DNA of 64,000 nt, from NCBI RefSeq assembly GCF_000337735.1, contig NZ_AOHX01000039.1, positions 312,472 through 376,471 on the forward strand, in the 5' to 3' direction. This stretch comes from Natronorubrum sulfidifaciens JCM 14089. GTDB lineage: Archaea; Halobacteriota; Halobacteria; Halobacteriales; Natrialbaceae. Positions 1 through 64,000 of this stretch are shown here, one piece after another; the stretch's first letter is position 1, and each line of letters opens with the position of its first letter. The notes beneath the pieces are model-generated. The model was not told the DNA's origin, did no database searches, and worked only from the letters and a program-made list of their open reading frames with translations. The position numbers and the translations under genes were made by a program.

Positions 1-657
1 GATGGCGACGACACGGACGACAGCGACGACGAGACCGACGAATCCGATGCTGACAGCGACGACACGGACGACAGCGACGACGAGACCGACGAGTCCAGTG
101 CTGGCAGCGACGACACGGACGACGCCGACGACACACACACACTGACAACGATCGTCGAAGACGACGACGGTGACCTGATCGAAGACGCCGCCCTCGAAAT
201 AGACGGCTCCGGATTCAACGGGGACGCGACAACCGACGACGACGGCGAAGCCGAGTTCGACGACCTCGAGGACGGCGACTACACCGTGGCCGCCGCCGCA
301 GACGGCTACGAGACGGCCGAGACGGACGTCGAGATCGATGGCGACGACGAGACGATCACCCTGACGCTCGACGCAGCCGACGATGACGACGAGATGAACA
401 CGCTGACGGTGGTTGTCGAGGATGACGACGGCGACCCGATCGAAGACGCCACCGTCGAAGTCGAGGAGGACGTTCGGTTCTTCCCGGACACAGTGGATGA
501 TGCGGAGACCGACGAGGACGGCGAAGCGGAGTTCGATCTCGAGGACGACGACTACACGGTGATCGCCACCGCAGACGGCTACGACGAGGCTGAAACAGAT
601 ATCGAGATCGACGGCGACGACGAGACGATCACCCTGACCCTCGAGGAGGACGACTAA
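1..657 (+). CDS. Asp/Glu-rich secreted protein with two PEGA/carboxypeptidase-regulatory-like domains (5' partial)
   Basis: Only the C-terminal 218 residues are in the window; the frame is open to the left edge. The visible part begins with a low-complexity Asp/Thr/Ser linker made of 17-residue repeats. Two beta-sandwich-like repeats follow, each with the pattern T-L-T-hydrophobic-V-E-D-D-D-G-x-x-I-E-D-A, then D-G-E-A-E-F, then Y-T-V and D-G-Y. This is typical of carboxypeptidase-regulatory-like/PEGA surface modules. Such domains usually sit in secreted or cell-surface proteins, so an export signal is expected upstream of the window. The two domains are about 70 residues each and clearly homologous, suggesting internal duplication. 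No catalytic domain is visible. Confidence 0.75.
   Translation, partial: DGDDTDDSDDETDESDADSDDTDDSDDETDESSAGSDDTDDADDTHTLTTIVEDDDGDLIEDAALEIDGSGFNGDATTDDDGEAEFDDLEDGDYTVAAAADGYETAETDVEIDGDDETITLTLDAADDDDEMNTLTVVVEDDDGDPIEDATVEVEEDVRFFPDTVDDAETDEDGEAEFDLEDDDYTVIATADGYDEAETDIEIDGDDETITLTLEEDD
7..132 (+). repeat. 51-bp tandem coding repeat (17 residues)
   Basis: Two full copies (7-57 and 58-108) and a partial third (109-132) encode D-D-T-D-D-S-D-D-E-T-D-E-S followed by a variable four-residue tail. The first 35 bases of copies one and two are identical. The array may extend left of the window. It forms an extended, highly acidic linker. Confidence 0.85.
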
Positions 658-762
658 CCCGGCCAGTCCCGGCCACGCTCGCCGACGGATGCGCTGGCAG
701 AGATCATATACCGGGATACGAAGCGAGAACTATTTTGTGCCCAAGCGGTGTAGGACCGGTCT

Positions 763-1229
763 GTGAGTGACCGATCAGACGGTGACGCTGCGGCGCCGAT
801 GGACGCCACTGAGTCGATGGCGGCGATTTCTCGAGCGCTGCCCGACGCCGAGCGTCGCCGACTGTTAACGGCGATCAGTGGCGCTGGCGTCGTCGCAATC
901 GCGGGCTGTACGGATGACGACCCTGCTGAGGACGACGTAGCGACCTACGAGGTCGTCTATCTCGACCACGACGAGACGGTCGCAGTTCGAGCGGACGAAG
1001 ACCTGCTCGCTCCAGCACTCGAGACCGGCGTCGAGATTCCGTACTCGTGTGAGGTCGGCACCGGTGGCCAATGTACCGGAGATACGACGGCGATGCCACC
1101 GAGGTCGTCAGCCACGATGGCAACGATTTCCTGACGGACGACCAGTTCGAGGACGGCTGGGTGCTGACCTGTGTTGCCTCCCCCGAGGACGATTTCGAAC
1201 TCGAGGTCGCCCACCTTGCTGACGAGTGA
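763..1229 (+). pseudogene. Decayed 2Fe-2S ferredoxin-domain lipoprotein
   Basis: The GTG start gives an N-terminus with R-R-R-L-L and a lipobox ending A-G-C (Cys49), a Tat-type lipoprotein signal. A plant-type 2Fe-2S domain follows: Y-S-C-E-V-G-T-G-G-Q-C-T. The second cysteine of the canonical C-x4-C-x2-C is Gly (codon GGT instead of TGT). Right after this motif the frame is broken around 1080 by one missing base. The continuation in the neighbouring frame (from about 1071) is unmistakable, with D-F-L-T-D, G-W-V-L-T-C (fourth cluster Cys), A-S-P and a stop at 1227. Two independent lesions argue for a pseudogene rather than a sequencing slip, although the frameshift alone could be an error. 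Confidence 0.8.
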
Positions 1230-1332
1230 TCGACGTCGCCGTCGGCGCTGGGCTGCTCTCTCGGCGCTTCGCTTGGGGCTGGCGGAGTCCGCCCGGCCTC
1301 GAGGACGAGCGCAGCCGTGAGGATGACAACCC

Positions 1333-1482
1333 CTACAACGGGATCGTCGCGACCTCGTCCGACCCGCAGACCGGGCACGTCGTGTCGTCAGCTGTGAGTG
1401 TCGTCCCGCAACGCCGGCACTCGTAGTGAACGAGCGCGTGTCGATCCGCATCGGTGTACTGTTTGATCCAGTCGATAATCAT
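1333..1482 (-). CDS. Small CPxCG zinc-ribbon protein, 49 aa
   Basis: A short ORF reads M-I-I-D-W-I-K-Q-Y, then C-R-R-C-G-T, then C-P-V-C-G-S, and ends at TAG. The paired C-x2-C knuckles, 13 residues apart, are a textbook zinc ribbon of the small one-domain CPxCG proteins abundant in haloarchaea. The ATG is the only start codon between the upstream in-frame stop and the first cysteine. Codon choice is G/C-ending as in neighbouring genes. Function is unknown; members of this class act in protein-protein or nucleic-acid interactions. It lies just downstream of glmS on the same strand, more than 200 bp away, so it is probably transcribed separately. Confidence 0.7.
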   Translation of the reverse strand: MIIDWIKQYTDADRHALVHYECRRCGTTLTADDTTCPVCGSDEVATIPL

Positions 1483-1703
1483 GTGGATTCTATGACTGTC
1501 GTCGGTCAGTGAATCACGTTCATCCCGGCAACAAATACTTTGTGGATATTTGTACCATTATTCGTTCTAGGACTAGACATATATCTAAAATAAAGGCGTT
1601 TCGAGAGATATATCTGGAAGAATGAGCGCCTGTGTCGGAAAACAGCGGCTCTCTCGTCGATACTCGAGCCGTCGGAATCGGCGCTACAAACGGGTCGGGC
1701 CGA

Positions 1704-3512
1704 TCATTCGACCGTGACGCTCTTTGCGAGGTTGCGTGGCTTGTCGATCGGTCGCTCGAGCAGGTCCGCCGCGTGGTAAGAGAGCAGTTGCAACTGGACG
1801 TTTGCGAGCAGCCCCGCCCAGACCGGGTGGGTCTCGGGAACCGACAGCTTCGCGTCGGCGACGTCAGCGAGGGGGTTGTCGTCCGGGCCGACGGCGATGA
1901 TCGGCGCGCCACGGGAGTTGGCCTCGATCGCGTTCGTCTTCGTCTTCTCGACGCCGCTGCCGGTCAACACCGCGATCACCGGCGTCTCGTCGGTGACGAG
2001 CGCGAGCGGCCCGTGTTTGAGTTCGCCCGAGGCGAAGCCTTCCGCGTGCTCGTAGGTGATCTCCTTGAACTTCAACGCCCCCTCGAGCGCGACGGAGTGG
2101 CCGAGTCGGCTGCCGATGAAGAAGTACGACGTGCTGTCTAAGGTCTCCTCGGCGAGTTGCTCGGCTGTCGTGGTTTCGAGGACGGTCTCGACGTGTTCCG
2201 GGAGGTCCGCGAGTGTCTCGAGCATCGCGTCGCGGTCGTCGGCGGGCGTCGCCGTCGGCACGTCAGCCGCAAGCCGCTGGGTGAGCAACGCGAGCGTGAC
2301 TGCCTGCGAGGAGTAGGTCTTCGTCGCCGCAACGCCGACTTCCGGGCCGGCGCGGATGTAGATCGCGTCGTCGGCCTCACGGGCGGCCGTCGAGCCGACG
2401 ACGTTTGTGACGGCGAGCGAGCGTGCACCGCGAGCGGTGGCCGTTCGAACGGCATCGAGTGTGTCAGCCGTCTCGCCGCTTTGGGTGACGGCGACGACGA
2501 GCGTGTTCTCGTCGACGGGTCCCGACGTCGCCTCGTACTCGCTCGCACGGAGGACTTCCGTCGGAATTCCTGCGGCTCGCAACAGCTGTCCACTGTACAT
2601 CGCAGCGTGATAGGAGGTCCCACAGGCGACGAACTGGACGGTTTCTACGTCCGCAAACGAGCCGGCCGGGAGCTCCTCGAAGGCGACCTCACCGTCTTCG
2701 ATCCGGCCCTCGATCGTGTTCGAGAGCGCGGTCGGCTGCGAGTTGATCTCTTTTAACATGTAGTGGTCGTACTCGCCTTTCCCTGCATCCTCGGGGTCCC
2801 AGTCGACGGTGTCGACCGCTCGCTCAACCGGCGTCCCCTCGAGGTCGCTGATCCGGTAGGAGTCGGGCTCGAGCACGACGAGGTCGCCGTCCTCGAGGTA
2901 GATGACCTCGTCGGTGTGATCGAGAAACGCCGGGACGTCGCTGGCGAGGAACCACTCCTCGTCGTCCAGCCCGAGCACGAGCGGCGAGCCTTTCCGGGCG
3001 GCGTACACCGCCTCCTCGCCGTCGACGATCGCGGCGATCGCGTAGCTGCCCTCGAGCGTCTCGACGGCCCGTCGAACCGCCAGTTCGGTGTCGCCGGTGG
3101 TCTCCCGGTACTCGTCGATGAGATGGGGGATCACTTCCGTGTCGGTGTCGCTTTCGAACTCGTGGCCCTTCGCTTTGAGCTCCGTTCGAAGCTCGTCGTA
3201 GTTGTCGATGACGCCATTGTGGACGACAGCGACGTCGCCGACGGTGTCCGTATGCGGATGGGCGTTCTCGTCGGTCGGCGGCCCGTGAGTGCTCCAGCGC
3301 GTGTGGCCGATGCCCATGTTCCCGTTCGGACGCCCACTCAGGGTCGATTTCAGGTCGGATACCTCACCCGAGCATTTGTGGACCTTGACGCCGGAGCCGT
3401 TCTGGACGGCGATGCCGGCAGAGTCGTACCCTCGGTACTCGAGGTTCTCGAGCCCGGACAGGAGTGTCTCTGCTGCGTCTCCGTGACCGATACGCGCGAT
3501 GATGCCACACAT
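1704..3512 (-). CDS. glmS: Glutamine--fructose-6-phosphate aminotransferase (isomerizing)
   Basis: The enzyme makes glucosamine-6-phosphate from fructose-6-phosphate and glutamine, the first step to UDP-GlcNAc. The 602-residue length matches the family. The start was set at Met-Cys-Gly-Ile because Cys2 is the obligatory N-terminal glutaminase nucleophile. An open frame of over 400 bp continues upstream but would bury that Cys. Visible motifs are G-Y-D-S-A-G-I-A in the glutaminase domain, the two SIS domains with G-T-S-Y-H-A and S-Q-S-G-E-T-A-D-T, the E-G-F-A-S-G-E-L-K-H-G-P stretch, and the canonical C-terminus D-K-P-R-N-L-A-K-S-V-T-V-E. It lies at one edge of the glycan locus, with glmM at the other edge. 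Confidence 0.97.
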   Translation of the reverse strand: MCGIIARIGHGDAAETLLSGLENLEYRGYDSAGIAVQNGSGVKVHKCSGEVSDLKSTLSGRPNGNMGIGHTRWSTHGPPTDENAHPHTDTVGDVAVVHNGVIDNYDELRTELKAKGHEFESDTDTEVIPHLIDEYRETTGDTELAVRRAVETLEGSYAIAAIVDGEEAVYAARKGSPLVLGLDDEEWFLASDVPAFLDHTDEVIYLEDGDLVVLEPDSYRISDLEGTPVERAVDTVDWDPEDAGKGEYDHYMLKEINSQPTALSNTIEGRIEDGEVAFEELPAGSFADVETVQFVACGTSYHAAMYSGQLLRAAGIPTEVLRASEYEATSGPVDENTLVVAVTQSGETADTLDAVRTATARGARSLAVTNVVGSTAAREADDAIYIRAGPEVGVAATKTYSSQAVTLALLTQRLAADVPTATPADDRDAMLETLADLPEHVETVLETTTAEQLAEETLDSTSYFFIGSRLGHSVALEGALKFKEITYEHAEGFASGELKHGPLALVTDETPVIAVLTGSGVEKTKTNAIEANSRGAPIIAVGPDDNPLADVADAKLSVPETHPVWAGLLANVQLQLLSYHAADLLERPIDKPRNLAKSVTVE

Positions 3513-4146
3513 TAGTGGCTCACCTCCGTTCGCGTGGCGGCCGTCGACCACGTCACATCGCCGTCCGAACGGGATCGAACGGGACGGGCTGTGCACGTGA
3601 CGGTCGTATCCAGTCGGTTCGGGGCGGCTGCCTGTGATGCAGTACGCGTGTATGTCATTGTTGTCACCGACCCGTGTTCGCCGATTACCGGCCGTCGGGT
3701 CTCTACACACATCAACTCGGAGAGCGCCCATTACTATACCACGAATAAGACAGTCGCTTTCGGCTGTGTATGCCAGCGCTCGGTTGCAGATTTCACAATC
3801 AACGTCAGACACGTATCGGTGTGGGATGCAACCCACGAGCGTCGCCAGGGTCGATCCGATCTCGAAGTACGCGTGACACACGCCGATTCCGCGACGAAAA
3901 CCGGCCGATACCGTAAGCCGAGGGTCGGAGCCAGCCGACTCGAGCCACAAGCGACTCGATCAAAACCGTTCACGAACTGATTTCGTACTGTTGTGGCGTC
4001 ACCGAGGACGGCCGGTGGCGAACGCACGGTTCACACACGAATCGCACTCGAGTGCGTGGACAACGAGTGCCGACGGTGACGGTGTGATCGGTTCAAACTG
4101 CGTCGGTGTCCGCTGTCCGTGTCGAGCAGTTCGGATCGCGACGTGG
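3513..4146. other. Intergenic region upstream of glmS, no gene supported
   Basis: About 630 bp lies between glmS and a regulator gene on the same strand. Several frames are open, including an extension of the glmS frame, but none has a recognisable domain, a plausible start or consistent codon usage. It should contain the glmS promoter. A weak TATA-like stretch is seen near 3733-3750, with no further support. Confidence 0.4.
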
Positions 4147-4812
4147 TTACGGAACCGGGTTCTCGACGTCGTCTGACTCGGTTTCGTCGGGTGACCGGTC
4201 GGACAGGATGATGACGTTCTCTCGGCCAGCCGATGTCTTTTCGATCATCCCGTCGTCGTGCATCTGCGAGCAGATCCGGCTGACTTTCGACTTCGACCAC
4301 CCGGTCTCTTCAGCGATTCGGTGTTGGCGAATGCGGCCGTGGTTTGCGATGAGCAGCCGAACCACCAGTCCCTCGTCGCTCAGGAGTTTCGAGGGTGTGT
4401 CGGGTTCGAAATACTGGTCGTATGACTGGGTCTCGGTGGGTGAGCTGTTGGTCGGTGTCGATTCGGTCGCTCGCTCGCCTGTCGCTGCTGGGTCGGCCGC
4501 TGTCGCCGATACTGGGGCATCTGTCGCGATATCGACAGTTCGGTTCGACACTGTCTCGGCGAGGCGGACACCGACCAGCCCGCCGATCAGTAAGAACAGC
4601 ACCACGATCAGGGCAGCTTCCCAGAGCGATGAAACCTGCAGCAGTGACATCCACGAGAACAATCCTCCGGGCAGATCACTCGCTCCGAGGACTGGCGATG
4701 CGGTCGTCTGTCCGTCGAGATGGGAACTCAAAGCCGACACGCTGTCGGTCGAGATCGGCGTGTAACTCGACCGGAGCGTGGTTCCGATTCCGATCTGGGA
4801 AGTTGATACCAT
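4147..4812 (-). CDS. Membrane-anchored winged-helix transcriptional regulator
   Basis: This 221-residue protein has one hydrophobic segment around residues 65-85 (A-A-L-I-V-V-L-F-L-L-I-G-G-L-V-G-V), a Ser/Thr/Pro-rich linker, and a C-terminal winged helix from about residue 145. The helix region reads L-L-I-A-N-H-G-R-I-R-Q-H-R-I-A-E-E-T-G-W-S-K-S, then V-S-R-I-C and a wing with G-M-I-E-K. This pattern fits haloarchaeal membrane HTH regulators (DUF7343/MarR-like). An extracytoplasmic N-terminal part with a cytoplasmic DNA-binding domain suggests an envelope sensor-regulator. It stands divergently next to the first glycan gene, so it may control the locus; this is inference from position. Confidence 0.8.
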   Translation of the reverse strand: MVSTSQIGIGTTLRSSYTPISTDSVSALSSHLDGQTTASPVLGASDLPGGLFSWMSLLQVSSLWEAALIVVLFLLIGGLVGVRLAETVSNRTVDIATDAPVSATAADPAATGERATESTPTNSSPTETQSYDQYFEPDTPSKLLSDEGLVVRLLIANHGRIRQHRIAEETGWSKSKVSRICSQMHDDGMIEKTSAGRENVIILSDRSPDETESDDVENPVP

Positions 4813-5033
4813 GGGTTTCGCGGTTTTGAGACGGCCGGTGCGTGGTCGACCACTGCAACTGTGACCTCGCCGACCGCACTGGTGATTCGGACGCTGGTGC
4901 CTTCATTATGGATTCGCATATCCTCGTTTAACAACGGTTTAAACGCTCAGACGGGCGATTCGAGGCGAAACGACTGTAGCGGCCGCAACCCCCTCCGAAA
5001 GCGGTGTTCTCGTCGGATGACGCTGCTACAACC

Positions 5034-5057
5034 GGTTTATTCGAGGTATAGTAAACC
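5034..5057 (+). promoter_or_regulatory. Shared glycan-locus promoter element, copy A
   Basis: Read in the plus direction the site is GGTTTAT, 5 nt, then GTATAGTAA and ACC. It fits the pattern TTTAY-N5-CKATARTAA found before other genes of this locus, and its outer hexamers (GGTTTA and TAAACC) form an exact inverted repeat spaced by 12 nt. It lies 106 nt before the nucleotide-sugar dehydrogenase start, implying a leader of roughly 80 nt. Confidence 0.5.
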
Positions 5058-5163
5058 CACCACACGGAGTTGGCCGGATTGAGGACTACCCGTGAGTTGC
5101 GGACGGCATCGGACCGGAGCCACCGTCGCACTCGTGTGACGGTCCAGTGACACCGAATCAGCC

Positions 5164-6561
5164 ATGACCACGACAATCAGCAACACCGAAAAGCGAGCGA
5201 GCGACCGAGCGACCGATCAGTACTCACTGCAGACGGGTGACGACGGAACAACCCTCCAGCATACCGAGCAACCGCTTCGGGAGGCAACGATCTGTGTCGT
5301 CGGACTCGGCTACGTCGGACTCCCGCTTGCAGTCGGGTTTGCACAGTCGAACTACCGCGTCGTCGGCTACGACATCGACGAATCGACAGTCGACCAGCTC
5401 CAATCGGGCGTCGACACGACCGGCGATCTCTCCGATGACGCGATTCAGGACGGCGATATCTCCTACACAACCGACGCGAGCCAGATCAGCGATGCAGACT
5501 ACATCATCATCGCCGTCCCGACGCCGATCGATGAGGACAACCGACCCGACCTCAGCTACATCGAAAGCGCGGCGACCACCGTCGGCTCGAAGATGAACCC
5601 CGGGAGCACAGTTATCCTCGAGTCGACCGTCTACCCCGGCTCGACGCGTGACGTCCTCGTCCCGGCACTCGAGGACGCATCCGACCTCACCGCAGGCGAG
5701 GACTTCTTCGTCGGCTACTCGCCCGAGCGCGCAACGCCCGGCGACGACGCACACGGCCTCGCAGACGTCGTCAAGGTCGTCAGTGGACAGAACGAAAAGG
5801 TGCTCGATGACGTGGCGACGCTGTACGAGTCGGTCGTCGACGCAGGCGTCCACCGAGCCCCATCGATCGAGGTCGCCGAAGCCTGCAAGGTCGTTGAGAA
5901 CACCCAGCGAGACCTCAACATCGCGTTCGTCAACGAACTTTCGATGGCACTCGAGCGTCTGGATGTCGACGGACAGGCGGTCCTCGAGGCCGCGGGCACG
6001 AAGTGGAACTTCCACGATTACCGACCGGGTCTGGTCGGTGGCCACTGCATTCCCGTCGATCCGTACTTTTTCACCTACCGGTCGGCTCAGGAAGGGTTCG
6101 AACCGGAACTCATGCAGATGAGTCGAAAGGTAAACGAGTCGGTACCCGACCACGTCGCCGAACTGACGATCAAGGCGCTCAACGAGTGTCACAAGACGCT
6201 TCGCGAGAGTCGGGTGCTGGTGCTTGGGCTGGCTTATAAACCCGGCGTCGGCGACGTTCGAAGCTCGAAGGTCGAAGCCGTCATCGACACCCTTCAGGAG
6301 TACGAAATCGACATCGAAGGCTTCGATCCGTTCGTCGACGACGAGACGATCGAGGACCGCTTCGGAATCCACGCTCAACAGCGACTCTCGTTCGAGGGGA
6401 TCGACGCCATCATGCTCGCGACTCCGCACGAGGAGTTCGAGGGACTGGATCTCGAGGCCGTGTCGACTGAACTCGCCGAGAATCCCGCACTGATCGACGT
6501 CACTGGCACACTCGAGGAAGCCACAGCCACCGACGCGGGGTTTGTCTACCGCCGGTTATGA
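5164..6561 (+). CDS. UDP-sugar 6-dehydrogenase (WecC/AglM family)
   Basis: This enzyme oxidises C6 of a nucleotide sugar to a uronic acid with two NAD+. The Rossmann motif G-L-G-Y-V-G-L-P begins near residue 46. The central domain has K-V-V-E-N-T-Q-R-D, and the active-site cysteine lies in G-G-H-C-I-P-V-D-P-Y (Cys295). The C-terminal UDP-binding domain contains L-A-Y-K-P-G-V-x-D-V-R-x-S. Length (465 aa) is usual, with about 40 extra acidic N-terminal residues. The H-C-I-P-V-D-P-Y form is typical of the UDP-ManNAc/UDP-GlcNAc dehydrogenase branch, but UDP-glucose dehydrogenases (AglM) cannot be excluded. It is first in a plus-strand run of four glycan genes. Confidence 0.93.
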   Translation: MTTTISNTEKRASDRATDQYSLQTGDDGTTLQHTEQPLREATICVVGLGYVGLPLAVGFAQSNYRVVGYDIDESTVDQLQSGVDTTGDLSDDAIQDGDISYTTDASQISDADYIIIAVPTPIDEDNRPDLSYIESAATTVGSKMNPGSTVILESTVYPGSTRDVLVPALEDASDLTAGEDFFVGYSPERATPGDDAHGLADVVKVVSGQNEKVLDDVATLYESVVDAGVHRAPSIEVAEACKVVENTQRDLNIAFVNELSMALERLDVDGQAVLEAAGTKWNFHDYRPGLVGGHCIPVDPYFFTYRSAQEGFEPELMQMSRKVNESVPDHVAELTIKALNECHKTLRESRVLVLGLAYKPGVGDVRSSKVEAVIDTLQEYEIDIEGFDPFVDDETIEDRFGIHAQQRLSFEGIDAIMLATPHEEFEGLDLEAVSTELAENPALIDVTGTLEEATATDAGFVYRRL

Positions 6562-6670
6562 GCCCTCGGAGTCACCCCGCCGACAGCGGAGCCGAATCGG
6601 CGACGCGGCGCATGCTGTCGGCTGCCGTCGCCGGTCGACACGGGACGCACATCATGGAGGTGGCGTGACG

Positions 6671-7744
6671 ATGCGAGTCGTGGTGACGATCCAACATCCC
6701 GGCCACGTCCACTTCTTTCGCCATCCCATCGCGGAGTTGCGCGCCCGTGGCCACGAGGTCCACGTCTTCGCCCGCGAGAGTGACGTGGCGATCGCACTCT
6801 TAGAGGCGTACGACATCGACCACGAGGTACTGGCCGGCGAGTCGGACTCGCTGCTCTCGCTGGCGGCCGTACAGGCGACCTACGAGATGCGACTGCTGGC
6901 CCGGGCGCGACGGATCAAGCCGGACGTGATCACGGCGATCGGTGGCGTCGCCGCTGCCCACGTGGCGTCGGTGCTGGGCACGAAGAGCGTCGTGTTCTAC
7001 GACACCGAACACGCGACGCTCATCACGAAACTCGCCTACCCGTTCGCGGACGTAATCTGTACGCCATCGTGTTACCGCGGCGAGATCGGCCCGGCCCAGC
7101 GGACGTATCCGGGGTATCACGAACTCGCCTATCTCCACCCCGACCGCTTCGAGCCTGATCCGACAGTCCTCGAGGACGTCGGGCTCGAGCCCGACGACCG
7201 GTTCGCTCTCGTCCGACTCAGCAGTTGGGAAGCCTCACACGACGTCGGCCACGGCGGGTTCGACGACCCACGCGAGGTCATCGATCGGCTCGAGGCCGCG
7301 GGCTGTTCGGTCCTGCTGACCGTGGAAGGCGAGCCCCCAGCCGACCTCGCATCCTACCAGTTTCGGACGTCGCCGGAGCGAATGCACGACCTGCTCGCCG
7401 TCGCCGACGTGGTCGTCAGTGAAGGGGCAACGACCGCCGCCGAGGCAGCGGTGCTCGGGACGCCGGCGATCTACGTGAATCCAGCGTCGCTCGGCTACAC
7501 GGCTGAACTCGAGGCCGAGTACGGGCTGTTGTTCGGGTTCAACGGCTCGGATCGCCACACGCGCGCACTCGAGAAAACGAGCGCAGTTCTCGAGGCGCCC
7601 GCCGAGACGTGGACACGGCGGCGCAAGCGCCTGCTCGAGGATCGGATCGACGTGACGGCATTCGTCGTCCGACAACTCGAGACGGTCACGGAGCCACAGG
7701 CGTCGAACCGATCACCATCCGCAACCAACCCGAGCGAATCATGA
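6671..7744 (+). CDS. DUF354 family glycosyltransferase-like protein
   Basis: The 357-residue protein starts M-R-V-V-V-T-I-Q-H-P-G-H-V-H-F-F-R-H-P-I, the signature N-terminus of DUF354, a GT-B fold family related to UDP-GlcNAc 2-epimerases and MurG-like transferases. A second-domain nucleotide-sugar loop is visible as S-E-G-A-T-T-A-A-E-A-A-V-L-G-T-P-A-I-Y-V. An upstream in-frame ATG would add a basic, non-conserved tail, so the start was placed at the conserved MRVVV. Its stop overlaps the next gene in an ATGA junction, indicating translational coupling. Substrate is unknown. Confidence 0.85.
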   Translation: MRVVVTIQHPGHVHFFRHPIAELRARGHEVHVFARESDVAIALLEAYDIDHEVLAGESDSLLSLAAVQATYEMRLLARARRIKPDVITAIGGVAAAHVASVLGTKSVVFYDTEHATLITKLAYPFADVICTPSCYRGEIGPAQRTYPGYHELAYLHPDRFEPDPTVLEDVGLEPDDRFALVRLSSWEASHDVGHGGFDDPREVIDRLEAAGCSVLLTVEGEPPADLASYQFRTSPERMHDLLAVADVVVSEGATTAAEAAVLGTPAIYVNPASLGYTAELEAEYGLLFGFNGSDRHTRALEKTSAVLEAPAETWTRRRKRLLEDRIDVTAFVVRQLETVTEPQASNRSPSATNPSES

Positions 7745-8703
7745 AGGTCCTCCAGTTGGTTACTTCCCCGCGGCCGTTTTTCGACCAGCAGGTGTCGGCA
7801 CTCGAGGCGCGTGGCGTCGACTGTACCGTCTGTAGCGTCCCCGGCGCACACCGCGGCGATTCGACCCGCTCGCCGACGGACTACCTGCGGTTTTACCCGA
7901 AGATCCTCTCGGAACTTCGCTCCGGTGAGTACGATCTGGTCCACGCGAACTACGGGCTCGTCGCGCCGTTCGCTCTCGCACAGCCGATTCGGCCAGTGAT
8001 CCTGACCCTGTGGGGAACGGACCTGATGAGCGAGCAGTCGTGGCTGCGCTCGCTCAGCCAACACAGCGCCCGCCACGCGACCGCGACGGTTGTTCCCACC
8101 CGAACGATGGCACGCACACTCGAGGCCGACCACGAACTCATTCCGTTCGGCGTCGACACGGAGCTCTTTCGACCGATGCCCAAAGCGGCGGCCCGGGACC
8201 GTATTGGCTGGGACACCGATCGACCGATCGCGCTCTTTCCGTACGACTCCAGCCGTGGCGTGAAAGATTACGCTCGCGCTCGTCGGCTCGTCGACCGGGC
8301 CGACATCGACCTCGAACTCCGTACGGTCACCGGGGTCGACCATGATAAAATACCCGCCTATATGAACGCAAGCGATGTTCTGCTCGTTACCTCAAAGCGA
8401 GAGAGTGGGCCGATGGTTGTCAAAGAAGCCGCCGCATGTAGCCTTCCGGTCGTCTCGACCGACGTTGGATTCGTCCGCGAGACTGTCGGAGACGTGCACA
8501 ACTGCGTCGTCAGCGACGACGACGACGCGTTGATCGACGGCCTCGAGGCCGTCATCGAATCGGACAGCAGAGCTAACGGCTGCGACACGATCGATGGACT
8601 CGGCATCGAGGCGCTGGGCGAGAGCCTTCACGGGCTGTATCGTCGCGTCCTCGGTCGAGACGAGCCGACGAGTCGCCGAACGGAGGCCGGCCATGGGATA
8701 TAA
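7741..8703 (+). CDS. Glycosyltransferase family 4 (GT-B)
   Basis: The 320-residue GT4-type enzyme has an N-terminal acceptor domain starting M-K-V-L-Q-L-V-T and a D-L-V-H-A-N-Y-G strand. The C-terminal donor domain contains P-F-G-V-D-T-E-L-F-R-P, then the E-x7-E-like motif region R-E-S-G-P-M-V-V-K-E-A-A-A-C-S-L-P-V-V-S. It likely adds a sugar to the growing glycan at the cytoplasmic membrane face. The ATG lies inside the preceding stop (ATGA) and the end overlaps the following membrane gene, so the four genes form an operon. The donor sugar cannot be read from sequence. Confidence 0.9.
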   Translation: MKVLQLVTSPRPFFDQQVSALEARGVDCTVCSVPGAHRGDSTRSPTDYLRFYPKILSELRSGEYDLVHANYGLVAPFALAQPIRPVILTLWGTDLMSEQSWLRSLSQHSARHATATVVPTRTMARTLEADHELIPFGVDTELFRPMPKAAARDRIGWDTDRPIALFPYDSSRGVKDYARARRLVDRADIDLELRTVTGVDHDKIPAYMNASDVLLVTSKRESGPMVVKEAAACSLPVVSTDVGFVRETVGDVHNCVVSDDDDALIDGLEAVIESDSRANGCDTIDGLGIEALGESLHGLYRRVLGRDEPTSRRTEAGHGI

Positions 8704-10672
8704 ATCGATCTCGGAACTTCGTCCGTTCCGGCTCGACACCGTCGCGGCGATCGCCGGTCTCCTGATCGCACTGGCACTGCTCCCACTGCGGTTTTTCGCG
8801 TCACAGCTGTATCTCAACACCGTTCCAATCGTCCTTGGGACTGCGTGTCTGCTATATCTCATCGGCCTCTATCACCGGGAGAACGCATCGACGATTCCGA
8901 CGCTGCCATCGCCCGTCTCGATGGCGCTTCCGGCTGCCGTGCTCACCGGGCTTTCAGCCTTGGTGGTCCTGACGACAGTTCAGGGGACACGGACCGCGCT
9001 CTTTTTCGGGCTGGCGAGCGTCGTCGGGACGCTCATCGTCGGCCAGATCGTGTTCACGAGCGACCGGGATTTCAACCCGGGGCTCCTCCTGTTTCAGATC
9101 GTCCTCTTTGCGGTCGTCTTCCGGTTTACCGCGCTGTATGCGACGACGGGGTACGTCGGTATCGACGTCTGGACCCATGCGGAGCTCACACACGCGATCC
9201 TCGAGGAGCGGTCCGTCGCCGGGATTTCCGACGACAAACACTACGCCTCCCCGTTTTACCATCTGCTGGTCGCCGCCTCCTCGCTGCTCTACGATGTCCC
9301 GTTTCGCGTCGCATTGTACCTCTCCGTCGGGATCGTGATGCCACTCTCGGTGTTGCTCGTCTACGCGACCACGAACCTCCTCGTCTCACAGCGATGGGCA
9401 ACGCTGGCGACGGCGCTTTTTGCGTTTGCGAGCCACGTCTCGATGTGGGGGCTTCATCTGATCCCAACGAGTCTGGGGCTGGTCTTCTTCCTCGGCATGG
9501 TGTATGCGTTGATCCGAGTGATGCGAATCGAGTACACCGTGCGTGACTTCTCGTTGCTGTTGTTGATGAGCGTCGCCGTCATCCTCACCCACCAGGTGTC
9601 GACGTTCATCATGCTCGTATTGTTACTCGCAGCGTTTCTCGCACAGCTCGTCTTCGAGGTCGGGCCACTCGGACTGACGCGGTTCGACACGAGCGTCTTC
9701 CGGGCCAAAAAGCCGGTCAACCTCGTCGGGCTCGTTGCTTTCAACATCGGGCTGACGATCTTCGTCTGGTCGCTGACACCCTATCGTCAGCAGTCGTTTC
9801 TCGCGACCGTCCTGAGCTACTTCAGCCAGACCCTCGAGGAAAGTGCCGGCTTCCTCAACATCGCAAGCGATACCTCGGCCGAGACAGCCGACGCGGGTGC
9901 CGAGGCGGCACCGACACTCCTCGAGCAAGTCGTTCCCTACGTCGACGCCCTTGGCTTCCTGTTCTTGCTCGGCGCGACGTTCGTCGGCTGTCTGTACGTC
10001 GTTCACAGGCGACGGGCCGAACAGTCCGTGTTCACGCTCTTGTTGGCCGCGGCGTTCATGCTGGTGTTCGTCCTCGGGTTGCCGATGTTCGGGATCAGAA
10101 ACTTCATTCCGACTCGCTGGTTTGCGTTCCTGTTTGCACCGATGGCGATCCTCGGTGCGATCGGGCTTCGAACGCTCAGTCAGAGCCTCAAGCCCGGGGT
10201 CGTCGTCTCCGTCCTCCTGTTGTTCGTGCTCATCTATCCGGGTGCGATGATCTTCGCGGTCGAGAGCAACGTCGACAACCCGGTCTTTGACGAACAACAC
10301 GAACGGCTCGCTTACGACGAATCGGAACTCGCTGCCGTCGAGTCGATCGGTGCCATGACCGGCTCGCCGAGCGGTCAGGAGATCCGTCCGGATCAGCAAC
10401 TCCACACTGATCATCCGTACCAGACGGTGTTCAGTCGGACGGGCGCGTATCCGTCGACGACGACAGCGACGGTGCCCGACGGGGGTGTCGCCGAGCACGA
10501 TTACGTCGTCTATCGGTCGGCACAGTCGACCAGTGCGACGTACTTCAGCGACGCCGACGGAAGTGGCCGGATCGAACAGGTCACCCAGTCACGGCTCTGT
10601 GGGCCGGCACAGGCCACCCTCTACACGAACGGTGACGTGACGATGTGTGCGGCTTCGCCGGCCTCTCGGTGA
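8693..10672 (+). CDS. Multispanning GT-C-like membrane glycosyltransferase
   Basis: This 659-residue integral membrane protein has roughly 12-14 hydrophobic segments and a C-terminal soluble region of about 110 residues. The first large loop contains Y-V-G-I-D-V-W-T-H-A-E-L-T-H, an acidic/His-rich motif at the place where GT-C enzymes carry their catalytic Asp. A loop with H-Y-A-S-P-F-Y-H-L-L follows. The layout resembles archaeal DUF2206/PMT-like proteins that use polyprenyl-phosphate sugars. It overlaps the GT4 gene by 11 bp. A polymerase role for the repeat unit is an alternative. Confidence 0.7.
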   Translation: MGYKSISELRPFRLDTVAAIAGLLIALALLPLRFFASQLYLNTVPIVLGTACLLYLIGLYHRENASTIPTLPSPVSMALPAAVLTGLSALVVLTTVQGTRTALFFGLASVVGTLIVGQIVFTSDRDFNPGLLLFQIVLFAVVFRFTALYATTGYVGIDVWTHAELTHAILEERSVAGISDDKHYASPFYHLLVAASSLLYDVPFRVALYLSVGIVMPLSVLLVYATTNLLVSQRWATLATALFAFASHVSMWGLHLIPTSLGLVFFLGMVYALIRVMRIEYTVRDFSLLLLMSVAVILTHQVSTFIMLVLLLAAFLAQLVFEVGPLGLTRFDTSVFRAKKPVNLVGLVAFNIGLTIFVWSLTPYRQQSFLATVLSYFSQTLEESAGFLNIASDTSAETADAGAEAAPTLLEQVVPYVDALGFLFLLGATFVGCLYVVHRRRAEQSVFTLLLAAAFMLVFVLGLPMFGIRNFIPTRWFAFLFAPMAILGAIGLRTLSQSLKPGVVVSVLLLFVLIYPGAMIFAVESNVDNPVFDEQHERLAYDESELAAVESIGAMTGSPSGQEIRPDQQLHTDHPYQTVFSRTGAYPSTTTATVPDGGVAEHDYVVYRSAQSTSATYFSDADGSGRIEQVTQSRLCGPAQATLYTNGDVTMCAASPASR

Positions 10673-11101
10673 CGGATTCGGCGGGCTGCCAGCGGCGGTT
10701 GCTCACGTTGGATATCCACTCAGAGGGCTGTTGTTCCGAGTTCTCGCCGATTGCCAGCCACGGATCGGTGACCGGCAGTCACTGACGACGACACTCCTTC
10801 TCAGCAACTCACTGGTTCTCGAATGGGTGGTCACATGGTCTCGTTCACGCGCCACAGTGTCCACCACTGAGCGTGTCTCTTAGAGCCATCAACTGACGAT
10901 GTCGGTCGCCGTTCGAACCACGACTCGAGGACAGATCCTGAAGGCGTGTTCGATCCGTCAGTAGCCATCTTCCACCGACCGTTCGGATCTCCGTTCTCGA
11001 GTGAACTCCACTGGACAACGGCTACCAGTCACAGCTCGATCATCATCGACCCCACCGAACCAGTCCGCCTCGAGGATCGATCGACGCTGGGACACCGACA
11101 G
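10673..11101. other. Intergenic region between convergent genes, nothing supported
   Basis: About 430 bp of GC-rich sequence lies between the ends of two convergent genes. No frame shows a known domain, a start with a promoter, or consistent haloarchaeal codon bias on either strand. No clear stem-loop terminator or repeat was recognised. Confidence 0.4.
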
Positions 11102-12091
11102 CTACTCGAGTTCGATCGGGAGCTGAACCGTCCGATACGCGTTCTCGGCCGTTGGCGATGCTGGCGGCTCACCGTCGTAGAGCAACAGCGTCAGCCGAAA
11201 CTCCTCGCCGTCCATCGACGGTGTGATCTCGAGTGTCTGCTGCTGTGTGTCGCCGTCGTCGACGGTCGCCGACTGCCGGGTGAGTTCTGCCGTTTCGTGG
11301 ACGGTCACGTCGTCACCGTCGTAGCTTACCCGCTCGAGCAAGACGACGGTCGTGTAGGTTCGCTCGTCGTGTTCACGGTTGGTGATCGTGGCCTGTAGCT
11401 CCTGGGGTTCTCCAGCGGTGTACGACGACTCGTACATGGTTTCGGTCTCGCCAGTGACGGGTTCGGTATCGACCGCAAACTCGGTGAACCCGTCGTGTTG
11501 TGGTGGGTTCGCGATCGCAAAGCCGCCGCTCGCAACGAGGAGGAGCAACCCAATCACGATCGCCACGTTGTACGGCCGCGTGCTCGTCTGGTCGTACGCG
11601 GTGGGTCGTCGCTGGGTGAAGAACACGGCCTCGAGAGAGAGCGCAGGCGTAAACCGTTGGGCCGGTGGACACCGATAGCGAGATCCGATCGCGATCAGTG
11701 ACAGCACGACGGTCGTCACCGCGATTCCAGACAACACGGTTTCGAGCATCAAACCCCCTGGGGTCACGGACGTCAGAAGGGCAATCGCCGAGACGAGTGC
11801 AACGCTAAAAACCGTTGACAGGACGAATCGCTCAACCGTCTCCAACCCGCCGGTTACCAGCAGTGGATTTCCGAGTCCTGTTTTCTCTTCGTCGAACGAC
11901 TGATAGTCGTCGTTCGGCCGATCCGGAAACATGGCTGAAACGAGCGCATACCCGGGGAAAAAGAGGAGTAGCGGAATCAGCAACAAAATCCTTGCAGGTC
12001 CATCGATGCCAGAAAATACCCCGAGCGTGAGTGCGCCAGTGACCACGATGACGACTGCGAGGTCTGAGAACCACCAGTGAGTATCGCTCAT
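11102..12091 (-). CDS. DUF1616 membrane protein
   Basis: The 329-residue protein has an N-terminal half with about four transmembrane helices. The loop L-L-L-F-F-P-G-Y-A-L-V-S-A-M-F-P is the conserved DUF1616 signature. A fifth helix (about residues 178-198) leads to an exported C-terminal beta-rich domain of about 120 residues. That domain has T-N-R-E-H-D-E-R-T-Y-T-T-V-V-L and a regular strand pattern, resembling the CARDB-like domain of this family. DUF1616 proteins are recurrent in archaeal surface-glycan loci; their biochemical role is unknown. A strong promoter element sits 24 nt before the ATG, so the transcript is probably leaderless. Confidence 0.85.
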   Translation of the reverse strand: MSDTHWWFSDLAVVIVVTGALTLGVFSGIDGPARILLLIPLLLFFPGYALVSAMFPDRPNDDYQSFDEEKTGLGNPLLVTGGLETVERFVLSTVFSVALVSAIALLTSVTPGGLMLETVLSGIAVTTVVLSLIAIGSRYRCPPAQRFTPALSLEAVFFTQRRPTAYDQTSTRPYNVAIVIGLLLLVASGGFAIANPPQHDGFTEFAVDTEPVTGETETMYESSYTAGEPQELQATITNREHDERTYTTVVLLERVSYDGDDVTVHETAELTRQSATVDDGDTQQQTLEITPSMDGEEFRLTLLLYDGEPPASPTAENAYRTVQLPIELE

Positions 12092-12115
12092 ATTTCCGAG
12101 ACTCGGTGTGGCGAT

Positions 12116-12139
12116 GGTTTATTATCGCCCAAGTAAGCC
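12116..12139 (-). promoter_or_regulatory. Shared glycan-locus promoter element, copy B
   Basis: In the transcription direction the site reads GGCTTAC, 5 nt, CGATAATAA, ACC. The TATA-like core ends about 26 nt before the DUF1616 ATG, the position expected for a leaderless archaeal transcript. The outer hexamers form an imperfect inverted repeat. Confidence 0.65.
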
Positions 12140-12479
12140 CCGTCCGACCGGGTCGATATGACGTCCGTCAGACGGAGACCTATAATTCTCTCGAGAGCTA
12201 TTCTGACCGGCCTTCGTCGGACGGCTTTGAACAGTTGTAGAAACAGAAACAGTCGTAAATTGGGTAGAAGATTGGCGAATATATTCTACCAAATCTAGCG
12301 AAATAAATACGGGGCGAATATCTGGATATACCTGTAATAACCACTGAGGCCTGTGTTATAGTGGTTTTGAAAAACTATGAAGAGCGAATCCGATCGCTGA
12401 AAATACTGAAAGTATAATTCAGCAGAATGTACGGATCAAATCCTTTATTACCCACTTCTGATTAGGGAGGATCGGTGCG
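12140..12479. other. AT-rich divergent regulatory region
   Basis: This stretch is markedly AT-richer than its surroundings, especially 12230-12470, and carries no ORF of note. It lies between divergent genes. A TATA-like CTTTATTACC at about 12441-12450 fits as promoter of the plus-strand winged-helix gene. Low GC in a haloarchaeal chromosome often marks acquired DNA or a regulatory island. Confidence 0.5.
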
Positions 12480-13067
12480 ATGAAATCGACATATATCAGC
12501 TCAGAACAACAGGGTGAGGCAGATTCGAGCGGTGAATCAGCGTGTGCTGCCGAAGAGCCTGCGTTCTCGAAAGACGAAATCTTCCATCTCCTGCAAAACG
12601 AACGTCGTCGGCTGGTTCTTCGATACCTCCGTGATACGGACGGCCCGGTTCGCATGCGTGATATTGCAGAGCAGGTCGCTGCGTGGGAACACGAGACGAC
12701 TGTCGAGGCGCTCACATCGACACAGCGCCAGCGAGTCTACATCCCCCTCTACCAGTCACACCTCTCGAAGCTCGACAAGGCCGGGATTATCGATTATCAG
12801 CAAAACCGTGGTATCGTCGTTCGAAAACCGCTTGCTGACCAGATCGATCAGTATCTCCAGATAGAGCCGTCCGTCGACTCGACGGACAAAGCGGAGTCGG
12901 GCACGGACTGGGACGATTACTATATCAGCGCGACAGTCCTCTGTTATGTCGTCCTGATCGGCGCCGTGATCGAACTGCCGTTTCTCTCGTTGCTCTCCGG
13001 GATCGCGCTGAGCGCGTCGATTCTCCTCCTGTTTACTGTGTTGACTATCAGCCGTCTTCTCAACTGA
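12480..13067 (+). CDS. DUF7344 winged-helix protein with two C-terminal membrane helices
   Basis: This 195-residue protein carries the haloarchaeal DUF7344 winged helix at about residues 35-115: I-F-H-L-L-Q-N-E-R-R-R-L-V-L-R-Y-L, then I-A-E-Q-V-A-A-W-E, then Y-I-P-L-Y-Q-S-H-L-S-K-L-D-K-A-G-I-I-D-Y. After a short acidic linker come two hydrophobic segments, about residues 148-165 and 170-190. Members are taken to be DNA-binding regulators, here tethered to the membrane. It converges with a second DUF7344 gene, only 89 bp apart. A GGGAGG ribosome-binding-like stretch lies shortly before the ATG. Confidence 0.85.
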   Translation: MKSTYISSEQQGEADSSGESACAAEEPAFSKDEIFHLLQNERRRLVLRYLRDTDGPVRMRDIAEQVAAWEHETTVEALTSTQRQRVYIPLYQSHLSKLDKAGIIDYQQNRGIVVRKPLADQIDQYLQIEPSVDSTDKAESGTDWDDYYISATVLCYVVLIGAVIELPFLSLLSGIALSASILLLFTVLTISRLLN

Positions 13068-13156
13068 GCGCGGCTAGCGCGTAATTTCTGCGGGCTACTG
13101 TCACGATCACGGACATCGGGATCAATAATTGAGGGCCGTGACGACGACAATCCGTA

Positions 13157-13693
13157 TTAGAGCGTGATCGACGGAATCGAAACCATCCCTGTGACGATCG
13201 CGAGTGCCAACACGGCCACCGCCGCAAGCGCGATCAGTGTCGCAAGCACAACCGAGACCGTCCGCAACGAAGACCACGGCATGGCCGATGGCAGCCGCGA
13301 CTCCGTGCTCGCATAGGATGTCTGACACTCGATCATCCCTTGGCTCCTGTCGAACTCGATGTATCCCGATGTGTCGAGTTCCGGGAGCCGATCCTGATGG
13401 AGTTTCTCGTGTACGGTCGCCCAGGTGTCGATGGAGGGCTGTGCGGGCCGTATCAGTTGATCGGTAACTTCATCGACAGTCGTCGGCGTTCCCATCTCGT
13501 CGAGAACACCGACCAGCGCGGCATCCGACTCGGGAATGAACTCCAGCGCACGCTCTGTTACTTCGTCTGTCTCGGCGAGTTCGTTCGGTGGAGAGTAATA
13601 GATAGTCACCCCCGACGTGGTGTCTGCATCTCCCGGTCGCTCTTCTGGAGCACTGTCCGCTGAAGAGCGCAACCAAGACGGTGTCAGACGCAT
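13157..13693 (-). CDS. DUF7344-like winged-helix protein with one C-terminal membrane helix
   Basis: This 178-residue regulator-like protein has a degenerate DUF7344 winged helix: L-E-F-I-P-E-S-D-A-A-L-V-G-V-L, then V-D-E-V-T-D-Q-L, and a wing with L-D-T-S-G-Y-I-E-F-D. A membrane segment near the end is rich in Val/Ala/Leu (V-V-L-A-T-L-I-A-L-A-A-V-A-V-L). The start was placed at M-R-L-T-P-S-W because a TATA box lies about 27 nt upstream of it; a farther ATG overlaps the promoter. It is the convergent partner of the preceding gene. Its target is unknown. Confidence 0.75.
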   Translation of the reverse strand: MRLTPSWLRSSADSAPEERPGDADTTSGVTIYYSPPNELAETDEVTERALEFIPESDAALVGVLDEMGTPTTVDEVTDQLIRPAQPSIDTWATVHEKLHQDRLPELDTSGYIEFDRSQGMIECQTSYASTESRLPSAMPWSSLRTVSVVLATLIALAAVAVLALAIVTGMVSIPSITL

Positions 13694-13713
13694 ATTCCAC
13701 GCTAAAACCCATT

Positions 13714-13723
13714 GGTATATAAG
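13714..13723 (-). promoter_or_regulatory. TATA box of the DUF7344-like gene
   Basis: On the minus strand the sequence CTTATATACC lies about 27 nt before the chosen ATG, matching a leaderless haloarchaeal promoter. It differs from the shared glycan-locus element and lacks the upstream TTTAY block. Confidence 0.6.
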
Positions 13724-13863
13724 TATTCTCACGGTTCCACGATTACGGAAGAACTATCTCCTTCTTAGAGTGTTTCATTCCAGCATTTCATGCGATTCTA
13801 CAGAGAACTATGTGTTAATAGCCTGTTAGCTATCAACTATTGTTACTCTTCTCGGATGTGGTA

Positions 13864-15555
13864 TTATGGCTGAGACTGTGGGGGGCTGACCGCTGAAACC
13901 AACTTCGGTTTTGGGCCCGACCAGCCCTCAAGCCAGCCTCGAAGATCGGTGAGTCGTAGCTTGTGTCGGGCCGGAAGCGGGTGGACGGCCGTTGCATCGC
14001 CGAGCAGCCGTTGATCGAGGTCGTCTCGATCGAACAGGACCTCGCGATTCGGCCACGGCGGTTGAAACGACGGGAGAAACGGCGTCTTTCGGCGCACGAA
14101 CCCCTCAACCTCGTTGAAGAGGTGGCTGTCGTGTGGCCGGTCTGGCGGTCGATGTCGCAAAATGTCCGCGTCGAGCTGTTGGCATGCCTCGAGAAAGGTC
14201 TCGGTCGTTCGATACGCCGGCGGCGTCTGAAGGTGCCAGTCGACCAGTTCGCGATCCGTCGCCAGAAACGAGGTCACGAAGTGGTCTGAGAGGTGGTTGT
14301 GAAACGGGATCGACGGCTGGTTGGCGATGCCGACGCAGGTGAGTGTGTTCTGTACCGTGTCCGCACGTGCGCGTCTCGAGTCGAACTCATCGGCGATCGC
14401 GTTCCGGACGAACGGCTCCGGATCGGTGTCGAACGGCGTTCGTTCGGCGAGTTCGCGACTGGCTGTGCGGTCGTATCCGAACTTCTCGAGGAGCGTGTCG
14501 ATGGGGTCCGGATCGGGGTCGAGTCGCCCGAGTGGAATCCGTTTATCGAGAACGTCGATGGTGTCCTCTGCGGTGAAGTGGCCGCGGAAGAACGTATCAC
14601 AGAGAAGGCCGTGATACATCGTGTCGACGGCCATTTCGTCGGTGTAGCCGGCGTGATGGATATGAAGCGACTCTTTGATCCCCTGCGAGTAACGGATCTT
14701 CGACTCGTCGGGACGAAGGTAGCGCTCGTCCGGCGCAAATGCAGTGTGATCCGAGTCGTACTGGGCGGCAAGCCGTCTCGCTCCGTGGACCTCCTGTGCA
14801 TCCGGCGACCCGACCGTGTAGCTGTGCTCGATATCGGACACTTGCGAGAGGATGATCCGCGAGTCGTAGCCGGCCGAGAGAAGCACGCCTTTTCGCCCGG
14901 GCAACGACGACCGCCGGCGAAATGCCCGGTCGAGTCGTTCGGCGAGTTCGGTCGCGTACTCGAACTCCTGTGGCTGGTAGACGAATCGGTGGAATGACTC
15001 GACCGAGTCTGCGGTTAGGGAGCTATCGATCGGGAGTCGAGTGAGTTCCTCGACCGCGGTTTTTTCCCCGAGGATGACGCCGAGATGGAGGAACTCGAGG
15101 ACGCCGCGTCGATCGATCGTTGGCTCCGTGATCGTTCGACCGACCGCAGCGGCGTCCGTTCCAAAGACACGAACCCCGGGATCGTCGGTGTAGAAACACT
15201 CCCGCGATCGAACCGGGTCCGTGGCGACGAGGGCACCGTCGCTGCTTGCGGTGTCGAGAACCGCGAGATACGAGCCGTTGAGTGCTGAGAGGGCGTCGCG
15301 TCCATCGGTCTCATACTGCTCTATGAGCCAGCGTGCGGCGTTCGCGCCGTCATCGGGGACGTACACTTCGCCCCAGATGACACAGATTCCGTCGTCGCCG
15401 GTGTATCGCGCGCTCCAGCCGGGCGTTCCGAGGTCGGCATCCCTGATTCCGACCGTTACCGTCGGTCCAGCAACGATCTCGTCGAACTCATCGCTGGATC
15501 TGAACCGGTCAAACGTCTCGATACCGCCGAACACCCCGAAGAGTTCCCTGTTCAT
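13864..15555 (-). CDS. Asparagine-synthase-like amidotransferase lacking the glutaminase cysteine
   Basis: This 563-residue protein has an N-terminal class II glutaminase-like fold (L-N-G-S-Y-L-A-V-L-D and A-T-D-P-V-R-S-R-E), then an ATP-pyrophosphatase domain with the PP-loop S-A-G-Y-D-S-R at 227-233. The N-terminus is M-N-R-E-L-F-G, not M-C-G-I, so the nucleophilic Cys2 of true glutamine-dependent enzymes is absent. Such proteins in glycan loci are thought to amidate uronic acids or carboxylated sugars. A nucleotide-sugar dehydrogenase in the same locus could supply the carboxylate. Ammonia would have to come from solution or from a partner. Asparagine synthesis itself seems unlikely. Confidence 0.8.
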   Translation of the reverse strand: MNRELFGVFGGIETFDRFRSSDEFDEIVAGPTVTVGIRDADLGTPGWSARYTGDDGICVIWGEVYVPDDGANAARWLIEQYETDGRDALSALNGSYLAVLDTASSDGALVATDPVRSRECFYTDDPGVRVFGTDAAAVGRTITEPTIDRRGVLEFLHLGVILGEKTAVEELTRLPIDSSLTADSVESFHRFVYQPQEFEYATELAERLDRAFRRRSSLPGRKGVLLSAGYDSRIILSQVSDIEHSYTVGSPDAQEVHGARRLAAQYDSDHTAFAPDERYLRPDESKIRYSQGIKESLHIHHAGYTDEMAVDTMYHGLLCDTFFRGHFTAEDTIDVLDKRIPLGRLDPDPDPIDTLLEKFGYDRTASRELAERTPFDTDPEPFVRNAIADEFDSRRARADTVQNTLTCVGIANQPSIPFHNHLSDHFVTSFLATDRELVDWHLQTPPAYRTTETFLEACQQLDADILRHRPPDRPHDSHLFNEVEGFVRRKTPFLPSFQPPWPNREVLFDRDDLDQRLLGDATAVHPLPARHKLRLTDLRGWLEGWSGPKPKLVSAVSPPQSQP

Positions 15556-15652
15556 CGTCGAAGATCACCGTACACGATCGAGAAGTGCGCTGTCGACCGA
15601 AGCCAACAGCGCACCCGCATACGCGCAACTGGTCTTCTCTCTGATCGTGTCG

Positions 15653-15676
15653 CCATTAACTATGCCACCGTTAAGC
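15653..15676 (-). promoter_or_regulatory. Possible shared promoter element, copy G (weaker)
   Basis: In the minus direction the site reads GCTTAAC, 5 nt, CATAGTTAA, TGG, a partial match to the shared pattern. It lies about 97 nt before the asparagine-synthase-like gene, so a leader would be needed. The match is weaker than the others. Confidence 0.3.
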
Positions 15677-15770
15677 GCTCAGTCGGCCGGCGAACGCTGC
15701 TGTGAGCGACGCCGTTGCACGACTATCAAATCCATAATAATGGTCGCGCTGCCGAGAGTGTCGGCTACCA

Positions 15771-17099
15771 ATGTCACAGAACCGAATGACGCGACGACGG
15801 GCGCTCGCACTCGCGGGCGGTGCTGGCCTCGCCGGACTGGCGGGCTGTACTGATCGTCTCGAGTCAGTCTCGGACGGTGCCGATAGCGAATCCCCGAACG
15901 AGGACGATGCGGGCCGATCGGCCGCTGCGGCGCTCGCCGACGGTATCCCCTCGCTCGAAACCGAGTACAACAGTCGCGAGCAGTATCGACAGCCGGGTGA
16001 CTCCTTCGACGACTTCAGCGACCTCGAGGGCTGGGAGGTCGTCCAGGGGTCCGGCGAAGCCGACGAAGACGTCGTCTACGACGGCGACCAGAGTTTCAAA
16101 CTCCAGTCGGACGGCAGCGAGAACATCATCGCAGAACGCAGCCTCTCGGGAGAGGACCTGACCGACATGGATCTCTCCTTTGCTGTGCGGACAACGACTC
16201 CCCAAAGCATCACCATCAACCTCCGGCTTGTCGACCGGTTCGGAAGCGCCAAAGTCTACTCGCTTCGGGAGATTACGTACCGAAGCCCGGATATTGGCTG
16301 GTTCCGCTCGAGTCCGGGCGTCTTCGAGCAAAGTCAGTACGAACCGACGATGAACCAGCTCGAGACCCTCCAGCTACAGGTTCTGCATTCGATGGACGAA
16401 GCGGAGGTCTGGATCGACGACCTGCGGACACACGAGACGCCCGATCAGGGGTACGTCATGCTGACCTGGGACGACGGCGACCGTGACTACTACGACGTCG
16501 CCTCTCCGCTGCACGACGAGTACGGCTTTCGAACCGTTCAGGCACCGGTGCCGAGTTGGACGGAACAGGGTCGTGACGGAATCATGTCGGTCTCGGAACT
16601 GCAGGAGCGCCAAGAGGCGGGCGATCAGATCGTCGTCCACGGCACGCACACGCCGATTCACGAGTACGAAGATGGGAACGAGATGGAGTCCCGACTCCGG
16701 TTTGACAAACAGTGGTACATCGACAACGGGTTCGAGGGTGCCGACTACATCGTCTACCCGCACAACAGCTACAACAAGACGAGCCTCGAGCACAAGACCG
16801 ACTACCACTACTGCGGCGGGTTCAATCAGGCTGGAAACGTCAACACGACGAACGTCTACGGCTTCGATCCGCTTGCACTGCCACGGACGATCGGCAACGA
16901 CCTCGAGATTTCGAAACGCTGTGTCGACCTCGCCGCGGCGCACAACCAGTGTACGATCTTGAACTTCCACACGTTCGAATCGCACAACACGATGCCCGAA
17001 GACGACTACGAGGCGCTGCTCGAGCACATCGACGACGCCGACGTCGAAGTCATCACGTTCGACGACCTCTGGGAGATGCGGACCGCCCAGCACTACTGA
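15771..17099 (+). CDS. Lipoprotein with NodB-type polysaccharide deacetylase domain
   Basis: The 442-residue precursor has a Tat lipoprotein signal (M-T-R-R-R-A-L-A-L, lipobox L-A-G-C, Cys26), so it is exported folded and membrane-anchored outside. A beta-sandwich carbohydrate-binding-like region spans about 70-220. The deacetylase domain follows with motif 1 L-T-W-D-D-G-D, keeping both Asp residues, and motif 2 H-T-P-I-H, keeping both metal-binding His. It probably removes acetyl groups from surface glycan. A TATA-like CATAATAATGG lies about 30 nt upstream of the ATG, preceded by a CTATC block resembling the shared locus promoter. Confidence 0.87.
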   Translation: MSQNRMTRRRALALAGGAGLAGLAGCTDRLESVSDGADSESPNEDDAGRSAAAALADGIPSLETEYNSREQYRQPGDSFDDFSDLEGWEVVQGSGEADEDVVYDGDQSFKLQSDGSENIIAERSLSGEDLTDMDLSFAVRTTTPQSITINLRLVDRFGSAKVYSLREITYRSPDIGWFRSSPGVFEQSQYEPTMNQLETLQLQVLHSMDEAEVWIDDLRTHETPDQGYVMLTWDDGDRDYYDVASPLHDEYGFRTVQAPVPSWTEQGRDGIMSVSELQERQEAGDQIVVHGTHTPIHEYEDGNEMESRLRFDKQWYIDNGFEGADYIVYPHNSYNKTSLEHKTDYHYCGGFNQAGNVNTTNVYGFDPLALPRTIGNDLEISKRCVDLAAAHNQCTILNFHTFESHNTMPEDDYEALLEHIDDADVEVITFDDLWEMRTAQHY

Positions 17100-17156
17100 T
17101 CTTTCTCGTTGCTCGTCGTCGACTGCGGTCCGCTTGTCGCTATCGTTCTCTGCAGA

Positions 17157-18287
17157 TTAACAGACACCCGTCCGTTCGTAGAACCGCCGGACGCGCTCGT
17201 CAGCCAACAGCGGCCCGTGGACCTGAATGGATTTGAGCCCGGGGTAGCTGTTCGCCTCGATGACGCGAAACTCGCCGTCGGACCCGGTAACGATGACATC
17301 CCAGCCGATATAAGGCACGAACGAACAGGCGTCGGCCATCTCGAGCAGTTGCGCTCGAATCCGTTCCCAGCCCGGGATCAGTTCCCCGTCGACCGGTGTG
17401 CCGGTGTCGGGGTGGGTCGTATGCCACTCGACACGACCATCGGTCGATGGCTGTGCACCAGGGCCGAGTTCGCCTGTCTCGAGGTCGATCGACGCCGAAA
17501 GCCCGCCCTGCGTGAAGTTGTCGAGTGGGGCCGACTCCGTCGTGCCGATTCGGTGAATCGCCGCAGCGATGAACGGCTCGTTTTCGACGTCGTCGTACAT
17601 CGTGATGATCCGGAGGGTGTTCGGCGTCTCCGGATAGCGCGCGGTCGCAAACGAGCCCTGTTCGACGAACGCACAGACGAGATACTCCTCGAGGCCGGCG
17701 ACCAGCGACCGAAACTCTGCCCCGGTGTAGTGGTCGTCGTTTACCCGGTACCCGTCGTCGGTGTCCGTACACAGGAACACGTTGTTCCCGCCGCCACCGT
17801 GGGCCCATTTGAGCACCAGTCGCCCCTCGTCCTCGAGTCGGCTGACGACTCGCTGGGCGGCATTCGCCGTCTCCGAGGCCGGTTCGTGACGCCCTTCGGC
17901 CGGGGCTGAAGCCGCCCCTCCGTCAGTCACTTCTCGATGGGGGGTGCGCGAGTCGACGGAGTGATACGTTCCGTCGCGGAGCATGCCGTAAACGGTCATT
18001 CGTCGCTCGTCGAACGGCTGTAACACCCGGTGAAAGAGGAGTTTGTTCGACAGGGCGACCGACCACGTGCCGTTGATCCGTTTCGTTCGCACGTAGCGCT
18101 GGTAGTCGCTGACGTACGACTCGTAGGTCGATTCCTCGAGGTCGTAGACGGCGTCGGACTGGCTGAGAAAGCCGCGACGCCAGAGCCAGAGCCGGCGACG
18201 GAGCGATGGTGTCGTCGTCGAGTCGCGTTCGGCGGCGGCGAGTCCCTGCAAACCTCTGGCCGTATGGTAGAGCGATCGGATACTCAC
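17157..18287 (-). CDS. ATP-grasp protein, sugar-transfer-associated type
   Basis: The 376-residue protein fits the ATP-grasp family linked with glycan loci. It contains N-K-L-L-F-H-R-V-L near residue 80, a glycine-rich ATP loop L-V-L-K-W-A-H-G-G-G-G-N-N-V-F, the middle motif P-N-T-L-R-I-I-T-M-Y, and the terminal Mg-binding region Y-I-G-W-D-V-I-V followed by F-R-V-I-E-A-N-S-Y-P-G-L. These enzymes ligate a carboxylate to an amine or similar group; in glycan loci they may decorate uronic acids with amino acids. That specificity is inference. A copy of the shared promoter lies 22 nt before the ATG. Confidence 0.83.
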   Translation of the reverse strand: MSIRSLYHTARGLQGLAAAERDSTTTPSLRRRLWLWRRGFLSQSDAVYDLEESTYESYVSDYQRYVRTKRINGTWSVALSNKLLFHRVLQPFDERRMTVYGMLRDGTYHSVDSRTPHREVTDGGAASAPAEGRHEPASETANAAQRVVSRLEDEGRLVLKWAHGGGGNNVFLCTDTDDGYRVNDDHYTGAEFRSLVAGLEEYLVCAFVEQGSFATARYPETPNTLRIITMYDDVENEPFIAAAIHRIGTTESAPLDNFTQGGLSASIDLETGELGPGAQPSTDGRVEWHTTHPDTGTPVDGELIPGWERIRAQLLEMADACSFVPYIGWDVIVTGSDGEFRVIEANSYPGLKSIQVHGPLLADERVRRFYERTGVC

Positions 18288-18309
18288 GAGTACCCATGCC
18301 AGCGTGAGT

Positions 18310-18333
18310 GTCTTAGTTACGGATAGGTAAAGA
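18310..18333 (-). promoter_or_regulatory. Shared glycan-locus promoter element, copy F
   Basis: In the minus direction the site reads TCTTTAC, 5 nt, CGTAACTAA, GAC. Its near end is 22 nt from the ATP-grasp ATG, the same spacing as at other genes of the locus. The core is less TATA-like than in copies B and C. Confidence 0.5.
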
Positions 18334-18463
18334 CCGTTTCAAACACGAACAGGGTGACGACACGCCGATTCTCGAGGGGGCTGCCGGCGTTCGTCGGATA
18401 CCGCCAGTCGTCCAAGGTGTCGGCCACAACGTCCGCACACCGAGGGATGACGGCTGTGCCCGA

Positions 18464-19459
18464 CTACGACGTCGTCATGAGGACACGCTGTGACAGCAGC
18501 GTCCAGACCAGCACGGTTGTGACGAACAGAATCAGGACTGTTGTGGCGACCGGGACCGGTCGCCGTCGGACACCGGACCCAGCGGCCCAACAGAGACCGG
18601 GGACGTGACGCGCCGAGATCGACGCCGTGCGGGCGTGCCAGAGGCCACGCAGCGGTCGCCCGTCGGCGAAATACTGCTTCGCGAGGATGAGTTCGTGTGT
18701 CGATCTGATCTCGTAGCCAGCCGTTTCGAAGTACTCCACCTCAGCTTCGTACGTCGAGAGATACTGCTGGCTGGCGTCTTTGATCACGTCTGCAGGGGGC
18801 GTGCCGGTCTCTTCGCGCCGAACCAGCGTGTCGTCGACGTGGGCGAGCTTGCCGTGCTCGAGCAGCCGGAGACAGAACTCGGGGTCCTGAAACCGGTCGA
18901 GTGTCTCGTCGAACCCGCCGGCTGCTCTGGCGACACTCGTCTCGACGAGCAGCGTCGACCCGGCCCCCGGCTGGACGTTGTCCGCCAGAATCTCGCCGGC
19001 CAGTTCCTCGCCGCCCTCTCTGGTCGGCGTTTCGTCACCGCGAGCGAGGACGGACGCAACAGCCGTCCGCAGTCGACCGCTCGTCCCCGAGAGTTCGAAC
19101 GCCGACTCACAGTATGTGCCGACCCACTCGTTCGAGCGGTTTTCGAGACACTCGAGTTGGCGCTCGAGTTTCTCGGGATGCCACACGTCGTCTGAGTCGA
19201 GAAAGGCGACGTACTCCCCGCCTGCGTGCTCGAGTCCCGTATTTCGGGCGACGTTCGCTCCTTGATTGGTCGCGTGGACGACGGGGCGAACCCGCGGATC
19301 GTCGTAGCTGGCCAGTACCGACCCCGTCTCGTCGGTCGAACCGTCGTCGACGACGACGACCTCGAGGTCGTCGACCGTCTGTGTGAGGGCGCTGTCGATC
19401 GCTCGGGGAAGCGTCGTCGCTCTGTTGTACGTCGGAATAATGACGCTGACACGAGTCAT
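18464..19459 (-). CDS. Glycosyltransferase family 2
   Basis: The 331-residue GT-A enzyme begins M-T-R-V-S-V-I-I-P-T-Y-N-R-A, with V-V-V-V-D-D-G-S-T-D-E-T and the DxD motif F-L-D-S-D-D-V-W-H-P. G-G-F-D-E-T-L and the E-F-C-L-R-L-L-E-H-G region complete the GT2 core. The C-terminal roughly 35 residues form a basic stretch followed by a hydrophobic helix (V-A-T-T-V-L-I-L-F-V-T-T-V-L-V-W), so the enzyme is membrane-tethered. It probably transfers a hexose or aminosugar to the lipid-linked intermediate. Promoter copy C lies 24 nt before the ATG. Confidence 0.92.
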   Translation of the reverse strand: MTRVSVIIPTYNRATTLPRAIDSALTQTVDDLEVVVVDDGSTDETGSVLASYDDPRVRPVVHATNQGANVARNTGLEHAGGEYVAFLDSDDVWHPEKLERQLECLENRSNEWVGTYCESAFELSGTSGRLRTAVASVLARGDETPTREGGEELAGEILADNVQPGAGSTLLVETSVARAAGGFDETLDRFQDPEFCLRLLEHGKLAHVDDTLVRREETGTPPADVIKDASQQYLSTYEAEVEYFETAGYEIRSTHELILAKQYFADGRPLRGLWHARTASISARHVPGLCWAAGSGVRRRPVPVATTVLILFVTTVLVWTLLSQRVLMTTS

Positions 19460-19483
19460 TTGCCGGAGCTACCCGTCGCCACC

Positions 19484-19507
19484 GCATTATTATCGAGTGG
19501 GTAAACC
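19484..19507 (-). promoter_or_regulatory. Shared glycan-locus promoter element, copy C
   Basis: In the minus direction the site reads GGTTTAC, 5 nt, CGATAATAA, TGC, the best consensus match. The spacing to the GT2 ATG equals that of copy B to its gene. Being in a divergent region it might also influence the plus-strand lipoprotein gene. Confidence 0.65.
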
Positions 19508-19642
19508 CGACACGGCAGTCGTGTGAGTGGTCTCCGCCGTTGGGCACACGGTTCCAGCGCCCTCGAGCGGGCTGGCGCTGGCCGGCGAGTTGTGCGTCTA
19601 ACGACTCTATAAGAAAGGATAGCTGGATCATTGACGGCGGCA

Positions 19643-20905
19643 ATGACGAATCGAAACCGACGATCGTTCGTGACCACCGTTGCCACGGCGGGGACGCTTG
19701 GTCTGGCCGGCTGCCTCTCGACGATCTCCGAGTGGCGCGGGTCGGACGACGGGCCGATAGCCCAGCAGCCGTCCGACCGAACCGGTGACGACCCCGAACG
19801 ACTCGGCCTTCCGGGCGAATCGATCGATCGCTTCGAGGACCTCGAGCAGTGGCGGTCGATGATCGATGCGGGCAGCCTCGAGGCTGCGACGGACGAACCG
19901 TACACGGGATCGCAGTCGGCTCGTCTCACCGCGGACGACGAGACCGAGTACGCGGCGATCTATACGACGACCGGCGGGATCGACTTGCGCGAGCAAAACC
20001 TCTCGCTCGCGGTCAACTTCACCAGCCGCGAGCAGCTCCACCTCTCGCTCGAACTGTTCGCCCCGAACGCACAGCATGCATACACGATGGCGCGGACGCT
20101 TACTGGTCCGACCGATCGGTGGGTGCGCGTCGATTTCGGAACCAGCCGTGTCGACGGACAACCCGACCTCGCAGACGTTCGTGAGATCCGGCTGACTGCC
20201 CGTCGACGGGGCGACCACACCGGTCCCATCGCGTGTCGGGTCGACGATCTACGAGCGGTCGATCGCCCCGAGACGGGGTCGGTCATGTTGCTGTTCGACG
20301 GCACGCTCGAGAGCCACTACACGACCGCGTTCGAACGGATGGAACAGTACGGCTACGCGGGCGTCGAAGCAGTGATCCCCGAGGCCGTCGGCGACACTCG
20401 AGACGGCCGACTCACGCTCGATGCGCTCTCCGAACTCGACGACGCCGGCTGGGATATGGCTGCGCGGCCACGCACCGGGGCGAACTTCATCCACGAGTAT
20501 AGCCCCGAACAGCAGGCGGACCTGATCGAGCGGACGAAAGCCTCCCTCGAGCGATGGGGGTTCGATGCGGGTGCGAAACACTTCATCACGCCGCGAAACG
20601 TGCTCGGACCGGAGACGATCGATCTCGTTAGAGAGTACCACGAGCAGGCGTTCCGGTACGGCGGCGGGCCGAACGGACTGGCGCTGACGGACCCCCACAA
20701 CGTGGGTGTGTTCTCCGGCGCTGCCGGCTCGGAGACGTACACGTACATCGACCACGCCGCCGCGTACGGCCAACTCGCGGTCTTGCACTTCGAGGAGATC
20801 GGCAACGACGGGTTCGACGAACAGGCGTTTGCGGCCCTCCTCGAGTATCTCGACGAACAGGAGATCAACGTCGTCACCGCGACGGACCTGCTGGAGGGTG
20901 CCTGA
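19643..20905 (+). CDS. NodB-like lipoprotein with degenerate catalytic motifs
   Basis: This 420-residue paralogue of the lipoprotein near 16 kb has the same plan: Tat lipoprotein signal (N-R-R-S-F-V, lipobox A-G-C, Cys24), carbohydrate-binding-like region, then a NodB fold. Motif 1 is L-L-F-D-G-T instead of T-F/W-D-D-G, so the metal-binding second Asp is missing. Motif 2 keeps only the last His (A-N-F-I-H). It is probably inactive as a deacetylase and may bind glycan or support its active sister. The start is an ATG; a TTG 12 nt upstream is less likely. It is followed by a GT2 gene overlapping by one base. Confidence 0.82.
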   Translation: MTNRNRRSFVTTVATAGTLGLAGCLSTISEWRGSDDGPIAQQPSDRTGDDPERLGLPGESIDRFEDLEQWRSMIDAGSLEAATDEPYTGSQSARLTADDETEYAAIYTTTGGIDLREQNLSLAVNFTSREQLHLSLELFAPNAQHAYTMARTLTGPTDRWVRVDFGTSRVDGQPDLADVREIRLTARRRGDHTGPIACRVDDLRAVDRPETGSVMLLFDGTLESHYTTAFERMEQYGYAGVEAVIPEAVGDTRDGRLTLDALSELDDAGWDMAARPRTGANFIHEYSPEQQADLIERTKASLERWGFDAGAKHFITPRNVLGPETIDLVREYHEQAFRYGGGPNGLALTDPHNVGVFSGAAGSETYTYIDHAAAYGQLAVLHFEEIGNDGFDEQAFAALLEYLDEQEINVVTATDLLEGA

Positions 20906-21954
20906 TGTATCGCGGCGCAACCATCGGTGTCGTGATCCCCGCCTACAACGAGGAAGGGTTCGTCGGCGATGTGATCCGTGAGATGCCGTCGGCCGTCGAT
21001 CGACTCTACGTGATCGACGACCAGTCAACCGACGGGACGTGGACCGAGATCCTCGAGGCCGCCCGGACGGACGCACAGGCACGGTCAGCCCACAACACCG
21101 CAAGCGAGCCGCTCGTTGCAGACGGTGGTGCGTCCGCGCTCACGACTCGAGCGTCGGTGCACGACCCGATCGGTCGGGTCGTCCCGATTCAACACCGCGA
21201 GAACCGCGGGGCCGGCGGCGCGATCAAGACGGGCTATCTCGCCGCCCTCGAGGACGGCGTGGACGCGACAGTGACCGTCGATGCCGACGGACAGATGGAC
21301 CTCTCCCAGCTGCCACGGCTGCTCGATCCGATCGTCGAGGGGGAGGCCGACTACGCGAAAGGAAACCGGCTGCTCTCCACGGAGTACCGCGCGGCGATGC
21401 CGCGCTTTCGGTTCGTCGGGAACGCGATCCTGACGTTCCTGACGAAGATCGCCTCGGGCTACTGGAAGACGATGGACCCGCAGAACGGCTACACGGCGAT
21501 CTCCCACGACGCGCTGGCGGCGGTCGACCTCGAGAACCTCTACGAGTACTACGGCTACTGTAACGATCTGCTCGTCAAGCTCAACGTGCAGGGCATGCGC
21601 GTCGCCGACGTCGCGATGCCGGCCGTCTACGGCGACGAGGAGTCGAGTATCACGTACTCCGATTACATTCCGAAAGTCTCCACGATGTTGCTTCGGAACT
21701 TCCTGTGGCGACTCAAAACCAAGTACCTCGTCCTCGATTTTCATCCGCTTGCGCTGTTCTATCTCATCGGAGCCGGGACGGCCGCCGCGGGCGTGGGTGG
21801 GGTGGGACTGAGCCTGCTTTTCACGCTGCTCGGTGCTGGCGTTTCGATCGCCCAGACGAGCACCGTGGTCGCTCTCGTCGGAATCACGCTGTTGTTGTTC
21901 GCGATGGTGTTCGACATGGGCGAGAGCGAACAGTTAGAACACCAAATTCAGTAA
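20905..21954 (+). CDS. Dolichyl-phosphate-sugar synthase-like GT2 with C-terminal membrane helices
   Basis: The 349-residue protein has the DPM1-type GT2 core: I-G-V-V-I-P-A-Y-N-E-E, Y-V-I-D-D-Q-S-T-D-G-T, R-E-N-R-G-A-G-G-A-I-K-T-G-Y and the V-T-V-D-A-D-G-Q-M-D DxD region, then D-P-Q-N-G-Y-T-A. Two hydrophobic segments close the protein (about 285-310 and 315-335). It probably charges a polyprenyl phosphate with a sugar for the GT-C enzyme of this locus. An unusual insert of about 35 Ala/Ser-rich residues sits between the second strand and the R-E-N-R-G motif. Its ATG shares the A of the preceding TGA. Confidence 0.9.
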   Translation: MYRGATIGVVIPAYNEEGFVGDVIREMPSAVDRLYVIDDQSTDGTWTEILEAARTDAQARSAHNTASEPLVADGGASALTTRASVHDPIGRVVPIQHRENRGAGGAIKTGYLAALEDGVDATVTVDADGQMDLSQLPRLLDPIVEGEADYAKGNRLLSTEYRAAMPRFRFVGNAILTFLTKIASGYWKTMDPQNGYTAISHDALAAVDLENLYEYYGYCNDLLVKLNVQGMRVADVAMPAVYGDEESSITYSDYIPKVSTMLLRNFLWRLKTKYLVLDFHPLALFYLIGAGTAAAGVGGVGLSLLFTLLGAGVSIAQTSTVVALVGITLLLFAMVFDMGESEQLEHQIQ

Positions 21955-22117
21955 CGACGCCGTCCACGACGCATCGTTTGCAATCACGCCTCCGGCGTCT
22001 CCGTTTCTTATGGATGCTCGAGCGACGTGTTGACCGTCTTTCTCAGGTGAGTCAGCCGAGACACTCTCGGTTCGCAGTTCGACTGTCAAGCAGACGGCGC
22101 GAGGCGGCTGTCACGAG

Positions 22118-23740
22118 TTAGAAACTGGCGTCGAGGAGCCCAAGCGCGAGTCCCGAGACGAGCAGGGAGAGGCCGCCGACGAACAGCAGGATCTGCAGCC
22201 AGTTTCGTGTCGTGTCTCCGCTCAGCCGCGCCTCGAGGCGGCTGTGAATCGAGTCTGCCCTCGAGCCGATCGGATCGGGGAACGCCGCCAGTATCTCGAA
22301 CGGCTCGGTGGGGTCAAGCGCGCCGACGAGCAACGCGAAGGCGAGAAAGATCACGAAGCCGACCGGCGGGACGACGGCGAGGGCGAGCCACGGGCCCGGA
22401 AGCGCCGTCGTGAGCGCGACGATGGGGACGGCTGCGAGGAGGGTCGTCAGGATGACGCGCCCGAATCGGGCGTCGGCAAGCGGATCGAAGCCGACGAGTC
22501 GCGCGCTCCAGCAGTGGAAGGCGAACATTGTCCCATAGCCGACGCTCGTTGCGACGGCGGCACCGTGCATGCCATAGCGCGGGATCAACACGGCGTTGAG
22601 GGCGACGTTGATCGCGGCCGCAGCGCCGGTCGCTGCGATCGGATACCGAAGCGTTCCGTTCCCTTGTGAGACGGCGAGGATCGGCCGTGCGAGAGCAAAG
22701 CCGAGCGCGCCCGGCAGCAACAACAACAGCGGCGTGATCGCCGGTTCGGCCTCGGCACCGAAATAGATCGGGACGGCGACGTCCGCGAGCGCTGCGAGTC
22801 CGACCGCCATGACGGCCGTCAGCAGAAACGTGTATCGTGTCGTCCGGGAGGCGAGGTCCGTGATCTTCCGGTAGCGGTTGTTTGACCACAGCTCCGACGT
22901 CGAGTGGACGTACACGGTCTGCAGCGCCAACGGGACGAACCAGAGGAACTCAGCGAGCGTGAGCGCCGCTCGATAGTTCCCGACTGCCGAACTCTCGGCA
23001 AAGCGCTGGAGCATTACGATGTCGATGTGATAGAGCGACATCAGCAAGAACACGAGGACGATACTCATCGAATTGAACGTAAGCATCTGCTTTCGCGGAA
23101 ATCGCGCCGTCGGTCGACTGAACACACACGACAGCGAGATTCGGCGGTGGACGAGTACCAGTCCAACGGCGGCGACGAGTATGCTCGCAAACAGGTGACC
23201 AGCGAGGGCCCCCATCACGCCGTAGCCGACGTAGACGAGCGGAATCGCAACCACGACGAAGCCGACCTTGTCGAGGACTTTCAACGGCTCCGAGTAGCGC
23301 TCGAGGCCGAATCCCATGAGCGTCTTCCGGGCGTAGTCGCGAAACTGCGCCGTGATGACGAGCGCGGCCAGCGCGTAGAAGTAGATCGTCAGTTCGTCAC
23401 CGAACGTGAGGCCAACGATCCCGAACTGGGCGGCCCCGACGAGCAACAGCGCGCCGACGACGGCGAGTACGACTGCCAGTCTGAAGTAGAAGCCGACGAC
23501 GTGTTCGCTCCAGTTCGCTGCAGCTCGGTCTTCGGCGAGGAACTTCCGAACGCCGTCGGTGATTCCGGAGCTGACGAAGATCATGTAGATGGCGAACACC
23601 GACAGCAGGAAGGCGTACTCGCCGAACGCCGACGCACCAAGGAATCGATACAGCAGCGGCGTCGAGAGCGTCGTAATGATCAGCACGATGATTTTGGAGC
23701 TGACAACCGAGAAGACGCCGCTCGCGATGCTCCTGTTCAC
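22118..23740 (-). CDS. Polysaccharide/lipid-linked glycan flippase (Wzx/MATE-like)
   Basis: This integral membrane protein of about 540 residues has 13-14 hydrophobic segments. Its N-terminus S-G-V-F-S-V-V-S-S-K-I-I-V-L-I-I-T-T-L-S-T-P-L-L-Y is typical of RfbX/PST-type exporters. It would translocate the lipid-linked glycan across the membrane for use outside. A GTG start with a GGGGGAG ribosome-binding stretch a few bases upstream was preferred. An ATG 105 bp farther up (23845) would add 35 hydrophilic, non-family residues, but cannot be excluded because the shared promoter lies only about 70 bp before it. Confidence 0.88.
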   Translation of the reverse strand: MNRSIASGVFSVVSSKIIVLIITTLSTPLLYRFLGASAFGEYAFLLSVFAIYMIFVSSGITDGVRKFLAEDRAAANWSEHVVGFYFRLAVVLAVVGALLLVGAAQFGIVGLTFGDELTIYFYALAALVITAQFRDYARKTLMGFGLERYSEPLKVLDKVGFVVVAIPLVYVGYGVMGALAGHLFASILVAAVGLVLVHRRISLSCVFSRPTARFPRKQMLTFNSMSIVLVFLLMSLYHIDIVMLQRFAESSAVGNYRAALTLAEFLWFVPLALQTVYVHSTSELWSNNRYRKITDLASRTTRYTFLLTAVMAVGLAALADVAVPIYFGAEAEPAITPLLLLLPGALGFALARPILAVSQGNGTLRYPIAATGAAAAINVALNAVLIPRYGMHGAAVATSVGYGTMFAFHCWSARLVGFDPLADARFGRVILTTLLAAVPIVALTTALPGPWLALAVVPPVGFVIFLAFALLVGALDPTEPFEILAAFPDPIGSRADSIHSRLEARLSGDTTRNWLQILLFVGGLSLLVSGLALGLLDASF

Positions 23741-23915
23741 GGTCTCCCCCCGGACATGCCGCGTCGACCGCCCGGTGTCGACGGTCGGCTGGACTGTCGA
23801 CGATGTCGATATCCCGCCTGCCAACCGTCCGGGCGGTCGACACACGCCCCTGACCGCACTACGACAGTATCAGTATCCGACACACTCACGATAGCACAAC
23901 GCTGGCACTGGCGAG

Positions 23916-23939
23916 GCCTTATTATACGGAGGATAAACG
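23916..23939 (-). promoter_or_regulatory. Shared glycan-locus promoter element, copy D
   Basis: In the minus direction the site reads CGTTTAT, 5 nt, GTATAATAA, GGC. It precedes the flippase gene with a leader of either about 45 nt or about 150 nt, depending on the start codon used. Confidence 0.5.
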
Positions 23940-23982
23940 GCCGACGTCGCGGTTGAGACGTGCTGTTGTGCGAGACCGCGAC

Positions 23983-25629
23983 TCAGTACGTGTTCTCCCA
24001 GGTCGTGACGCCGTCCGCACCGAGGTCACGGATGCCGCGGTCCAGATGGTTCTTTTTGAACGTCGGGTTCTCGGCACTGCTGTAGAGGCAGACGGCTTCG
24101 CTGTTCGTCGTCGACTTGAGGACCGAATCTCTCACGAGCGAGTTGGTGCCGAGGTCGACGTAGGGGTACTGGCTGGCTCGCAGTTCGCTGTTATAGACCG
24201 TCACGTCGTCGGCCATGTTGACGATGGCGTTTCGGTCGACACCGTCGCGACCGAGCTGGGAGATGTCGACGTGGCTAAAACGACAGTTGTCCCGTTCACA
24301 GCGAATGCCGTCGCGGAAACCGCTGGCGTCACCCGCTCGACCGGAGATGGTGAGGTGTTCAGCGAGCACCTGCTCGGTTCGGTCGCTGTTTCGAATCCAC
24401 AGCGGATACCCGCCATCGGTTTCGTGGGTGATCTCCGTGTCGACGATCGTCGTCGCGCCACACTCCGGCGAGAGGACGATCCCGTGGTTGACGGCCGAGC
24501 CGTGGAGTCGAACGTGAACGTTGTCGATTCGGGCACTCTCACACGAGTTCATCACCGAAATCGCGTGACTGGTTGGTTTGGGCGAGGCGTTCTCGACCGC
24601 CGCACCGTAGATCTCGAAGTCACGACCGTTTTCGATCCGAATCCCACGCTGGGAGCGGTCGTCGGGCCGCGTGTCGTCGATTTCGACGGTCGGCCACCGG
24701 ATCTCGCTTCCCTGACCGCCGACTCGGATGTTCGCGCCGTTGCTGTTTTTGTAGTAGCCACCGTGAACGACGATCTTTCCGTCGCCACCGGCCGCATAGA
24801 GGCCGTTGTTCGGGAACGCACCGAGCGCACAGCGCCTGAACTCGAGTGTTCCGCTGTTCTGGTTCGCCTCGATTCCGATGGGGCCACGCCAGCGGTTGCC
24901 GGCGTTCGGGGTGTTGTTGACCCACGCGGCGCCACCCGGTGCCCGGAACCGTTCGACGATCCCCCAGCCGTCTGCGGACGTGATGTTGAACAGTCCAGGC
25001 CCCCACGTCCCGCTGTCGTGTTGGCCGCGGATGATGATGTCTCGAACCTCGAGTCGATCTGAGACGTACGTTTCGATCGTTCGAATCCCCGTCTCCGGGG
25101 CTGTCTGATCGACGTCGAATCCCTCGAACCGGAGCCGTCGACCGGGGCGATAGGAGACGCCGAGGCGAAACAGTCGATACTGCGGACCGTCGAACTCGTG
25201 GTAGTTCGCCGGGACCAACGTCGCGTTCTGGCCGACCATTCCGAAGTTGTCGAACCCGGTGAATCTGAACTGCTCGTCCATATAGTACCGCCCTTCGGGA
25301 AAGACAAGCAGTGTATCGTCTGCCCGTAACTCATCGAGAACGGGCGTGATCGGTTCGGTACCGGTGTTGTCCGCGCCGGCCTCGACGACGTCGATGACGG
25401 TCCCGTAATCGTCGTAGTACTGTCCGAACGGGTCCGACGCGCCACTGGCAGTCGACGTCAGTCCAAGCGCCGCGGCACCGACGGCCGTAACACCCTGTAA
25501 AAACGTTCGCCGTGATCGGCGTGAATTAGGTCGGTCCTCAAGCAACGATCGTTCGTTCGAATCATCAAATGACTGAGAATGAGGAGACCCTCCACGGTCC
25601 GAATTTCGCATCCCACTTCGTTCCGACAT
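23983..25629 (-). CDS. Tat-exported right-handed beta-helix protein (pectate-lyase-like fold)
   Basis: The 548-residue precursor has a long N-region and a Tat signal (S-R-R-S-R-R-T-F-L-Q-G-V-T, then an Ala/Gly hydrophobic core and A-S-G-A cleavage region at about residue 64). The mature part opens with D-V-V-E-A-G-A-D-N-T-G-T, a classic pectate-lyase-3-like start. It continues with many I-x-I/V-x-N repeats: I-E-A-N-Q-N-S-G-T-L-E-F-R-R-C, I-S-V-M-N-S-C-E-S-A-R-I-D-N-V-H-V. It is predicted to bind or cleave an acidic glycan, perhaps the polymer made by this locus; no catalytic residues can be assigned. A start 18 bp downstream is also possible. Confidence 0.82.
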   Translation of the reverse strand: MSERSGMRNSDRGGSPHSQSFDDSNERSLLEDRPNSRRSRRTFLQGVTAVGAAALGLTSTASGASDPFGQYYDDYGTVIDVVEAGADNTGTEPITPVLDELRADDTLLVFPEGRYYMDEQFRFTGFDNFGMVGQNATLVPANYHEFDGPQYRLFRLGVSYRPGRRLRFEGFDVDQTAPETGIRTIETYVSDRLEVRDIIIRGQHDSGTWGPGLFNITSADGWGIVERFRAPGGAAWVNNTPNAGNRWRGPIGIEANQNSGTLEFRRCALGAFPNNGLYAAGGDGKIVVHGGYYKNSNGANIRVGGQGSEIRWPTVEIDDTRPDDRSQRGIRIENGRDFEIYGAAVENASPKPTSHAISVMNSCESARIDNVHVRLHGSAVNHGIVLSPECGATTIVDTEITHETDGGYPLWIRNSDRTEQVLAEHLTISGRAGDASGFRDGIRCERDNCRFSHVDISQLGRDGVDRNAIVNMADDVTVYNSELRASQYPYVDLGTNSLVRDSVLKSTTNSEAVCLYSSAENPTFKKNHLDRGIRDLGADGVTTWENTY

Positions 25630-25877
25630 TGATAGTCATTTCAGTATGAGTAATGAGACGGTTCAGTAACTATGGGTTCGGATAGCAACTTTTTAAGTTC
25701 GAGTCGCGAACTCGGCTGTCAGCGTAGATATTTGTGTTTCGATATGATCAACGATATTACAGCGTGCAATCGGCCTCACTCGCCTCGAGATTGGGCGATG
25801 ATTCCACTTTCACAGGTAGCGTTTAACAGTCACGTAAGCTATAATAACCACTGAAAGTCGAGGTACATCTCGGAGGG
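25630..25877. other. AT-rich intergenic region
   Basis: About 250 bp, AT-rich, lies between two genes on the minus strand. It should hold the promoter of the beta-helix gene. Runs such as CTTTTTAAG near 25689 lie on the correct side, but no element could be fixed by spacing. No ORF is supported. Confidence 0.4.
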
Positions 25878-26540
25878 TCACTCGTAGTCAGTTGGCGTTC
25901 GGTCGTTTTCGATCGTGCCGGCGATCAGATCCGAGATGGCACGGCGAAGTCGCTGTGAGACCGCCGAATCGGAGATCTCGAACTGGTCTGCGAGGTCGTC
26001 CTGTGTACACTCCCGTGGAACGTCGAAGTAGCCAGCGTAGTACGCCAGTGTGAGAATTTCGTACTGCTGTTCGGAGAGTACGTACGTGCCCTCATCGGAG
26101 ACCGACGAATCATACAGCTGACTCACGCGAAACGAGATCCCGTAGCTTCGACAGCACGATCGGAACGCGGCGAGCGCATCACGATCCGGGAGATGAACGC
26201 GTGCAACCCACCCACCGGTGGTGCTCGTAACGGTAAAGACGAACAGGTCACCCTCAGTACAGCGGTCCGGAATAATTTCGATGTCGGTCTCGGTCGTCAC
26301 GCGGTAGATCACCCGGTTTTCAAAGGTTGCGACGCGCGTCGGGTTCGAAATCGTGTGGTCCGCCTCCATCGCCCCCTCAAGTGCGGCGTAGTCGTCGCCG
26401 AAAGCCGAAATAAATTGGGTGTCCCGTCCGCCGGTCGGTGTGGTGTACTCATATCTGAGCGTCGTATCCGGGTGGCGCTTGATCGTCGGTACCAACACCA
26501 GATCGTCGTGAGAGAGGTGAATTTCAGCGATAAATCCCAT
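25878..26540 (-). CDS. Bat-type helix-turn-helix regulator (HTH_10)
   Basis: The 220-residue protein has a C-terminal HTH_10 (bacterio-opsin-activator) domain: Y-V-L-S-E-Q-Q-Y-E-I-L-T-L-A-Y-Y-A-G-Y-F-D-V-P-R, then D-L-A-D-Q-F-E-I-S-D-S-A-V-S-Q-R-L-R-R-A. The N-terminal 150 residues are an alpha/beta sensor-like region of the kind preceding HTH_10 in many haloarchaeal regulators (M-G-F-I-A-E-I-H-L-S-H-D-D-L-V-L). The ligand is unknown. It sits between the glycan phosphodiesterase and beta-helix genes and may regulate them. A TATA-like GATAAATAAGG lies about 40 nt before the ATG. Confidence 0.87.
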   Translation of the reverse strand: MGFIAEIHLSHDDLVLVPTIKRHPDTTLRYEYTTPTGGRDTQFISAFGDDYAALEGAMEADHTISNPTRVATFENRVIYRVTTETDIEIIPDRCTEGDLFVFTVTSTTGGWVARVHLPDRDALAAFRSCCRSYGISFRVSQLYDSSVSDEGTYVLSEQQYEILTLAYYAGYFDVPRECTQDDLADQFEISDSAVSQRLRRAISDLIAGTIENDRTPTDYE

Positions 26541-26639
26541 AGAGATGTTGTAACGTCTGTACTGTCGAATTCAGGGGCCTTATTTATCGAAGCCGTATCC
26601 GACACTTGCAGCAGCTGAAATCGTCCGTCTCGGCGCGGT

Positions 26640-28325
26640 TCAGTTCAGATAGCCGAGATCCGCCAACCGATCCGTCACCGCTTCGTCCGGCGCCGTCTGG
26701 TCGTGCCCATCCGGGTTGTCGTAGGCTGGATATGACATCGAATCGATGTCGTCGACGATCGGGACGACGGTCCCGTCCATGCGGTCGCTGACCGGCACCC
26801 CCATCGCAGCCATGACCGTCGGTGCAACGTCGAACAGATGGACGTGCTCGAGCGACTGCGCTTCGTCGATCCCCTCGCCCAGCGCAACGAAGACGCCGTC
26901 GAGTTTGTGGTTCCACGGCTCGACCGGGCCGAAGTACTCGCCGTCGCCGAGTTGCTCGGAGAGGGCGTGCTCGAACCCGTTGGGAATCGTCACGATATCG
27001 ACGGCGTCGTCGACGTGGTCGCCGTGGAAGTACCGCTCGCGGGGGGCGACCGTCTCGAAGAACGGCTCTCCGTCGGGCGTCTCGATTCCCTGAAGCGTCC
27101 GGATGAGGTCTTCGCGGACCTCATCGTACTCCTCGGGCGGAACGACGCCCTCGGGATCTCGGCCCTCGAGGTTGATCCGGACCCCGAGTTCGGTTCGAGC
27201 ACGGACGTACGCCGTCGATGCAGCGAAATCGACCTGCTCGTTCGCCGTCCGAGAGACACCGCCCGGTGCGTACTTCTTTGCGACCTCCGCGAGACCGACC
27301 TGCTCGAGGGCGATCCTGAGTCGACGAGCGGTGATCCCGAACCGCGCCGCGACTGCGGCGAGGCGGGCGGCCGTTCCGGGCTCCCACGTGTCGTACTCTT
27401 CGCCTTCGCGGAGTCGCCGTCGCATCGGCGTCCACGACGGCATCCCCTTCCCACCCGTCGTCGTCTCGATGTAGCCCTCGTCGCGGAGGAACTCGTTGAG
27501 TCGGAACTCGTAGCCGTCGTACGGCCCCATGCCGTGGTCGCTGACGAGGAAGATCCGGTCGGGGTCGTGTGCCTCGAGGATCGTGGCGATCTGTTCGTCG
27601 GTCGCCTCGTAGACCGCCTCGACCATCGCCTCGTCGCCGTCGAACTCGTGAAACACCGTGTCGGTCTTCTGGAACTGGACGAAACCGAGATCCGGTTCGA
27701 ACTCGTCGACGAGATACCGGAACGCCTCGCCACGCATCCCAACGAGTCGCCGATACTCCGCGATCTTTTCGGCGTCGGTGACCGAGTCGTCGTCGCGGGT
27801 GTAGTTGGGATAGATACGGTAGTCGCCGATCGCCTCCCGAACGTCGTCGAGCAGCCCCGAGGGGTGACAGCTGGGGTCCTCAGGGCCGAGAAAACCGGGA
27901 ATCACCGCGCCGTCGAACTCGTCGGGTGGATACGTGACGGGGGCGTTGACGACGACGCTCGAGCGACCGTGTCGGTCCAGTAACGTCCACAGCGGATGTT
28001 CGCGAACGTCGTCGTTGCTCGTGACGTGCCAGTCGTAGCCGTCGTAGCCGACGAAGCCGATCGTCCCGTGTTTGCCGGGGTTGACTCCAGTGTAGATCGA
28101 CGGCCACGCACTCGGCGTCCACGGCGGGATCTGTGACTCGAGCGGGGCCGTCACGCCCTCCGAACAAAGGCGCTCGATGGTCGGGATGCGATCGTCTTCG
28201 AACAGTCGCTCGAAGACCGGCAGACAGCCCGCGTCGATGCCGATCACCAGCGTCTCCAGCCCGCTCGAGTCGCTCGCGGTAGTCGTCGTCGATGCCTCGT
28301 CGTCACGGTCGAAGGTCCCACTCAT
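26640..28325 (-). CDS. Type I phosphodiesterase/nucleotide pyrophosphatase superfamily enzyme
   Basis: The 561-residue protein belongs to the alkaline-phosphatase superfamily. Metal-binding Asp31 lies in V-I-G-I-D-A-G. The nucleophile region is P-P-W-T-P-S-A-W-P-S-I-Y-T-G (Thr70 or Ser72), and further ligands lie in F-L-V-S-D-H-G-M-G and the C-terminal H-L-F-D-V-A-P-T-V region. Archaeal glycan loci often carry such enzymes; hydrolysis or transfer of phosphate-linked groups on a nucleotide sugar or lipid carrier is likely but unproven. The N-terminus has about 20 low-complexity residues and no clear signal, suggesting a cytoplasmic enzyme. Confidence 0.85.
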   Translation of the reverse strand: MSGTFDRDDEASTTTTASDSSGLETLVIGIDAGCLPVFERLFEDDRIPTIERLCSEGVTAPLESQIPPWTPSAWPSIYTGVNPGKHGTIGFVGYDGYDWHVTSNDDVREHPLWTLLDRHGRSSVVVNAPVTYPPDEFDGAVIPGFLGPEDPSCHPSGLLDDVREAIGDYRIYPNYTRDDDSVTDAEKIAEYRRLVGMRGEAFRYLVDEFEPDLGFVQFQKTDTVFHEFDGDEAMVEAVYEATDEQIATILEAHDPDRIFLVSDHGMGPYDGYEFRLNEFLRDEGYIETTTGGKGMPSWTPMRRRLREGEEYDTWEPGTAARLAAVAARFGITARRLRIALEQVGLAEVAKKYAPGGVSRTANEQVDFAASTAYVRARTELGVRINLEGRDPEGVVPPEEYDEVREDLIRTLQGIETPDGEPFFETVAPRERYFHGDHVDDAVDIVTIPNGFEHALSEQLGDGEYFGPVEPWNHKLDGVFVALGEGIDEAQSLEHVHLFDVAPTVMAAMGVPVSDRMDGTVVPIVDDIDSMSYPAYDNPDGHDQTAPDEAVTDRLADLGYLN

Positions 28326-28437
28326 CGTTCCATTGGTCTCGTGTTGACTCCTGTCTTCGGTCGACCGCTACCGGGCTTTCCGGTAGCGACGTCGGTCGAT
28401 ACCGCACGTGATCTACCCGAAGTGGGGCCGACGAGAC

Positions 28438-28461
28438 ACTTCATTATCGGTTCGCTAAAAC
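28438..28461 (-). promoter_or_regulatory. Shared glycan-locus promoter element, copy E
   Basis: In the minus direction the site reads GTTTTAG, 5 nt, CGATAATGA, AGT. It lies about 112 nt before the phosphodiesterase ATG. A second overlapping candidate with outer hexamers GGTTCG and TAAACC, again 12 nt apart, occupies 28449-28472. Confidence 0.4.
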
Positions 28462-28557
28462 GGCTGTAAACCCGAAAATCGGGCATCTGACGGACTCGTG
28501 TCTAGATCGACACATCCCGCCTCGGTACCGCGAGGCCCGACGCCTGTTCGCCGTGGG

Positions 28558-29883
28558 TCACGTGTCCGCTTCGATCGCGTGCTCGAGGATCGCCACGGCA
28601 TCGGCTGCTAACTCCTCGGCTCGCGACTCGGTTCGGGCCTCCGCCGTCACTCGAACGATCGGCTGGGTTCCGCTGGCTCGCACGAGCATCCAGCCGTCGT
28701 CGACAGCGATGGAGACCCCATCGAGCGTCTCGACGTCGTCGTAGCGTTCGTGGACGTGCTCACGAACGCGGTCCATCACCGCGGCTTTCGCTTCGACCTC
28801 GAGTGCCGTTCGCCGGATCGGATACGTCTCGATGTCGGCGACGAGTTCAGAGAGCGGCCCGCGTTCGGCGGCGAGTTCGACGAGTGTACACGCCGCGAGC
28901 GGGCCGTCCGGACAGAGCGTCTCTGTCGGCCAAATCCACGCCCCGCTTGGCTCGCCGCCGAAGACGACGTCCGGCCGTTTCGCTTCCTCGGCGACGAACA
29001 CGTCGCCAACCGGCGTTCGCGTGACCGACGCTCCAACCGCTGCGAGCGTGTCGTCGACGGTCATGCTCGTCCCGACGGGTGCGGCGACGACGTCGCCATC
29101 GCCCGCGGCCTCGCGTGCGAACAGCGCGAACAGCACGTCCTTGGGAACGAACGCGCCAGTCTCGTCGACGGCCATCATCCGGTCGGCGTCGCCGTCGTGG
29201 GCGATTCCGAGGTCGGTGGCCGTCGATTCGACCAGCGACGAGAGGCCGGCGAGCGTCTCTCGAGTCGGCTCGCTCGGTCGGCCCGGGAAACTCCCGTCCT
29301 GTTGGCCGTTCAGCGTGACGACGTCACACCCCAACGCAGCCAGCACGCGGGCGGTGATCCCGCCAGTTCCGTTGCCGACGTCGACGACGACACTCGGCGG
29401 ATCGTCGATCGACACCGCGTCGGTCAGTTCGCTGGCATGGTGTGCTAACACACCGTCGAGTGACTCGAGTGCGCCCTGTTCGTTCCAGGGTTTGAGGTCG
29501 TACGCCTCACGGTCGATCCGTGTCGCGATCGCCTCGCGCTGGTCGGGACCAAAGGCTTTGCCCGACGCCGTCCAGAGTTTGATCCCGTTGTCCGGCGCAG
29601 GGTTGTGCGAGGCCGTGATGACGACTCCCGCATCCGCGTCCGTCCACGGAACGGCTCTCGCAATCGTCGGCGTTGGCGCGACGCCAACCGTGACGACATC
29701 CGTTCCACACTCCCGTACGCCGGCGATCAATGCCTCAGCGAGGATCGTCCCACTCTCTCGAGCATCCCGTCCAACCACAACGCGCTCGTAGCCCTCGGAG
29801 GCGACCGCCCGCCCCACGGCGAGTGCGAGGTCGGCTGTCACATCGTCTCCAACTGGGCCTCGGATTCCGCTCGTTCCGAACAT
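28558..29883 (-). CDS. glmM: Phosphoglucosamine mutase / phosphohexomutase
   Basis: The 441-residue enzyme converts glucosamine-6-phosphate to the 1-phosphate, the step after GlmS. Motifs are F-G-T-S-G-I-R-G at the N-terminus, the catalytic serine loop T-A-S-H-N-P, the Mg-binding D-G-D-A-D-R, the sugar-binding G-G-E-P-S-G-A, and the phosphate-binding R-A-S-G-T-Q-P near the end. Archaeal members can also act on glucose or mannose phosphates, so specificity is inferred partly from the presence of glmS nearby. A copy of the shared promoter element lies 22 nt before the ATG, tying precursor supply to the glycan genes. Confidence 0.92.
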   Translation of the reverse strand: MFGTSGIRGPVGDDVTADLALAVGRAVASEGYERVVVGRDARESGTILAEALIAGVRECGTDVVTVGVAPTPTIARAVPWTDADAGVVITASHNPAPDNGIKLWTASGKAFGPDQREAIATRIDREAYDLKPWNEQGALESLDGVLAHHASELTDAVSIDDPPSVVVDVGNGTGGITARVLAALGCDVVTLNGQQDGSFPGRPSEPTRETLAGLSSLVESTATDLGIAHDGDADRMMAVDETGAFVPKDVLFALFAREAAGDGDVVAAPVGTSMTVDDTLAAVGASVTRTPVGDVFVAEEAKRPDVVFGGEPSGAWIWPTETLCPDGPLAACTLVELAAERGPLSELVADIETYPIRRTALEVEAKAAVMDRVREHVHERYDDVETLDGVSIAVDDGWMLVRASGTQPIVRVTAEARTESRAEELAADAVAILEHAIEADT

Positions 29884-29905
29884 ACCTGTCCCCTCGAGGA
29901 AACGG

Positions 29906-29929
29906 GGATTACTATAGGGCCGCTAACGA
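29906..29929 (-). promoter_or_regulatory. Shared glycan-locus promoter element, copy I (glmM)
   Basis: In the minus direction the site reads TCGTTAG, 5 nt, CTATAGTAA, TCC. The near end is 22 nt from the glmM ATG, as for the ATP-grasp gene, and close to the 24 nt of copies B and C. Confidence 0.6.
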
Positions 29930-30072
29930 TCTGATTGCGGACTATGGTATCAGTAAGACGCGTCTCACGGCCAGTTGTGGGTTCGAATCGATGGGAGGCG
30001 CTCTCGAGTTTGGTCAGTGAGAGACGTAGTTCGACCGCTACCAGACTTAATTTCACAAAAAATAGTTGTAAT

Positions 30073-30097
30073 GTAGTCTTGAGCGGATTCGAACCGC
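30073..30097. repeat. Degenerate copy of the tRNA-Gln 3' end
   Basis: This 25-nt stretch matches 22 of 25 positions of 30175-30199, which holds the acceptor 3' strand and T arm of tRNA-Gln. The three differences are all transitions. The offset is exactly 102 bp, the length of the tRNA gene with its intron. Another T-arm-like sequence (GGCGGTTCGAGCCC on the minus strand) lies near 30125. This looks like remnants of tandem duplication or of an integration site. Confidence 0.6.
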
Positions 30098-30144
30098 GCA
30101 GACTCGAATCCTCTCGTCTGCTGGGCTCGAACCGCCGAGGATAC

Positions 30145-30172
30145 CTGCTGCTCACGAGTTTGTTCGCAGCAG
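30145..30172 (-). other. Stem-loop directly behind tRNA-Gln
   Basis: A perfect 7-bp inverted repeat (CTGCTGC / GCAGCAG) with a 14-nt loop begins 4 nt beyond the tRNA 3' end in the direction of transcription. It could be a terminator or a processing signal; no U-rich tract follows directly. Confidence 0.4.
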
Positions 30173-30176
30173 AAGT

Positions 30177-30278
30177 AGTCCCGGGCGGATTCGAACCGCC
30201 GTCATAGGCTGTCTTCCGTGACGGACCAAACCGAACACGTCCAAAGGCCCATATGATTGGCCACTACACCACGGGACT
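30177..30278 (-). tRNA. tRNA-Gln (TTG) with 30-nt intron
   Basis: Acceptor strands AGTCCCG and CGGGACT pair fully. The D arm is GTGTAGTGGCCAATC-like, the anticodon loop CTTTGGA gives anticodon TTG, and the T arm is GGCGGTTCGAATCCGCC. An intron of 30 nt interrupts the loop after the base following the anticodon, the canonical archaeal position. The anticodon stem TGGGC/GCCTA closes once the intron is removed. Intron-containing tRNA-Gln is known in haloarchaea. No CCA is encoded. Confidence 0.93.
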
Positions 30279-30378
30279 TCTCACTTTGTTTGTCGACCCG
30301 CGTACCTCGCAGTTCTACCGGAACTGCTCGCCACCACGGGACTTCACTCGCTGGATAGACCACCGTCGTACAATAGTG

Positions 30379-31128
30379 TTACCTTTCGTCGCGAGGCGAC
30401 ACCACTATTGTTCCTTCTTCTACACGCCGGTGACAGCTCCGACAGAGCGTGATCACGTTGTCCATCGTATGTGCAGCGTCGGGCTGGTCGAACGAACGGA
30501 CAGGCTGTCGATGATGGACATCCGGGTTCTGTCCGAGTTCATCGGCGTCTGCCCCACAGTGTTGACACTCGTAGTCGTCGCGCTCGAGTGCCTGCCGCCG
30601 AATCCGCCACCACGTCTGTCCATATGGAATCGGGCCACCCTTCCACTGGTGATGGTCAGGGCCAATAACGTTCTCCGAAAGCCACGTCCCGTAACACTCG
30701 AGTGTACAAAAGAAGCCGCGCGTTTGCTCCTCAAGTCGCGCCGGCCGAACTTCAAGTTCGGTGTCACATGACCGACAGTGGACTGCTACTCGGTCCCCTT
30801 TCGTCGATGGATTCGCCGGAAGAAGCCCGTCCGCGGCGTCGACACATGCCGGGCAATAGACGCCGTCCTTGTTCGACGGATAGTAGTCGAACTCCTCGCC
30901 ACACCGTTTACAGGACGTCGTCTCCATCGCATCGCTCCAGTTGCCGTTGTGTTCGCCGGCGTTCGGATTACAGTCGTCGCAGAACTCCCGTCTGGCCTTC
31001 GGATCGTAGAACTCGAGTCCGCACCCACGACACGTTCGATTCGGCAGTGACTCGCCGTGGACTTTCGTGTGGTGCTGGCGCATGCCACGCTCCGTCGAGA
31101 GCCTCTTCCCGCACGTCGGACACTCCAT
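30379..31128 (-). CDS. HNH endonuclease with multiple zinc-binding modules
   Basis: This 249-residue protein is built of metal-binding units. They are an N-terminal C2H2 finger (C-P-T-C-G-K-R-L, then H-H-T-K-V-H), three C-x2-C / C-x2-3-C modules (C-R-G-C-G, C-K-R-C-G, C-R-S-C-D), and a C-terminal HNH nuclease. The nuclease has C-Q-H-C-G, D-V-H-H-R-Q-P-V, N-V-I-T-L-C-R-S-C-H-R-R-V-E-E-G. An alternative start 84 bp upstream would add 28 residues; M-E-C-P-T-C-G was chosen because it starts at the first finger. It lies 100 bp before tRNA-Gln. Likely a selfish or defence-related nuclease; target unknown. Confidence 0.82.
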   Translation of the reverse strand: MECPTCGKRLSTERGMRQHHTKVHGESLPNRTCRGCGLEFYDPKARREFCDDCNPNAGEHNGNWSDAMETTSCKRCGEEFDYYPSNKDGVYCPACVDAADGLLPANPSTKGDRVAVHCRSCDTELEVRPARLEEQTRGFFCTLECYGTWLSENVIGPDHHQWKGGPIPYGQTWWRIRRQALERDDYECQHCGADADELGQNPDVHHRQPVRSFDQPDAAHTMDNVITLCRSCHRRVEEGTIVVSPRDER

Positions 31129-31245
31129 GCCGGCGTTGGCCTCGTCATCCCATTTAAACTCGAGGAGGACCACACGAACGATAGCCGTCGCTAACGTCGG
31201 ACACTCCGTCAAAAAGCGAGTGATTCGAAACGTCAGTTAGCGGCG

Positions 31246-32394
31246 TTACAGGTAGCCTTCGTCGGCCAGTCGCTCGATGCCTTCCTCGAGTCGCTCTGCA
31301 CTCGCGGCGTAGGAGATTCGGGCGTAGCCGGGCGTCCCGAACGCGCTGCCGGGAACCGTCGCGACGTGGGCGTCTTCGATCGCGCCCTCACACCAGGCCT
31401 GATCGTCGTCGTCGACGGGGAGCATCATGTAGAACGCACCCTCGGGGACGGCGACGTCGACGTCGTGTTCGTCGAGCAAGTCGACGACGAGGTCGCGCCG
31501 TTCCTCGAACGCCTCGGTCATCTCTTCGACGGCCTCGTCGGTGTTCTCGAGGGCTTCGATACCGGCGTGCTGGACGAAGTTCACCGCGGAGGAGACCGAG
31601 TGGCTGTGGAGTTTGCCGGCCTGATCGATCAGGTCCTCGGGGCCGGCGAAGTAGCCAAGCCGCCAGCCGGTCATCGAGTACGCCTTCGAGAAGCCGTTGA
31701 CCGTCACGGTGCGATCGGCCATGCCCTCGAGCGTGCCGAGGCTGGTCGGCTCGACGCCGTAGGTGATCTCCTTGTAGATCTCGTCGGAGATGACGGTGAT
31801 GTCGTGTTCGACGGCCAGATCGCGAACGCCCTCGAGTGCGGCGTCGGAGTAGACCGCGCCGGTGGGGTTCGACGGCGAGTTGACGACGAGCAGTTCGGTC
31901 TCGTCGGAGACGGCCTCTGCGAGGTCGTCGAGCGCTGGCTCGAGTTGGAAGTCAGCGTCGGAGAGGTCGACGCGCGTGAGGTCGCCGCCGGCCATCTTGA
32001 CCATCGCCTCGTATGAGACCCACGCGGGATCGAGCAGGACGACCTCGTCGCCGTCTTGAATAAGCGCCTGCACGATCTCGTAGAGCGCCTGTTTCGCGCC
32101 GGGCGTGACGATGATCTCGTCGGCCGTGTGATCGAGGCCGTCGTCGGCCAGTTTGTCGGCGATCGCTTCGCGAAGTTCGAGAATGCCAGCCGAGGTCGTG
32201 TAGCCGGTGTGGCCGGCGTCCATCGCATCCTGTCCGGCGTCGGTGATGTTTTGGGGCGTCGGGAAGTCGGGTTCGCCGACGGAGAGGTCGACGACGTCTG
32301 CGCCGTCGGCCTCGAGTTCGGTCGCGAGGGCGGAGATCGCAAGCGTTGCGGACGGTTCGACTCGGGTTACGCGGTCAGTGAATTCCATCGTCAT
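31246..32394 (-). CDS. aspC: Pyridoxal-phosphate aspartate aminotransferase family (class I)
   Basis: The 382-residue aminotransferase has the fold-type I features Y-T-T-S-A-G-I-x-E-L-R, N-S-P-S-N-P-T-G for substrate and cofactor binding, S-D-E-I-Y with the PLP-contacting Asp, and the Schiff-base lysine in G-F-S-K-A-Y-S-M-T-G-W-R-L-G-Y. It is the archaeal AspC-type enzyme, probably transferring the amino group of aspartate to 2-oxoglutarate, though related specificities are possible. The ATG overlaps the stop codon of ribH (ATGA), so the two are translated as one operon. Confidence 0.9.
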   Translation of the reverse strand: MTMEFTDRVTRVEPSATLAISALATELEADGADVVDLSVGEPDFPTPQNITDAGQDAMDAGHTGYTTSAGILELREAIADKLADDGLDHTADEIIVTPGAKQALYEIVQALIQDGDEVVLLDPAWVSYEAMVKMAGGDLTRVDLSDADFQLEPALDDLAEAVSDETELLVVNSPSNPTGAVYSDAALEGVRDLAVEHDITVISDEIYKEITYGVEPTSLGTLEGMADRTVTVNGFSKAYSMTGWRLGYFAGPEDLIDQAGKLHSHSVSSAVNFVQHAGIEALENTDEAVEEMTEAFEERRDLVVDLLDEHDVDVAVPEGAFYMMLPVDDDDQAWCEGAIEDAHVATVPGSAFGTPGYARISYAASAERLEEGIERLADEGYL

Positions 32395-32810
32395 TGTTGA
32401 TCTGGATCGGGGAGTTGTGCGACGAGGTCGAGTGCGCCGTCGACGGCTTTCGCCGCGTTTGCGACGCGTTCGCGTGCCTCGGCGGCGGACATGCCGGGAC
32501 CCGTCACGCCGAGAGTTACGGGGGTATCACGCTCGAGACTCACGTCAGCGAGTCGCTGAGCGGTCGCGTCGGTGATCACCTGATCGTGATCGGTGTCACC
32601 TGTGATGACCGTCCCGATGACGGCCACGGCATCGACTGCCTCGAGTCGGGCGAGTCGGTCCGCCGCCAACGGGGCGTCGTAGACGCCCGGGATGGTGACC
32701 GTGTCGTGTACTTCGGCACCGGCGGCTTCGGCCGCCTCGAGGGCCTCTTGTTCCATCTGCTCGGTGATCGGGCGGTTGAATTCCGCGACCACCAGTCCGA
32801 GCGTGGTCAT
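32391..32810 (-). CDS. ribH: 6,7-dimethyl-8-ribityllumazine synthase
   Basis: The 139-residue protein matches lumazine synthase, which condenses 5-amino-6-ribitylaminouracil with dihydroxybutanone phosphate in riboflavin synthesis. Visible features are L-V-V-A-E-F-N at the N-terminus, I-P-G-V-Y-D-A-P-L-A, the loop V-I-G-T-V-I-T-G-D-T-D-H-D carrying the catalytic His, and P-V-T-L-G-V. The start M-T-T-L-G-L fits the family; a longer in-frame start adds 23 unrelated residues. It is translationally coupled to the following aminotransferase gene. Confidence 0.93.
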   Translation of the reverse strand: MTTLGLVVAEFNRPITEQMEQEALEAAEAAGAEVHDTVTIPGVYDAPLAADRLARLEAVDAVAVIGTVITGDTDHDQVITDATAQRLADVSLERDTPVTLGVTGPGMSAAEARERVANAAKAVDGALDLVAQLPDPDQQ

Positions 32811-32911
32811 AGGCGAGCGGTAGGGTGGGCGGGTAAAAGAGGTACCGTTATCGAGTAACAAACTCGAATAATCAATCACGATAAATCACCTCAGTCGACG
32901 GAACGGACAGC

Positions 32912-32993
32912 TATAAGCCACTGAACGTCACTGCACTCCAGATCGCATGACGGCTCTGCGATCTGTGTGTCACTCGTTTCAGTTGTTACTATA
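32912..32993 (+). mobile_element. MITE-like element, copy 1 (82 bp)
   Basis: The element starts TATAAGCCACTGAACG and ends CGTTTCAGTTGTTACTATA, forming imperfect terminal inverted repeats. It is about 88% identical by eye to the reverse complement of copy 3 near 59.2 kb and shares both ends with copy 2 near 48.9 kb. It codes for nothing and lies in the divergent ribH-purK spacer. A two-base deletion is present in its left end. Confidence 0.75.
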
Positions 32994-33058
32994 TCGGGGT
33001 TCGAACCGTGTCGTGCTATTGAGAACCCTTAAGCGCGGCCACGGTCAACCGGCGCGCA

Positions 33059-34276
33059 ATGACAACGCTTCAGACGCCGGGGCCAACGCTTGGCGTCGTC
33101 GGTGGGGGACAGCTCGGACGAATGCTCGCCGAGGCAGCGTCGCCGCTCGGCGTCGAGGTCGTCGTGCTCGATCCGACACCGGACTGCCCGGCCGCACCAG
33201 TCGCCCGCGAGCAGATCGTCGCCGACTTCGACGACGAGGCGGGGATTCGCGAACTCGCCGCCAGCGCGGACGTCCTCACGTTCGAAATCGAACTCGCGGA
33301 TCAGGACGTCTTAGAGCGCATCAGCGAGGATACGGGGACGCCCGTACACCCGAAGCCGAAGACGCTACGGACGATCCACGACAAACTCGTCCAGAAACAG
33401 GAACTCGAGGACGCCGGCGTTCCGGTGCCGCCGTTCCGTGCGGTCGACGACGCCGACGACATCCGCGCGGCGATCGACGACTACGGCGCGCCGGTCATGT
33501 TGAAAGCGCGGACTGGCGGCTACGACGGTCGGGGCAACGTCCCGGTCGAATCGAAAGCAGACGCCGAGGACGCCCTCGAGTCGGTCGCCGGCCCCGCGAT
33601 GGTCGAAGCGTTCGTCGAGTTCGAACGCGAGGTGTCGGTGATCGCCGTCAAAGGCGACGACGAGGTCGCGACCTTTCCACTCGGCGAGAACATCCACGTC
33701 GACGAGATCCTTCGAGAGACGATCGTCCCCGCACGCTCGAGTGAGGCCGTCTCCGAGCGCGCATACGAGGTCGCGCGTGACGTCCTCGACGTGATGGACG
33801 GGCGGGGCGTCTACGGGATCGAACTGTTTGAAACGAGCGAGGCGCCACGCGCCTCGGAAGACTCGAGCGGGCAGGGCCCGCGAGAGGGCGACGGTGAAAT
33901 CCTGCTCAACGAGATCGCCCCGCGTCCGCACAATTCGGGCCACTGGACGATCGAGGGCGCACAGAGTTCCCAGTTCGAACAGCACGCCCGGGCCGTCCTC
34001 GGCTGGCCGCTCGGCTCGACCGAACTGCGCTCACCAACCGCACTCGCGAACCTGCTGGCTGACGTCGAAGAGAATCAGGACGCACGGCTGCGAGACATCG
34101 ACGAGATCCTCGAGACTCCCGGTGCACACCTCCACTGGTACGGCAAGCGCACGTCCCGTCCGGGCCGCAAGATGGGTCACGTGACGGTTTCGGGTAGCGA
34201 CCCGGATGCCGACGTCGAGGCTCTCCTCGAGACCGCGCGCGACCTCGAGTCGACCCTCACGTTCACGGCGGAGTAG
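33059..34276 (+). CDS. purK: 5-(carboxyamino)imidazole ribonucleotide synthase
   Basis: This 405-residue ATP-grasp enzyme uses ATP and bicarbonate to carboxylate AIR in purine synthesis. The N-terminus has G-V-V-G-G-G-Q-L-G-R-M-L, the ATP-grasp core V-M-L-K-A-R-T-G-G-Y-D-G-R-G-N, the E-F-E-R-E-V-S-V-I stretch and the catalytic N-E-I-A-P-R-P-H-N-S-G-H. A loop at about residues 262-277 (S-E-A-P-R-A-S-E-D-S-S-G-Q-G) looks like a lineage-specific insert. A TTAAG box about 28 nt upstream of the ATG suggests a leaderless transcript. purE follows closely in the same direction. Confidence 0.95.
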   Translation: MTTLQTPGPTLGVVGGGQLGRMLAEAASPLGVEVVVLDPTPDCPAAPVAREQIVADFDDEAGIRELAASADVLTFEIELADQDVLERISEDTGTPVHPKPKTLRTIHDKLVQKQELEDAGVPVPPFRAVDDADDIRAAIDDYGAPVMLKARTGGYDGRGNVPVESKADAEDALESVAGPAMVEAFVEFEREVSVIAVKGDDEVATFPLGENIHVDEILRETIVPARSSEAVSERAYEVARDVLDVMDGRGVYGIELFETSEAPRASEDSSGQGPREGDGEILLNEIAPRPHNSGHWTIEGAQSSQFEQHARAVLGWPLGSTELRSPTALANLLADVEENQDARLRDIDEILETPGAHLHWYGKRTSRPGRKMGHVTVSGSDPDADVEALLETARDLESTLTFTAE

Positions 34277-34317
34277 TTTCGGGCGGATTGAAGTCACCTG
34301 CCCGACCATCTTCTCCT

Positions 34318-34950
34318 ATGAGCGACAGCGTTAGCGACCTGATCGACCGTCTCCACCGCGAAGCCGAGCAAGACCGCCCGAACGACGAAACCCCGGACGT
34401 CGGGATTGTCATGGGTAGTGACTCGGACCTCGAGGTCATGATGACCGGCGGGAAACGCCGCGGGGCCTACGACGCCTTCGTCGACGAACTCGGCTTCGCC
34501 GAGCAGACCGACTACGAGAACCCGCCGGAAGAGCGCTTTACCTTCGAGACGTACGTCACCTCGGCTCATCGCACGCCGGATCTGATGACGGCGTATGCCG
34601 AGACGGCCGAGGATCGCGGCCTCGAGGTCATCATCGCCGGCGCGGGCGGGAAGTCGGCCGACCTGCCGAACATGACGGCTTCGATCGCCTACCCGCTGCC
34701 GGTGATCGGCGTCCCCGTCCAGGAGAAATCCGTCGACAGCGTCATCGGGATGCCAACCGGCGCGCCGCTGGTCGCCGTCGACGCCGGCAAATCGTTCAAC
34801 GCCGCGCTCTCGGCGGCCCAGATTCTTGCCCGCCAACACGAGACCGTTCGTGACCGACTCGTTTCCTACCACGACGACCTCCGTGAGGGCGTCGGGACCG
34901 TCTCTCGAGACCTGCACGATCAGGGGACGGAAACGTTCTCGAGCGAGTAA
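34318..34950 (+). CDS. purE: N5-carboxyaminoimidazole ribonucleotide mutase
   Basis: The 210-residue protein catalyses the step after PurK. It has the class I PurE signature V-G-I-V-M-G-S-D-S-D-L, then Y-V-T-S-A-H-R-T-P, A-G-A-G-G-K-S-A-D-L-P-N-M-T-A, G-V-P-V-Q and M-P-T-G-A-P-L. An N-terminal acidic extension of about 28 residues and a C-terminal tail of about 30 residues exceed bacterial PurE (about 165 aa) and are usual in haloarchaea. It begins 41 bp after the purK stop, indicating an operon. Confidence 0.95.
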   Translation: MSDSVSDLIDRLHREAEQDRPNDETPDVGIVMGSDSDLEVMMTGGKRRGAYDAFVDELGFAEQTDYENPPEERFTFETYVTSAHRTPDLMTAYAETAEDRGLEVIIAGAGGKSADLPNMTASIAYPLPVIGVPVQEKSVDSVIGMPTGAPLVAVDAGKSFNAALSAAQILARQHETVRDRLVSYHDDLREGVGTVSRDLHDQGTETFSSE

Positions 34951-35105
34951 TCCCGTCTTATCTCGGCAGCCCGCCGTTCGTTCAAACGCAGTGACTAGTT
35001 TCCCCCTCGAAAACTCTGGACGGGCTCCTGACACGAGTTAACTACGTAATTTATCACGAAAGACGGCGCTGGAGTCCGTCTTCTGCCGAAAAACGAACAA
35101 TCAAC

Positions 35106-35115
35106 CCTTATATGC
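35106..35115 (+). promoter_or_regulatory. TATA box of the complex I operon
   Basis: CCTTATATGC lies about 35 nt before the nuoA ATG and is the only TATA-like element in the spacer after purE, so it likely drives the whole ten-gene operon with a leader of a few bases containing GGAG. Confidence 0.55.
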
Positions 35116-35145
35116 GTGCGGTTTGAACCCTCGAACGTTACGGAG

Positions 35146-35559
35146 ATGAATGATTGGATCGCAATCGGGGCCTTGGCGCTCGTTGGACTACTGATACCGC
35201 TCGGAATGATGGCGGTATCGTACCTCTTGCGGCCGTCTGTCCCCGAAACGAGTAAACGCGCCACCTACGAGAGTGGCGAGATTCCGACCGGCGGGACGCG
35301 CATTCGGTTCAACATCCAGTACTACATGGTTGCGCTTCTGTTCCTCGTTTTCGATATCGAGACCGTCCTTCTGTTCCCCTGGGCGGTCGTCTACCTGGAT
35401 GCCGTCGAATCGGACGCCGTCTCGCTGCTCGAGATCCTCGGGCCGATGCTGTTGTTCGTCGCCATCTTGATGGTCGGACTCGCATGGGCATGGCGCACCG
35501 GTGCAGTACAGTGGGCACGGACACCCCGTCAGGCAACGTCTGGCAGTGATCGACAATGA
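35146..35559 (+). CDS. nuoA: NADH dehydrogenase-like complex, subunit A
   Basis: The 137-residue membrane subunit has three hydrophobic helices, an R-A-T-Y-E-S-G-E-I-P loop and F-N-I-Q-Y-Y-M-V-A-L-L-F-L-V-F-D-I-E-T-V-L-L-F-P-W-A, the canonical NuoA/ND3 signature. It belongs to the quinone module of complex I. An ATG 30 bp upstream lies only 1 nt past the TATA box and was rejected. It is first of a tightly packed operon; its stop overlaps the nuoB start. Confidence 0.96.
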   Translation: MNDWIAIGALALVGLLIPLGMMAVSYLLRPSVPETSKRATYESGEIPTGGTRIRFNIQYYMVALLFLVFDIETVLLFPWAVVYLDAVESDAVSLLEILGPMLLFVAILMVGLAWAWRTGAVQWARTPRQATSGSDRQ

Positions 35560-36263
35560 GTAGCAACAATCCACGGCAATCGATCCACGACAGCACCGCA
35601 CCGTCGACGGATACCCGCGACTCGCGGATCGGCGAAGGACCGGACGACCGGTTCAACTCCAAACTTCGGGAGGCGTTCGGCGCATCGCCGTTTATCCTCA
35701 CGAAGTTCGATCAGTTCATGAACTGGGTCCGGGGTAACTCGATGTTCATGCTACAGTTCGGGATCGCCTGCTGTAGTATCGAGATGATCCACACCTACGC
35801 GATCAAACACGACCTGGATCGCTTCGGTGCCGGTGTACCCCGCGCCTCGCCGCGGCAGGCCGACGTGATGATCGTCCCCGGGACGATCGTCTCGAAGTTC
35901 GGCCCCCGCATGAAGCGCGTCTACGACCAGATGCCCGAACCCAAGTTCGTCGTCGGGATGGGATCGTGTACGATCTCTGGCGGCCCCTTCCAGGAAGGCT
36001 ACAACGTCGTCAAAGGTGCCGAAGAGATCATCCCGATCGACATTCACGTGCCGGGCTGTCCGCCCCGGCCAGAGGCGCTCATCTACGGCGTAGCCAAACT
36101 CCAAGAGCGGATTCGAAACGGCGAGTCGTCCCCAGTCGTCGTCAAGCCGTACGAACTCGAGCAGTTCGGCGACTTACCGAAAGACGAACTCGTGCAGAAA
36201 CTCGCGAGCGAAATCGACGAGGACGACCTCGTTATGCGGTATAACTGGGCTGATTCACCATGA
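35556..36263 (+). CDS. nuoB: NADH dehydrogenase-like complex, subunit B
   Basis: The 235-residue protein carries the N2 4Fe-4S cluster ligands: [17 protein letters not shown] and [11 protein letters not shown], all four cysteines present. It passes electrons to quinone at the junction of peripheral and membrane arms. An N-terminal hydrophilic extension of about 50 residues and a C-terminal acidic tail are haloarchaeal features. It overlaps nuoA and nuoCD by four bases each (ATGA), so translation is coupled. Confidence 0.97.
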
Positions 36264-37915
36264 GCACGGAACTCGAGCGACAGCAGCCAACCGAGGTCAG
36301 CGAAGACGATCTCGAGGTTTTACTCGGTGATCGCGCGCTCGGTCGCGACGACCATCTCAATGCGCCGGGATTCGTGATCCGACCCGATGACGTTCAGGAT
36401 GTCCTGACCGACCTCCGGGACGAAGCCGGCTTCGATCACCTCTCCTGTCTCACTGCCCAGCAGTATTCGGATCGGTACGAATCGATCTACCACCTTAAAA
36501 AGTACGCCGATCCGACCCAAGAGGTCTCGGTGGTCGTCCCGACGTCGACCGACGACCCCGTCAGTCAGTCGGCGGAACCCGTCTTCCGGACGGCAGACTG
36601 GCACGAGCGCGAGGCGTTCGACCTCGTTGGAATCGACTACGAAGGCCATCCCGACCCACGACGGATTCTCCTGCCCGAAACGTGGCAGGGCCATCCGCTC
36701 TCTGAGGGCTACGATCAGGAGAAACCACAGATCGTCACACTGTCGGAACACGCCAATCCGATCCAGCCCGACCACCACGACGAGGAGTCGGACACGATGT
36801 TCTTGAACATCGGCCCACACCATCCCGCAACTCACGGTGTGCTCCACGTCAAGACGGTGCTGGACGGCGAGACGGTCGTCGACGTCGATCCCGACATCGG
36901 CTACCTCCATCGGTGTGAAGAGCAGATGTGCCAGCAGGGCACCTATCGCCACCAGATCATGCCATACCCCGACCGCTGGGACTACGTCTCGGCTGGTCTC
37001 TTAAACGAGTGGGCGTACGCCCGCACGGCCGAGGATCTGGCGGATATCGAGGTACCCGAATACGCCCAAATTATCCGGACGATGAGCGCCGAGCTGTGTC
37101 GGATCGCCTCACACATGCTCGCGCTCGGAACATTCGCACTGGACGTCTACGGCGACTTCACCGCCGTCTTCCAGTATGCGTTCCGCGACCGCGAGGTCGT
37201 CCAGGACATCCTCGAGGACCTCACCGGCCAGCGGCTGATGTTCAACTACTTCCGACTTGGCGGCGTCGCCTGGGACCTGCCCGAACCACGCGATGAGTTC
37301 ATCGCGAAGACGCGGGACTTCCTCGACGAACTGCCAGCGAAAGTCGACGAGTACAACGACATGATCACCTCGAACGAGATTTTCCAGATCCGGTGTCACA
37401 ACACCGGCGTTCTGGAGCCCGAGGAGGTCAAAGACTACGGCTGTACGGGTCCCGTCGCCCGTGGCTCCGGCGTCGACTACGACCTGCGCCGTGACGACCC
37501 CTACGGCTACTACGAGAACCTAGAGTGGGACGTCATCACCGAAGACGGCTGTGACAACTACGCGCGCGTCCTCGTTCGGATGCAGGAAGTCGAAGAGTCA
37601 GCCAAGATCATCGAGCAGTGTCTCGACTTGCTCGAGGACTGGCCCGAAGACGAACGCGACGTGCAGGCAAACGTGCCCCGGACGCTCAAACCGGACGCCG
37701 ACACGGAAGTCTACCGTGCGGTCGAAGGCGCGAAAGGTGAACTGGGGATCTACATTCGATCGGACGGGACGGACAAACCCGGCCGGTTCAAGATCCGCAG
37801 TCCGTGTTTCTCGAACCTGCAGGCGCTCGAGGCCATGTCCGAAGGGGAGTACATCCCCGACCTGGTCGCCTCGCTCGGTAGTCTCGACATCGTTCTCGGG
37901 GAGGTGGACCGGTAA
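36260..37915 (+). CDS. nuoCD: NADH dehydrogenase-like complex, fused subunits C/D
   Basis: In this 551-residue fusion, residues 1 to about 165 are NuoC-like, with W-H-E-R-E-A-F-D-L-V-G-I-D-Y-E-G-H-P-D-P-R-R-I-L-L-P-E. The rest is NuoD-like, with G-P-H-H-P-A-T-H-G-V-L near 189, D-I-G-Y-L-H-R and a terminus S-L-D-I-V-L-G-E-V-D-R. The D part shapes the quinone pocket and is related to the NiFe-hydrogenase large subunit. C-D fusion is common in haloarchaea and some bacteria. Confidence 0.96.
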   Translation: MSTELERQQPTEVSEDDLEVLLGDRALGRDDHLNAPGFVIRPDDVQDVLTDLRDEAGFDHLSCLTAQQYSDRYESIYHLKKYADPTQEVSVVVPTSTDDPVSQSAEPVFRTADWHEREAFDLVGIDYEGHPDPRRILLPETWQGHPLSEGYDQEKPQIVTLSEHANPIQPDHHDEESDTMFLNIGPHHPATHGVLHVKTVLDGETVVDVDPDIGYLHRCEEQMCQQGTYRHQIMPYPDRWDYVSAGLLNEWAYARTAEDLADIEVPEYAQIIRTMSAELCRIASHMLALGTFALDVYGDFTAVFQYAFRDREVVQDILEDLTGQRLMFNYFRLGGVAWDLPEPRDEFIAKTRDFLDELPAKVDEYNDMITSNEIFQIRCHNTGVLEPEEVKDYGCTGPVARGSGVDYDLRRDDPYGYYENLEWDVITEDGCDNYARVLVRMQEVEESAKIIEQCLDLLEDWPEDERDVQANVPRTLKPDADTEVYRAVEGAKGELGIYIRSDGTDKPGRFKIRSPCFSNLQALEAMSEGEYIPDLVASLGSLDIVLGEVDR

Positions 37916-37917
37916 GT

Positions 37918-39003
37918 ATGGTTGGTGAAGGTGCAACGCTGCCGTTACAAACCGACACCGTGTTGCTTCCCGAACGAGTCGGAGAGTTGACCGGCTTGGA
38001 CCAGTTCGGCGTCGGCGGTGAACTGCTCGCGGCGTTCCTCGCGGCGTTTATCGTCGGCAATATCATGCTGGCGATGACCGGCGTCGCCGGTCCGTGGGCG
38101 AAACGAAAGATTACCGCCGCGTTCACTGACCGAATCGCGGTCAACCGCCTTGGTCCGGCCGGCTTGCTGATCATTGTCGCCGACTCCGTGCGACTACTCT
38201 CGAAAGAACTCATCATCCCCGAAGACGCCGATCGGCCGGCGTACGACCTCGCGCCGATCGTTATCGCCTCGTCAGCGCTGCTTGGCTTTGCCGTGATCCC
38301 GATGGGCAGTGGGATTCACCTCGCAGACCCTGAAGTTGGGCTCGCGTTCGTCTTCGCGGTCGCCGGCATCGCCAGCATCGGGCTTGTGATGGCCGGCTAC
38401 GCGTCGGCGAACAAGTACTCGATGCTCGGCGGCCTGCGAGCGGTCGCACAGAACGTCGCCTACGAGATCCCGCTGGTCGTCACTGGGATGTCGGTCGTCA
38501 TTTTCGCCGGCACCTTACAGATGAGTGCGATCGTCGAGGCACAGGCACAGACGCTCGTCTCGCTCGGCGGCCTCGACATTCCGGCGTGGTACGCGCTGGT
38601 CAACCCGTTCGCGTTCGTGCTCTTTCTGGTGGCGAACTTCGCCGAAGTCGGCCGCAACCCCTTCGACACGCCCGAAGCGCCGACCGAAATCGTTGCTGGC
38701 TACCAGACCGAGTACTCGAGCGTCTACTTCGTGTTGATCTACCTCGGGGAGTTCATCCACATCTTCCTCGGTGGAGCGATCATCGCGACAATTTTCCTCG
38801 GCGGCCCGGCCGGACCCGTGTTGCCAGGTATCGTCTGGTTCATCATCAAGATCTGGGCGGTGTTCTTCCTGACGCAGTGGCTTCGGTCGGCGATTCCACG
38901 TGTCAGGATCGACCAACTTATCGAGATCGGCTGGAAGGGACTGCTCGTCCTTTCGTTCGCTAATCTCGTCATCACTGCAGTAATTGTGGGGCTGATTGCA
39001 TGA
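37918..39003 (+). CDS. nuoH: NADH dehydrogenase-like complex, subunit H
   Basis: The 361-residue membrane protein has eight or nine helices. It contains the conserved loops A-D-S-V-R-L-L-S-K-E and N-K-Y-S-M-L-G-G-L-R-A-V-A-Q-N-V-A-Y-E-I-P, then A-E-V-G-R-N-P-F-D-T-P-E-A-P-T-E-I-V-A-G-Y-type residues (E/D-rich quinone channel). It anchors the peripheral arm and forms the quinone entry. The last bases overlap the nuoI start. Confidence 0.97.
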   Translation: MVGEGATLPLQTDTVLLPERVGELTGLDQFGVGGELLAAFLAAFIVGNIMLAMTGVAGPWAKRKITAAFTDRIAVNRLGPAGLLIIVADSVRLLSKELIIPEDADRPAYDLAPIVIASSALLGFAVIPMGSGIHLADPEVGLAFVFAVAGIASIGLVMAGYASANKYSMLGGLRAVAQNVAYEIPLVVTGMSVVIFAGTLQMSAIVEAQAQTLVSLGGLDIPAWYALVNPFAFVLFLVANFAEVGRNPFDTPEAPTEIVAGYQTEYSSVYFVLIYLGEFIHIFLGGAIIATIFLGGPAGPVLPGIVWFIIKIWAVFFLTQWLRSAIPRVRIDQLIEIGWKGLLVLSFANLVITAVIVGLIA

Positions 39004-39461
39004 TCGGACTACTCAAATCCATGGCTACGACGATGAAACACGCACTGGATGGCTCGACGTTTACTGTCGAGTATCCCGAGACTGCACCGGACGTCTCCCC
39101 CCGGTTTCGGGGCGTCCACAAGTTCAGCCAAGAGCGCTGTATCTGGTGTCGTCAGTGTGAGAACGTCTGTCCGAACGATACGATTCAGATCGTGATGGAT
39201 GACAAGCGCAACGGCGAACAGTACAACCTCAACATCGGACAGTGTATCTACTGTCGGCTCTGTGAGGAGGTCTGTCCCGTCGATGCGATCTTGCTCACGC
39301 AGAACTTCGAGTTCACCGGCGACACCAAACACGATCTGGTCTACAACAAAGACCAGCTGCGAGCCGTACCGTGGTACAAAGACATCGACCCGCTCGAGTC
39401 ACGCGAACCTGACCGGGGTGCGTGGATTGGCGAGGGGGACGGAGACGTCGATTACCAGTAA
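39000..39461 (+). CDS. nuoI: NADH dehydrogenase-like complex, subunit I
   Basis: The 153-residue protein has two 4Fe-4S ferredoxin motifs: C-I-W-C-R-Q-C-E-N-V-C-P and C-I-Y-C-R-L-C-E-E-V-C-P, all eight cysteines intact. It wires electrons from the input device to NuoB. No nuoE, F or G follows, so the soluble donor that feeds this subunit is not encoded here. Confidence 0.97.
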   Translation: MIGLLKSMATTMKHALDGSTFTVEYPETAPDVSPRFRGVHKFSQERCIWCRQCENVCPNDTIQIVMDDKRNGEQYNLNIGQCIYCRLCEEVCPVDAILLTQNFEFTGDTKHDLVYNKDQLRAVPWYKDIDPLESREPDRGAWIGEGDGDVDYQ

Positions 39462-39463
39462 CA

Positions 39464-39733
39464 ATGATGGAAACGATCGCGTTCGCACTGTTTGCGTTCG
39501 TGACGCTTGCCAGCGCACTGGGTGTGGTCCTCTTTCGGGACCCATGGCACTCGGCGCTGATGCTTGGTGTGACACTGCTTAGCGTCGCGGTGTATTACGT
39601 GATGCTTGCAGCCGAGTTCGTTGCGATGATGCAGATTCTCGTCTACGTCGGCGGGGTGCTCATCCTCATCACCTTCGCGGTGATGCTGACCCAGCGCGAC
39701 GAGCAGGCGTCCGAGGAGGTGGCACAGCCATGA
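39464..39733 (+). CDS. nuoJ1: NADH dehydrogenase-like complex, subunit J, N-terminal part
   Basis: This 89-residue protein has three helices and corresponds to the N-terminal half of NuoJ/ND6. It carries R-D-P-W-H-S-A-L and the conserved third helix A-E-F-V-A-M-M-Q-I-L-V-Y-V-G-G-V-L-I-L-I-T-F-type segment with its pi-bulge glycines. The second Met is an alternative start. The stop overlaps the next gene by four bases. Splitting of NuoJ into two polypeptides is known in haloarchaea. Confidence 0.92.
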   Translation: MMETIAFALFAFVTLASALGVVLFRDPWHSALMLGVTLLSVAVYYVMLAAEFVAMMQILVYVGGVLILITFAVMLTQRDEQASEEVAQP

Positions 39734-40179
39734 CGACCGGCCCACAGCTCCGGCTTGGGAAATCGCTGCTCCCCGGGGTGCTCGCCGTTGGCCTGTTCGG
39801 GTTGATGGCGTTGATCGTCCTGAACACGTCGTTTTCGACGATGGCAACCGCCGGCTATCCGGACGGGATCTCGATCACGTCCGAAATCGGCTACGCCATG
39901 TTCAACCTCGAGGTGTTGCAGTCGACCGACGGCTCGATCGGCGCGACCGAGCCGTTCCTCGCGGCGTTCTTGCTGGTTGCAATCACCCTCGACGCCGCAC
40001 TCGACGCCTCGCTCGTCCTCGCAAAACGAGAGGAAGACGGCGAGCCAGTCTCACCGCTTGGGAGTTCGAGTCCGGAACACACCGAGCAGGCGACCGACTC
40101 GAGTCGGTTTAGCCGCTCGGGATCGACGACTGACGGTGGCGCGTCCGGCACTGACTCGAGTGGAGGTGACGACCGATGA
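39730..40179 (+). CDS. nuoJ2: NADH dehydrogenase-like complex, subunit J, C-terminal part
   Basis: The 149-residue protein has two hydrophobic helices (L-P-G-V-L-A-V-G-L-F-G-L-M-A-L-I-V-L and F-L-A-A-F-L-L-V-A-I-T-L-D-A-A-L) and a disordered Ser/Thr/Asp-rich tail of about 50 residues. By position, between nuoJ1 and nuoK, and by its helix pattern it supplies the C-terminal half of NuoJ. The acidic tail is likely cytoplasmic and has no known function. Confidence 0.85.
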   Translation: MTTGPQLRLGKSLLPGVLAVGLFGLMALIVLNTSFSTMATAGYPDGISITSEIGYAMFNLEVLQSTDGSIGATEPFLAAFLLVAITLDAALDASLVLAKREEDGEPVSPLGSSSPEHTEQATDSSRFSRSGSTTDGGASGTDSSGGDDR

Positions 40180-40481
40180 CGGTCGCACTCGAGTACTACG
40201 TGCTGTTGTCGATAGCCCTGTTCTGTATCGGGCTGTTCGGCGTGTTGACGCGTCGTAACGCACTGATGTTCCTGATGTCCGTCGAGCTCATGCTGAACGC
40301 GGCGAACATCAACCTGATCGCCTTCGCGTTCTATCACGGCAACCTCACGGGGCAGGTGTTCGCGCTGTTTACGATGGCGCTGGCCGCCGCGGAGGTCGCT
40401 GTCGGACTCGGGATCATCCTGGTGTTGTACCGTAACTTCCGTGATGTCGATGTCACGGTTCCGACGACGATGAGGTGGTAA
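40176..40481 (+). CDS. nuoK: NADH dehydrogenase-like complex, subunit K
   Basis: The 101-residue, three-helix antiporter-like subunit has L-F-G-V-L-T-R-R-N-A-L-M-F-L-M-S-V-E-L-M-L-N-A-A-N-I-N-L, with the conserved proton-channel Glu, and the second Glu in A-A-A-E-V-A-V-G-L. Length and motifs match NuoK/ND4L. It overlaps nuoJ2 by four bases. Confidence 0.97.
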   Translation: MTVALEYYVLLSIALFCIGLFGVLTRRNALMFLMSVELMLNAANINLIAFAFYHGNLTGQVFALFTMALAAAEVAVGLGIILVLYRNFRDVDVTVPTTMRW

Positions 40482-40482
40482 G

Positions 40483-42522
40483 ATGGCAGGAACAGGAATT
40501 TTCAGTTACGCTCCGGCGATCGCACTGTTCCCGCTCGTGGCGTTTGTCGTCGCTCTGGTGTTCGGCAAGTATATGCCGAAGAAAGGGGCGATTGCGGGCA
40601 TCTTCGCGACGGCAGGCTCGTTGGTACTGTCGCTTGCGATGCTTGCAGCCGTCGCGGGTGGCGAAGTCTATCATGAAACGATCTACGAGTGGACGTCCGG
40701 CGCCGTCGCCAGTGAAGTCGGTGCCGACGGCATCGAATTCACCTTCGGCATTCTGATCGATCCGCTCTCGGCGCTGATGTTGGTGATCGTCTCGCTCGTC
40801 GCCGTCCTCGTCCACGTATTCAGTCTCGGGTACATGAACGCGGAAGGCGAGACGGGACTGCCGCGATACTACGCCGAACTCGGGCTGTTTACGTTCAGTA
40901 TGCTCGCGTTCGTCTTCGCGGACAACCTGCTGATGGCGTTCATGTTCTTCGAACTCGTTGGCCTGTGTTCGTATCTGCTGATCGGCTTCTGGTTCCGAAC
41001 GAAGTCGGCCCCATCGGCGGCGAAGAAGGCGTTTCTGGTCACCCGATTCGGGGACTACTTCTTCCTGATTGGGGTCGTCGCGATCGCGGCCACGTTCGGG
41101 ACGGTTGCCTTCGCCGGCGACGACTCGTTCGTGACGGCAGCCGAGACCGCAATCGACGACGGCACACAGCTGTTCGGCTTCGACGCCCAGACGTGGGTGA
41201 CGATCACCGGACTACTGGTGCTGGGTGGTGTCATCGGTAAATCCGCCCAGTTCCCCCTACACACCTGGCTGCCGGATGCGATGGAAGGTCCGACCACTGT
41301 CTCCGCCCTGATTCACGCGGCGACGATGGTCGCGGCCGGTGTCTATCTGGTCGCCCGGATGTTCGGCTACTACGCACTCAGCCCGACGGCGCTGGCGATC
41401 ATCGCCTTCGTCGGTGGCTTTACGGCACTGTTTGCGGCGACGATGGGTGTCGTCAAAGACGACATCAAACAGGTGCTCGCGTACTCGACGATCAGCCAGT
41501 ACGGCTATATGATGCTGGGACTCGGCGTCGGCGGCTACGTCGCTGGCGTCTTCCACCTCATGAACCACGCCTTCTTCAAGGCGCTCCTGTTCCTCGGTGC
41601 CGGGGCCGTCATCATCCTCATGCACCACGAACAGGACATGTGGAAGATGGGGGGCCTCAAGGACAAAGCGCCGGTCACCTACTACACGTTCCTCGCGGGC
41701 GCGCTCGCGCTCGCCGGAATCATCCCGTTCTCGGGCTTCTGGTCGAAAGACGAAATCCTCTACGACGCCCTGATCGTCGGCTTAGAGGAACCGGTTATCC
41801 TCGCCGCCTACGCGATGGGACTGGTGGCTGTCTTCTTCACTGGCTTCTACACCTTCCGGATGGTCTTCCTGACCTTCCACGGTGAGCCTCGTTCCGAGGC
41901 AGCCGAGGACCCACACCCGGTCGGCTGGGCGGTCAAGGTCCCGCTGATCACGCTCGGTGTCCTCGCGCTCGTGGCCGGTATCGCAAACCTCGCGCCGGTC
42001 TACAAGCTCACCGGTATCGAACTGACCTTCCTCGAGTCCTGGCTCGACGGCGAGTACGGGGCCGTGGAAGGACTGACATACAGCGCCTACGGTGAGTTGC
42101 TGGCGTACGAAGCCGGCACGATCGGCACCGAACAACAGACGGTGTTGATCGCGGCTGGTGTGTCCCTGCTACTTGCGTTTTCGGGTGCCGGCGTGGCATG
42201 GAAGCTGTACAACGTGCCAGAGCCGTCACGTCACGTGACGAAACTCGGCGGTGCCTACACCGTCTTGCGAAGCAACTACTACCAAGACGAGTTTCAGGTC
42301 TGGCTCGCAGAAGGGGTCACACAGCCGATTGCACGAGCGGCGGACCGCTTCGATCGGACCGTCATCGACGGAACGGTCAACGGCGTTTCGTCCATCAGCT
42401 TGTTCGGCAGTAACCGTGTGAAACGCCTCCAGACGGGGATCGTGACAAACTACGCAGCACTGCTGGTGGCCGGATTCATCGGCTTACTGCTCGTGCTCGG
42501 ACTGTACGGAGGGTGGTTCTGA
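40483..42522 (+). CDS. nuoL: NADH dehydrogenase-like complex, subunit L
   Basis: The 679-residue proton-pumping subunit of the Mrp-antiporter family has about 16 helices. Key residues are in F-M-F-F-E-L-V-G-L-C-S-Y-L-L-I-G-F-W, G-K-S-A-Q-F-P-L-H-T-W-L-P-D-A-M-E-G-P-T-type and H-A-A-T-M-V-A-A-G-V-Y-L, with K-D-D-I-K-Q-V-L-A-Y-S-T-I-S-Q. The C-terminal part would form the lateral helix. Its stop overlaps the nuoM start by one base. Confidence 0.97.
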   Translation: MAGTGIFSYAPAIALFPLVAFVVALVFGKYMPKKGAIAGIFATAGSLVLSLAMLAAVAGGEVYHETIYEWTSGAVASEVGADGIEFTFGILIDPLSALMLVIVSLVAVLVHVFSLGYMNAEGETGLPRYYAELGLFTFSMLAFVFADNLLMAFMFFELVGLCSYLLIGFWFRTKSAPSAAKKAFLVTRFGDYFFLIGVVAIAATFGTVAFAGDDSFVTAAETAIDDGTQLFGFDAQTWVTITGLLVLGGVIGKSAQFPLHTWLPDAMEGPTTVSALIHAATMVAAGVYLVARMFGYYALSPTALAIIAFVGGFTALFAATMGVVKDDIKQVLAYSTISQYGYMMLGLGVGGYVAGVFHLMNHAFFKALLFLGAGAVIILMHHEQDMWKMGGLKDKAPVTYYTFLAGALALAGIIPFSGFWSKDEILYDALIVGLEEPVILAAYAMGLVAVFFTGFYTFRMVFLTFHGEPRSEAAEDPHPVGWAVKVPLITLGVLALVAGIANLAPVYKLTGIELTFLESWLDGEYGAVEGLTYSAYGELLAYEAGTIGTEQQTVLIAAGVSLLLAFSGAGVAWKLYNVPEPSRHVTKLGGAYTVLRSNYYQDEFQVWLAEGVTQPIARAADRFDRTVIDGTVNGVSSISLFGSNRVKRLQTGIVTNYAALLVAGFIGLLLVLGLYGGWF

Positions 42523-44045
42523 TGATGATTGAAGCACTAATCGCGGTCGCACTGGTCGGCGCACTGGTCACGTTCGTTGCGCCGAATCGCATCGCAGGCA
42601 AACTGGCGTTCGCGATCAGCCTCGTGCCCGTCGTGCTCAGCCTCTGGCTGTTCACGGCCTTCGACGGCAGCGGGAACGCCTTGCTCGAGGGATCACTCGC
42701 CTTCGAATCGCAGTACGAGTGGATCCAACTCGGCGAGTACTCGATTTCGTGGTTCGTCGGGCTTGACGGTATTAGCCTCCCGCTTGTCGTCCTGACGACG
42801 ATTCTCACGTCGGCTGCGATCATGAGTTCGTGGACGCCGATCGACGACCGCGAGTCTCAGTTCTACGGGCTCGTCCTGTTCATTGAGGCGAACCTGATCG
42901 GCGTCTTCGCCGCGCTCGATTTCTTCCTGTGGTTCATCTTCTGGGAGGCAGTCTTGATCCCGATGTATCTGCTGATCGGTATCTGGGGCGGCCCACGCCG
43001 GAAGTACGCCGCGATCAAGTTCTTCGTCTACACGAACGTGGCGTCGCTCGTCATGTTCGGTGCCTTCATCGCACTCGTCTTCGGACTCGGCGACTCGGTG
43101 ACGTCGTTCGCACTGCCCGAAATCGCGACGGCGATGCTCAACGGAGGCCCCGACGGGTTCCTCGGCCTCGAGGGCACGACGCTCACCTCGGTGGTGTTCA
43201 TCGCGATGTTCCTTGGCTTTGCAGTGAAGGTGCCGGTCGTCCCGTTCCACACGTGGCTGCCGGACGCCCACGTTGAGGCTCCGACGCCCGCTTCCGTGCT
43301 GTTGGCGGGTGTCCTGCTGAAGATGGGGACCTACGCGCTGCTCCGATTCAACTTCACGATGTTCCCCGGACAGGTCGAGACGTACGCCGTGCCGATCGCG
43401 GCGATCGCCGTCATCAGCGTCATCTACGGCGCGATGCTCGCACTCGCACAGACCGACCTGAAACGGATCGTCGCCTACTCGTCCGTCTCGTCGATGGGCT
43501 ACGTCATCCTCGGCCTGATCGCCTACACCCAGTTCGGGGTCGGCGGGGCGACGTTCCAGATGGTCTCACACGGCTTCATTTCGGGGCTGATGTTCATGGC
43601 CGTCGGCGTCATCTACAACGCGACACACACCCGGCTCGTCACTGATATGTCGGGAATGGCAGACCGGATGCCGATCGCGGTTGGTATTCTCATCGCCGGT
43701 GCGTTCGGCTACATGGGCCTGCCGCTGATGTCCGGCTTCTACGGCGAGTTCACGATCTTCTTCGGGGCCTTCCAGGCCGACTTCGCGTACGCGCCGCTGT
43801 TTACGTCGCTGGCGATGTTCGGCATCGTCATCGTCGCTGGCTACCTGCTGTTTGCGCTCCAGCGAACCGTCTTCGGGCCGTACGAACTCGAAACCGACTA
43901 CGAGGTGGGCCGAGCACCGCTGCACGACATCGTGCCGATGTTCGTGTTGCTCGGCATCATCATCCTCCTCGGTGTGGCACCCGACCTGATCTTCGAGATG
44001 ATAACCGATGCAGTCGATCCGATCCTGAGTGGAGGTGAACAGTAA
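42522..44045 (+). CDS. nuoM: NADH dehydrogenase-like complex, subunit M
   Basis: The 507-residue antiporter-like pump has the helix with W-F-I-F-W-E-A-V-L-I-P-M-Y-L-L-I-G-I-W-G-G, and K-V-P-V-V-P-F-H-T-W-L-P-D-A-H-V-E-A-P-T-type and D-L-K-R-I-V-A-Y-S-S-V-S signatures. The start was taken at the ATG sharing its A with the nuoL TGA; a GTG 9 bp upstream is less likely. The stop overlaps nuoN by one base. Confidence 0.97.
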   Translation: MMIEALIAVALVGALVTFVAPNRIAGKLAFAISLVPVVLSLWLFTAFDGSGNALLEGSLAFESQYEWIQLGEYSISWFVGLDGISLPLVVLTTILTSAAIMSSWTPIDDRESQFYGLVLFIEANLIGVFAALDFFLWFIFWEAVLIPMYLLIGIWGGPRRKYAAIKFFVYTNVASLVMFGAFIALVFGLGDSVTSFALPEIATAMLNGGPDGFLGLEGTTLTSVVFIAMFLGFAVKVPVVPFHTWLPDAHVEAPTPASVLLAGVLLKMGTYALLRFNFTMFPGQVETYAVPIAAIAVISVIYGAMLALAQTDLKRIVAYSSVSSMGYVILGLIAYTQFGVGGATFQMVSHGFISGLMFMAVGVIYNATHTRLVTDMSGMADRMPIAVGILIAGAFGYMGLPLMSGFYGEFTIFFGAFQADFAYAPLFTSLAMFGIVIVAGYLLFALQRTVFGPYELETDYEVGRAPLHDIVPMFVLLGIIILLGVAPDLIFEMITDAVDPILSGGEQ

Positions 44046-45571
44046 TGGCGGTGTTCCAACTCCCTGAGTGGATGGCACTCGCACCGGCATTGATCATGGC
44101 TGTGACCGCGCTGGCGCTGTTCGTCTTCGACAGCATCTCGCCGCGGTCGACGAACCGGTCGCTGCTTGCTGGAACCGCAGCGGCCGGCTCACTCGCATCA
44201 CTGGCCGTCGCCGTCTGGTTCAGTACTGCCGGCGTCGGGACGCCCACGATAGACGGCGGTCTCGGCGAAATCGAGCCGATCCACGGGCTCGTCGTCGACC
44301 AGCTCGCGCTGTACTTCATGATCGTTGTCGCGATCGTCACCGCACTGGTCGCCGTCGCAAGCTACGACTATCTTGTCGACCACGCCTATCAGGCCGAGTA
44401 CTACTCGCTCGTCATGCTCGCGGCGACCGGCATGTCGATGATGGCCGCCGCAAACAGCCTCGTGACGATCTTCATCGCCCTCGAGCTTGCGAGCCTGCCG
44501 TCGTACGCACTCGTGGCGATCTTGAAAGACAACCGTGGGAGCGTCGAAGCCGGGCTGAAATACTTCTTGATCGGCGCGCTCTCGTCGGCGATCTTCGTCT
44601 ACGGGATCTCGCTGGTCTACGGCGCGACCGGCCACCTGTATCTGGCCGACATCGCTGCCGTCATCGAAGCCGGCGGGGCGGACGGCTACGGCAGCCTGCT
44701 CGGGCTCGGTATTCTCATGCTGATCGGTGGCTTCGCGTACAAAACCGCGAGCGCGCCGTTTCACTTCTGGGCCCCGGATGCGTACGAGGGCGCGCCGGCT
44801 CCGATCAGTGCGTTCCTCTCATCGGCATCGAAAGCCGCTGGCTTCGTGATCGCGTTCCGCGTGTTCACGGAGGCATTCCCGGTCGCGGCGACACAGGAGC
44901 TGATCGGTCTCGACTGGACGATCGCCTTCGTCATCCTCGCAATCGTTACGATGACGATCGGGAACTTCGCGGCGGCGACTCAGAACAACGTCAAGCGGAT
45001 GCTCGCGTACTCCTCGATCGGCCACGCTGGCTACGCGCTGATCGGGCTGGCGGCCCTCTCGGCCGACGGTGGCGAGCTCGTGATGGGTGCCGCGATGATG
45101 CACTTGCTCGTCTACGGCTTCATGAACACGGGCGCGTTCCTGTTCGTTGCACTCGCCGAACACTGGGACGTCGGCCGCACGTTCGAAGACTACAACGGCC
45201 TCTCGGCACAGGCACCCGTTGCGTGTGCCGCGCTGGTGGTCTTCATGTTCAGCCTCGCCGGTGTGCCGCCGTTTGCCGGCTTCTGGAGCAAGTACTTCCT
45301 CTTTACCGGCGCGATCAGTATCGGCAGCACCGCCATGCTCGCCGTCGCTGCCGCGCTGGTGGTCAACAGCGCACTCTCGCTGTACTACTACTCCCGACTG
45401 GTCAAAGCCGTCCTGATCGAGGACCCACTCGCAGACCGTGGCGCACTCGACCAGCCGACGGGCCTCTACGCTGCGATCATCGTCGCCGCCGTGATGACGG
45501 TCGCGTTGCTCGCCGGATTCGGACCGATCGCCGAGGCCGCAACTGACGCCGCTGCTGCAGCGCTCGCCTGA
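44045..45571 (+). CDS. nuoN: NADH dehydrogenase-like complex, subunit N
   Basis: The 508-residue third antiporter-like pump has I-F-I-A-L-E-L-A-S-L-P-S-Y-A-L-V-A and K-T-A-S-A-P-F-H-F-W-A-P-D-A-Y-E-G-A-P-A-P-type loops, N-V-K-R-M-L-A-Y-S-S-I-G-H-A-G-Y and the late conserved G-F-W-S-K-Y. It ends the operon; an Ala-rich C-terminus precedes a 47-bp gap to the next gene, so read-through transcription of that gene is possible. Confidence 0.97.
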   Translation: MAVFQLPEWMALAPALIMAVTALALFVFDSISPRSTNRSLLAGTAAAGSLASLAVAVWFSTAGVGTPTIDGGLGEIEPIHGLVVDQLALYFMIVVAIVTALVAVASYDYLVDHAYQAEYYSLVMLAATGMSMMAAANSLVTIFIALELASLPSYALVAILKDNRGSVEAGLKYFLIGALSSAIFVYGISLVYGATGHLYLADIAAVIEAGGADGYGSLLGLGILMLIGGFAYKTASAPFHFWAPDAYEGAPAPISAFLSSASKAAGFVIAFRVFTEAFPVAATQELIGLDWTIAFVILAIVTMTIGNFAAATQNNVKRMLAYSSIGHAGYALIGLAALSADGGELVMGAAMMHLLVYGFMNTGAFLFVALAEHWDVGRTFEDYNGLSAQAPVACAALVVFMFSLAGVPPFAGFWSKYFLFTGAISIGSTAMLAVAAALVVNSALSLYYYSRLVKAVLIEDPLADRGALDQPTGLYAAIIVAAVMTVALLAGFGPIAEAATDAAAAALA

Positions 45572-45618
45572 GCGCGCAGCCGGTAGCTTTTACCCGTCTC
45601 GGTGGCAAGCCGGCATAC

Positions 45619-47130
45619 ATGGTTTTCCGGCTCGTACTCGGGTGTGGAACCGTCGGTCGGAAAGTCGTCGAACGGTTCCACGATCGCGGCGACGCTGCTC
45701 GAGACCGACTCCTCGTCGTGACCGACGATACGAGCACTGTCGAGACGCTTCGTGACGAGAGCGTGCTCGCTCGAGACGCCGATCCGACCGACCCATCTGT
45801 ACTCGAGCCCCTCGAGTCTCCGGACGTCGTCTTCGTTGCCAGCGATCGCACCGACAGCAACCGAGCCATCCTCGAGCACGCTCGAGCACGGTTCCCGGAA
45901 ACGTCGATCGTCGCCTATCTCGGTGGGAACGCGACCCCGGCCGACCGGGACGCGTTCGAGACGCTTGCAGACACAACCATCGATGCCGAGACGGCGATGG
46001 TCGATCACGTCCTCGAGAGTGTGGCCCGGCCGTCGGCAGACGCCGCGATCGGCCTTCGAAAACAGCTGGCGTCGATCGATGGCCGACTGGCGGTCGTCAT
46101 GCACGACAACCCGGACCCGGATGCAATCGCCAGCGCCGTCGGCTTAGTCGACATCGCCGCGGAAGTCGGCGTCGACGCTGACGCCTGCTATTTCGGCACG
46201 ATCTCACATCAGGAAAACCGCGCGATGGTCAACCTGCTCGATCTCGACCTCCGAAATCTGTCGCCGACGGATTCGCTCGAGGGCTACGATGCGTTTGCAC
46301 TGGTCGATCACTCCCGACCCGGTGTTAACGACCAGTTGCCCGACGATTTGGCCGTCGACATCGTGATCGACCATCACCCACCTCGCGGCCCTGTCCCCGG
46401 CGCGTTCGTCGACCTCCGAGAACACGCGGGGGCAACCAGTACCGTCCTGACGGACTACCTCGATCGGTTCGAAATCGAACCCAGCGTGGCGACAGCGACG
46501 GCGTTGCTCTACGGCATCCGAATCGACACGAACGACTTCACTCGAGAGGTGTCGCCGGCGGATTTCAACGCCGCCTCAGCGCTCTGTCCGTACGTCGATG
46601 CAGCGGTTCTCGAGCAGATCGAGCAGCCGACAGTCGAAGGCGAAACCTTAGAGACGATCGCTCGAGCGATCAAAAACCGCGTTCAGCGAGAGTCGGTCGC
46701 CGTCGCAAGCGTCGGGCGGATCAGCGACCGGGACGCGTTGCCACAGGCAGCCGATCAGCTACTGGCGATGGAGGGCGTCGATACGACGCTGATCTTCGGA
46801 TTCCGCGACGAAATGGCGTTTCTCTCGGCACGATCGCGGGCGTCCGACATCGATCTCGGCGAGGCCCTTCGAGATGCGTTCGATCGGATCGGCAGCGCCG
46901 GTGGACACGCCGATATGGCCGGTGCACAACTCGATATCGGCATTCTTGGCAGTGCGAACGACGAAGACGAAGTCGAGTCGATCGTCAGTGTCGTCGAGGA
47001 AGTGATCACGAACCGGTTTTTCGAGGCGATCGAGACCCAACCCGGGGCGTCGGTTGGTGCCTACACCCAGACCAGCCAGTGGCTGTTTACGATCGACGAC
47101 GGTGACGTCGAACACGAAGAGTCCGTCTAG
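45619..47130 (+). CDS. RCK_N (TrkA-N) - DHH/DHHA1 phosphoesterase fusion
   Basis: This 503-residue protein is a two-part fusion. Residues 1 to about 130 form a Rossmann TrkA-N-like domain starting V-F-R-L-V-L-G-C-G-T-V-G-R-K-V-V. Residues of about 150-480 form a DHH phosphoesterase with D-N-P-D-P-D-A-I-A-S-A, V-D-H-S-R-P, V-I-D-H-H-P and a DHHA1 G-S-A-G-G-H-A-D-M-A-G-A. It resembles GdpP/NrnA-type enzymes acting on small nucleotides such as cyclic di-AMP or nanoRNA, with a nucleotide-sensing RCK module. Combining potassium-channel-type sensing with nucleotide hydrolysis suits an osmotically stressed cell, but the substrate is unproven. Confidence 0.85.
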   Translation: MVFRLVLGCGTVGRKVVERFHDRGDAARDRLLVVTDDTSTVETLRDESVLARDADPTDPSVLEPLESPDVVFVASDRTDSNRAILEHARARFPETSIVAYLGGNATPADRDAFETLADTTIDAETAMVDHVLESVARPSADAAIGLRKQLASIDGRLAVVMHDNPDPDAIASAVGLVDIAAEVGVDADACYFGTISHQENRAMVNLLDLDLRNLSPTDSLEGYDAFALVDHSRPGVNDQLPDDLAVDIVIDHHPPRGPVPGAFVDLREHAGATSTVLTDYLDRFEIEPSVATATALLYGIRIDTNDFTREVSPADFNAASALCPYVDAAVLEQIEQPTVEGETLETIARAIKNRVQRESVAVASVGRISDRDALPQAADQLLAMEGVDTTLIFGFRDEMAFLSARSRASDIDLGEALRDAFDRIGSAGGHADMAGAQLDIGILGSANDEDEVESIVSVVEEVITNRFFEAIETQPGASVGAYTQTSQWLFTIDDGDVEHEESV

Positions 47131-47185
47131 TGTCGGGGCCGGGCGGGAGGACAGTCTTTTGCTCGGGGAGACCGTTGAGCTACCT

Positions 47186-47992
47186 ATGGATGTCATGTCG
47201 GACAGGAGCAAGCCTCGAGTCGAGGAGTACATGACGCGCGACGTGGTGACGGTCGCCCCCGACTCGACCGTCGGTGACGTTGCGACGCGAATCGCCGAGA
47301 GCGACGAACACAGTGGCTTCCCTGTCTGTGAGCGCCGCCGCGTGGACGGGTTTATCAGCGCCCGTGACCTGTTGCTGGCGGACGATGACGATCCCATCTT
47401 CAAGGTGATGGCGACGGACTTACTCGTCGCCCATCCCGATATGAAAGTGACCGACGCGGCCCGCGTTATTCTCCGATCGGGTATCCAGAAGCTCCCCGTT
47501 GTCGACGACGCTGGCAACCTCGTCGGCATCATCTCGAACGCCGACGTGATCCGCAGTCAGATCGAGCGGGCAACCCCCGAGAAGGTAGGGAAACTGATGC
47601 GTACGTTAGAACAGATTCACGACATCAACCTCGAGCAAGAGCGCCGAACGGTTCCGATTGCGGCACTCACGCCCACGCAGGGGCGCGTGTACGCCGACGA
47701 ACTCGAGGGCCGGCGCTACGAACTCGAGCACGGACTGGCCGAACCGCTGGTCGTCATCGACAACAACGGAACGCTGCTGCTGGCCGACGGTCACCACCGG
47801 GTGCTCGCAGCGGATCGGCTCGATATCGACGAGATGGACGCCTACGTCATCGTCATCGACCAAGTGGTCGATCTGGGCATGGCCAACACGGCGAAAAAAG
47901 AGAATCTGGAGCGAATCGACGATATCGAAGTCGTCGACTACGCCCGCCACCCACTCGTCCAGACGACGAAGCGGCTGCAGTCAAAGCGGTAG
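47186..47992 (+). CDS. CBS-domain pair fused to a ParB-like domain
   Basis: The 268-residue protein has two CBS motifs (Y-M-T-R-D-V-V-T-V-A-P-D-S-T-V and V-A-H-P-D-M-K-V-T-D-A-A-R-V, with L-P-V-V-D-D-A-G-N-L-V-G-I-I-S). A ParB/sulfiredoxin-like domain follows with L-V-V-I-D-N-N-G-T-L-L-L-A-D-G-H-H-R-V-L-A-A. CBS pairs bind adenine nucleotides; ParB-like folds bind DNA or hydrolyse CTP. The ATG chosen gives M-D-V-M-S-D-R; a start 9 bp downstream is equally possible. It begins 55 bp after the RCK-DHH gene in the same direction. Confidence 0.85.
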   Translation: MDVMSDRSKPRVEEYMTRDVVTVAPDSTVGDVATRIAESDEHSGFPVCERRRVDGFISARDLLLADDDDPIFKVMATDLLVAHPDMKVTDAARVILRSGIQKLPVVDDAGNLVGIISNADVIRSQIERATPEKVGKLMRTLEQIHDINLEQERRTVPIAALTPTQGRVYADELEGRRYELEHGLAEPLVVIDNNGTLLLADGHHRVLAADRLDIDEMDAYVIVIDQVVDLGMANTAKKENLERIDDIEVVDYARHPLVQTTKRLQSKR

Positions 47993-48112
47993 TACGGTGG
48001 TTTACGGCCCGGTTTTCGGGTCTATCGGTCGTTGACTGTTGTTCGACGGACTGACTGTCCGACCGGTTGGATACTGGTGAGGATTATCCGTGCCCGGCCA
48101 GTAGGTCGCTCG

Positions 48113-48865
48113 ATGACTGATGCCGGCGTCGGAACACCTGAGCGAGTCCTTATTGCAGGAGCGAGTGGCGACACTGGAACCGAACTACTGTCCGTGCTAC
48201 GGCCGACTGCACTTACTGTTCGCGCGTCGACACGCTCGTACGAACACGTCGACACCCTCGAGCGACTCGGTGCCGACGAGGTGATCGTCGCCGATTTCTT
48301 CGAGTCGGGCGAGACGGTTGCTGCCGTCGAGGACTGTGATATCGTCTACTGTGCGGTCGGGACGCCACCGAGTTGGCGACACACGGTCGGTGGCAAGTTA
48401 GTCGATCGCACGGGCGTCATCAACCTCGTGACCGCGGCACTCCACGCGGGTGTCTCCCACTTCGTCCTCGAGAGTGCGATCGGCGTCGGAAACTCGAAAG
48501 CGGGGCTTTCGGTGCCGGCTCGCCTGCTGATCCGTGGCTCGCTGCGAGCCAAGCGGGATGCCGAGGACGTGTTGTCCCGATCCGGCCTGCCGTATACGAT
48601 CTTTCGGCCGGGACGGCTGACGAACGACCCGCCGACAGAAGAGCCGGTCGTCGGCGTCGGCGGCACCTCCGTCTCGGGGTCGATCCCTCGAGCCGATGTC
48701 GCCCGCCTCATGGCCGTGGCACCGTTTACGCCCGCGGCACGAAACCGAACCTTCGAGGTCGTCAGTCGCGACGGACTCGCCGAACGGCCACGAAACGTCG
48801 TCAGCATCGACTGGGCGTTCGACCGTCTCGAAGAGTTCGAGACGACCACATGGGACGAGGACTGA
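48113..48865 (+). CDS. NAD(P)-binding Rossmann protein (NmrA/SDR-like)
   Basis: The 250-residue protein has V-L-I-A-G-A-S-G-D-T-G at residues 13-23, a nucleotide-binding glycine motif of the atypical SDR/NmrA type, then V-R-A-S-T-R-S and a V-I-V-A-D-F-F strand. The active-site region has H-F-V-L-E-S-A-I-G-V-G but no Y-x3-K pair, so oxidoreductase activity is doubtful. P-Y-T-I-F-R-P-G-R-L is the family's late signature. It may act as a redox or NADP sensor. The start was set at M-T-D-A-G because upstream residues are basic and unlike homologues. Confidence 0.82.
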   Translation: MTDAGVGTPERVLIAGASGDTGTELLSVLRPTALTVRASTRSYEHVDTLERLGADEVIVADFFESGETVAAVEDCDIVYCAVGTPPSWRHTVGGKLVDRTGVINLVTAALHAGVSHFVLESAIGVGNSKAGLSVPARLLIRGSLRAKRDAEDVLSRSGLPYTIFRPGRLTNDPPTEEPVVGVGGTSVSGSIPRADVARLMAVAPFTPAARNRTFEVVSRDGLAERPRNVVSIDWAFDRLEEFETTTWDED

Positions 48866-48887
48866 CGGTCGTCTGCGCCCGACTGTG

Positions 48888-48997
48888 ATAGTAGCCACTG
48901 AACGTCAGTGCACACCCAATCGCACGACTGGAGCGCGGTTTGGTGCGAGACCCGCGGACAGTGCGATCGGTGTGTAAACCGTTTCAGTTGTTACGAT
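48888..48997 (+). mobile_element. MITE-like element, copy 2 (about 110 bp, divergent centre)
   Basis: The left end ATAGTAGCCACTGAACG and right end CGTTTCAGTTGTTAC match copies 1 and 3, but the centre is longer by about 26 bp and mostly unrelated. It contains extra palindromic stretches (CACTGAACGTCAGTG near the left end). Flanked by convergent genes. Confidence 0.7.
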
Positions 48998-49079
48998 CGC
49001 GCGCTACTGTCGGACAGCAGTCAGTGAGACGTCGGTCGCGAAGTCGTGGCCGATCTTCGAATCGTGCTGGCCGACAGTA

Positions 49080-49883
49080 TCACAGCACCGTTGTCGAGAG
49101 CAGACCGACGACGCCGGCGAGCGTAAAGCCACTGCCGGGAATCGAGAGCAGGCCGCCGAAGATGAGATAGAGCACGCCGGAGCGCTGTCGGTCGGCGAGC
49201 ACGGTTGGTTCGCCCCCGGTCGTAATCTCGAGCCAGTCGTCGCCGGCGACCGTAACCGGCGTGTGTCGGCCGCCGTCGTGGTCGCTCGACTCCCGGACGG
49301 TGCCGCCGAAGACGTGAACGTCGTGTCCCGCCTCGAGGCGCTGCTCTCGGTACTGACGGCTCTCGTCGGTCGGAGCCACAGCCTTGGGTAGTTCGGTCGT
49401 CTGCAACCGGTCTCTTTCGTCGGGCGAGAGCGCGCTGTGGTCTGTCCACGTCGTCTCCGAACGCACCCAGTCGGTGCCCGAGAAGACAGCATTGGCTGGA
49501 TCGACTACGACACGGTCGACACCGTCTTCGACGGCGAAGGGCACGCCCGCTGACTGCCGGCCGTCGACCGTCCAGATCGGTTCACCCTCCTCGTCGCTGC
49601 CATCGCGAGCGCGTGACTGGACGGTGTATGCCAGACACGTCGTGCCGGTGATCGGTGCCTCGAGTGTCTGACCGTCGTGTTCCTGTGCGGTTCCGCCGAA
49701 CTCGACGAAACCGCTCGTCTCGGGGACGGCACGGAGCGAGACTGGTCCGGCCGCACGAAGCGTTCGTGCGGTCCGGACGCGACTGGCACCGACTGCGGCG
49801 ATAGACAGTCCACCACCCAGAAGGAGCAGACCGAACAGCGTCACACCCCCCATCACGAGGAGATCCGTCGACGACATGCCCAA
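49080..49883 (-). CDS. GIDE/MULAN-type membrane protein
   Basis: This 267-residue protein has an N-terminal membrane helix (residues 8-30) and a C-terminal hydrophobic segment (about 238-265). The central domain reads G-P-V-S-L-R-A-V, then F-G-G-T-A, then L-E-A-P-I-T-G-T-T-C-L-A-Y-T-V-Q. This matches the pattern of the BAM/GIDE domain of mitochondrial MULAN E3 ligases, without a RING finger. Prokaryotic homologues are of unknown function and thought to sense or remodel membranes. A start six bases downstream is possible. Confidence 0.7.
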   Translation of the reverse strand: MGMSSTDLLVMGGVTLFGLLLLGGGLSIAAVGASRVRTARTLRAAGPVSLRAVPETSGFVEFGGTAQEHDGQTLEAPITGTTCLAYTVQSRARDGSDEEGEPIWTVDGRQSAGVPFAVEDGVDRVVVDPANAVFSGTDWVRSETTWTDHSALSPDERDRLQTTELPKAVAPTDESRQYREQRLEAGHDVHVFGGTVRESSDHDGGRHTPVTVAGDDWLEITTGGEPTVLADRQRSGVLYLIFGGLLSIPGSGFTLAGVVGLLSTTVL

Positions 49884-50045
49884 CCGTTACGCATCGGTGT
49901 GCATAACTCTCGCGACACCGGCCGGCGTCACGGAGCAGACAGCCGTCCTCGGCCGTCGTATCCACCCTCGAGCGCACGCCTTGCGGTCGGGTACAGCACT
50001 CGGCCGAACGGTACAGTTACCCGCCCACACGGTGATGGCTGTCGT

Positions 50046-51356
50046 ATGACGAGCTGGATTGGCGATCTCTTTGGAAGCGATGTCGGCTGGACTCATCTCG
50101 AGGCGCTCGTCGATATCGGGAACCGGATGGCCGGCAGCGACGGCGAACGCGAGGCCGCAGAACTGACACGTGACGCGCTGACGGATGTCGGCGCGAGAAA
50201 CGCCCGCCTCGAGTCGTTCGACATTCAGGGCTGGACGCGCAGTGAGAGTTCGATCGAAGCCGGCGAGACGACCCAAAAGTGCATCGCACTCCCGCGCAGT
50301 CCGTCCGAGCGCGTGACTGCGCCGCTGGTTGATCTCGGCTACGGCCTTCCGGAGGATTTCGAGACGGCCGACCTCGAGGGCACGGTCGTGATGGTCAGAA
50401 GCGACATTCCGGAGTACGCCGAACGCTACATCCACCGCCGGGAGAAGTATTACCACGCCGTCGATCACGGGGCCGTCGGGTTCATCTATCGTAACCACGT
50501 CGAGGGCTGCCTGCCGCCGACTGGGAGTGTTGGGACCGAGTCGAATCCGATCGGCGAGATTCCAGCCGTCGGCGTCTCGAGCGAGGTCGGGGCGCGACTG
50601 GCTCGCCGGTTCGACGGCGAGGAACTCACGCTTGCGGTCGACGCCGAAATTCACGAGACAAGCAGTCAGAACGTCCACGCCGAACTCGGCCCCGACACCG
50701 ACGAGCGCGTGCTCGTGACCAGCCACGTCGACGCCCACGATATCGCGGAGGGTGCACTCGACAACGGCGCTGGCACGGCGATGCTCGTCGAACTCGCGAA
50801 CGCGCTGGCGAGTCGTGAGGCCGACCTCGAGACTTGCGTCGAGTTCGTCGCCTACGGGGCCGAGGAGGTGGGTCTGGTCGGCTCCGCCCGCCACGCCGAG
50901 ACGGCCGACCACGAGACGATCAAAGCGATCGTCAACAACGACGGCGTCGTTCGTGACCGAACGCTTTCGATGACGACCCATGGGTTCGACGGCCTCGAGG
51001 CCGCCGCAGACGCCGTTGCAGACCGCTACGATCACCCGATCGAGACGGTACCGAAACTCGGTCCCCACAGCGATCACTGGTCGTTCGTTCAGTGGGGCGT
51101 GCCGGGCACTCACGTCACGTCGACATCGGACGAGGTCGGCCGCGGTTGGGGCCACACTTTCGCCGACACCATCGAGAAACTCGAGCGACGAACCCTCCGG
51201 GAGCAAGCGATCTTGCTGACCGACCTCGTCGTCGAACTGGCGAGTGCGGACGTCACCGTCGTGCACCGAACGCCCGACGCCATCGCTGCCGACCTCGAGT
51301 CACAGGGGCTCGCCGAGGGGATGCAGATCACGGGCGACTGGCCGTACGAGTCGTAG
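50046..51356 (+). CDS. M28 family metallopeptidase (aminopeptidase-like)
   Basis: The 436-residue peptidase has a PA-like insert (about 115-200) within an M28 core. Zinc ligands are recognisable in V-T-S-H-V-D-A-H-D-I-A-E-G-A-L-D-N-G-A-G, A-Y-G-A-E-E-V-G-L-V-G-S, I-V-N-N-D-G and the late G-H-T-F-A-D-T. The second motif retains the catalytic Glu pair E-E. There is no signal peptide, so it likely works inside the cell on peptides. The ATG at M-T-S-W-I-G-D matches family starts; a far longer open frame upstream reads through the neighbouring promoter. Confidence 0.88.
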   Translation: MTSWIGDLFGSDVGWTHLEALVDIGNRMAGSDGEREAAELTRDALTDVGARNARLESFDIQGWTRSESSIEAGETTQKCIALPRSPSERVTAPLVDLGYGLPEDFETADLEGTVVMVRSDIPEYAERYIHRREKYYHAVDHGAVGFIYRNHVEGCLPPTGSVGTESNPIGEIPAVGVSSEVGARLARRFDGEELTLAVDAEIHETSSQNVHAELGPDTDERVLVTSHVDAHDIAEGALDNGAGTAMLVELANALASREADLETCVEFVAYGAEEVGLVGSARHAETADHETIKAIVNNDGVVRDRTLSMTTHGFDGLEAAADAVADRYDHPIETVPKLGPHSDHWSFVQWGVPGTHVTSTSDEVGRGWGHTFADTIEKLERRTLREQAILLTDLVVELASADVTVVHRTPDAIAADLESQGLAEGMQITGDWPYES

Positions 51357-51408
51357 TCGCTCGGGAGTCAACCGCACACTTTTTTCAGGTCCGCGCAAAC
51401 GGTGAGGC

Positions 51409-52227
51409 ATGGACGCCGCGTGGGCCGAAGCCGAACAGCCAGTTGTCGGAATCATCGAGCGGGCGTGTACGGACGACAGTGACGATGCCGGCACGCGGCT
51501 ACTCCGCGTCGACAACGGCCTCGAGGGACTCGTTTCGGACCACGGTGGGACGATCGCTCGTGGCACCCTCGAGGACGTGCTCGAAACCGACCCCTCACTG
51601 ATGGTGGCTGCAGGGGCGTCGACGCTTTCAGCGATCGCTCGAGCCGACCCCGACGCTCCCGTCCTCCCCGTTGGGGACATCGTCGGTCTCGAGACCGTCA
51701 ACCGGGACGTGCTGCCGGACGCGCTCGCAGTCGCACTCGCCGGCGACGCGACGATTCGCCAGCGGTCAGTGCTGGGTGTCGACGTCGACGACGGGACGAC
51801 TCGAGACGGTAACAACACCCCTGCGCGGGCGCTGTTCGACGTCACGCTCGTGACCGACGAACCCGCGCGAATCTCCGAGTACGGTGTCTCGAGTCGCGGC
51901 GAATCGGTGGCGACGTTTCGAGCCGACGGCGTCGTCGTCGCGACGCCGGCAGGCAGCCGTGGCTACGCCAGTGCCGTCGATGCGCCGCAGCTCTCCTCGG
52001 CCGTCGACGCCGTCGCTGTCACGCCGATTGCACCGTTTGTCATGCAGACGTGCCAGTGGGTGCTCCCCGAGGACGAGCTCACGCTCACCGTCGAGCGCAA
52101 CGATACGCCGGTCAGACTCGTCGTTGACGACCGGCCAGCCGAGACGGTCCCCGTCGACACAGCGGTCACGATCGCTGCTGACGGCGCGCTGTCGACGCTG
52201 TCCGTGCCCGACCTCGAGTCAGAATAG
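51409..52227 (+). CDS. NAD kinase-like protein with altered ATP/NAD motifs
   Basis: The 272-residue protein aligns in pattern with NAD kinases: a C-terminal domain with A-D-G-V-V-V-A-T-P-A-G-S-R-G-Y-A-S-A and V-A-V-T-P-I-A-P-F, equivalent to the usual T-P-T-G-S-T-A-Y and L-T-P-I-C-P stretches. However, the catalytic G-G-D-G-T loop is replaced by A-A-G-A-S-T, and the N-E motif is changed. Catalysis is therefore doubtful; a regulatory or distinct substrate role is possible. It lies 52 bp behind the peptidase gene. Confidence 0.75.
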   Translation: MDAAWAEAEQPVVGIIERACTDDSDDAGTRLLRVDNGLEGLVSDHGGTIARGTLEDVLETDPSLMVAAGASTLSAIARADPDAPVLPVGDIVGLETVNRDVLPDALAVALAGDATIRQRSVLGVDVDDGTTRDGNNTPARALFDVTLVTDEPARISEYGVSSRGESVATFRADGVVVATPAGSRGYASAVDAPQLSSAVDAVAVTPIAPFVMQTCQWVLPEDELTLTVERNDTPVRLVVDDRPAETVPVDTAVTIAADGALSTLSVPDLESE

Positions 52228-52242
52228 GTGACCGACGGGACC

Positions 52243-52488
52243 CTAGCTGTTGTGAGGTTCCTCGTCGCGGTGATTGTCCGGGTTGAGGGTCTCGCGGGCG
52301 TCGTTCTCCCGCTCGTCGGATTTGTGTTCGATATCCTGCCGGCGCTGTGCTTCGTCTTGGCGTTCTCGGGCCTCTTTCTCCGCTTCGGTGAGTCCCTCGT
52401 CCTCGTCGTCGGCCTCAGGGTCCTCGTGTGCCAGTTCGACGTCTCGTCCGTGTTCGTCTTTCCCAATCTCGTCGGTAGAATCGGACAT
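52243..52488 (-). CDS. Small highly charged acidic protein, 81 aa
   Basis: The protein has about 40% Asp plus Glu with Arg/Lys runs and no hydrophobic core (M-S-D-S-T-D-E-I-G-K-D-E-H at the start, E-A-E-K-E-A-R-E-R-Q-D-E-A-Q-R-R in the middle). It looks intrinsically disordered with a short amphipathic helix. Codon usage is haloarchaeal, and the gene converges tightly with the NAD kinase-like gene. No family recognised; it could be a hydrophilic stress protein. Confidence 0.6.
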   Translation of the reverse strand: MSDSTDEIGKDEHGRDVELAHEDPEADDEDEGLTEAEKEARERQDEAQRRQDIEHKSDERENDARETLNPDNHRDEEPHNS

Positions 52489-52575
52489 GCTGATCCCAAT
52501 AGGGCTACCGTCGAGTCCCGAAAAGACGTTTGGCTTGCGAGAGTCGGCGCAAGAGCACGAGATCTGTCGGCGGCG

Positions 52576-53259
52576 CTACCAGGGCTCGCCGGAAGCGAGA
52601 TCGATCTCGCTGTCGCCCTTTGCAGAGGGACAGATCTCAGCTAATACGCAGTCCGCACAGTCGGGGTTCCGGGCCGTGCAGGTCGCCCGGCCGTGATCGA
52701 TACAGAGGTGGGTAAACTGCTGCCAGTAGCCTTCGGGGACGATTCCCATCAGGTCCTGTTCGATCGGCTCCGGGTACTCCTCCTCGGTCAGCCCGAGTCG
52801 ACGCGAGAGTCGCTGGACGTGCGTATCGACGACGATCCCTTCGACAACGTCGTGGGCGTGTTGCAACACCACGTTCGCGGTCTTCCGGCCGACACCCGAC
52901 AGTGCCGTGAGCTCGTCCATCGTATCCGGCACCTCGCCGTCGTGGTCCTCGAGAATCGTCGTACAGGCGCTACGGATGTATTTGGCCTTGTTGTTGTAGT
53001 AGGTGATCGAGTTCAGGTCCTCAGCGAGTTCCTCCTGTGAGACGGTTGCGTAGTCTTCCGGCCCGTCGTACTTCTCGAAGAGGTGTTTCGTCTCCTTGTT
53101 GACGCGCTCGTCGGTACACTGTGCCGAGAGCATCACCGCGATGAGCAACTCGAGGCGATTCGAATACCGCAGCGAAATCGTCGAGTCCGGATACGCCTCC
53201 TCGAGGCGTGTGATGACTTCCTCGGCCTGTTCTGCGCGGCTCTCGAGCGGGGTTCCCAT
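52576..53259 (-). CDS. nth: Endonuclease III (DNA glycosylase/AP lyase)
   Basis: The 227-residue base-excision repair enzyme removes oxidised pyrimidines. It has the helix-hairpin-helix L-S-G-V-G-R-K-T-A-N-V-V-L with the Schiff-base lysine K126, catalytic D145 in V-V-D-T-H-V-Q-R, and the 4Fe-4S ligands C194-x6-C201-x2-C204-x5-C210. All active residues are present. The N-terminus M-G-T-P-L-E-S fits the family. Confidence 0.97.
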   Translation of the reverse strand: MGTPLESRAEQAEEVITRLEEAYPDSTISLRYSNRLELLIAVMLSAQCTDERVNKETKHLFEKYDGPEDYATVSQEELAEDLNSITYYNNKAKYIRSACTTILEDHDGEVPDTMDELTALSGVGRKTANVVLQHAHDVVEGIVVDTHVQRLSRRLGLTEEEYPEPIEQDLMGIVPEGYWQQFTHLCIDHGRATCTARNPDCADCVLAEICPSAKGDSEIDLASGEPW

Positions 53260-53874
53260 TGCGCGTTCGTTGCGAGAGCGACCATTTGACCCTGTCGGTC
53301 AGCGACGGCGCGGGCTCGAGGCCGCGTCGTCGCCGACCCACTGTTGGCGGACCCACTGACCCGTTCGATCTAGATATATCGGAGATAAATACATTCTATA
53401 ATCCGTGAGTAATTGACTGATGCCGTGTGTCAGTGTCGACGGAGACGGCTAACCGAGATGTACTCGAGCACACGACGTTTCGACACGGGGAGACAACACA
53501 ACGGGCGGTGACGTGGTCGATGGACGAGCCATCGAGTACGGCGCGTTTTTGAGCGTGAGTTGCCGAATTACCTGTCGGTCGTCTTTGGAACTCGGCGTGC
53601 ACCAGTAGCACGCTGCCATCGCCGACGCCCTCGAGTCGATGTGGCGGCGACCAGCAATCGACCGCTGACTCGAGCGCCTCGGCCGAGCGATCCTGCTTCG
53701 AAATAGCATACGGAAATTGATAGTAGTTAACTATTACTAAAATATCGTCATGTGTATCCGTGCGCTATCCATCGACTTGGCAGGCCGTCTCCGTCCGTCG
53801 GTTTCGTTCGACGATGCAGTCGCGGCTGTGCTGTGGTACCAAGCGTTAGTAGTCCCCAACTCGTACGCACGCAT
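53260..53874. other. Long intergenic region with a start-less open frame
   Basis: On the minus strand, 53396-53708 stays open with partly haloarchaeal codon usage (Q-D-R-S-A-E-A-L-E-S-A-V-D, then V-L-L-V-H-A-E-F-Q). It has no usable start at its left part and a weak C-terminal half, so it may be a decayed gene. The portion 53370-53400 and that around 53730 are AT-rich and probably regulatory. A GTTAGTAG stretch near 53845 fits a promoter for the methyltransferase. Confidence 0.4.
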
Positions 53875-54504
53875 ATGCCGAAAACAGCGCCGTTCGAGGA
53901 ACACACCGACCGGTACGAAGGGTGGTTCGAGGCACACGACACCGTGTATCAGTCCGAACTCGAGGCGCTGGAACGTTTGGTGCCGTCGCCGGGCTACGGC
54001 ATCGAAATCGGCGTCGGCAGCGCGCGCTTTGCCGAACCGCTCGGGCTGTCGGTCGGGATCGATCCGGCCGAGGCGATGCTCGAGTACGCCCGCGAGCGAG
54101 GGATCGACACCGTCAGAGGTGTCGCCGAAGCGCTCCCGTTCGCAGACGACGCGTTCGAGACCGCGCTGATCGTGACGACGATCTGTTTCGTCGACGATAT
54201 CCCGCAGACGCTGGCCGAAGCGGATCGGATTCTCGAGCCGTCCGGACGGCTCGTGATCGGATATATCGACAAGGACAGTCCCGTCGGCCAGCGCTATCAG
54301 GAGACCAAAGACGAGAATCCGTTCTACAGGGACGCGACGTTCGTTTCGACCGACGAACTCGTCGCGGCCCTCGAGGCAGCCGGGTTCACCGAGTTCGAGT
54401 TCGTCCAGACCATCTACCACTGGCTCGACGAGGTCGATGGCCCCGAACCGATCGAGGAGGGGTACGGTGACGGCTCGTTCGTTGGAATCAAAGCGACTCG
54501 GTGA
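53875..54504 (+). CDS. Class I SAM-dependent methyltransferase
   Basis: The 209-residue protein has Rossmann motif I G-I-E-I-G-V-G-S-A-R-F, the acidic ribose-binding G-I-D-P-A, a V-R-G-V-A-E-A-L-P-F-A-D motif II/III and A-L-I-V-T-T-I-C-F-V-D-D, of the Methyltransf_11 (UbiE-like) group. The substrate is unknown. The start M-P-K-T-A-P-F-E was preferred; an upstream ATG adds 41 hydrophobic residues that precede the likely promoter. It lies next to remnants of a SAM synthetase gene, which may be coincidence. Confidence 0.88.
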   Translation: MPKTAPFEEHTDRYEGWFEAHDTVYQSELEALERLVPSPGYGIEIGVGSARFAEPLGLSVGIDPAEAMLEYARERGIDTVRGVAEALPFADDAFETALIVTTICFVDDIPQTLAEADRILEPSGRLVIGYIDKDSPVGQRYQETKDENPFYRDATFVSTDELVAALEAAGFTEFEFVQTIYHWLDEVDGPEPIEEGYGDGSFVGIKATR

Positions 54505-54552
54505 CAGTCCCGTCGTTGCTCGACTACTGTGAAGGGCAGACAGAAGCCGCCC

Positions 54553-54842
54553 TCAGAACAGTCGCACGTCGCCGGCCACGAGCGCTCGAGAGAACGAGTC
54601 GAGACGCTCGAGTTCGGCGGTGACGAGACGACGTATCTCGCCGTCGTCGCGTGTCGTCGTCTCGACTTCGACAGCGAGTGGCTCCGTGACTGGCGCGCCG
54701 ATCTGAGACAGGAGTGTTACGGCGGCGTACTCGGCACCGAGGTCGTCGGCGATCCCATCGCAGATCGAATCCGGATGTCCGACTCCTTTCGCTCGACGAA
54801 CGCTGTCGAGCGTGATGTGAAGGGATCTTGCTCGAGGTGCAT
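54553..54842 (-). pseudogene. Remnant of archaeal-type S-adenosylmethionine synthetase (internal deletion plus frameshift)
   Basis: The 5' part reads V-E-R-K in one frame, and after a one-base loss continues G-V-G-H-P-D-S-I-C-D-G-I-A-D, the N-terminal signature of archaeal MAT. Within about 10 codons it jumps to Y-A-A-V-T-L-L-S-Q-I-G-A-P-V-T-E-P, which in intact MAT lies about 300 residues later. It ends V-A-G-D-V-R-L-F, matching the MAT C-terminus. So roughly three quarters of the gene is missing, with both ends kept. A restart ATG keeps a 99-codon frame open, but no substrate pocket can form. It abuts the right end of the TnpB element. Confidence 0.82.
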
Positions 54843-54872
54843 AACGGTCCACGAGGTGTCAGCCGTGAACCG

Positions 54873-54894
54873 CCACGGGCGCGGTGGCCCGTGG
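54873..54894 (-). ncRNA. Right-end hairpin, likely 3' end of an omega RNA
   Basis: An 8-bp perfect stem with a 6-nt loop begins 12 bp beyond the tnpB stop. In TnpB systems the omega RNA overlaps the tnpB 3' end and right end of the element, and its guide lies just outside. The sequence following the end here would read into the MAT remnant. RNA production is inferred. Confidence 0.45.
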
Positions 54895-54905
54895 CTTCCC
54901 GTGGA

Positions 54906-56177
54906 TTAGTCTGACACACCCGCGACACCATCGGCGTGGTGGCCTCTGGCGGTGTCGTGGGTCACGGTCGGCTGGTTCACACAGCCCGATACCTGCCGTC
55001 GCAACTTCCGCACGTTGGGAAGTGTCTTGAGAGCAGGCACATTCCGATTCAGTTTCGCCAATCCTTTCTTGGCGATGTTGATGGCCGCATTCCGGTCGGC
55101 ATGGTCTTGCCGCCTACACTCCACGCACTTGAACCGCTTCTTGTTACGGTTTGCACGAGTCGTATGCTCACACTCCGTGAGTGAACACGCCTGACTCGTG
55201 TATTCTGGGGTGATTTCGTCAGACGGGATGCCTTGGAACGCGGCTTTGTACGTGATGAACTCTCGAAGTTTGCGGAACGGAAGTGAGTGAAGGCGGCGGT
55301 TCATCCGTGTTCCGTAGTCAATCGAGTCCCGCATCTCTTTGAGGTCTTCAAAGACGATGCACGGTTTCTCGAACCGTGACACCCACTCCACGACTTGGCG
55401 TGAGACCTTGTGGAGTTGGCCGTGGACGAACCGTTCCTCCTGCTGCTCGAACGCACGGTCGAACGAGGATTTTCCGTTGTACTGCATCCGCTTTCGTATC
55501 GTGAAATACCGATGCCGCTTCTCCTTGATTTCAGGGAAGTCGATGACTACCGAATCAACAATGTCGTCCTCGTGGAGGACAGCAAGCGCAACGCAATCCT
55601 CGTTAATATCCACACCAACCACCGTTCGTGAATCCTCTTTGTCACGGACTTCGGCCTCAGTGTGGGTAGTGTTGATGTGGAGTTCGTAGTTACCGTTGCG
55701 ATTCATCGCTTCTGCCGTCCCGACCCGCCAGTCATCGGATTCGATGGCGTTACGGAGTTGTTCGAGGGCGGCGGGAGAGCCGTACAACGTGCCTTTCACC
55801 GGGTTGTACGGTTTCGCGCTGATACGGTAGCGGATGCAGTCATCTTCGGGGAACAGGTTGTAGCCTTCCTCGTAGTTCGACCGGAGCGGGTACGCGCCGT
55901 CTTTGGTGTAGCTGGGTTGGTTGTAGTCGTCGTACTCGTAGTAGTTTTCAATTGCTTCGAGCGATTTCTGTACGACAAGTTGTGCGGTGTTGTTCACGAG
56001 ATTGGCATTTGACTCTAAATCCTGCCGAATCTCGTCCCAGTCCTCACCGTTCTTTGCCCGCTGAATGGTTTCGTTGTAAACCGAGCGGGCTTCGAGGAAG
56101 GCGTCGTCCAGAAGTTGCTGACCGCTCTCGTCGGGTTGGAGTTGAAAGACGAGTGTTTTGGTCAGCGACTTCTGCAT
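54906..56177 (-). CDS. tnpB: TnpB-family RNA-guided endonuclease (IS1341 type)
   Basis: The 423-residue protein has an N-terminal helical/HTH part (K-T-L-V-F-Q-L-Q-P) and a RuvC nuclease split into three. Catalytic residues are D190 in V-V-G-V-D-I-N, E277 in V-F-E-D-L-K and D361 in H-A-D-R-N-A-A. A zinc finger is formed by C331, C336, C351 and C354 between the second and third parts. All catalytic acids are present, so the enzyme may be active. The basic C-terminal tail is Thr/His-rich. Codon use is less GC-rich than its neighbours, consistent with transfer. Confidence 0.93.
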   Translation of the reverse strand: MQKSLTKTLVFQLQPDESGQQLLDDAFLEARSVYNETIQRAKNGEDWDEIRQDLESNANLVNNTAQLVVQKSLEAIENYYEYDDYNQPSYTKDGAYPLRSNYEEGYNLFPEDDCIRYRISAKPYNPVKGTLYGSPAALEQLRNAIESDDWRVGTAEAMNRNGNYELHINTTHTEAEVRDKEDSRTVVGVDINEDCVALAVLHEDDIVDSVVIDFPEIKEKRHRYFTIRKRMQYNGKSSFDRAFEQQEERFVHGQLHKVSRQVVEWVSRFEKPCIVFEDLKEMRDSIDYGTRMNRRLHSLPFRKLREFITYKAAFQGIPSDEITPEYTSQACSLTECEHTTRANRNKKRFKCVECRRQDHADRNAAINIAKKGLAKLNRNVPALKTLPNVRKLRRQVSGCVNQPTVTHDTARGHHADGVAGVSD

Positions 56178-56251
56178 ACGCTAATCGTCGTACTGCGGTC
56201 TTGTAAAGGTATTGAGTCCGGTTGATAGGTTGGACGAGTGTCGGGCTTCAC

Positions 56252-56273
56252 CCCCGACCCCGGTGGGGCGGGG
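56252..56273 (-). repeat. Left-end hairpin of the TnpB element
   Basis: A nearly perfect GC-rich inverted repeat (CCCCG-A-CCCC-GGT-GGGG-CGGGG) about 75 bp upstream of the tnpB start, as expected for the left subterminal hairpin recognised by a Y1 transposase. Confidence 0.6.
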
Positions 56274-56293
56274 TACTCGCCCTCGTTCATCTA

Positions 56294-56322
56294 CTATAGA
56301 CAGAGGACGGTTATGTCTAGAG
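56294..56322. promoter_or_regulatory. Inverted repeat upstream of ABC transporter genes
   Basis: CTATAGACA and TGTCTAGAG form a 9-bp inverted repeat with one mismatch and 11-nt spacing, about one turn of the helix. It lies about 75 bp before the ABC ATPase gene in the gap after the TnpB element. It could be an operator for that gene. Confidence 0.35.
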
Positions 56323-56394
56323 GGTGAGGCCCTAAACTATCAGATCGTCTGACTCACCAGTACAGCCAAATGGGTTCGTTGAGTAGCCCGTTCT

Positions 56395-57321
56395 ATGACT
56401 GCCATCGAACTCGAGGGGCTCACGAAAGATTACGGCGAGGTCCTCGCAAACGACGGGTTGACGTTCAGCGTCGACACGGGGGAGGTCTTCGGCTATTTAG
56501 GGCCGAACGGCGCTGGCAAGACGACGACCATTCGGATGCTGCTTGGCTTTATTTCGCCGACGGCGGGGTCCGGACGGGTGCTGGGCCACGACATCCAGGA
56601 CGAACGGGCACTTATCGAGGCCAAACGGCAGATCGGCTATCTCTCCGACGAGCCAGGGTTCGACGAGCAGGCGACCGGCGACGAGATCCTCGAGCTCCAC
56701 GCCGCGGTCAAAGGCGACGAGCGAAGCGACGAACTGCTCGAGTTGTTCGACCCGCCGATGGATCGGAAGATCCGCGAGTACTCGCGTGGGAACGTCCAGA
56801 AGCTGGGACTCGTGACGACGTTCATGCACGATCCGGAGCTCGTGATCTTAGACGAGCCAACGAGCGGTCTCGACCCGCTGATGAAACAGCGCTTTGCCGA
56901 GTTCCTCCGACGCGAGAAAGAAAACGGGGTGACGGTCTTCTTTTCCTCGCACATTCTGAGCGAGGTGCGACGGCTCTGTGACCGTGTCGGCATTATTCGC
57001 AGCGGCGAACTCGTCACGATCGAACCCATCGAGACGCTGCTGACCCGAAGCGGGAAAGCAGTGCGGATCCAGAGCGAGGCACCGATTCCGCTCACGGTGC
57101 TCGATATCGACGGCGTCCACGACCTCGAGACGAGTATCCCCGGTGATGTGGCCGATGTCGATCCCGACTCGGCGTTTACCGAGTGTACGTTCACGTACAC
57201 TGGAGACATCAACCGACTCCTCACAGCGCTCTCCGAGTACGAACTGTTGGATCTCTCGATCGAGGAAGCGCCACTCGAGGACGTCTTCCTGCGGTTTTAC
57301 GGGGGTGAGAACGATGTTTGA
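56395..57321 (+). CDS. ABC transporter ATP-binding protein
   Basis: The 308-residue ATPase has Walker A G-P-N-G-A-G-K-T-T, a Q-loop region, the signature S-R-G-N-V-Q-K, Walker B V-I-L-D-E-P-T-S-G-L-D-P and the H-loop S-S-H-I. The signature deviates from L-S-G-G-Q by N-V-Q. It is of the ABC-2 drug/lipid export type with a C-terminal domain of about 90 residues. It overlaps the permease gene by 8 bp, so both form one exporter of unknown substrate. Confidence 0.95.
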   Translation: MTAIELEGLTKDYGEVLANDGLTFSVDTGEVFGYLGPNGAGKTTTIRMLLGFISPTAGSGRVLGHDIQDERALIEAKRQIGYLSDEPGFDEQATGDEILELHAAVKGDERSDELLELFDPPMDRKIREYSRGNVQKLGLVTTFMHDPELVILDEPTSGLDPLMKQRFAEFLRREKENGVTVFFSSHILSEVRRLCDRVGIIRSGELVTIEPIETLLTRSGKAVRIQSEAPIPLTVLDIDGVHDLETSIPGDVADVDPDSAFTECTFTYTGDINRLLTALSEYELLDLSIEEAPLEDVFLRFYGGENDV

Positions 57322-58099
57322 GTTCCTCCGATACGACGGACGAAAGCGCATCAAGGGCAGTCTGTATCTGTCGGTTGGGCTGGCGGTGCTGGCGGGAATG
57401 ATCATCTGGATCTATCCCTCGTTTCGGGACACCTTCGATGAAGACGAACTCCTTGCCGCCTATCCACAGGAGATCATCCAGCTATTCGACGTACAGACGA
57501 TGACCTCACTCGAGGGATTCCTCGCGTTCGAACTCTACGTCTTCGGCTGGGTGATCCTGCTTGGGCTTTACTTCGCCTACAGCGCTGCGGGTGTGATCGC
57601 CGACGAAATCGACCGTGGCCGGATGGATTCGCTACTGGCGATGCCGGTGTCTCGTCGCCGGCTACTGACTGAGAAGTTCGCTGCGCTTGGCGTTCCGATC
57701 GTCATCGTGAACCTCCTGTTGCCGCCCGTCGTGCTCGGCGGCGGCTGGTTGATCGGCGAATCGATGTCCGTGATGGACGTGTTCGCGGTCCATCTCCTCT
57801 CGATTCCGTATCTGTTCGCCTGTGCTGGGATCGGGCTCATCTGCTCTGTCGCCTTCGATCGCTCGGCGATCGCCCAACGGGTCGCACTCGGCGTTACGTT
57901 CGCCCTGTTCTTGATGCAATCGGTGCTTCAGGGAACCGATTACGAAGCGATCGGAGCGCTCACACCGATGGAGTACTTCAATCCGAACGAGATCCTGCTC
58001 GAGGGGACGTACGATCTCGGCAACGCTGTAATTCTTCTCGCCATGACAGTGCTGTTCGTCGTCATCAGCCAGTTCTGGTTTGTGCGAAAGGACATCTGA
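57314..58099 (+). CDS. ABC-2 type permease
   Basis: The 261-residue protein has six hydrophobic segments in the ABC-2 pattern. A first helix near 19-36 is followed by a long extracytoplasmic loop (S-F-R-D-T-F-D-E-D-E-L), and later segments carry G-V-I-A-D-E-I-D-R-G-R-M-D-S-L-L-A-M-P-V-S-R-R, the conserved cytoplasmic coupling loop typical of NosY-like permeases. It is the partner of the preceding ATPase; substrate unknown. Confidence 0.92.
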   Translation: MFEFLRYDGRKRIKGSLYLSVGLAVLAGMIIWIYPSFRDTFDEDELLAAYPQEIIQLFDVQTMTSLEGFLAFELYVFGWVILLGLYFAYSAAGVIADEIDRGRMDSLLAMPVSRRRLLTEKFAALGVPIVIVNLLLPPVVLGGGWLIGESMSVMDVFAVHLLSIPYLFACAGIGLICSVAFDRSAIAQRVALGVTFALFLMQSVLQGTDYEAIGALTPMEYFNPNEILLEGTYDLGNAVILLAMTVLFVVISQFWFVRKDI

Positions 58100-58186
58100 G
58101 ACGGTTCGCACCCTTTGAAAGGGGCCCGGTGTGTGCGGACCGAAGGGATAGTATAAGGATGATACATGAGAGAGATGGCATATACC

Positions 58187-59062
58187 ATGTCATCGTCACG
58201 CTCCGATGTCGGCGGCAGTCTGTTGGTCCCGGTTGCAAACCCCGAGACTGCTGACCGACAGCTCGATACCGCAATCGACATCGCGACCGACCGTTCGTAC
58301 CGCGTTCTCCTCGTCTATATCGTCGACGTCCCCTCACAACTGTCGTTGCAGGACGGTCGGCGATACCTGCTCGAGGACGACGACGAGGAGATGCTTGCGG
58401 CAGCGGCGGCGCGTGTCGAGGACGCCGGAGTCCCCGTCGACAAACGGATTCGGATGGCTCGTGGAGTCTCGACGGGGATCATCGGCGCTGCAAAGAAATA
58501 CGACGTCGATACGATTCTGATGGGGTGGCGGGGACGGCCACCGCGCCAGGACATCATTTTGGGGAACCACATTGACAGAGTGCTGCGAGACGCCGCGTGT
58601 GACGTCCTCGTCAAACGGATCAAGACGCCGACGCCAGCCCCCATCGAGAACGTGCTCGTTCCAGTTGCCGGTGGGCCACACGAGAGTCTCGCCACCGACG
58701 CAGCCGCCTCGATTGCCCGCCGAAACGACGCCGCAGTCACGCTGTTGCACGTCCGCGAACCGGACGGTCCCGAACGGACTCGAGCGGAAGCGAAAACGCT
58801 GCTCGCGCAGGCTGCAGCCGCGTTCGATGACGGGCTGTCGATCGACCGGCAGATCGTCGAAAGCGATGATGTCGACGCGGCAATTACCGACCGGACCAGC
58901 GAACACGAGGTCACCGTCCTCGGCACTTCACGTGGTGGCCTCATCCAGCGTGCGCTTCTCGGGACGACCTCCGAAGCAGTCGGGCGACACGCTGCTAACA
59001 CGGTTATTCTGGCCAAGCGCCACGATCCCGTCCCGTCGCGACTGCGCCGACTGCTCTCCTGA
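58187..59062 (+). CDS. Tandem universal stress protein
   Basis: This 291-residue protein contains two UspA-like domains. The first (to about 145) has S-L-L-V-P-V-A-N-P-E-T and G-W-R-G-R-P-P-R-Q-D-I-I-L-G-N-H, which lacks the G-S/T end of the ATP motif. The second ends with G-T-S-R-G-G-L-I-Q-R-A-L-L-G-T-T-S, a good G-x2-3-G-x9-G-T/S. So only the second site is likely to bind nucleotide. The start was set at M-S-S-S-R-S-D, since TATA-like GTATAAGG lies about 30 nt upstream; an ATG 21 bp earlier is less likely. It is the first of four Usp genes in 5 kb. Confidence 0.9.
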   Translation: MSSSRSDVGGSLLVPVANPETADRQLDTAIDIATDRSYRVLLVYIVDVPSQLSLQDGRRYLLEDDDEEMLAAAAARVEDAGVPVDKRIRMARGVSTGIIGAAKKYDVDTILMGWRGRPPRQDIILGNHIDRVLRDAACDVLVKRIKTPTPAPIENVLVPVAGGPHESLATDAAASIARRNDAAVTLLHVREPDGPERTRAEAKTLLAQAAAAFDDGLSIDRQIVESDDVDAAITDRTSEHEVTVLGTSRGGLIQRALLGTTSEAVGRHAANTVILAKRHDPVPSRLRRLLS

Positions 59063-59192
59063 GACGGTTTCGTGTCGTCACTGACCGCCGATCGTCGACC
59101 CGTGCTAGCGATCGGCGGGACATCGGGACAGCAATCCGTATGACTCGGCGACTCGAGCGCGCTCGAATCCCTGCTCGATGAGCACGGGCTGG

Positions 59193-59276
59193 TATAGTAA
59201 CAACTGAACCGATGTACACACTGATCGCAGAGCCGTCATGCGGTCTGGTGTGCAGTGACGTGCAGTGGCTAGTATA
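59193..59276 (-). mobile_element. MITE-like element, copy 3 (84 bp)
   Basis: On the plus strand it begins TATAGTAACAACTG and ends CAGTGGCTAGTATA, giving 14-bp terminal inverted repeats with three mismatches. The reverse complement matches copy 1 over almost its full length (about 74 of 84 positions). It ends only about 33 bp before a universal stress protein start and may contribute promoter sequence. Confidence 0.78.
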
Positions 59277-59309
59277 GCTTCTTACCGATCGCGCTCGTAG
59301 CGGAAGCCA

Positions 59310-60188
59310 ATGGATGGCACGATCTTGCTCCCGGTCGATCCCGACACCGATTCGACGGCGGCGACCGACTGCGCCATCGCGAGTGCACGCCAGACTGACG
59401 CGACGATTCGTGTCCTGTCCGTTCTCGAGTTCCACGACCTCGAGTCGCTTCCGGCTGCCGAAACGGCATCGCTTCGAGCGGCGGCCACACGGCGCGCTCG
59501 GGCGGCGGTCGACGCGGCGGCCGAACGCATCGAGAACGCCGGCATCCCTGTCGTTCGGGACCGCTGTGAGGGAGTCCCGTATCAGGAGATCGTGTCGCTC
59601 GCCGCGCAGACAGACCCCGGACTGATCGTGATGGGAACCCGCGGATCGACGACGGCCGACGAGCCCGACCCTCGAGTCGGGAGCACGACCCAACGGGTGC
59701 TCGCGCTGTCGGCCGTTCCGGTACTTGCCGTGCCACTCGACAGGCAGCCGTGGCCTGACACGGCCTCGGCCGGATGCAGCCGCGTTGTGATCGCGACCGA
59801 CGGGAGCGACGCCGCCGAACGCGCTGCCGACTCCGCCCTCGAACTCGTGGCGGCTGCGCGTGGCGTCGTCGACGTGATCTCCGTCATCGACGAAACCGCC
59901 CCCATACTCGAGGACGCGCCAGCATCCGTTCTCGAGCTGCGTCGGGAGGGCGGTCACGACGCGATCGAACCGATCGCCGTCACGGCGCGTAGTCGTGACC
60001 TCGAGGTGCGGACCGATGTCCTCCGCGGGGTTCCACACGACGAACTCGTGTCGTACGCGAGTGCCGTCGATGCCGACCTACTCGCGATGGGTGCACGCGG
60101 GCTCGCCGTCGGCGGGGACCCCGTTCTCGGCGGAACGACGGCACGTGTCCTCGAGCGCGCCGATAGACCCGTGCTGGCGGTTCGGTAA
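59310..60188 (+). CDS. Tandem universal stress protein
   Basis: The 292-residue protein has two UspA domains. The first (M-D-G-T-I-L-L-P-V-D-P-D-T-D-S-T-A-A) ends with G-T-R-G-S-T-T-A-D-E-P-D-P-R-V-G-S-T-T; the second with G-A-R-G-L-A-V-G-G-D-P-V-L-G-G-T-T. Both ATP motifs match the G-x2-G-x9-10-G-S/T pattern loosely with longer loops. Start at M-D-G-T; the upstream repeat element gives the only TATA-like stretch (AGTATAGC). Confidence 0.9.
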   Translation: MDGTILLPVDPDTDSTAATDCAIASARQTDATIRVLSVLEFHDLESLPAAETASLRAAATRRARAAVDAAAERIENAGIPVVRDRCEGVPYQEIVSLAAQTDPGLIVMGTRGSTTADEPDPRVGSTTQRVLALSAVPVLAVPLDRQPWPDTASAGCSRVVIATDGSDAAERAADSALELVAAARGVVDVISVIDETAPILEDAPASVLELRREGGHDAIEPIAVTARSRDLEVRTDVLRGVPHDELVSYASAVDADLLAMGARGLAVGGDPVLGGTTARVLERADRPVLAVR

Positions 60189-60252
60189 GTATCCCGTTCC
60201 AGCTCGTGGTACTCGGAGACAGGATTATCCCAACCGCACGAGTAAGAGTCGT

Positions 60253-60678
60253 ATGGTCGAGCGTGTTCTCGTCGCGTACGATGGGTCACCACCGTCGAAC
60301 GACGCCCTCGAGTACGCCTTCGAGACGTTTCCCGAGGCCGACATGACGGCGTTACACGTCATCGAGGTGCCGGAGTCACACGTCGCGATTCTCGAGGGGC
60401 CCGAGATCCGGCCACCCGTGACCGAGCGACTCCGCGAACATGGGATGGACGTCCTCGACGAGGCGATGGAACTCGCGGCCGCATATGGCCGTGCCCTCGA
60501 GACGGAGATCCTGACGGGAAAGCCGGATCGTCGGATCGTCGACTACGCAACGCAGGCAGACTATGACACGATCGTTATCGGGAGCCACGGGCGGGAGGGC
60601 ATCTCACGTGTCCTGCTCGGAACCGTCTCAGAGGATGTCGTTCGCCGAGCGCCGATGCCCGTCGTTGTGGTTCGCTAG
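60253..60678 (+). CDS. Universal stress protein (single domain)
   Basis: The 141-residue UspA protein starts M-V-E-R-V-L-V-A-Y-D-G-S-P-P-S and has the full ATP motif G-S-H-G-R-E-G-I-S-R-V-L-L-G-T-V-S near the end, closing with M-P-V-V-V-V-R. It forms a dimer in known relatives. It lies 64 bp behind the tandem Usp gene in the same direction. Confidence 0.93.
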   Translation: MVERVLVAYDGSPPSNDALEYAFETFPEADMTALHVIEVPESHVAILEGPEIRPPVTERLREHGMDVLDEAMELAAAYGRALETEILTGKPDRRIVDYATQADYDTIVIGSHGREGISRVLLGTVSEDVVRRAPMPVVVVR

Positions 60679-60768
60679 CGACGAAGCTGTCGACAGCATA
60701 TTTGTGTTGGCTGTCCGAACTGACTGTATGGACGGCTGTTCGAGCGATCGCCGGGCCCGTATCGAGCG

Positions 60769-62337
60769 ATGAAGGGGTACTACCTCCGCTATCTACAGGT
60801 GCTCGTGCAGTTTGCACCGATCGCGGTCGCGCTGGTTCGGGATCGACGGCGATTCCTGTTGTTCGGTCCCTCACGCCGGGTGTCGGCGGAAACACACCGA
60901 CAGCGTGCCGACCGACTGACCGGCACGATGCTCGAGCTCGGCCCGGCGTTTATCAAGGTTGGGCAGGTGCTGTCGACGCGTCCGGATATCGTCCCACCGA
61001 CGTACGTCGAGGCGCTGTCGACGTTACAGGACGAAGTCCCCGAGGATGCAGGCGGCGATCCGCTGGCCGTCGTCGAGGCCGAACTCGGCGACGAACTCGA
61101 CCTCGAGACCCTCGAGCCGGTTGCGGGTGGCTCGCTCGCGTTCGTCTACACTGCCGTATACGACGGCGACCGAATCGCCCTGAAAGTCAGACGACCGGGG
61201 CTGGTTCCAGTGATCGAGCGTGACCTCCGCGTCGTCAGGGGGCTCGTCCCGCTGTTGTCGCTCGTTGCCGACGAGCACCAGCAGTACTCGATCGAGAACC
61301 TCGCCGACGACTTCGAGAACATCATCCTCGAGGAGCTGGATTTCGAGCGCGAGGCGTCGATCATGGCCGAAATCGAAGACAACCTCGCGGACACCGAGCG
61401 GGTCGTTGTCCCCTCGACGTACGACGAGCTGTGTTCGGATCGTGTGGTGGCGATGGAGTACGTCGAGGGGACGAAGATCACTGACGACCGCGCCCTCGCC
61501 GAGGTCGGTATCGAACCCACCGAAATGGCGACCCTGATCGCCCGTACGTATCTGCGGATGGGACTCGTCGACGGCGTCTTTCAGGCCGATCCACACCCGG
61601 GCAATCTCGCGGTGACCGATGCGGGACGGCTGGTGATCTACGACTACGGCATGAGCCAGCGACTGACGCCACAGGAACAGGCCGATCTGACGAGTCTGTA
61701 TCGAACGCTCGTCCGCCGTGACGTCGACGGGCTGTTGAACACGCTCATCGCCCTCGAGATCCTCGCTCCCACGGTCGATCGGGCCGCCGTCCGACAGATA
61801 CTCGAGTTAGTGATCGAGAACCTCGAGGGGCGTTCCGTGATCACTTGGCGTGCGATCATCACCGAGCTGTTTGCGATGCTTCACGAGTTCCCGTTCCGAA
61901 TCCCGCCGAACGTGATGTTGCTCATGCGGGCCGGGACGGTCGGCGAAGGCGTCTGTCGGAGCCTCGATCCGGAGTTCGACTTCCTGGGTGTCACGCGCTC
62001 GTTTCTCGTCGATCACGGCTTCATCGAAAGCGAGTTCGAAGCGCTGCTTGCCGACGTCCGGACGGACCTCCGCGAGTCCGCGCCCGTCCTCGCTCGAGCG
62101 CCCGCCCGGTTCGATACTGTCTTCGGACAGCTCGAACGCGGCGAACTCGTCGTCAGAACCGATCCAATCGAGCCGACACGTGGCGGCGATCCGGCGGTCG
62201 GCTACGCGGTCGTCGCTGGTGCGTTGCTCGTCACGTCGGCGATCTTGACGTTTCACGAGTTGCCACTCGAGGTTGCGAGCCTACTCGGCGCGCTCGTCGT
62301 GTTCGGACAGTACGTTCGCCGACGCTGGACGTGGTAA
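60769..62337 (+). CDS. UbiB/ABC1/AarF family atypical kinase
   Basis: The 522-residue protein has the K-x-G-Q motif in F-I-K-V-G-Q-V-L-S-T-R-P-D-I, the Ala-rich nucleotide loop (A-G-G-S-L-A-F-V-Y, with A-L-K-V-R-R-P-G), catalytic H-P-G-N and the metal-binding D-Y-G-M. Two C-terminal hydrophobic helices anchor it (about 462-515). The family supports isoprenoid-quinone synthesis or lipid metabolism through ATPase activity; in haloarchaea menaquinone is the likely target, which is inference. Confidence 0.93.
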   Translation: MKGYYLRYLQVLVQFAPIAVALVRDRRRFLLFGPSRRVSAETHRQRADRLTGTMLELGPAFIKVGQVLSTRPDIVPPTYVEALSTLQDEVPEDAGGDPLAVVEAELGDELDLETLEPVAGGSLAFVYTAVYDGDRIALKVRRPGLVPVIERDLRVVRGLVPLLSLVADEHQQYSIENLADDFENIILEELDFEREASIMAEIEDNLADTERVVVPSTYDELCSDRVVAMEYVEGTKITDDRALAEVGIEPTEMATLIARTYLRMGLVDGVFQADPHPGNLAVTDAGRLVIYDYGMSQRLTPQEQADLTSLYRTLVRRDVDGLLNTLIALEILAPTVDRAAVRQILELVIENLEGRSVITWRAIITELFAMLHEFPFRIPPNVMLLMRAGTVGEGVCRSLDPEFDFLGVTRSFLVDHGFIESEFEALLADVRTDLRESAPVLARAPARFDTVFGQLERGELVVRTDPIEPTRGGDPAVGYAVVAGALLVTSAILTFHELPLEVASLLGALVVFGQYVRRRWTW

Positions 62338-62462
62338 GGTCGACTCCCATCCGCCAGTGCCGGCGCGACCACCGCAGCGACACCGCGGAACTCGAGGCCA
62401 CAGACTGTGCGACACACCGTCGATGTGGGGGATTCTTGTCGCTGTCGCACCAACAGCCGCCA

Positions 62463-62906
62463 ATGGACAAAATCTCCTACGAGTATACGTTCGGGATGGA
62501 CGAGACGGCCATCGACGAAACGCTACAGGATCACGAGGTCGGCGTCCTCGCGCTCGCGGACGACTCGAGTGCGTACGCCGTGCCGGTCGCCTACCACTAC
62601 GACGGCTCGTCGCTGTACATTCGGCTGACGAGCGACGGCTCGAGTACGAAGATGGCGTTTCTCGAGGCGACGGCCGACGCCTGTCTCTGTCTGTACAACA
62701 TCGAACGGGCGGATACGTACTGGAGCATCATCGTCAGAGGGCCGGTACGGAAGCTCACCGACGACGAGCAGGCGGCGTTCGACGAGACGGCCGTCAACGA
62801 GTCGTTCCGACAGCTCCCGGTCTTCGATCAGGATGTCGAGGACCTCGATGTCGAGATTTACGAACTCGAGATGGAGACGGTCACCGGCCGGGAACGCGGG
62901 GCCTAA
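62463..62906 (+). CDS. FMN-binding split-barrel protein (pyridoxamine 5'-phosphate oxidase-like)
   Basis: The 147-residue protein has E-V-G-V-L-A-L, then A-Y-A-V-P-V-A-Y-H-Y-D-G, Y-I-R-L-T, the S-S-T-K-M-A-F-L-E segment and C-L-C-L-Y-N, the pattern of flavin-reductase/PNPOx-like split barrels (PF12900-type). Members bind FMN, F420 or heme; the cofactor cannot be decided. An acidic C-terminus closes it. It is embedded among stress-protein genes. Confidence 0.88.
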   Translation: MDKISYEYTFGMDETAIDETLQDHEVGVLALADDSSAYAVPVAYHYDGSSLYIRLTSDGSSTKMAFLEATADACLCLYNIERADTYWSIIVRGPVRKLTDDEQAAFDETAVNESFRQLPVFDQDVEDLDVEIYELEMETVTGRERGA

Positions 62907-62978
62907 CGGGGGCTCTGTCGTTTCCGGAACGCCGATTTTCCCAGTACATATATATGTCCGTTTCACGAATATGTTCGT

Positions 62979-63395
62979 ATGAACGTACTCGTTCCCGTCG
63001 ACGAATCCGACCCGGCACGAGAGGCAGTCGAACACGCCGTCACGACGTATCCGGACGCCACGATCACGGCGCTGCACGTAATCAACCCGTCGATGGCCAT
63101 GTATCGCGGGGAGATGGCGTACAACTACGAACGCCTCATGGAACTCGAGGAGGAAGAAGCTGAAACGCTGTTCGAAACGATCGAGCAGATCGGTGCGGAA
63201 CACGACGCGTCGATCACGACGGAGCTCATGGTCGGCACGCCCGCCCGCAGCATCGTCTCGTTCGCGACGGACAACGACGTCGATCAGATCGTCCTCGGCA
63301 GTCACGGCCGATCCGGCATGTCACGCGTGCTACTGGGCAGCGTTGCCGAACAGGTCGTCCGTCGTGCGACGGTGCCGGTAACCGTCGTCCGATAA
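62979..63395 (+). CDS. Universal stress protein (single domain)
   Basis: This 138-residue UspA protein starts M-N-V-L-V-P-V-D-E-S-D-P-A-R-E-A and ends with the ATP motif G-S-H-G-R-S-G-M-S-R-V-L-L-G-S-V-A and V-P-V-T-V-V-R. A TATA-like ACATATATATG lies about 30 nt before the ATG, so the mRNA is probably leaderless. Its closest relative in the window is the single-domain protein near 60.4 kb. Confidence 0.94.
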   Translation: MNVLVPVDESDPAREAVEHAVTTYPDATITALHVINPSMAMYRGEMAYNYERLMELEEEEAETLFETIEQIGAEHDASITTELMVGTPARSIVSFATDNDVDQIVLGSHGRSGMSRVLLGSVAEQVVRRATVPVTVVR

Positions 63396-63691
63396 GCCGC
63401 GTCACCTCCTCTCGCCAGCGCTGTCGGGCCGTCCCGTCGATAGCGAAGCGAGTGTCTGCGTCGGTCAAATCGCCTCACTCAGGGGGTGCAACGCCCGAAA
63501 CGTTGTCCGCCGGTCGTTCGTGCCGTTCGATCTCGTCGCCGCCTCCCGTACAGATGCTTTCCAGCGGATACTAGTTATATTTCCATACGATCCGATATAA
63601 TGAATATGTCAATGTCGGTGGAGCTTTCAGTCGATGGGAACACCATGTGGGGTACTTAGCTGTCCGCGTTCACGGTCCGACTGTCAGATCT
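63396..63691. other. Intergenic region before a partial regulator gene
   Basis: GC-rich at first, then AT-rich from about 63565. A TATA-like GATATAATG near 63594-63602 is followed by several closely spaced ATGs that open a 19-codon frame (63600-63659), perhaps a leader peptide or chance. No larger gene is supported. Confidence 0.4.
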
Positions 63692-64000
63692 ATGACCGAG
63701 TGCCAGATTCGAGCCGAGGACGGAAGCACACGTTGTCCGTGCGCGACGGACGACATCCTCCGACTCCTCGCAGATACCCGCCGCCGGGAGATTATCACGA
63801 CGCTGGAATCCTGTGACGACGACCGAATGTCGCTACCGAGGCTGCGTTCACAGTCCACGACGGGACACGCTGACCCGGACTCCTGGCATCGAGCGATCCA
63901 TCACATCCACCTGCCGATGCTCGACGATCATGGCCTGATCGACTACGACAGCGAAGCCGAGCACATCCGGTACTATCACTGCGAACAGGTCACAACCGCC
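63692..64000 (+). CDS. DUF7344-type winged-helix protein (3' partial)
   Basis: The 103 visible residues run off the window. They contain D-I-L-R-L-L-A-D-T-R-R-R-E-I-I-T-T-L-E, a recognition-helix region, and H-I-H-L-P-M-L-D-D-H-G-L-I-D-Y-D-S-E, the typical haloarchaeal winged-helix signature also seen in the two regulators near 13 kb. The N-terminus has C-P-C within T-R-C-P-C-A-T-D. Start at M-T-E-C-Q; whether it is membrane-bound is not visible. Confidence 0.8.
   Translation, partial: MTECQIRAEDGSTRCPCATDDILRLLADTRRREIITTLESCDDDRMSLPRLRSQSTTGHADPDSWHRAIHHIHLPMLDDHGLIDYDSEAEHIRYYHCEQVTTA

Follow-up and report, generated by a model that had tools for sequence, protein, structure and literature searches.

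To our knowledge, little is known about what determines when archaea produce their surface polysaccharides. The surface-glycan locus of Natronorubrum sulfidifaciens JCM 14089 raises this question in a concrete form, namely whether its genes share a promoter element and which protein reads it. The window analysed here is a 64,000-nt stretch of contig NZ_AOHX01000039.1. An initial sequence-only reading of this window had listed eight sites, in which a TTTAY block precedes a TATA-like box by 5 nt, and had taken them to suggest a shared activator, perhaps one encoded in the locus.

Results

The promoter element and its target genes

All eight of the listed sites are present in the sequence. The element itself is real, but TTTAY was too narrow a description of its first block, which is [CGT]TTA[CGT]; the cleaned element reads [CGT]TTA[CGT]-N5-[CG][GT]ATA[AG]TAA, i.e. 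BTTABN5SKATARTAA. Strict sites are found in the promoters of glmS, coding for glutamine-fructose-6-phosphate transaminase (gene at 1704..3514, minus strand; site at 3731..3749, minus strand, CTTATTCGTGGTATAGTAA), the UDP-glucose dehydrogenase gene (UGDH; 5036..5054, plus strand, with a 109-nt leader), the DUF1616 gene (12119..12137, minus strand), the GT2 gene (19487..19505, minus strand), the flippase (Polysacc_synt) gene (23919..23937, minus strand) and glmM (29909..29927, minus strand). The glmS, UGDH and DUF1616 sites recur in 10/10 of the genus genomes searched, the last of them with 0-1 mismatch. The site of the type I phosphodiesterase-family gene (28441..28459, minus strand) differs from the cleaned pattern by one mismatch (..ATAATGA) and is retained in four relatives (G001, G002, G005 and G008). 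These genes are the motif targets of the window, and their functions are the supply of amino-sugar and uronic-acid precursors, transfer and export.

Two further sites are weak. One precedes the ATP-grasp gene (18313..18331, minus strand), where the upstream TTA block is not retained in relatives, and the other precedes an Asn-synthase-like gene (15656..15675, minus strand, CTTAACGGTGGCATAGTTAA). Weaker variant sites, which keep the same register as the strict ones, were found at the genes for polysaccharide deacetylase (15722..15740, plus strand, ACTATCAAATCCATAATAA, 30 nt from the ATG), the DUF7343 regulator (4903..4921, minus strand, ATATGCGAATCCATAATGA) and a beta-helix protein (25667..25685, minus strand, CTATCCGAACCCATAGTTA), all three genus-conserved, and at the HTH_10/Bat-like gene (26581..26599, minus strand, GATACGGCTTCGATAAATA), whose site reads GTTAC-N5-CTATAAGTA in one relative. 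The initial list, correct in what it contained, had thus overlooked the strict glmS site and these four variants. A site at 25829 on the plus strand has no matching gene.

The distance to the start codon was also given inaccurately. Instead of ending 22-24 nt before the ATG, the sites lie 27 nt (DUF1616 and GT2) or 25 nt (ATP-grasp and glmM) from it, and at glmS, UGDH, the flippase and the phosphodiesterase gene the gap between the 19-mer and the start codon amounts to 73-218 nt. Long leaders occur at approximately half of the strict sites, so that the data do not support leaderless transcripts as a general feature.

Frequency and conservation of the element

With up to three mismatches allowed, TTTAYN5CKATARTAA matched the window 17 times against 3.0 expected, and none of 100 shuffles reached 17. 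This pattern was derived from the listed sites themselves, and therefore the genome-wide and comparative analyses are the fair tests. At no more than one mismatch it has five matches in the 3.46-Mb genome, four of them in the glycan locus. The cleaned pattern has six exact matches in the genome, all between window positions 3731 and 29927 (26 kb), a span in which six independent matches would have, by a rough calculation, a probability near 1e-9; the reversed control pattern has no exact match in the 3.46 Mb. The control set comprised 156 genes from 360 kb sampled elsewhere in the genome and from the right half of the window. SKATARTAA was found within 120 nt upstream of 0/156 of these genes, and the full pattern at up to two mismatches likewise of 0/156, the best match there having three mismatches. 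The claim that the element is restricted to the glycan locus thus holds for 6/6 of its exact genomic copies, and equal frequency before unrelated genes, which the sequence-only reading had itself named as grounds for abandoning the claim, was not observed. Several two-mismatch matches outside the locus have a CTATAGTAACAACTGAA-type sequence in common and appear to represent a background repeat.

In the nine other Natronorubrum genomes, the motif precedes the same genes. Among the ten congeners, mean column identity was 0.80-1.00 for the TTA block, 0.94-1.00 for the TATA part, 0.60-0.96 for the spacer and 0.41-0.57 for the flanks. Exact matches, often clustered, occur in 108/121 genomes of the family. 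In the order, motif clusters occupy homologous loci in at least five other families (f4, f5, f6, f14 and f17), and most other genomes lack them. The motif promoters recur before glmS, UGDH, DUF1616, glycosyltransferase and flippase genes in 23 mapped regions of 22 genomes; these regions were picked for having motif matches, so they show gene context and not frequency. Both marks of a regulon sharing a cis element are present, i.e. enrichment before functionally linked genes in comparison with the background, and conservation between orthologs that extends beyond that of the flanks.

Core-promoter geometry

The constant spacing described earlier was confirmed. Six of the seven SKATARTAA boxes in the window locus carry BTTAB at exactly 5 nt, and no BTTAB was found there at spacings of 0-4 or 6-34 nt. 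Across the ten loci of the genus, the block lies at 5 nt from 47 of 63 boxes, with none at the other spacings from 0 to 28. A family-wide scan of N0-12 gave the same picture, with 73 at N5 among the 150 matches listed and about six for every other spacing.

Eighty-eight far sites were taken from other genera and families. Their motif columns are constant because the sites were selected on them, but enrichment is also seen in columns that played no part in the selection, namely W35-A36 as a -10 element (columns 35-37, WAG) and the initiator-like columns 45-48 (Y45-R46-A47). The commonest position of the start codon is 26-28 nt after the motif. These unselected downstream signals indicate that the element, as judged from sequence, is a core promoter, with the TATA box at about -34 to -28 and the TTA near -45, which agrees with the earlier description of a core promoter with a fixed upstream block. 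The published haloarchaeal consensus consists of a BRE (CGAAA), a TATA box (TTWT) and a -10 WW (PMC4983044). The element resembles this generic promoter in having a TATA-like box at the expected distance (about 25-34 nt before the start of leaderless or nearly leaderless genes), the -10 WW and the initiator at their usual places (PMC4983044). In contrast to it, the TATA box is ATARTAA, an extra TTA block is present at 5 nt, and the BRE consensus CGAAA is absent, spacer positions 7-12 of the 88 far sites being GC-rich with A at 0-19%.

The inverted repeat GGTTTA-N12-TAAACC, which had been thought to frame the sites, is exact in only 3/135 of them, and complementarity between its paired positions does not exceed the chance level. 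It is therefore not part of the motif, and a palindromic operator for a homodimer was rejected.

Candidate regulators encoded in the locus

Of the four DNA-binding candidates that the locus encodes, two are a DUF7343 protein with a TM helix at its N-terminus and a DUF7344 protein with two TM helices at its C-terminus; the others are an HTH_10/BAT protein and a degenerate TM protein resembling DUF7344. All four genes that the initial reading had proposed, at 4147, 12480, 13157 and 25878, were compared, and the evidence favours the one at 12480. The candidates at 13157 and 25878 (HTH_10/Bat-like) have no counterpart in the majority of the loci that carry the motif outside the family.

The DUF7344 winged-helix protein (12480..13067, plus strand) is the best candidate. 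It matches DUF7344 (PF24035) with 104.3 bits at a curated cut-off of 27.8, and this is the only Pfam domain above its cut-off. Hydropathy and the predicted model place a winged helix at the N-terminus and two TM helices at the C-terminus; residues 31-120 form the predicted winged helix with pLDDT >90. A fold search with the model returned weak matches to solved winged helices (best E 0.02), and a sequence search of solved structures gave no match.

The distribution of this protein was determined by a DUF7344-TM profile search of 146 genomes of the order. Strong hits, defined as E<1e-62, were present in 38/146 genomes, and all 38 have at least two exact motif copies; this cut-off was chosen after the scores had been seen, but the contrast holds inside genus g45, in which five species have both a strong DUF7344 and the motif, and nine species without a strong DUF7344 have at most one copy. 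The mean copy number was 5.5 in the 38 genomes against 0.55 for the reversed control, and 0.42 against 0.52 in the other 108, i.e. the background level. A structural glycan gene (8594) was used to separate the regulator from the locus. Its homologs occur in 49 genomes, and the 38 with a strong DUF7344 have at least two motif copies, in contrast to 0-1 copies in the 11 without, in which the 8594 homologs are mostly more distant. Moreover, three genomes of genus g48 carry a second DUF7344 gene far from the glycan locus, located after a gene for a small membrane protein, and in all three the promoter of the latter contains the motif with 0-1 mismatch. A strong DUF7344 close to the motif also occurs in Haloferax gibbonsii and H. 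larsenii (loci L213 and L204). The occurrence of the motif in genomes that carry the DUF7344 membrane protein makes this protein the likely switch.

Some observations speak against this assignment. The motif is absent from the promoter of the DUF7344 gene itself, whose conserved element (12442..12460, plus strand, CCTTTATTACCCACTTCTG) is a distinct one, without the TTA-N5 block. No motif was found within about 8 kb of several strong DUF7344 copies located elsewhere (G194 C1, G211 C1, G216 C2 and C4, G149 C5, and G010). Furthermore, the locus travels as a block, and consequently DUF7343 and the other members also co-occur with the motif. The conserved match [AG]TTATGCNGTCTATAGTAA, which lies outside the locus (G000 C2:71787) and is found in other genera too, precedes the gene of a small conserved CxxC protein; as it is also present in genomes without a strong DUF7344, it was taken as unrelated.

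Discussion

The element may be regarded as a promoter common to the genes of a surface-glycan regulon in haloarchaea. The data are best explained, as initially supposed, by a common regulator whose gene lies in the locus, and its mode of action as an activator is what we infer. The mechanism to which we assign about an even chance is that the regulon would be controlled by a membrane-tethered winged-helix one-component regulator, most likely DUF7344, recruiting TFB/TBP via the TTA block. ATARTAA is the TATA box, at about -34 to -28 from the presumed start. BTTAB, at about -46 to -42 and so immediately beyond the TFB site, would be the predicted contact of the regulator. The core promoter alone is expected to be weak, because its spacer is GC-rich and lacks the BRE consensus CGAAA. 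DUF7344 (12480-13067) would bind the TTA block beside TFB/TBP and recruit both, while the membrane tether might make glycan synthesis responsive to a signal from the membrane or envelope, with the DUF7343 winged-helix TM protein as a plausible sensor partner.

Regulators of this kind are known. ArnR and ArnR1 of Sulfolobus acidocaldarius are membrane-bound one-component activators of the archaellum, with boxes upstream of the BRE/TATA region (PMC6396743). DUF7344 resembles them in the N-terminal HTH, the two C-terminal TM helices and the presumed action at promoters of surface-structure genes (PMC6396743). The ArnR boxes, however, are 15 bp long and lie within -84 to -43, in comparison with a block of 3-5 bp at about -45 here. 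Putative HAMP and sensor domains are described for ArnR, whereas DUF7344 has a predicted winged helix and is associated with glycan genes. EarA of Methanococcus and Pyrococcus is likewise a winged-helix activator that binds just upstream of the promoter, and a BRE mutation bypasses it, which suggests TFB recruitment (summarized in PMC13286277); its target is the archaellum operon, and both its motif and its protein family are different. The best reading is that DUF7344 would work like ArnR and EarA, the likeness being one of architecture and not a claim of homology. CsmR of Haloferax volcanii is also a haloarchaeal winged-helix protein controlling surface structures through a motif that adjoins the TATA box, but that motif is semi-palindromic (TATCA-N4-TGATA) and the protein is small (13 kDa). 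No description of the motif, or of a function for DUF7344 or DUF7343, was found in the family libraries or in the literature searched, the coverage of which was incomplete. The membrane-bound one-component regulator is a known kind; the protein family, the code and the regulon appear to be new.

The strongest competitor, though an unlikely one, is the DUF7343 winged-helix protein (4147..4812, minus strand), a second candidate or partner, which could read the TTA block alone or as a heteromer with DUF7344. Its TM homologs are present in nearly all motif-bearing loci, often adjoining DUF7344, and its winged helix is of the MarR/Csa3 type. In other families, the sequences appear to join a signal peptide and DxDxDG-type repeats to a TM helix and a winged helix on the cytoplasmic side, and the repeats would there sense the envelope or Ca2+. 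A DUF7343 homolog is missing, however, from the 38-kb main locus of G194 and from the surroundings of the three orphan motif-DUF7344 units of genus g48. DUF7343 is also less conserved in the genus, with an identity of 49-71% versus 70-89% for DUF7344.

It is improbable that the element is an operator lying over the TATA box, at which a bound repressor would block TBP/TFB. The conserved bases do include the TATA box itself and the window site at 5036 is a perfect inverted repeat, but the sites as a group show no palindrome, and a one-sided block at a fixed upstream distance, with a spacer devoid of the CGAAA BRE, better fits recruitment. The regulator is thus probably an activator, to judge from promoter layout. 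Still less credible is a specialised TFB or TBP paralog that would read an extended core promoter without any separate regulator. Haloarchaea carry many TFBs, and TFB genes are located close to DUF7344 copies in genus g54 (G216 C5 and G201 C6). Nevertheless, TFB genes are nearly universal (145/146 genomes) and their distribution does not follow that of the motif, a genome without a motif cluster can have as many copies as one with it (27 domain matches in G163 and 25 in G233), and TFB normally makes no contact as far upstream as the TTA block.

At the bop promoter of Halobacterium, the site of the regulator Bat lies directly upstream of the TATA region. An analogous role of the HTH_10/Bat-like protein (25878-26540), which is encoded in the locus and has a variant site in its own promoter, is very doubtful, since close homologs of it that adjoin the motif are found almost only within its own family, and it was rejected as a general regulator; the adjoining position of the site is shared with bop, but outside the family the Bat-like gene is unlinked to the motif. 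Finally, it is scarcely believable that these are ordinary core promoters with a TTA match due to chance or to the duplication of an ancestral promoter: orthologous promoters do have a common ancestry, TATA-like boxes are common and one unrelated conserved promoter (GTTATGCNGTCTATAGTAA) fits the pattern too, but fixed spacing, locus specificity, conservation despite diverged flanks and the absence from control genes speak against it.

Returning to recruitment by DUF7344, the wider proposal is tentative, with a likelihood somewhat short of even: the DUF7344 family, maybe together with DUF7343 sensors that carry Ca-binding-type repeats outside the cell, would control a patchy, order-wide surface-glycan regulon via TTA-N5-TATA without the usual BRE. 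Summarizing, the motif provides a code by which members of the regulon can be predicted from haloarchaeal genome sequences, and the analysis names one candidate regulator for surface-glycan genes. It also offers a candidate case of an archaeal regulator that may act at a fixed distance beside a core promoter lacking the usual BRE.

Leaders of the putative regulon

The leader of glmS, which is about 218 nt long and is kept across the genus (window 3512-3749, minus strand), contains the hairpin GACCCG..CGGGTC (3669-3701, minus strand), followed by a 48-codon ORF (3658-3512, minus strand); in the sequence TAATG, the stop codon of this ORF and the start codon of glmS overlap. This ORF is possibly a leader peptide or a small coupled gene. 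Hairpins were also found in the leaders of the UGDH gene (CCGTCGCACTCGTGTGACGG, 5123-5142, plus strand) and the phosphodiesterase gene (GCTACCGGAAAGCCCGGTAGC, 28367-28387, minus strand). Therefore, regulon members other than the leaderless ones may have structured leaders.

Promoters and candidate regulators

A different conserved promoter element, CCTTTATTACCCACTTCTG (12442-12460, plus strand), belongs to the gene of DUF7344 itself, the favoured candidate regulator, and a similar element, preceded by repeated GAAAC, is found at this gene in genus g48 (loci L146, L147, L148). In genus g54, a DUF7344-TM gene has a TFB paralog within about 2 kb (genome G216, C5:293056-295648; genome G201, C6:16294-18484).

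The conserved promoter [AG]TTATGNNGTCTATAGTAA, present in several genera of the family (loci L002, L084, L103, L104, L105), is independent of DUF7344 despite matching the motif; it is located about 25 nt upstream of a small CxxC protein (MSTEPTD.KWTPMTS..CVNCGNQVTRQFARVFGD).

In other families (loci L126, L128, L132, L143 and further distant ones), the homologs of DUF7343, the second candidate or partner, carry a signal peptide and extramembrane TSP3/EF-hand-like DxDxDG repeats, which one TM helix connects to a cytoplasmic winged helix. These homologs are candidate transmembrane Ca2+ sensor-regulators.
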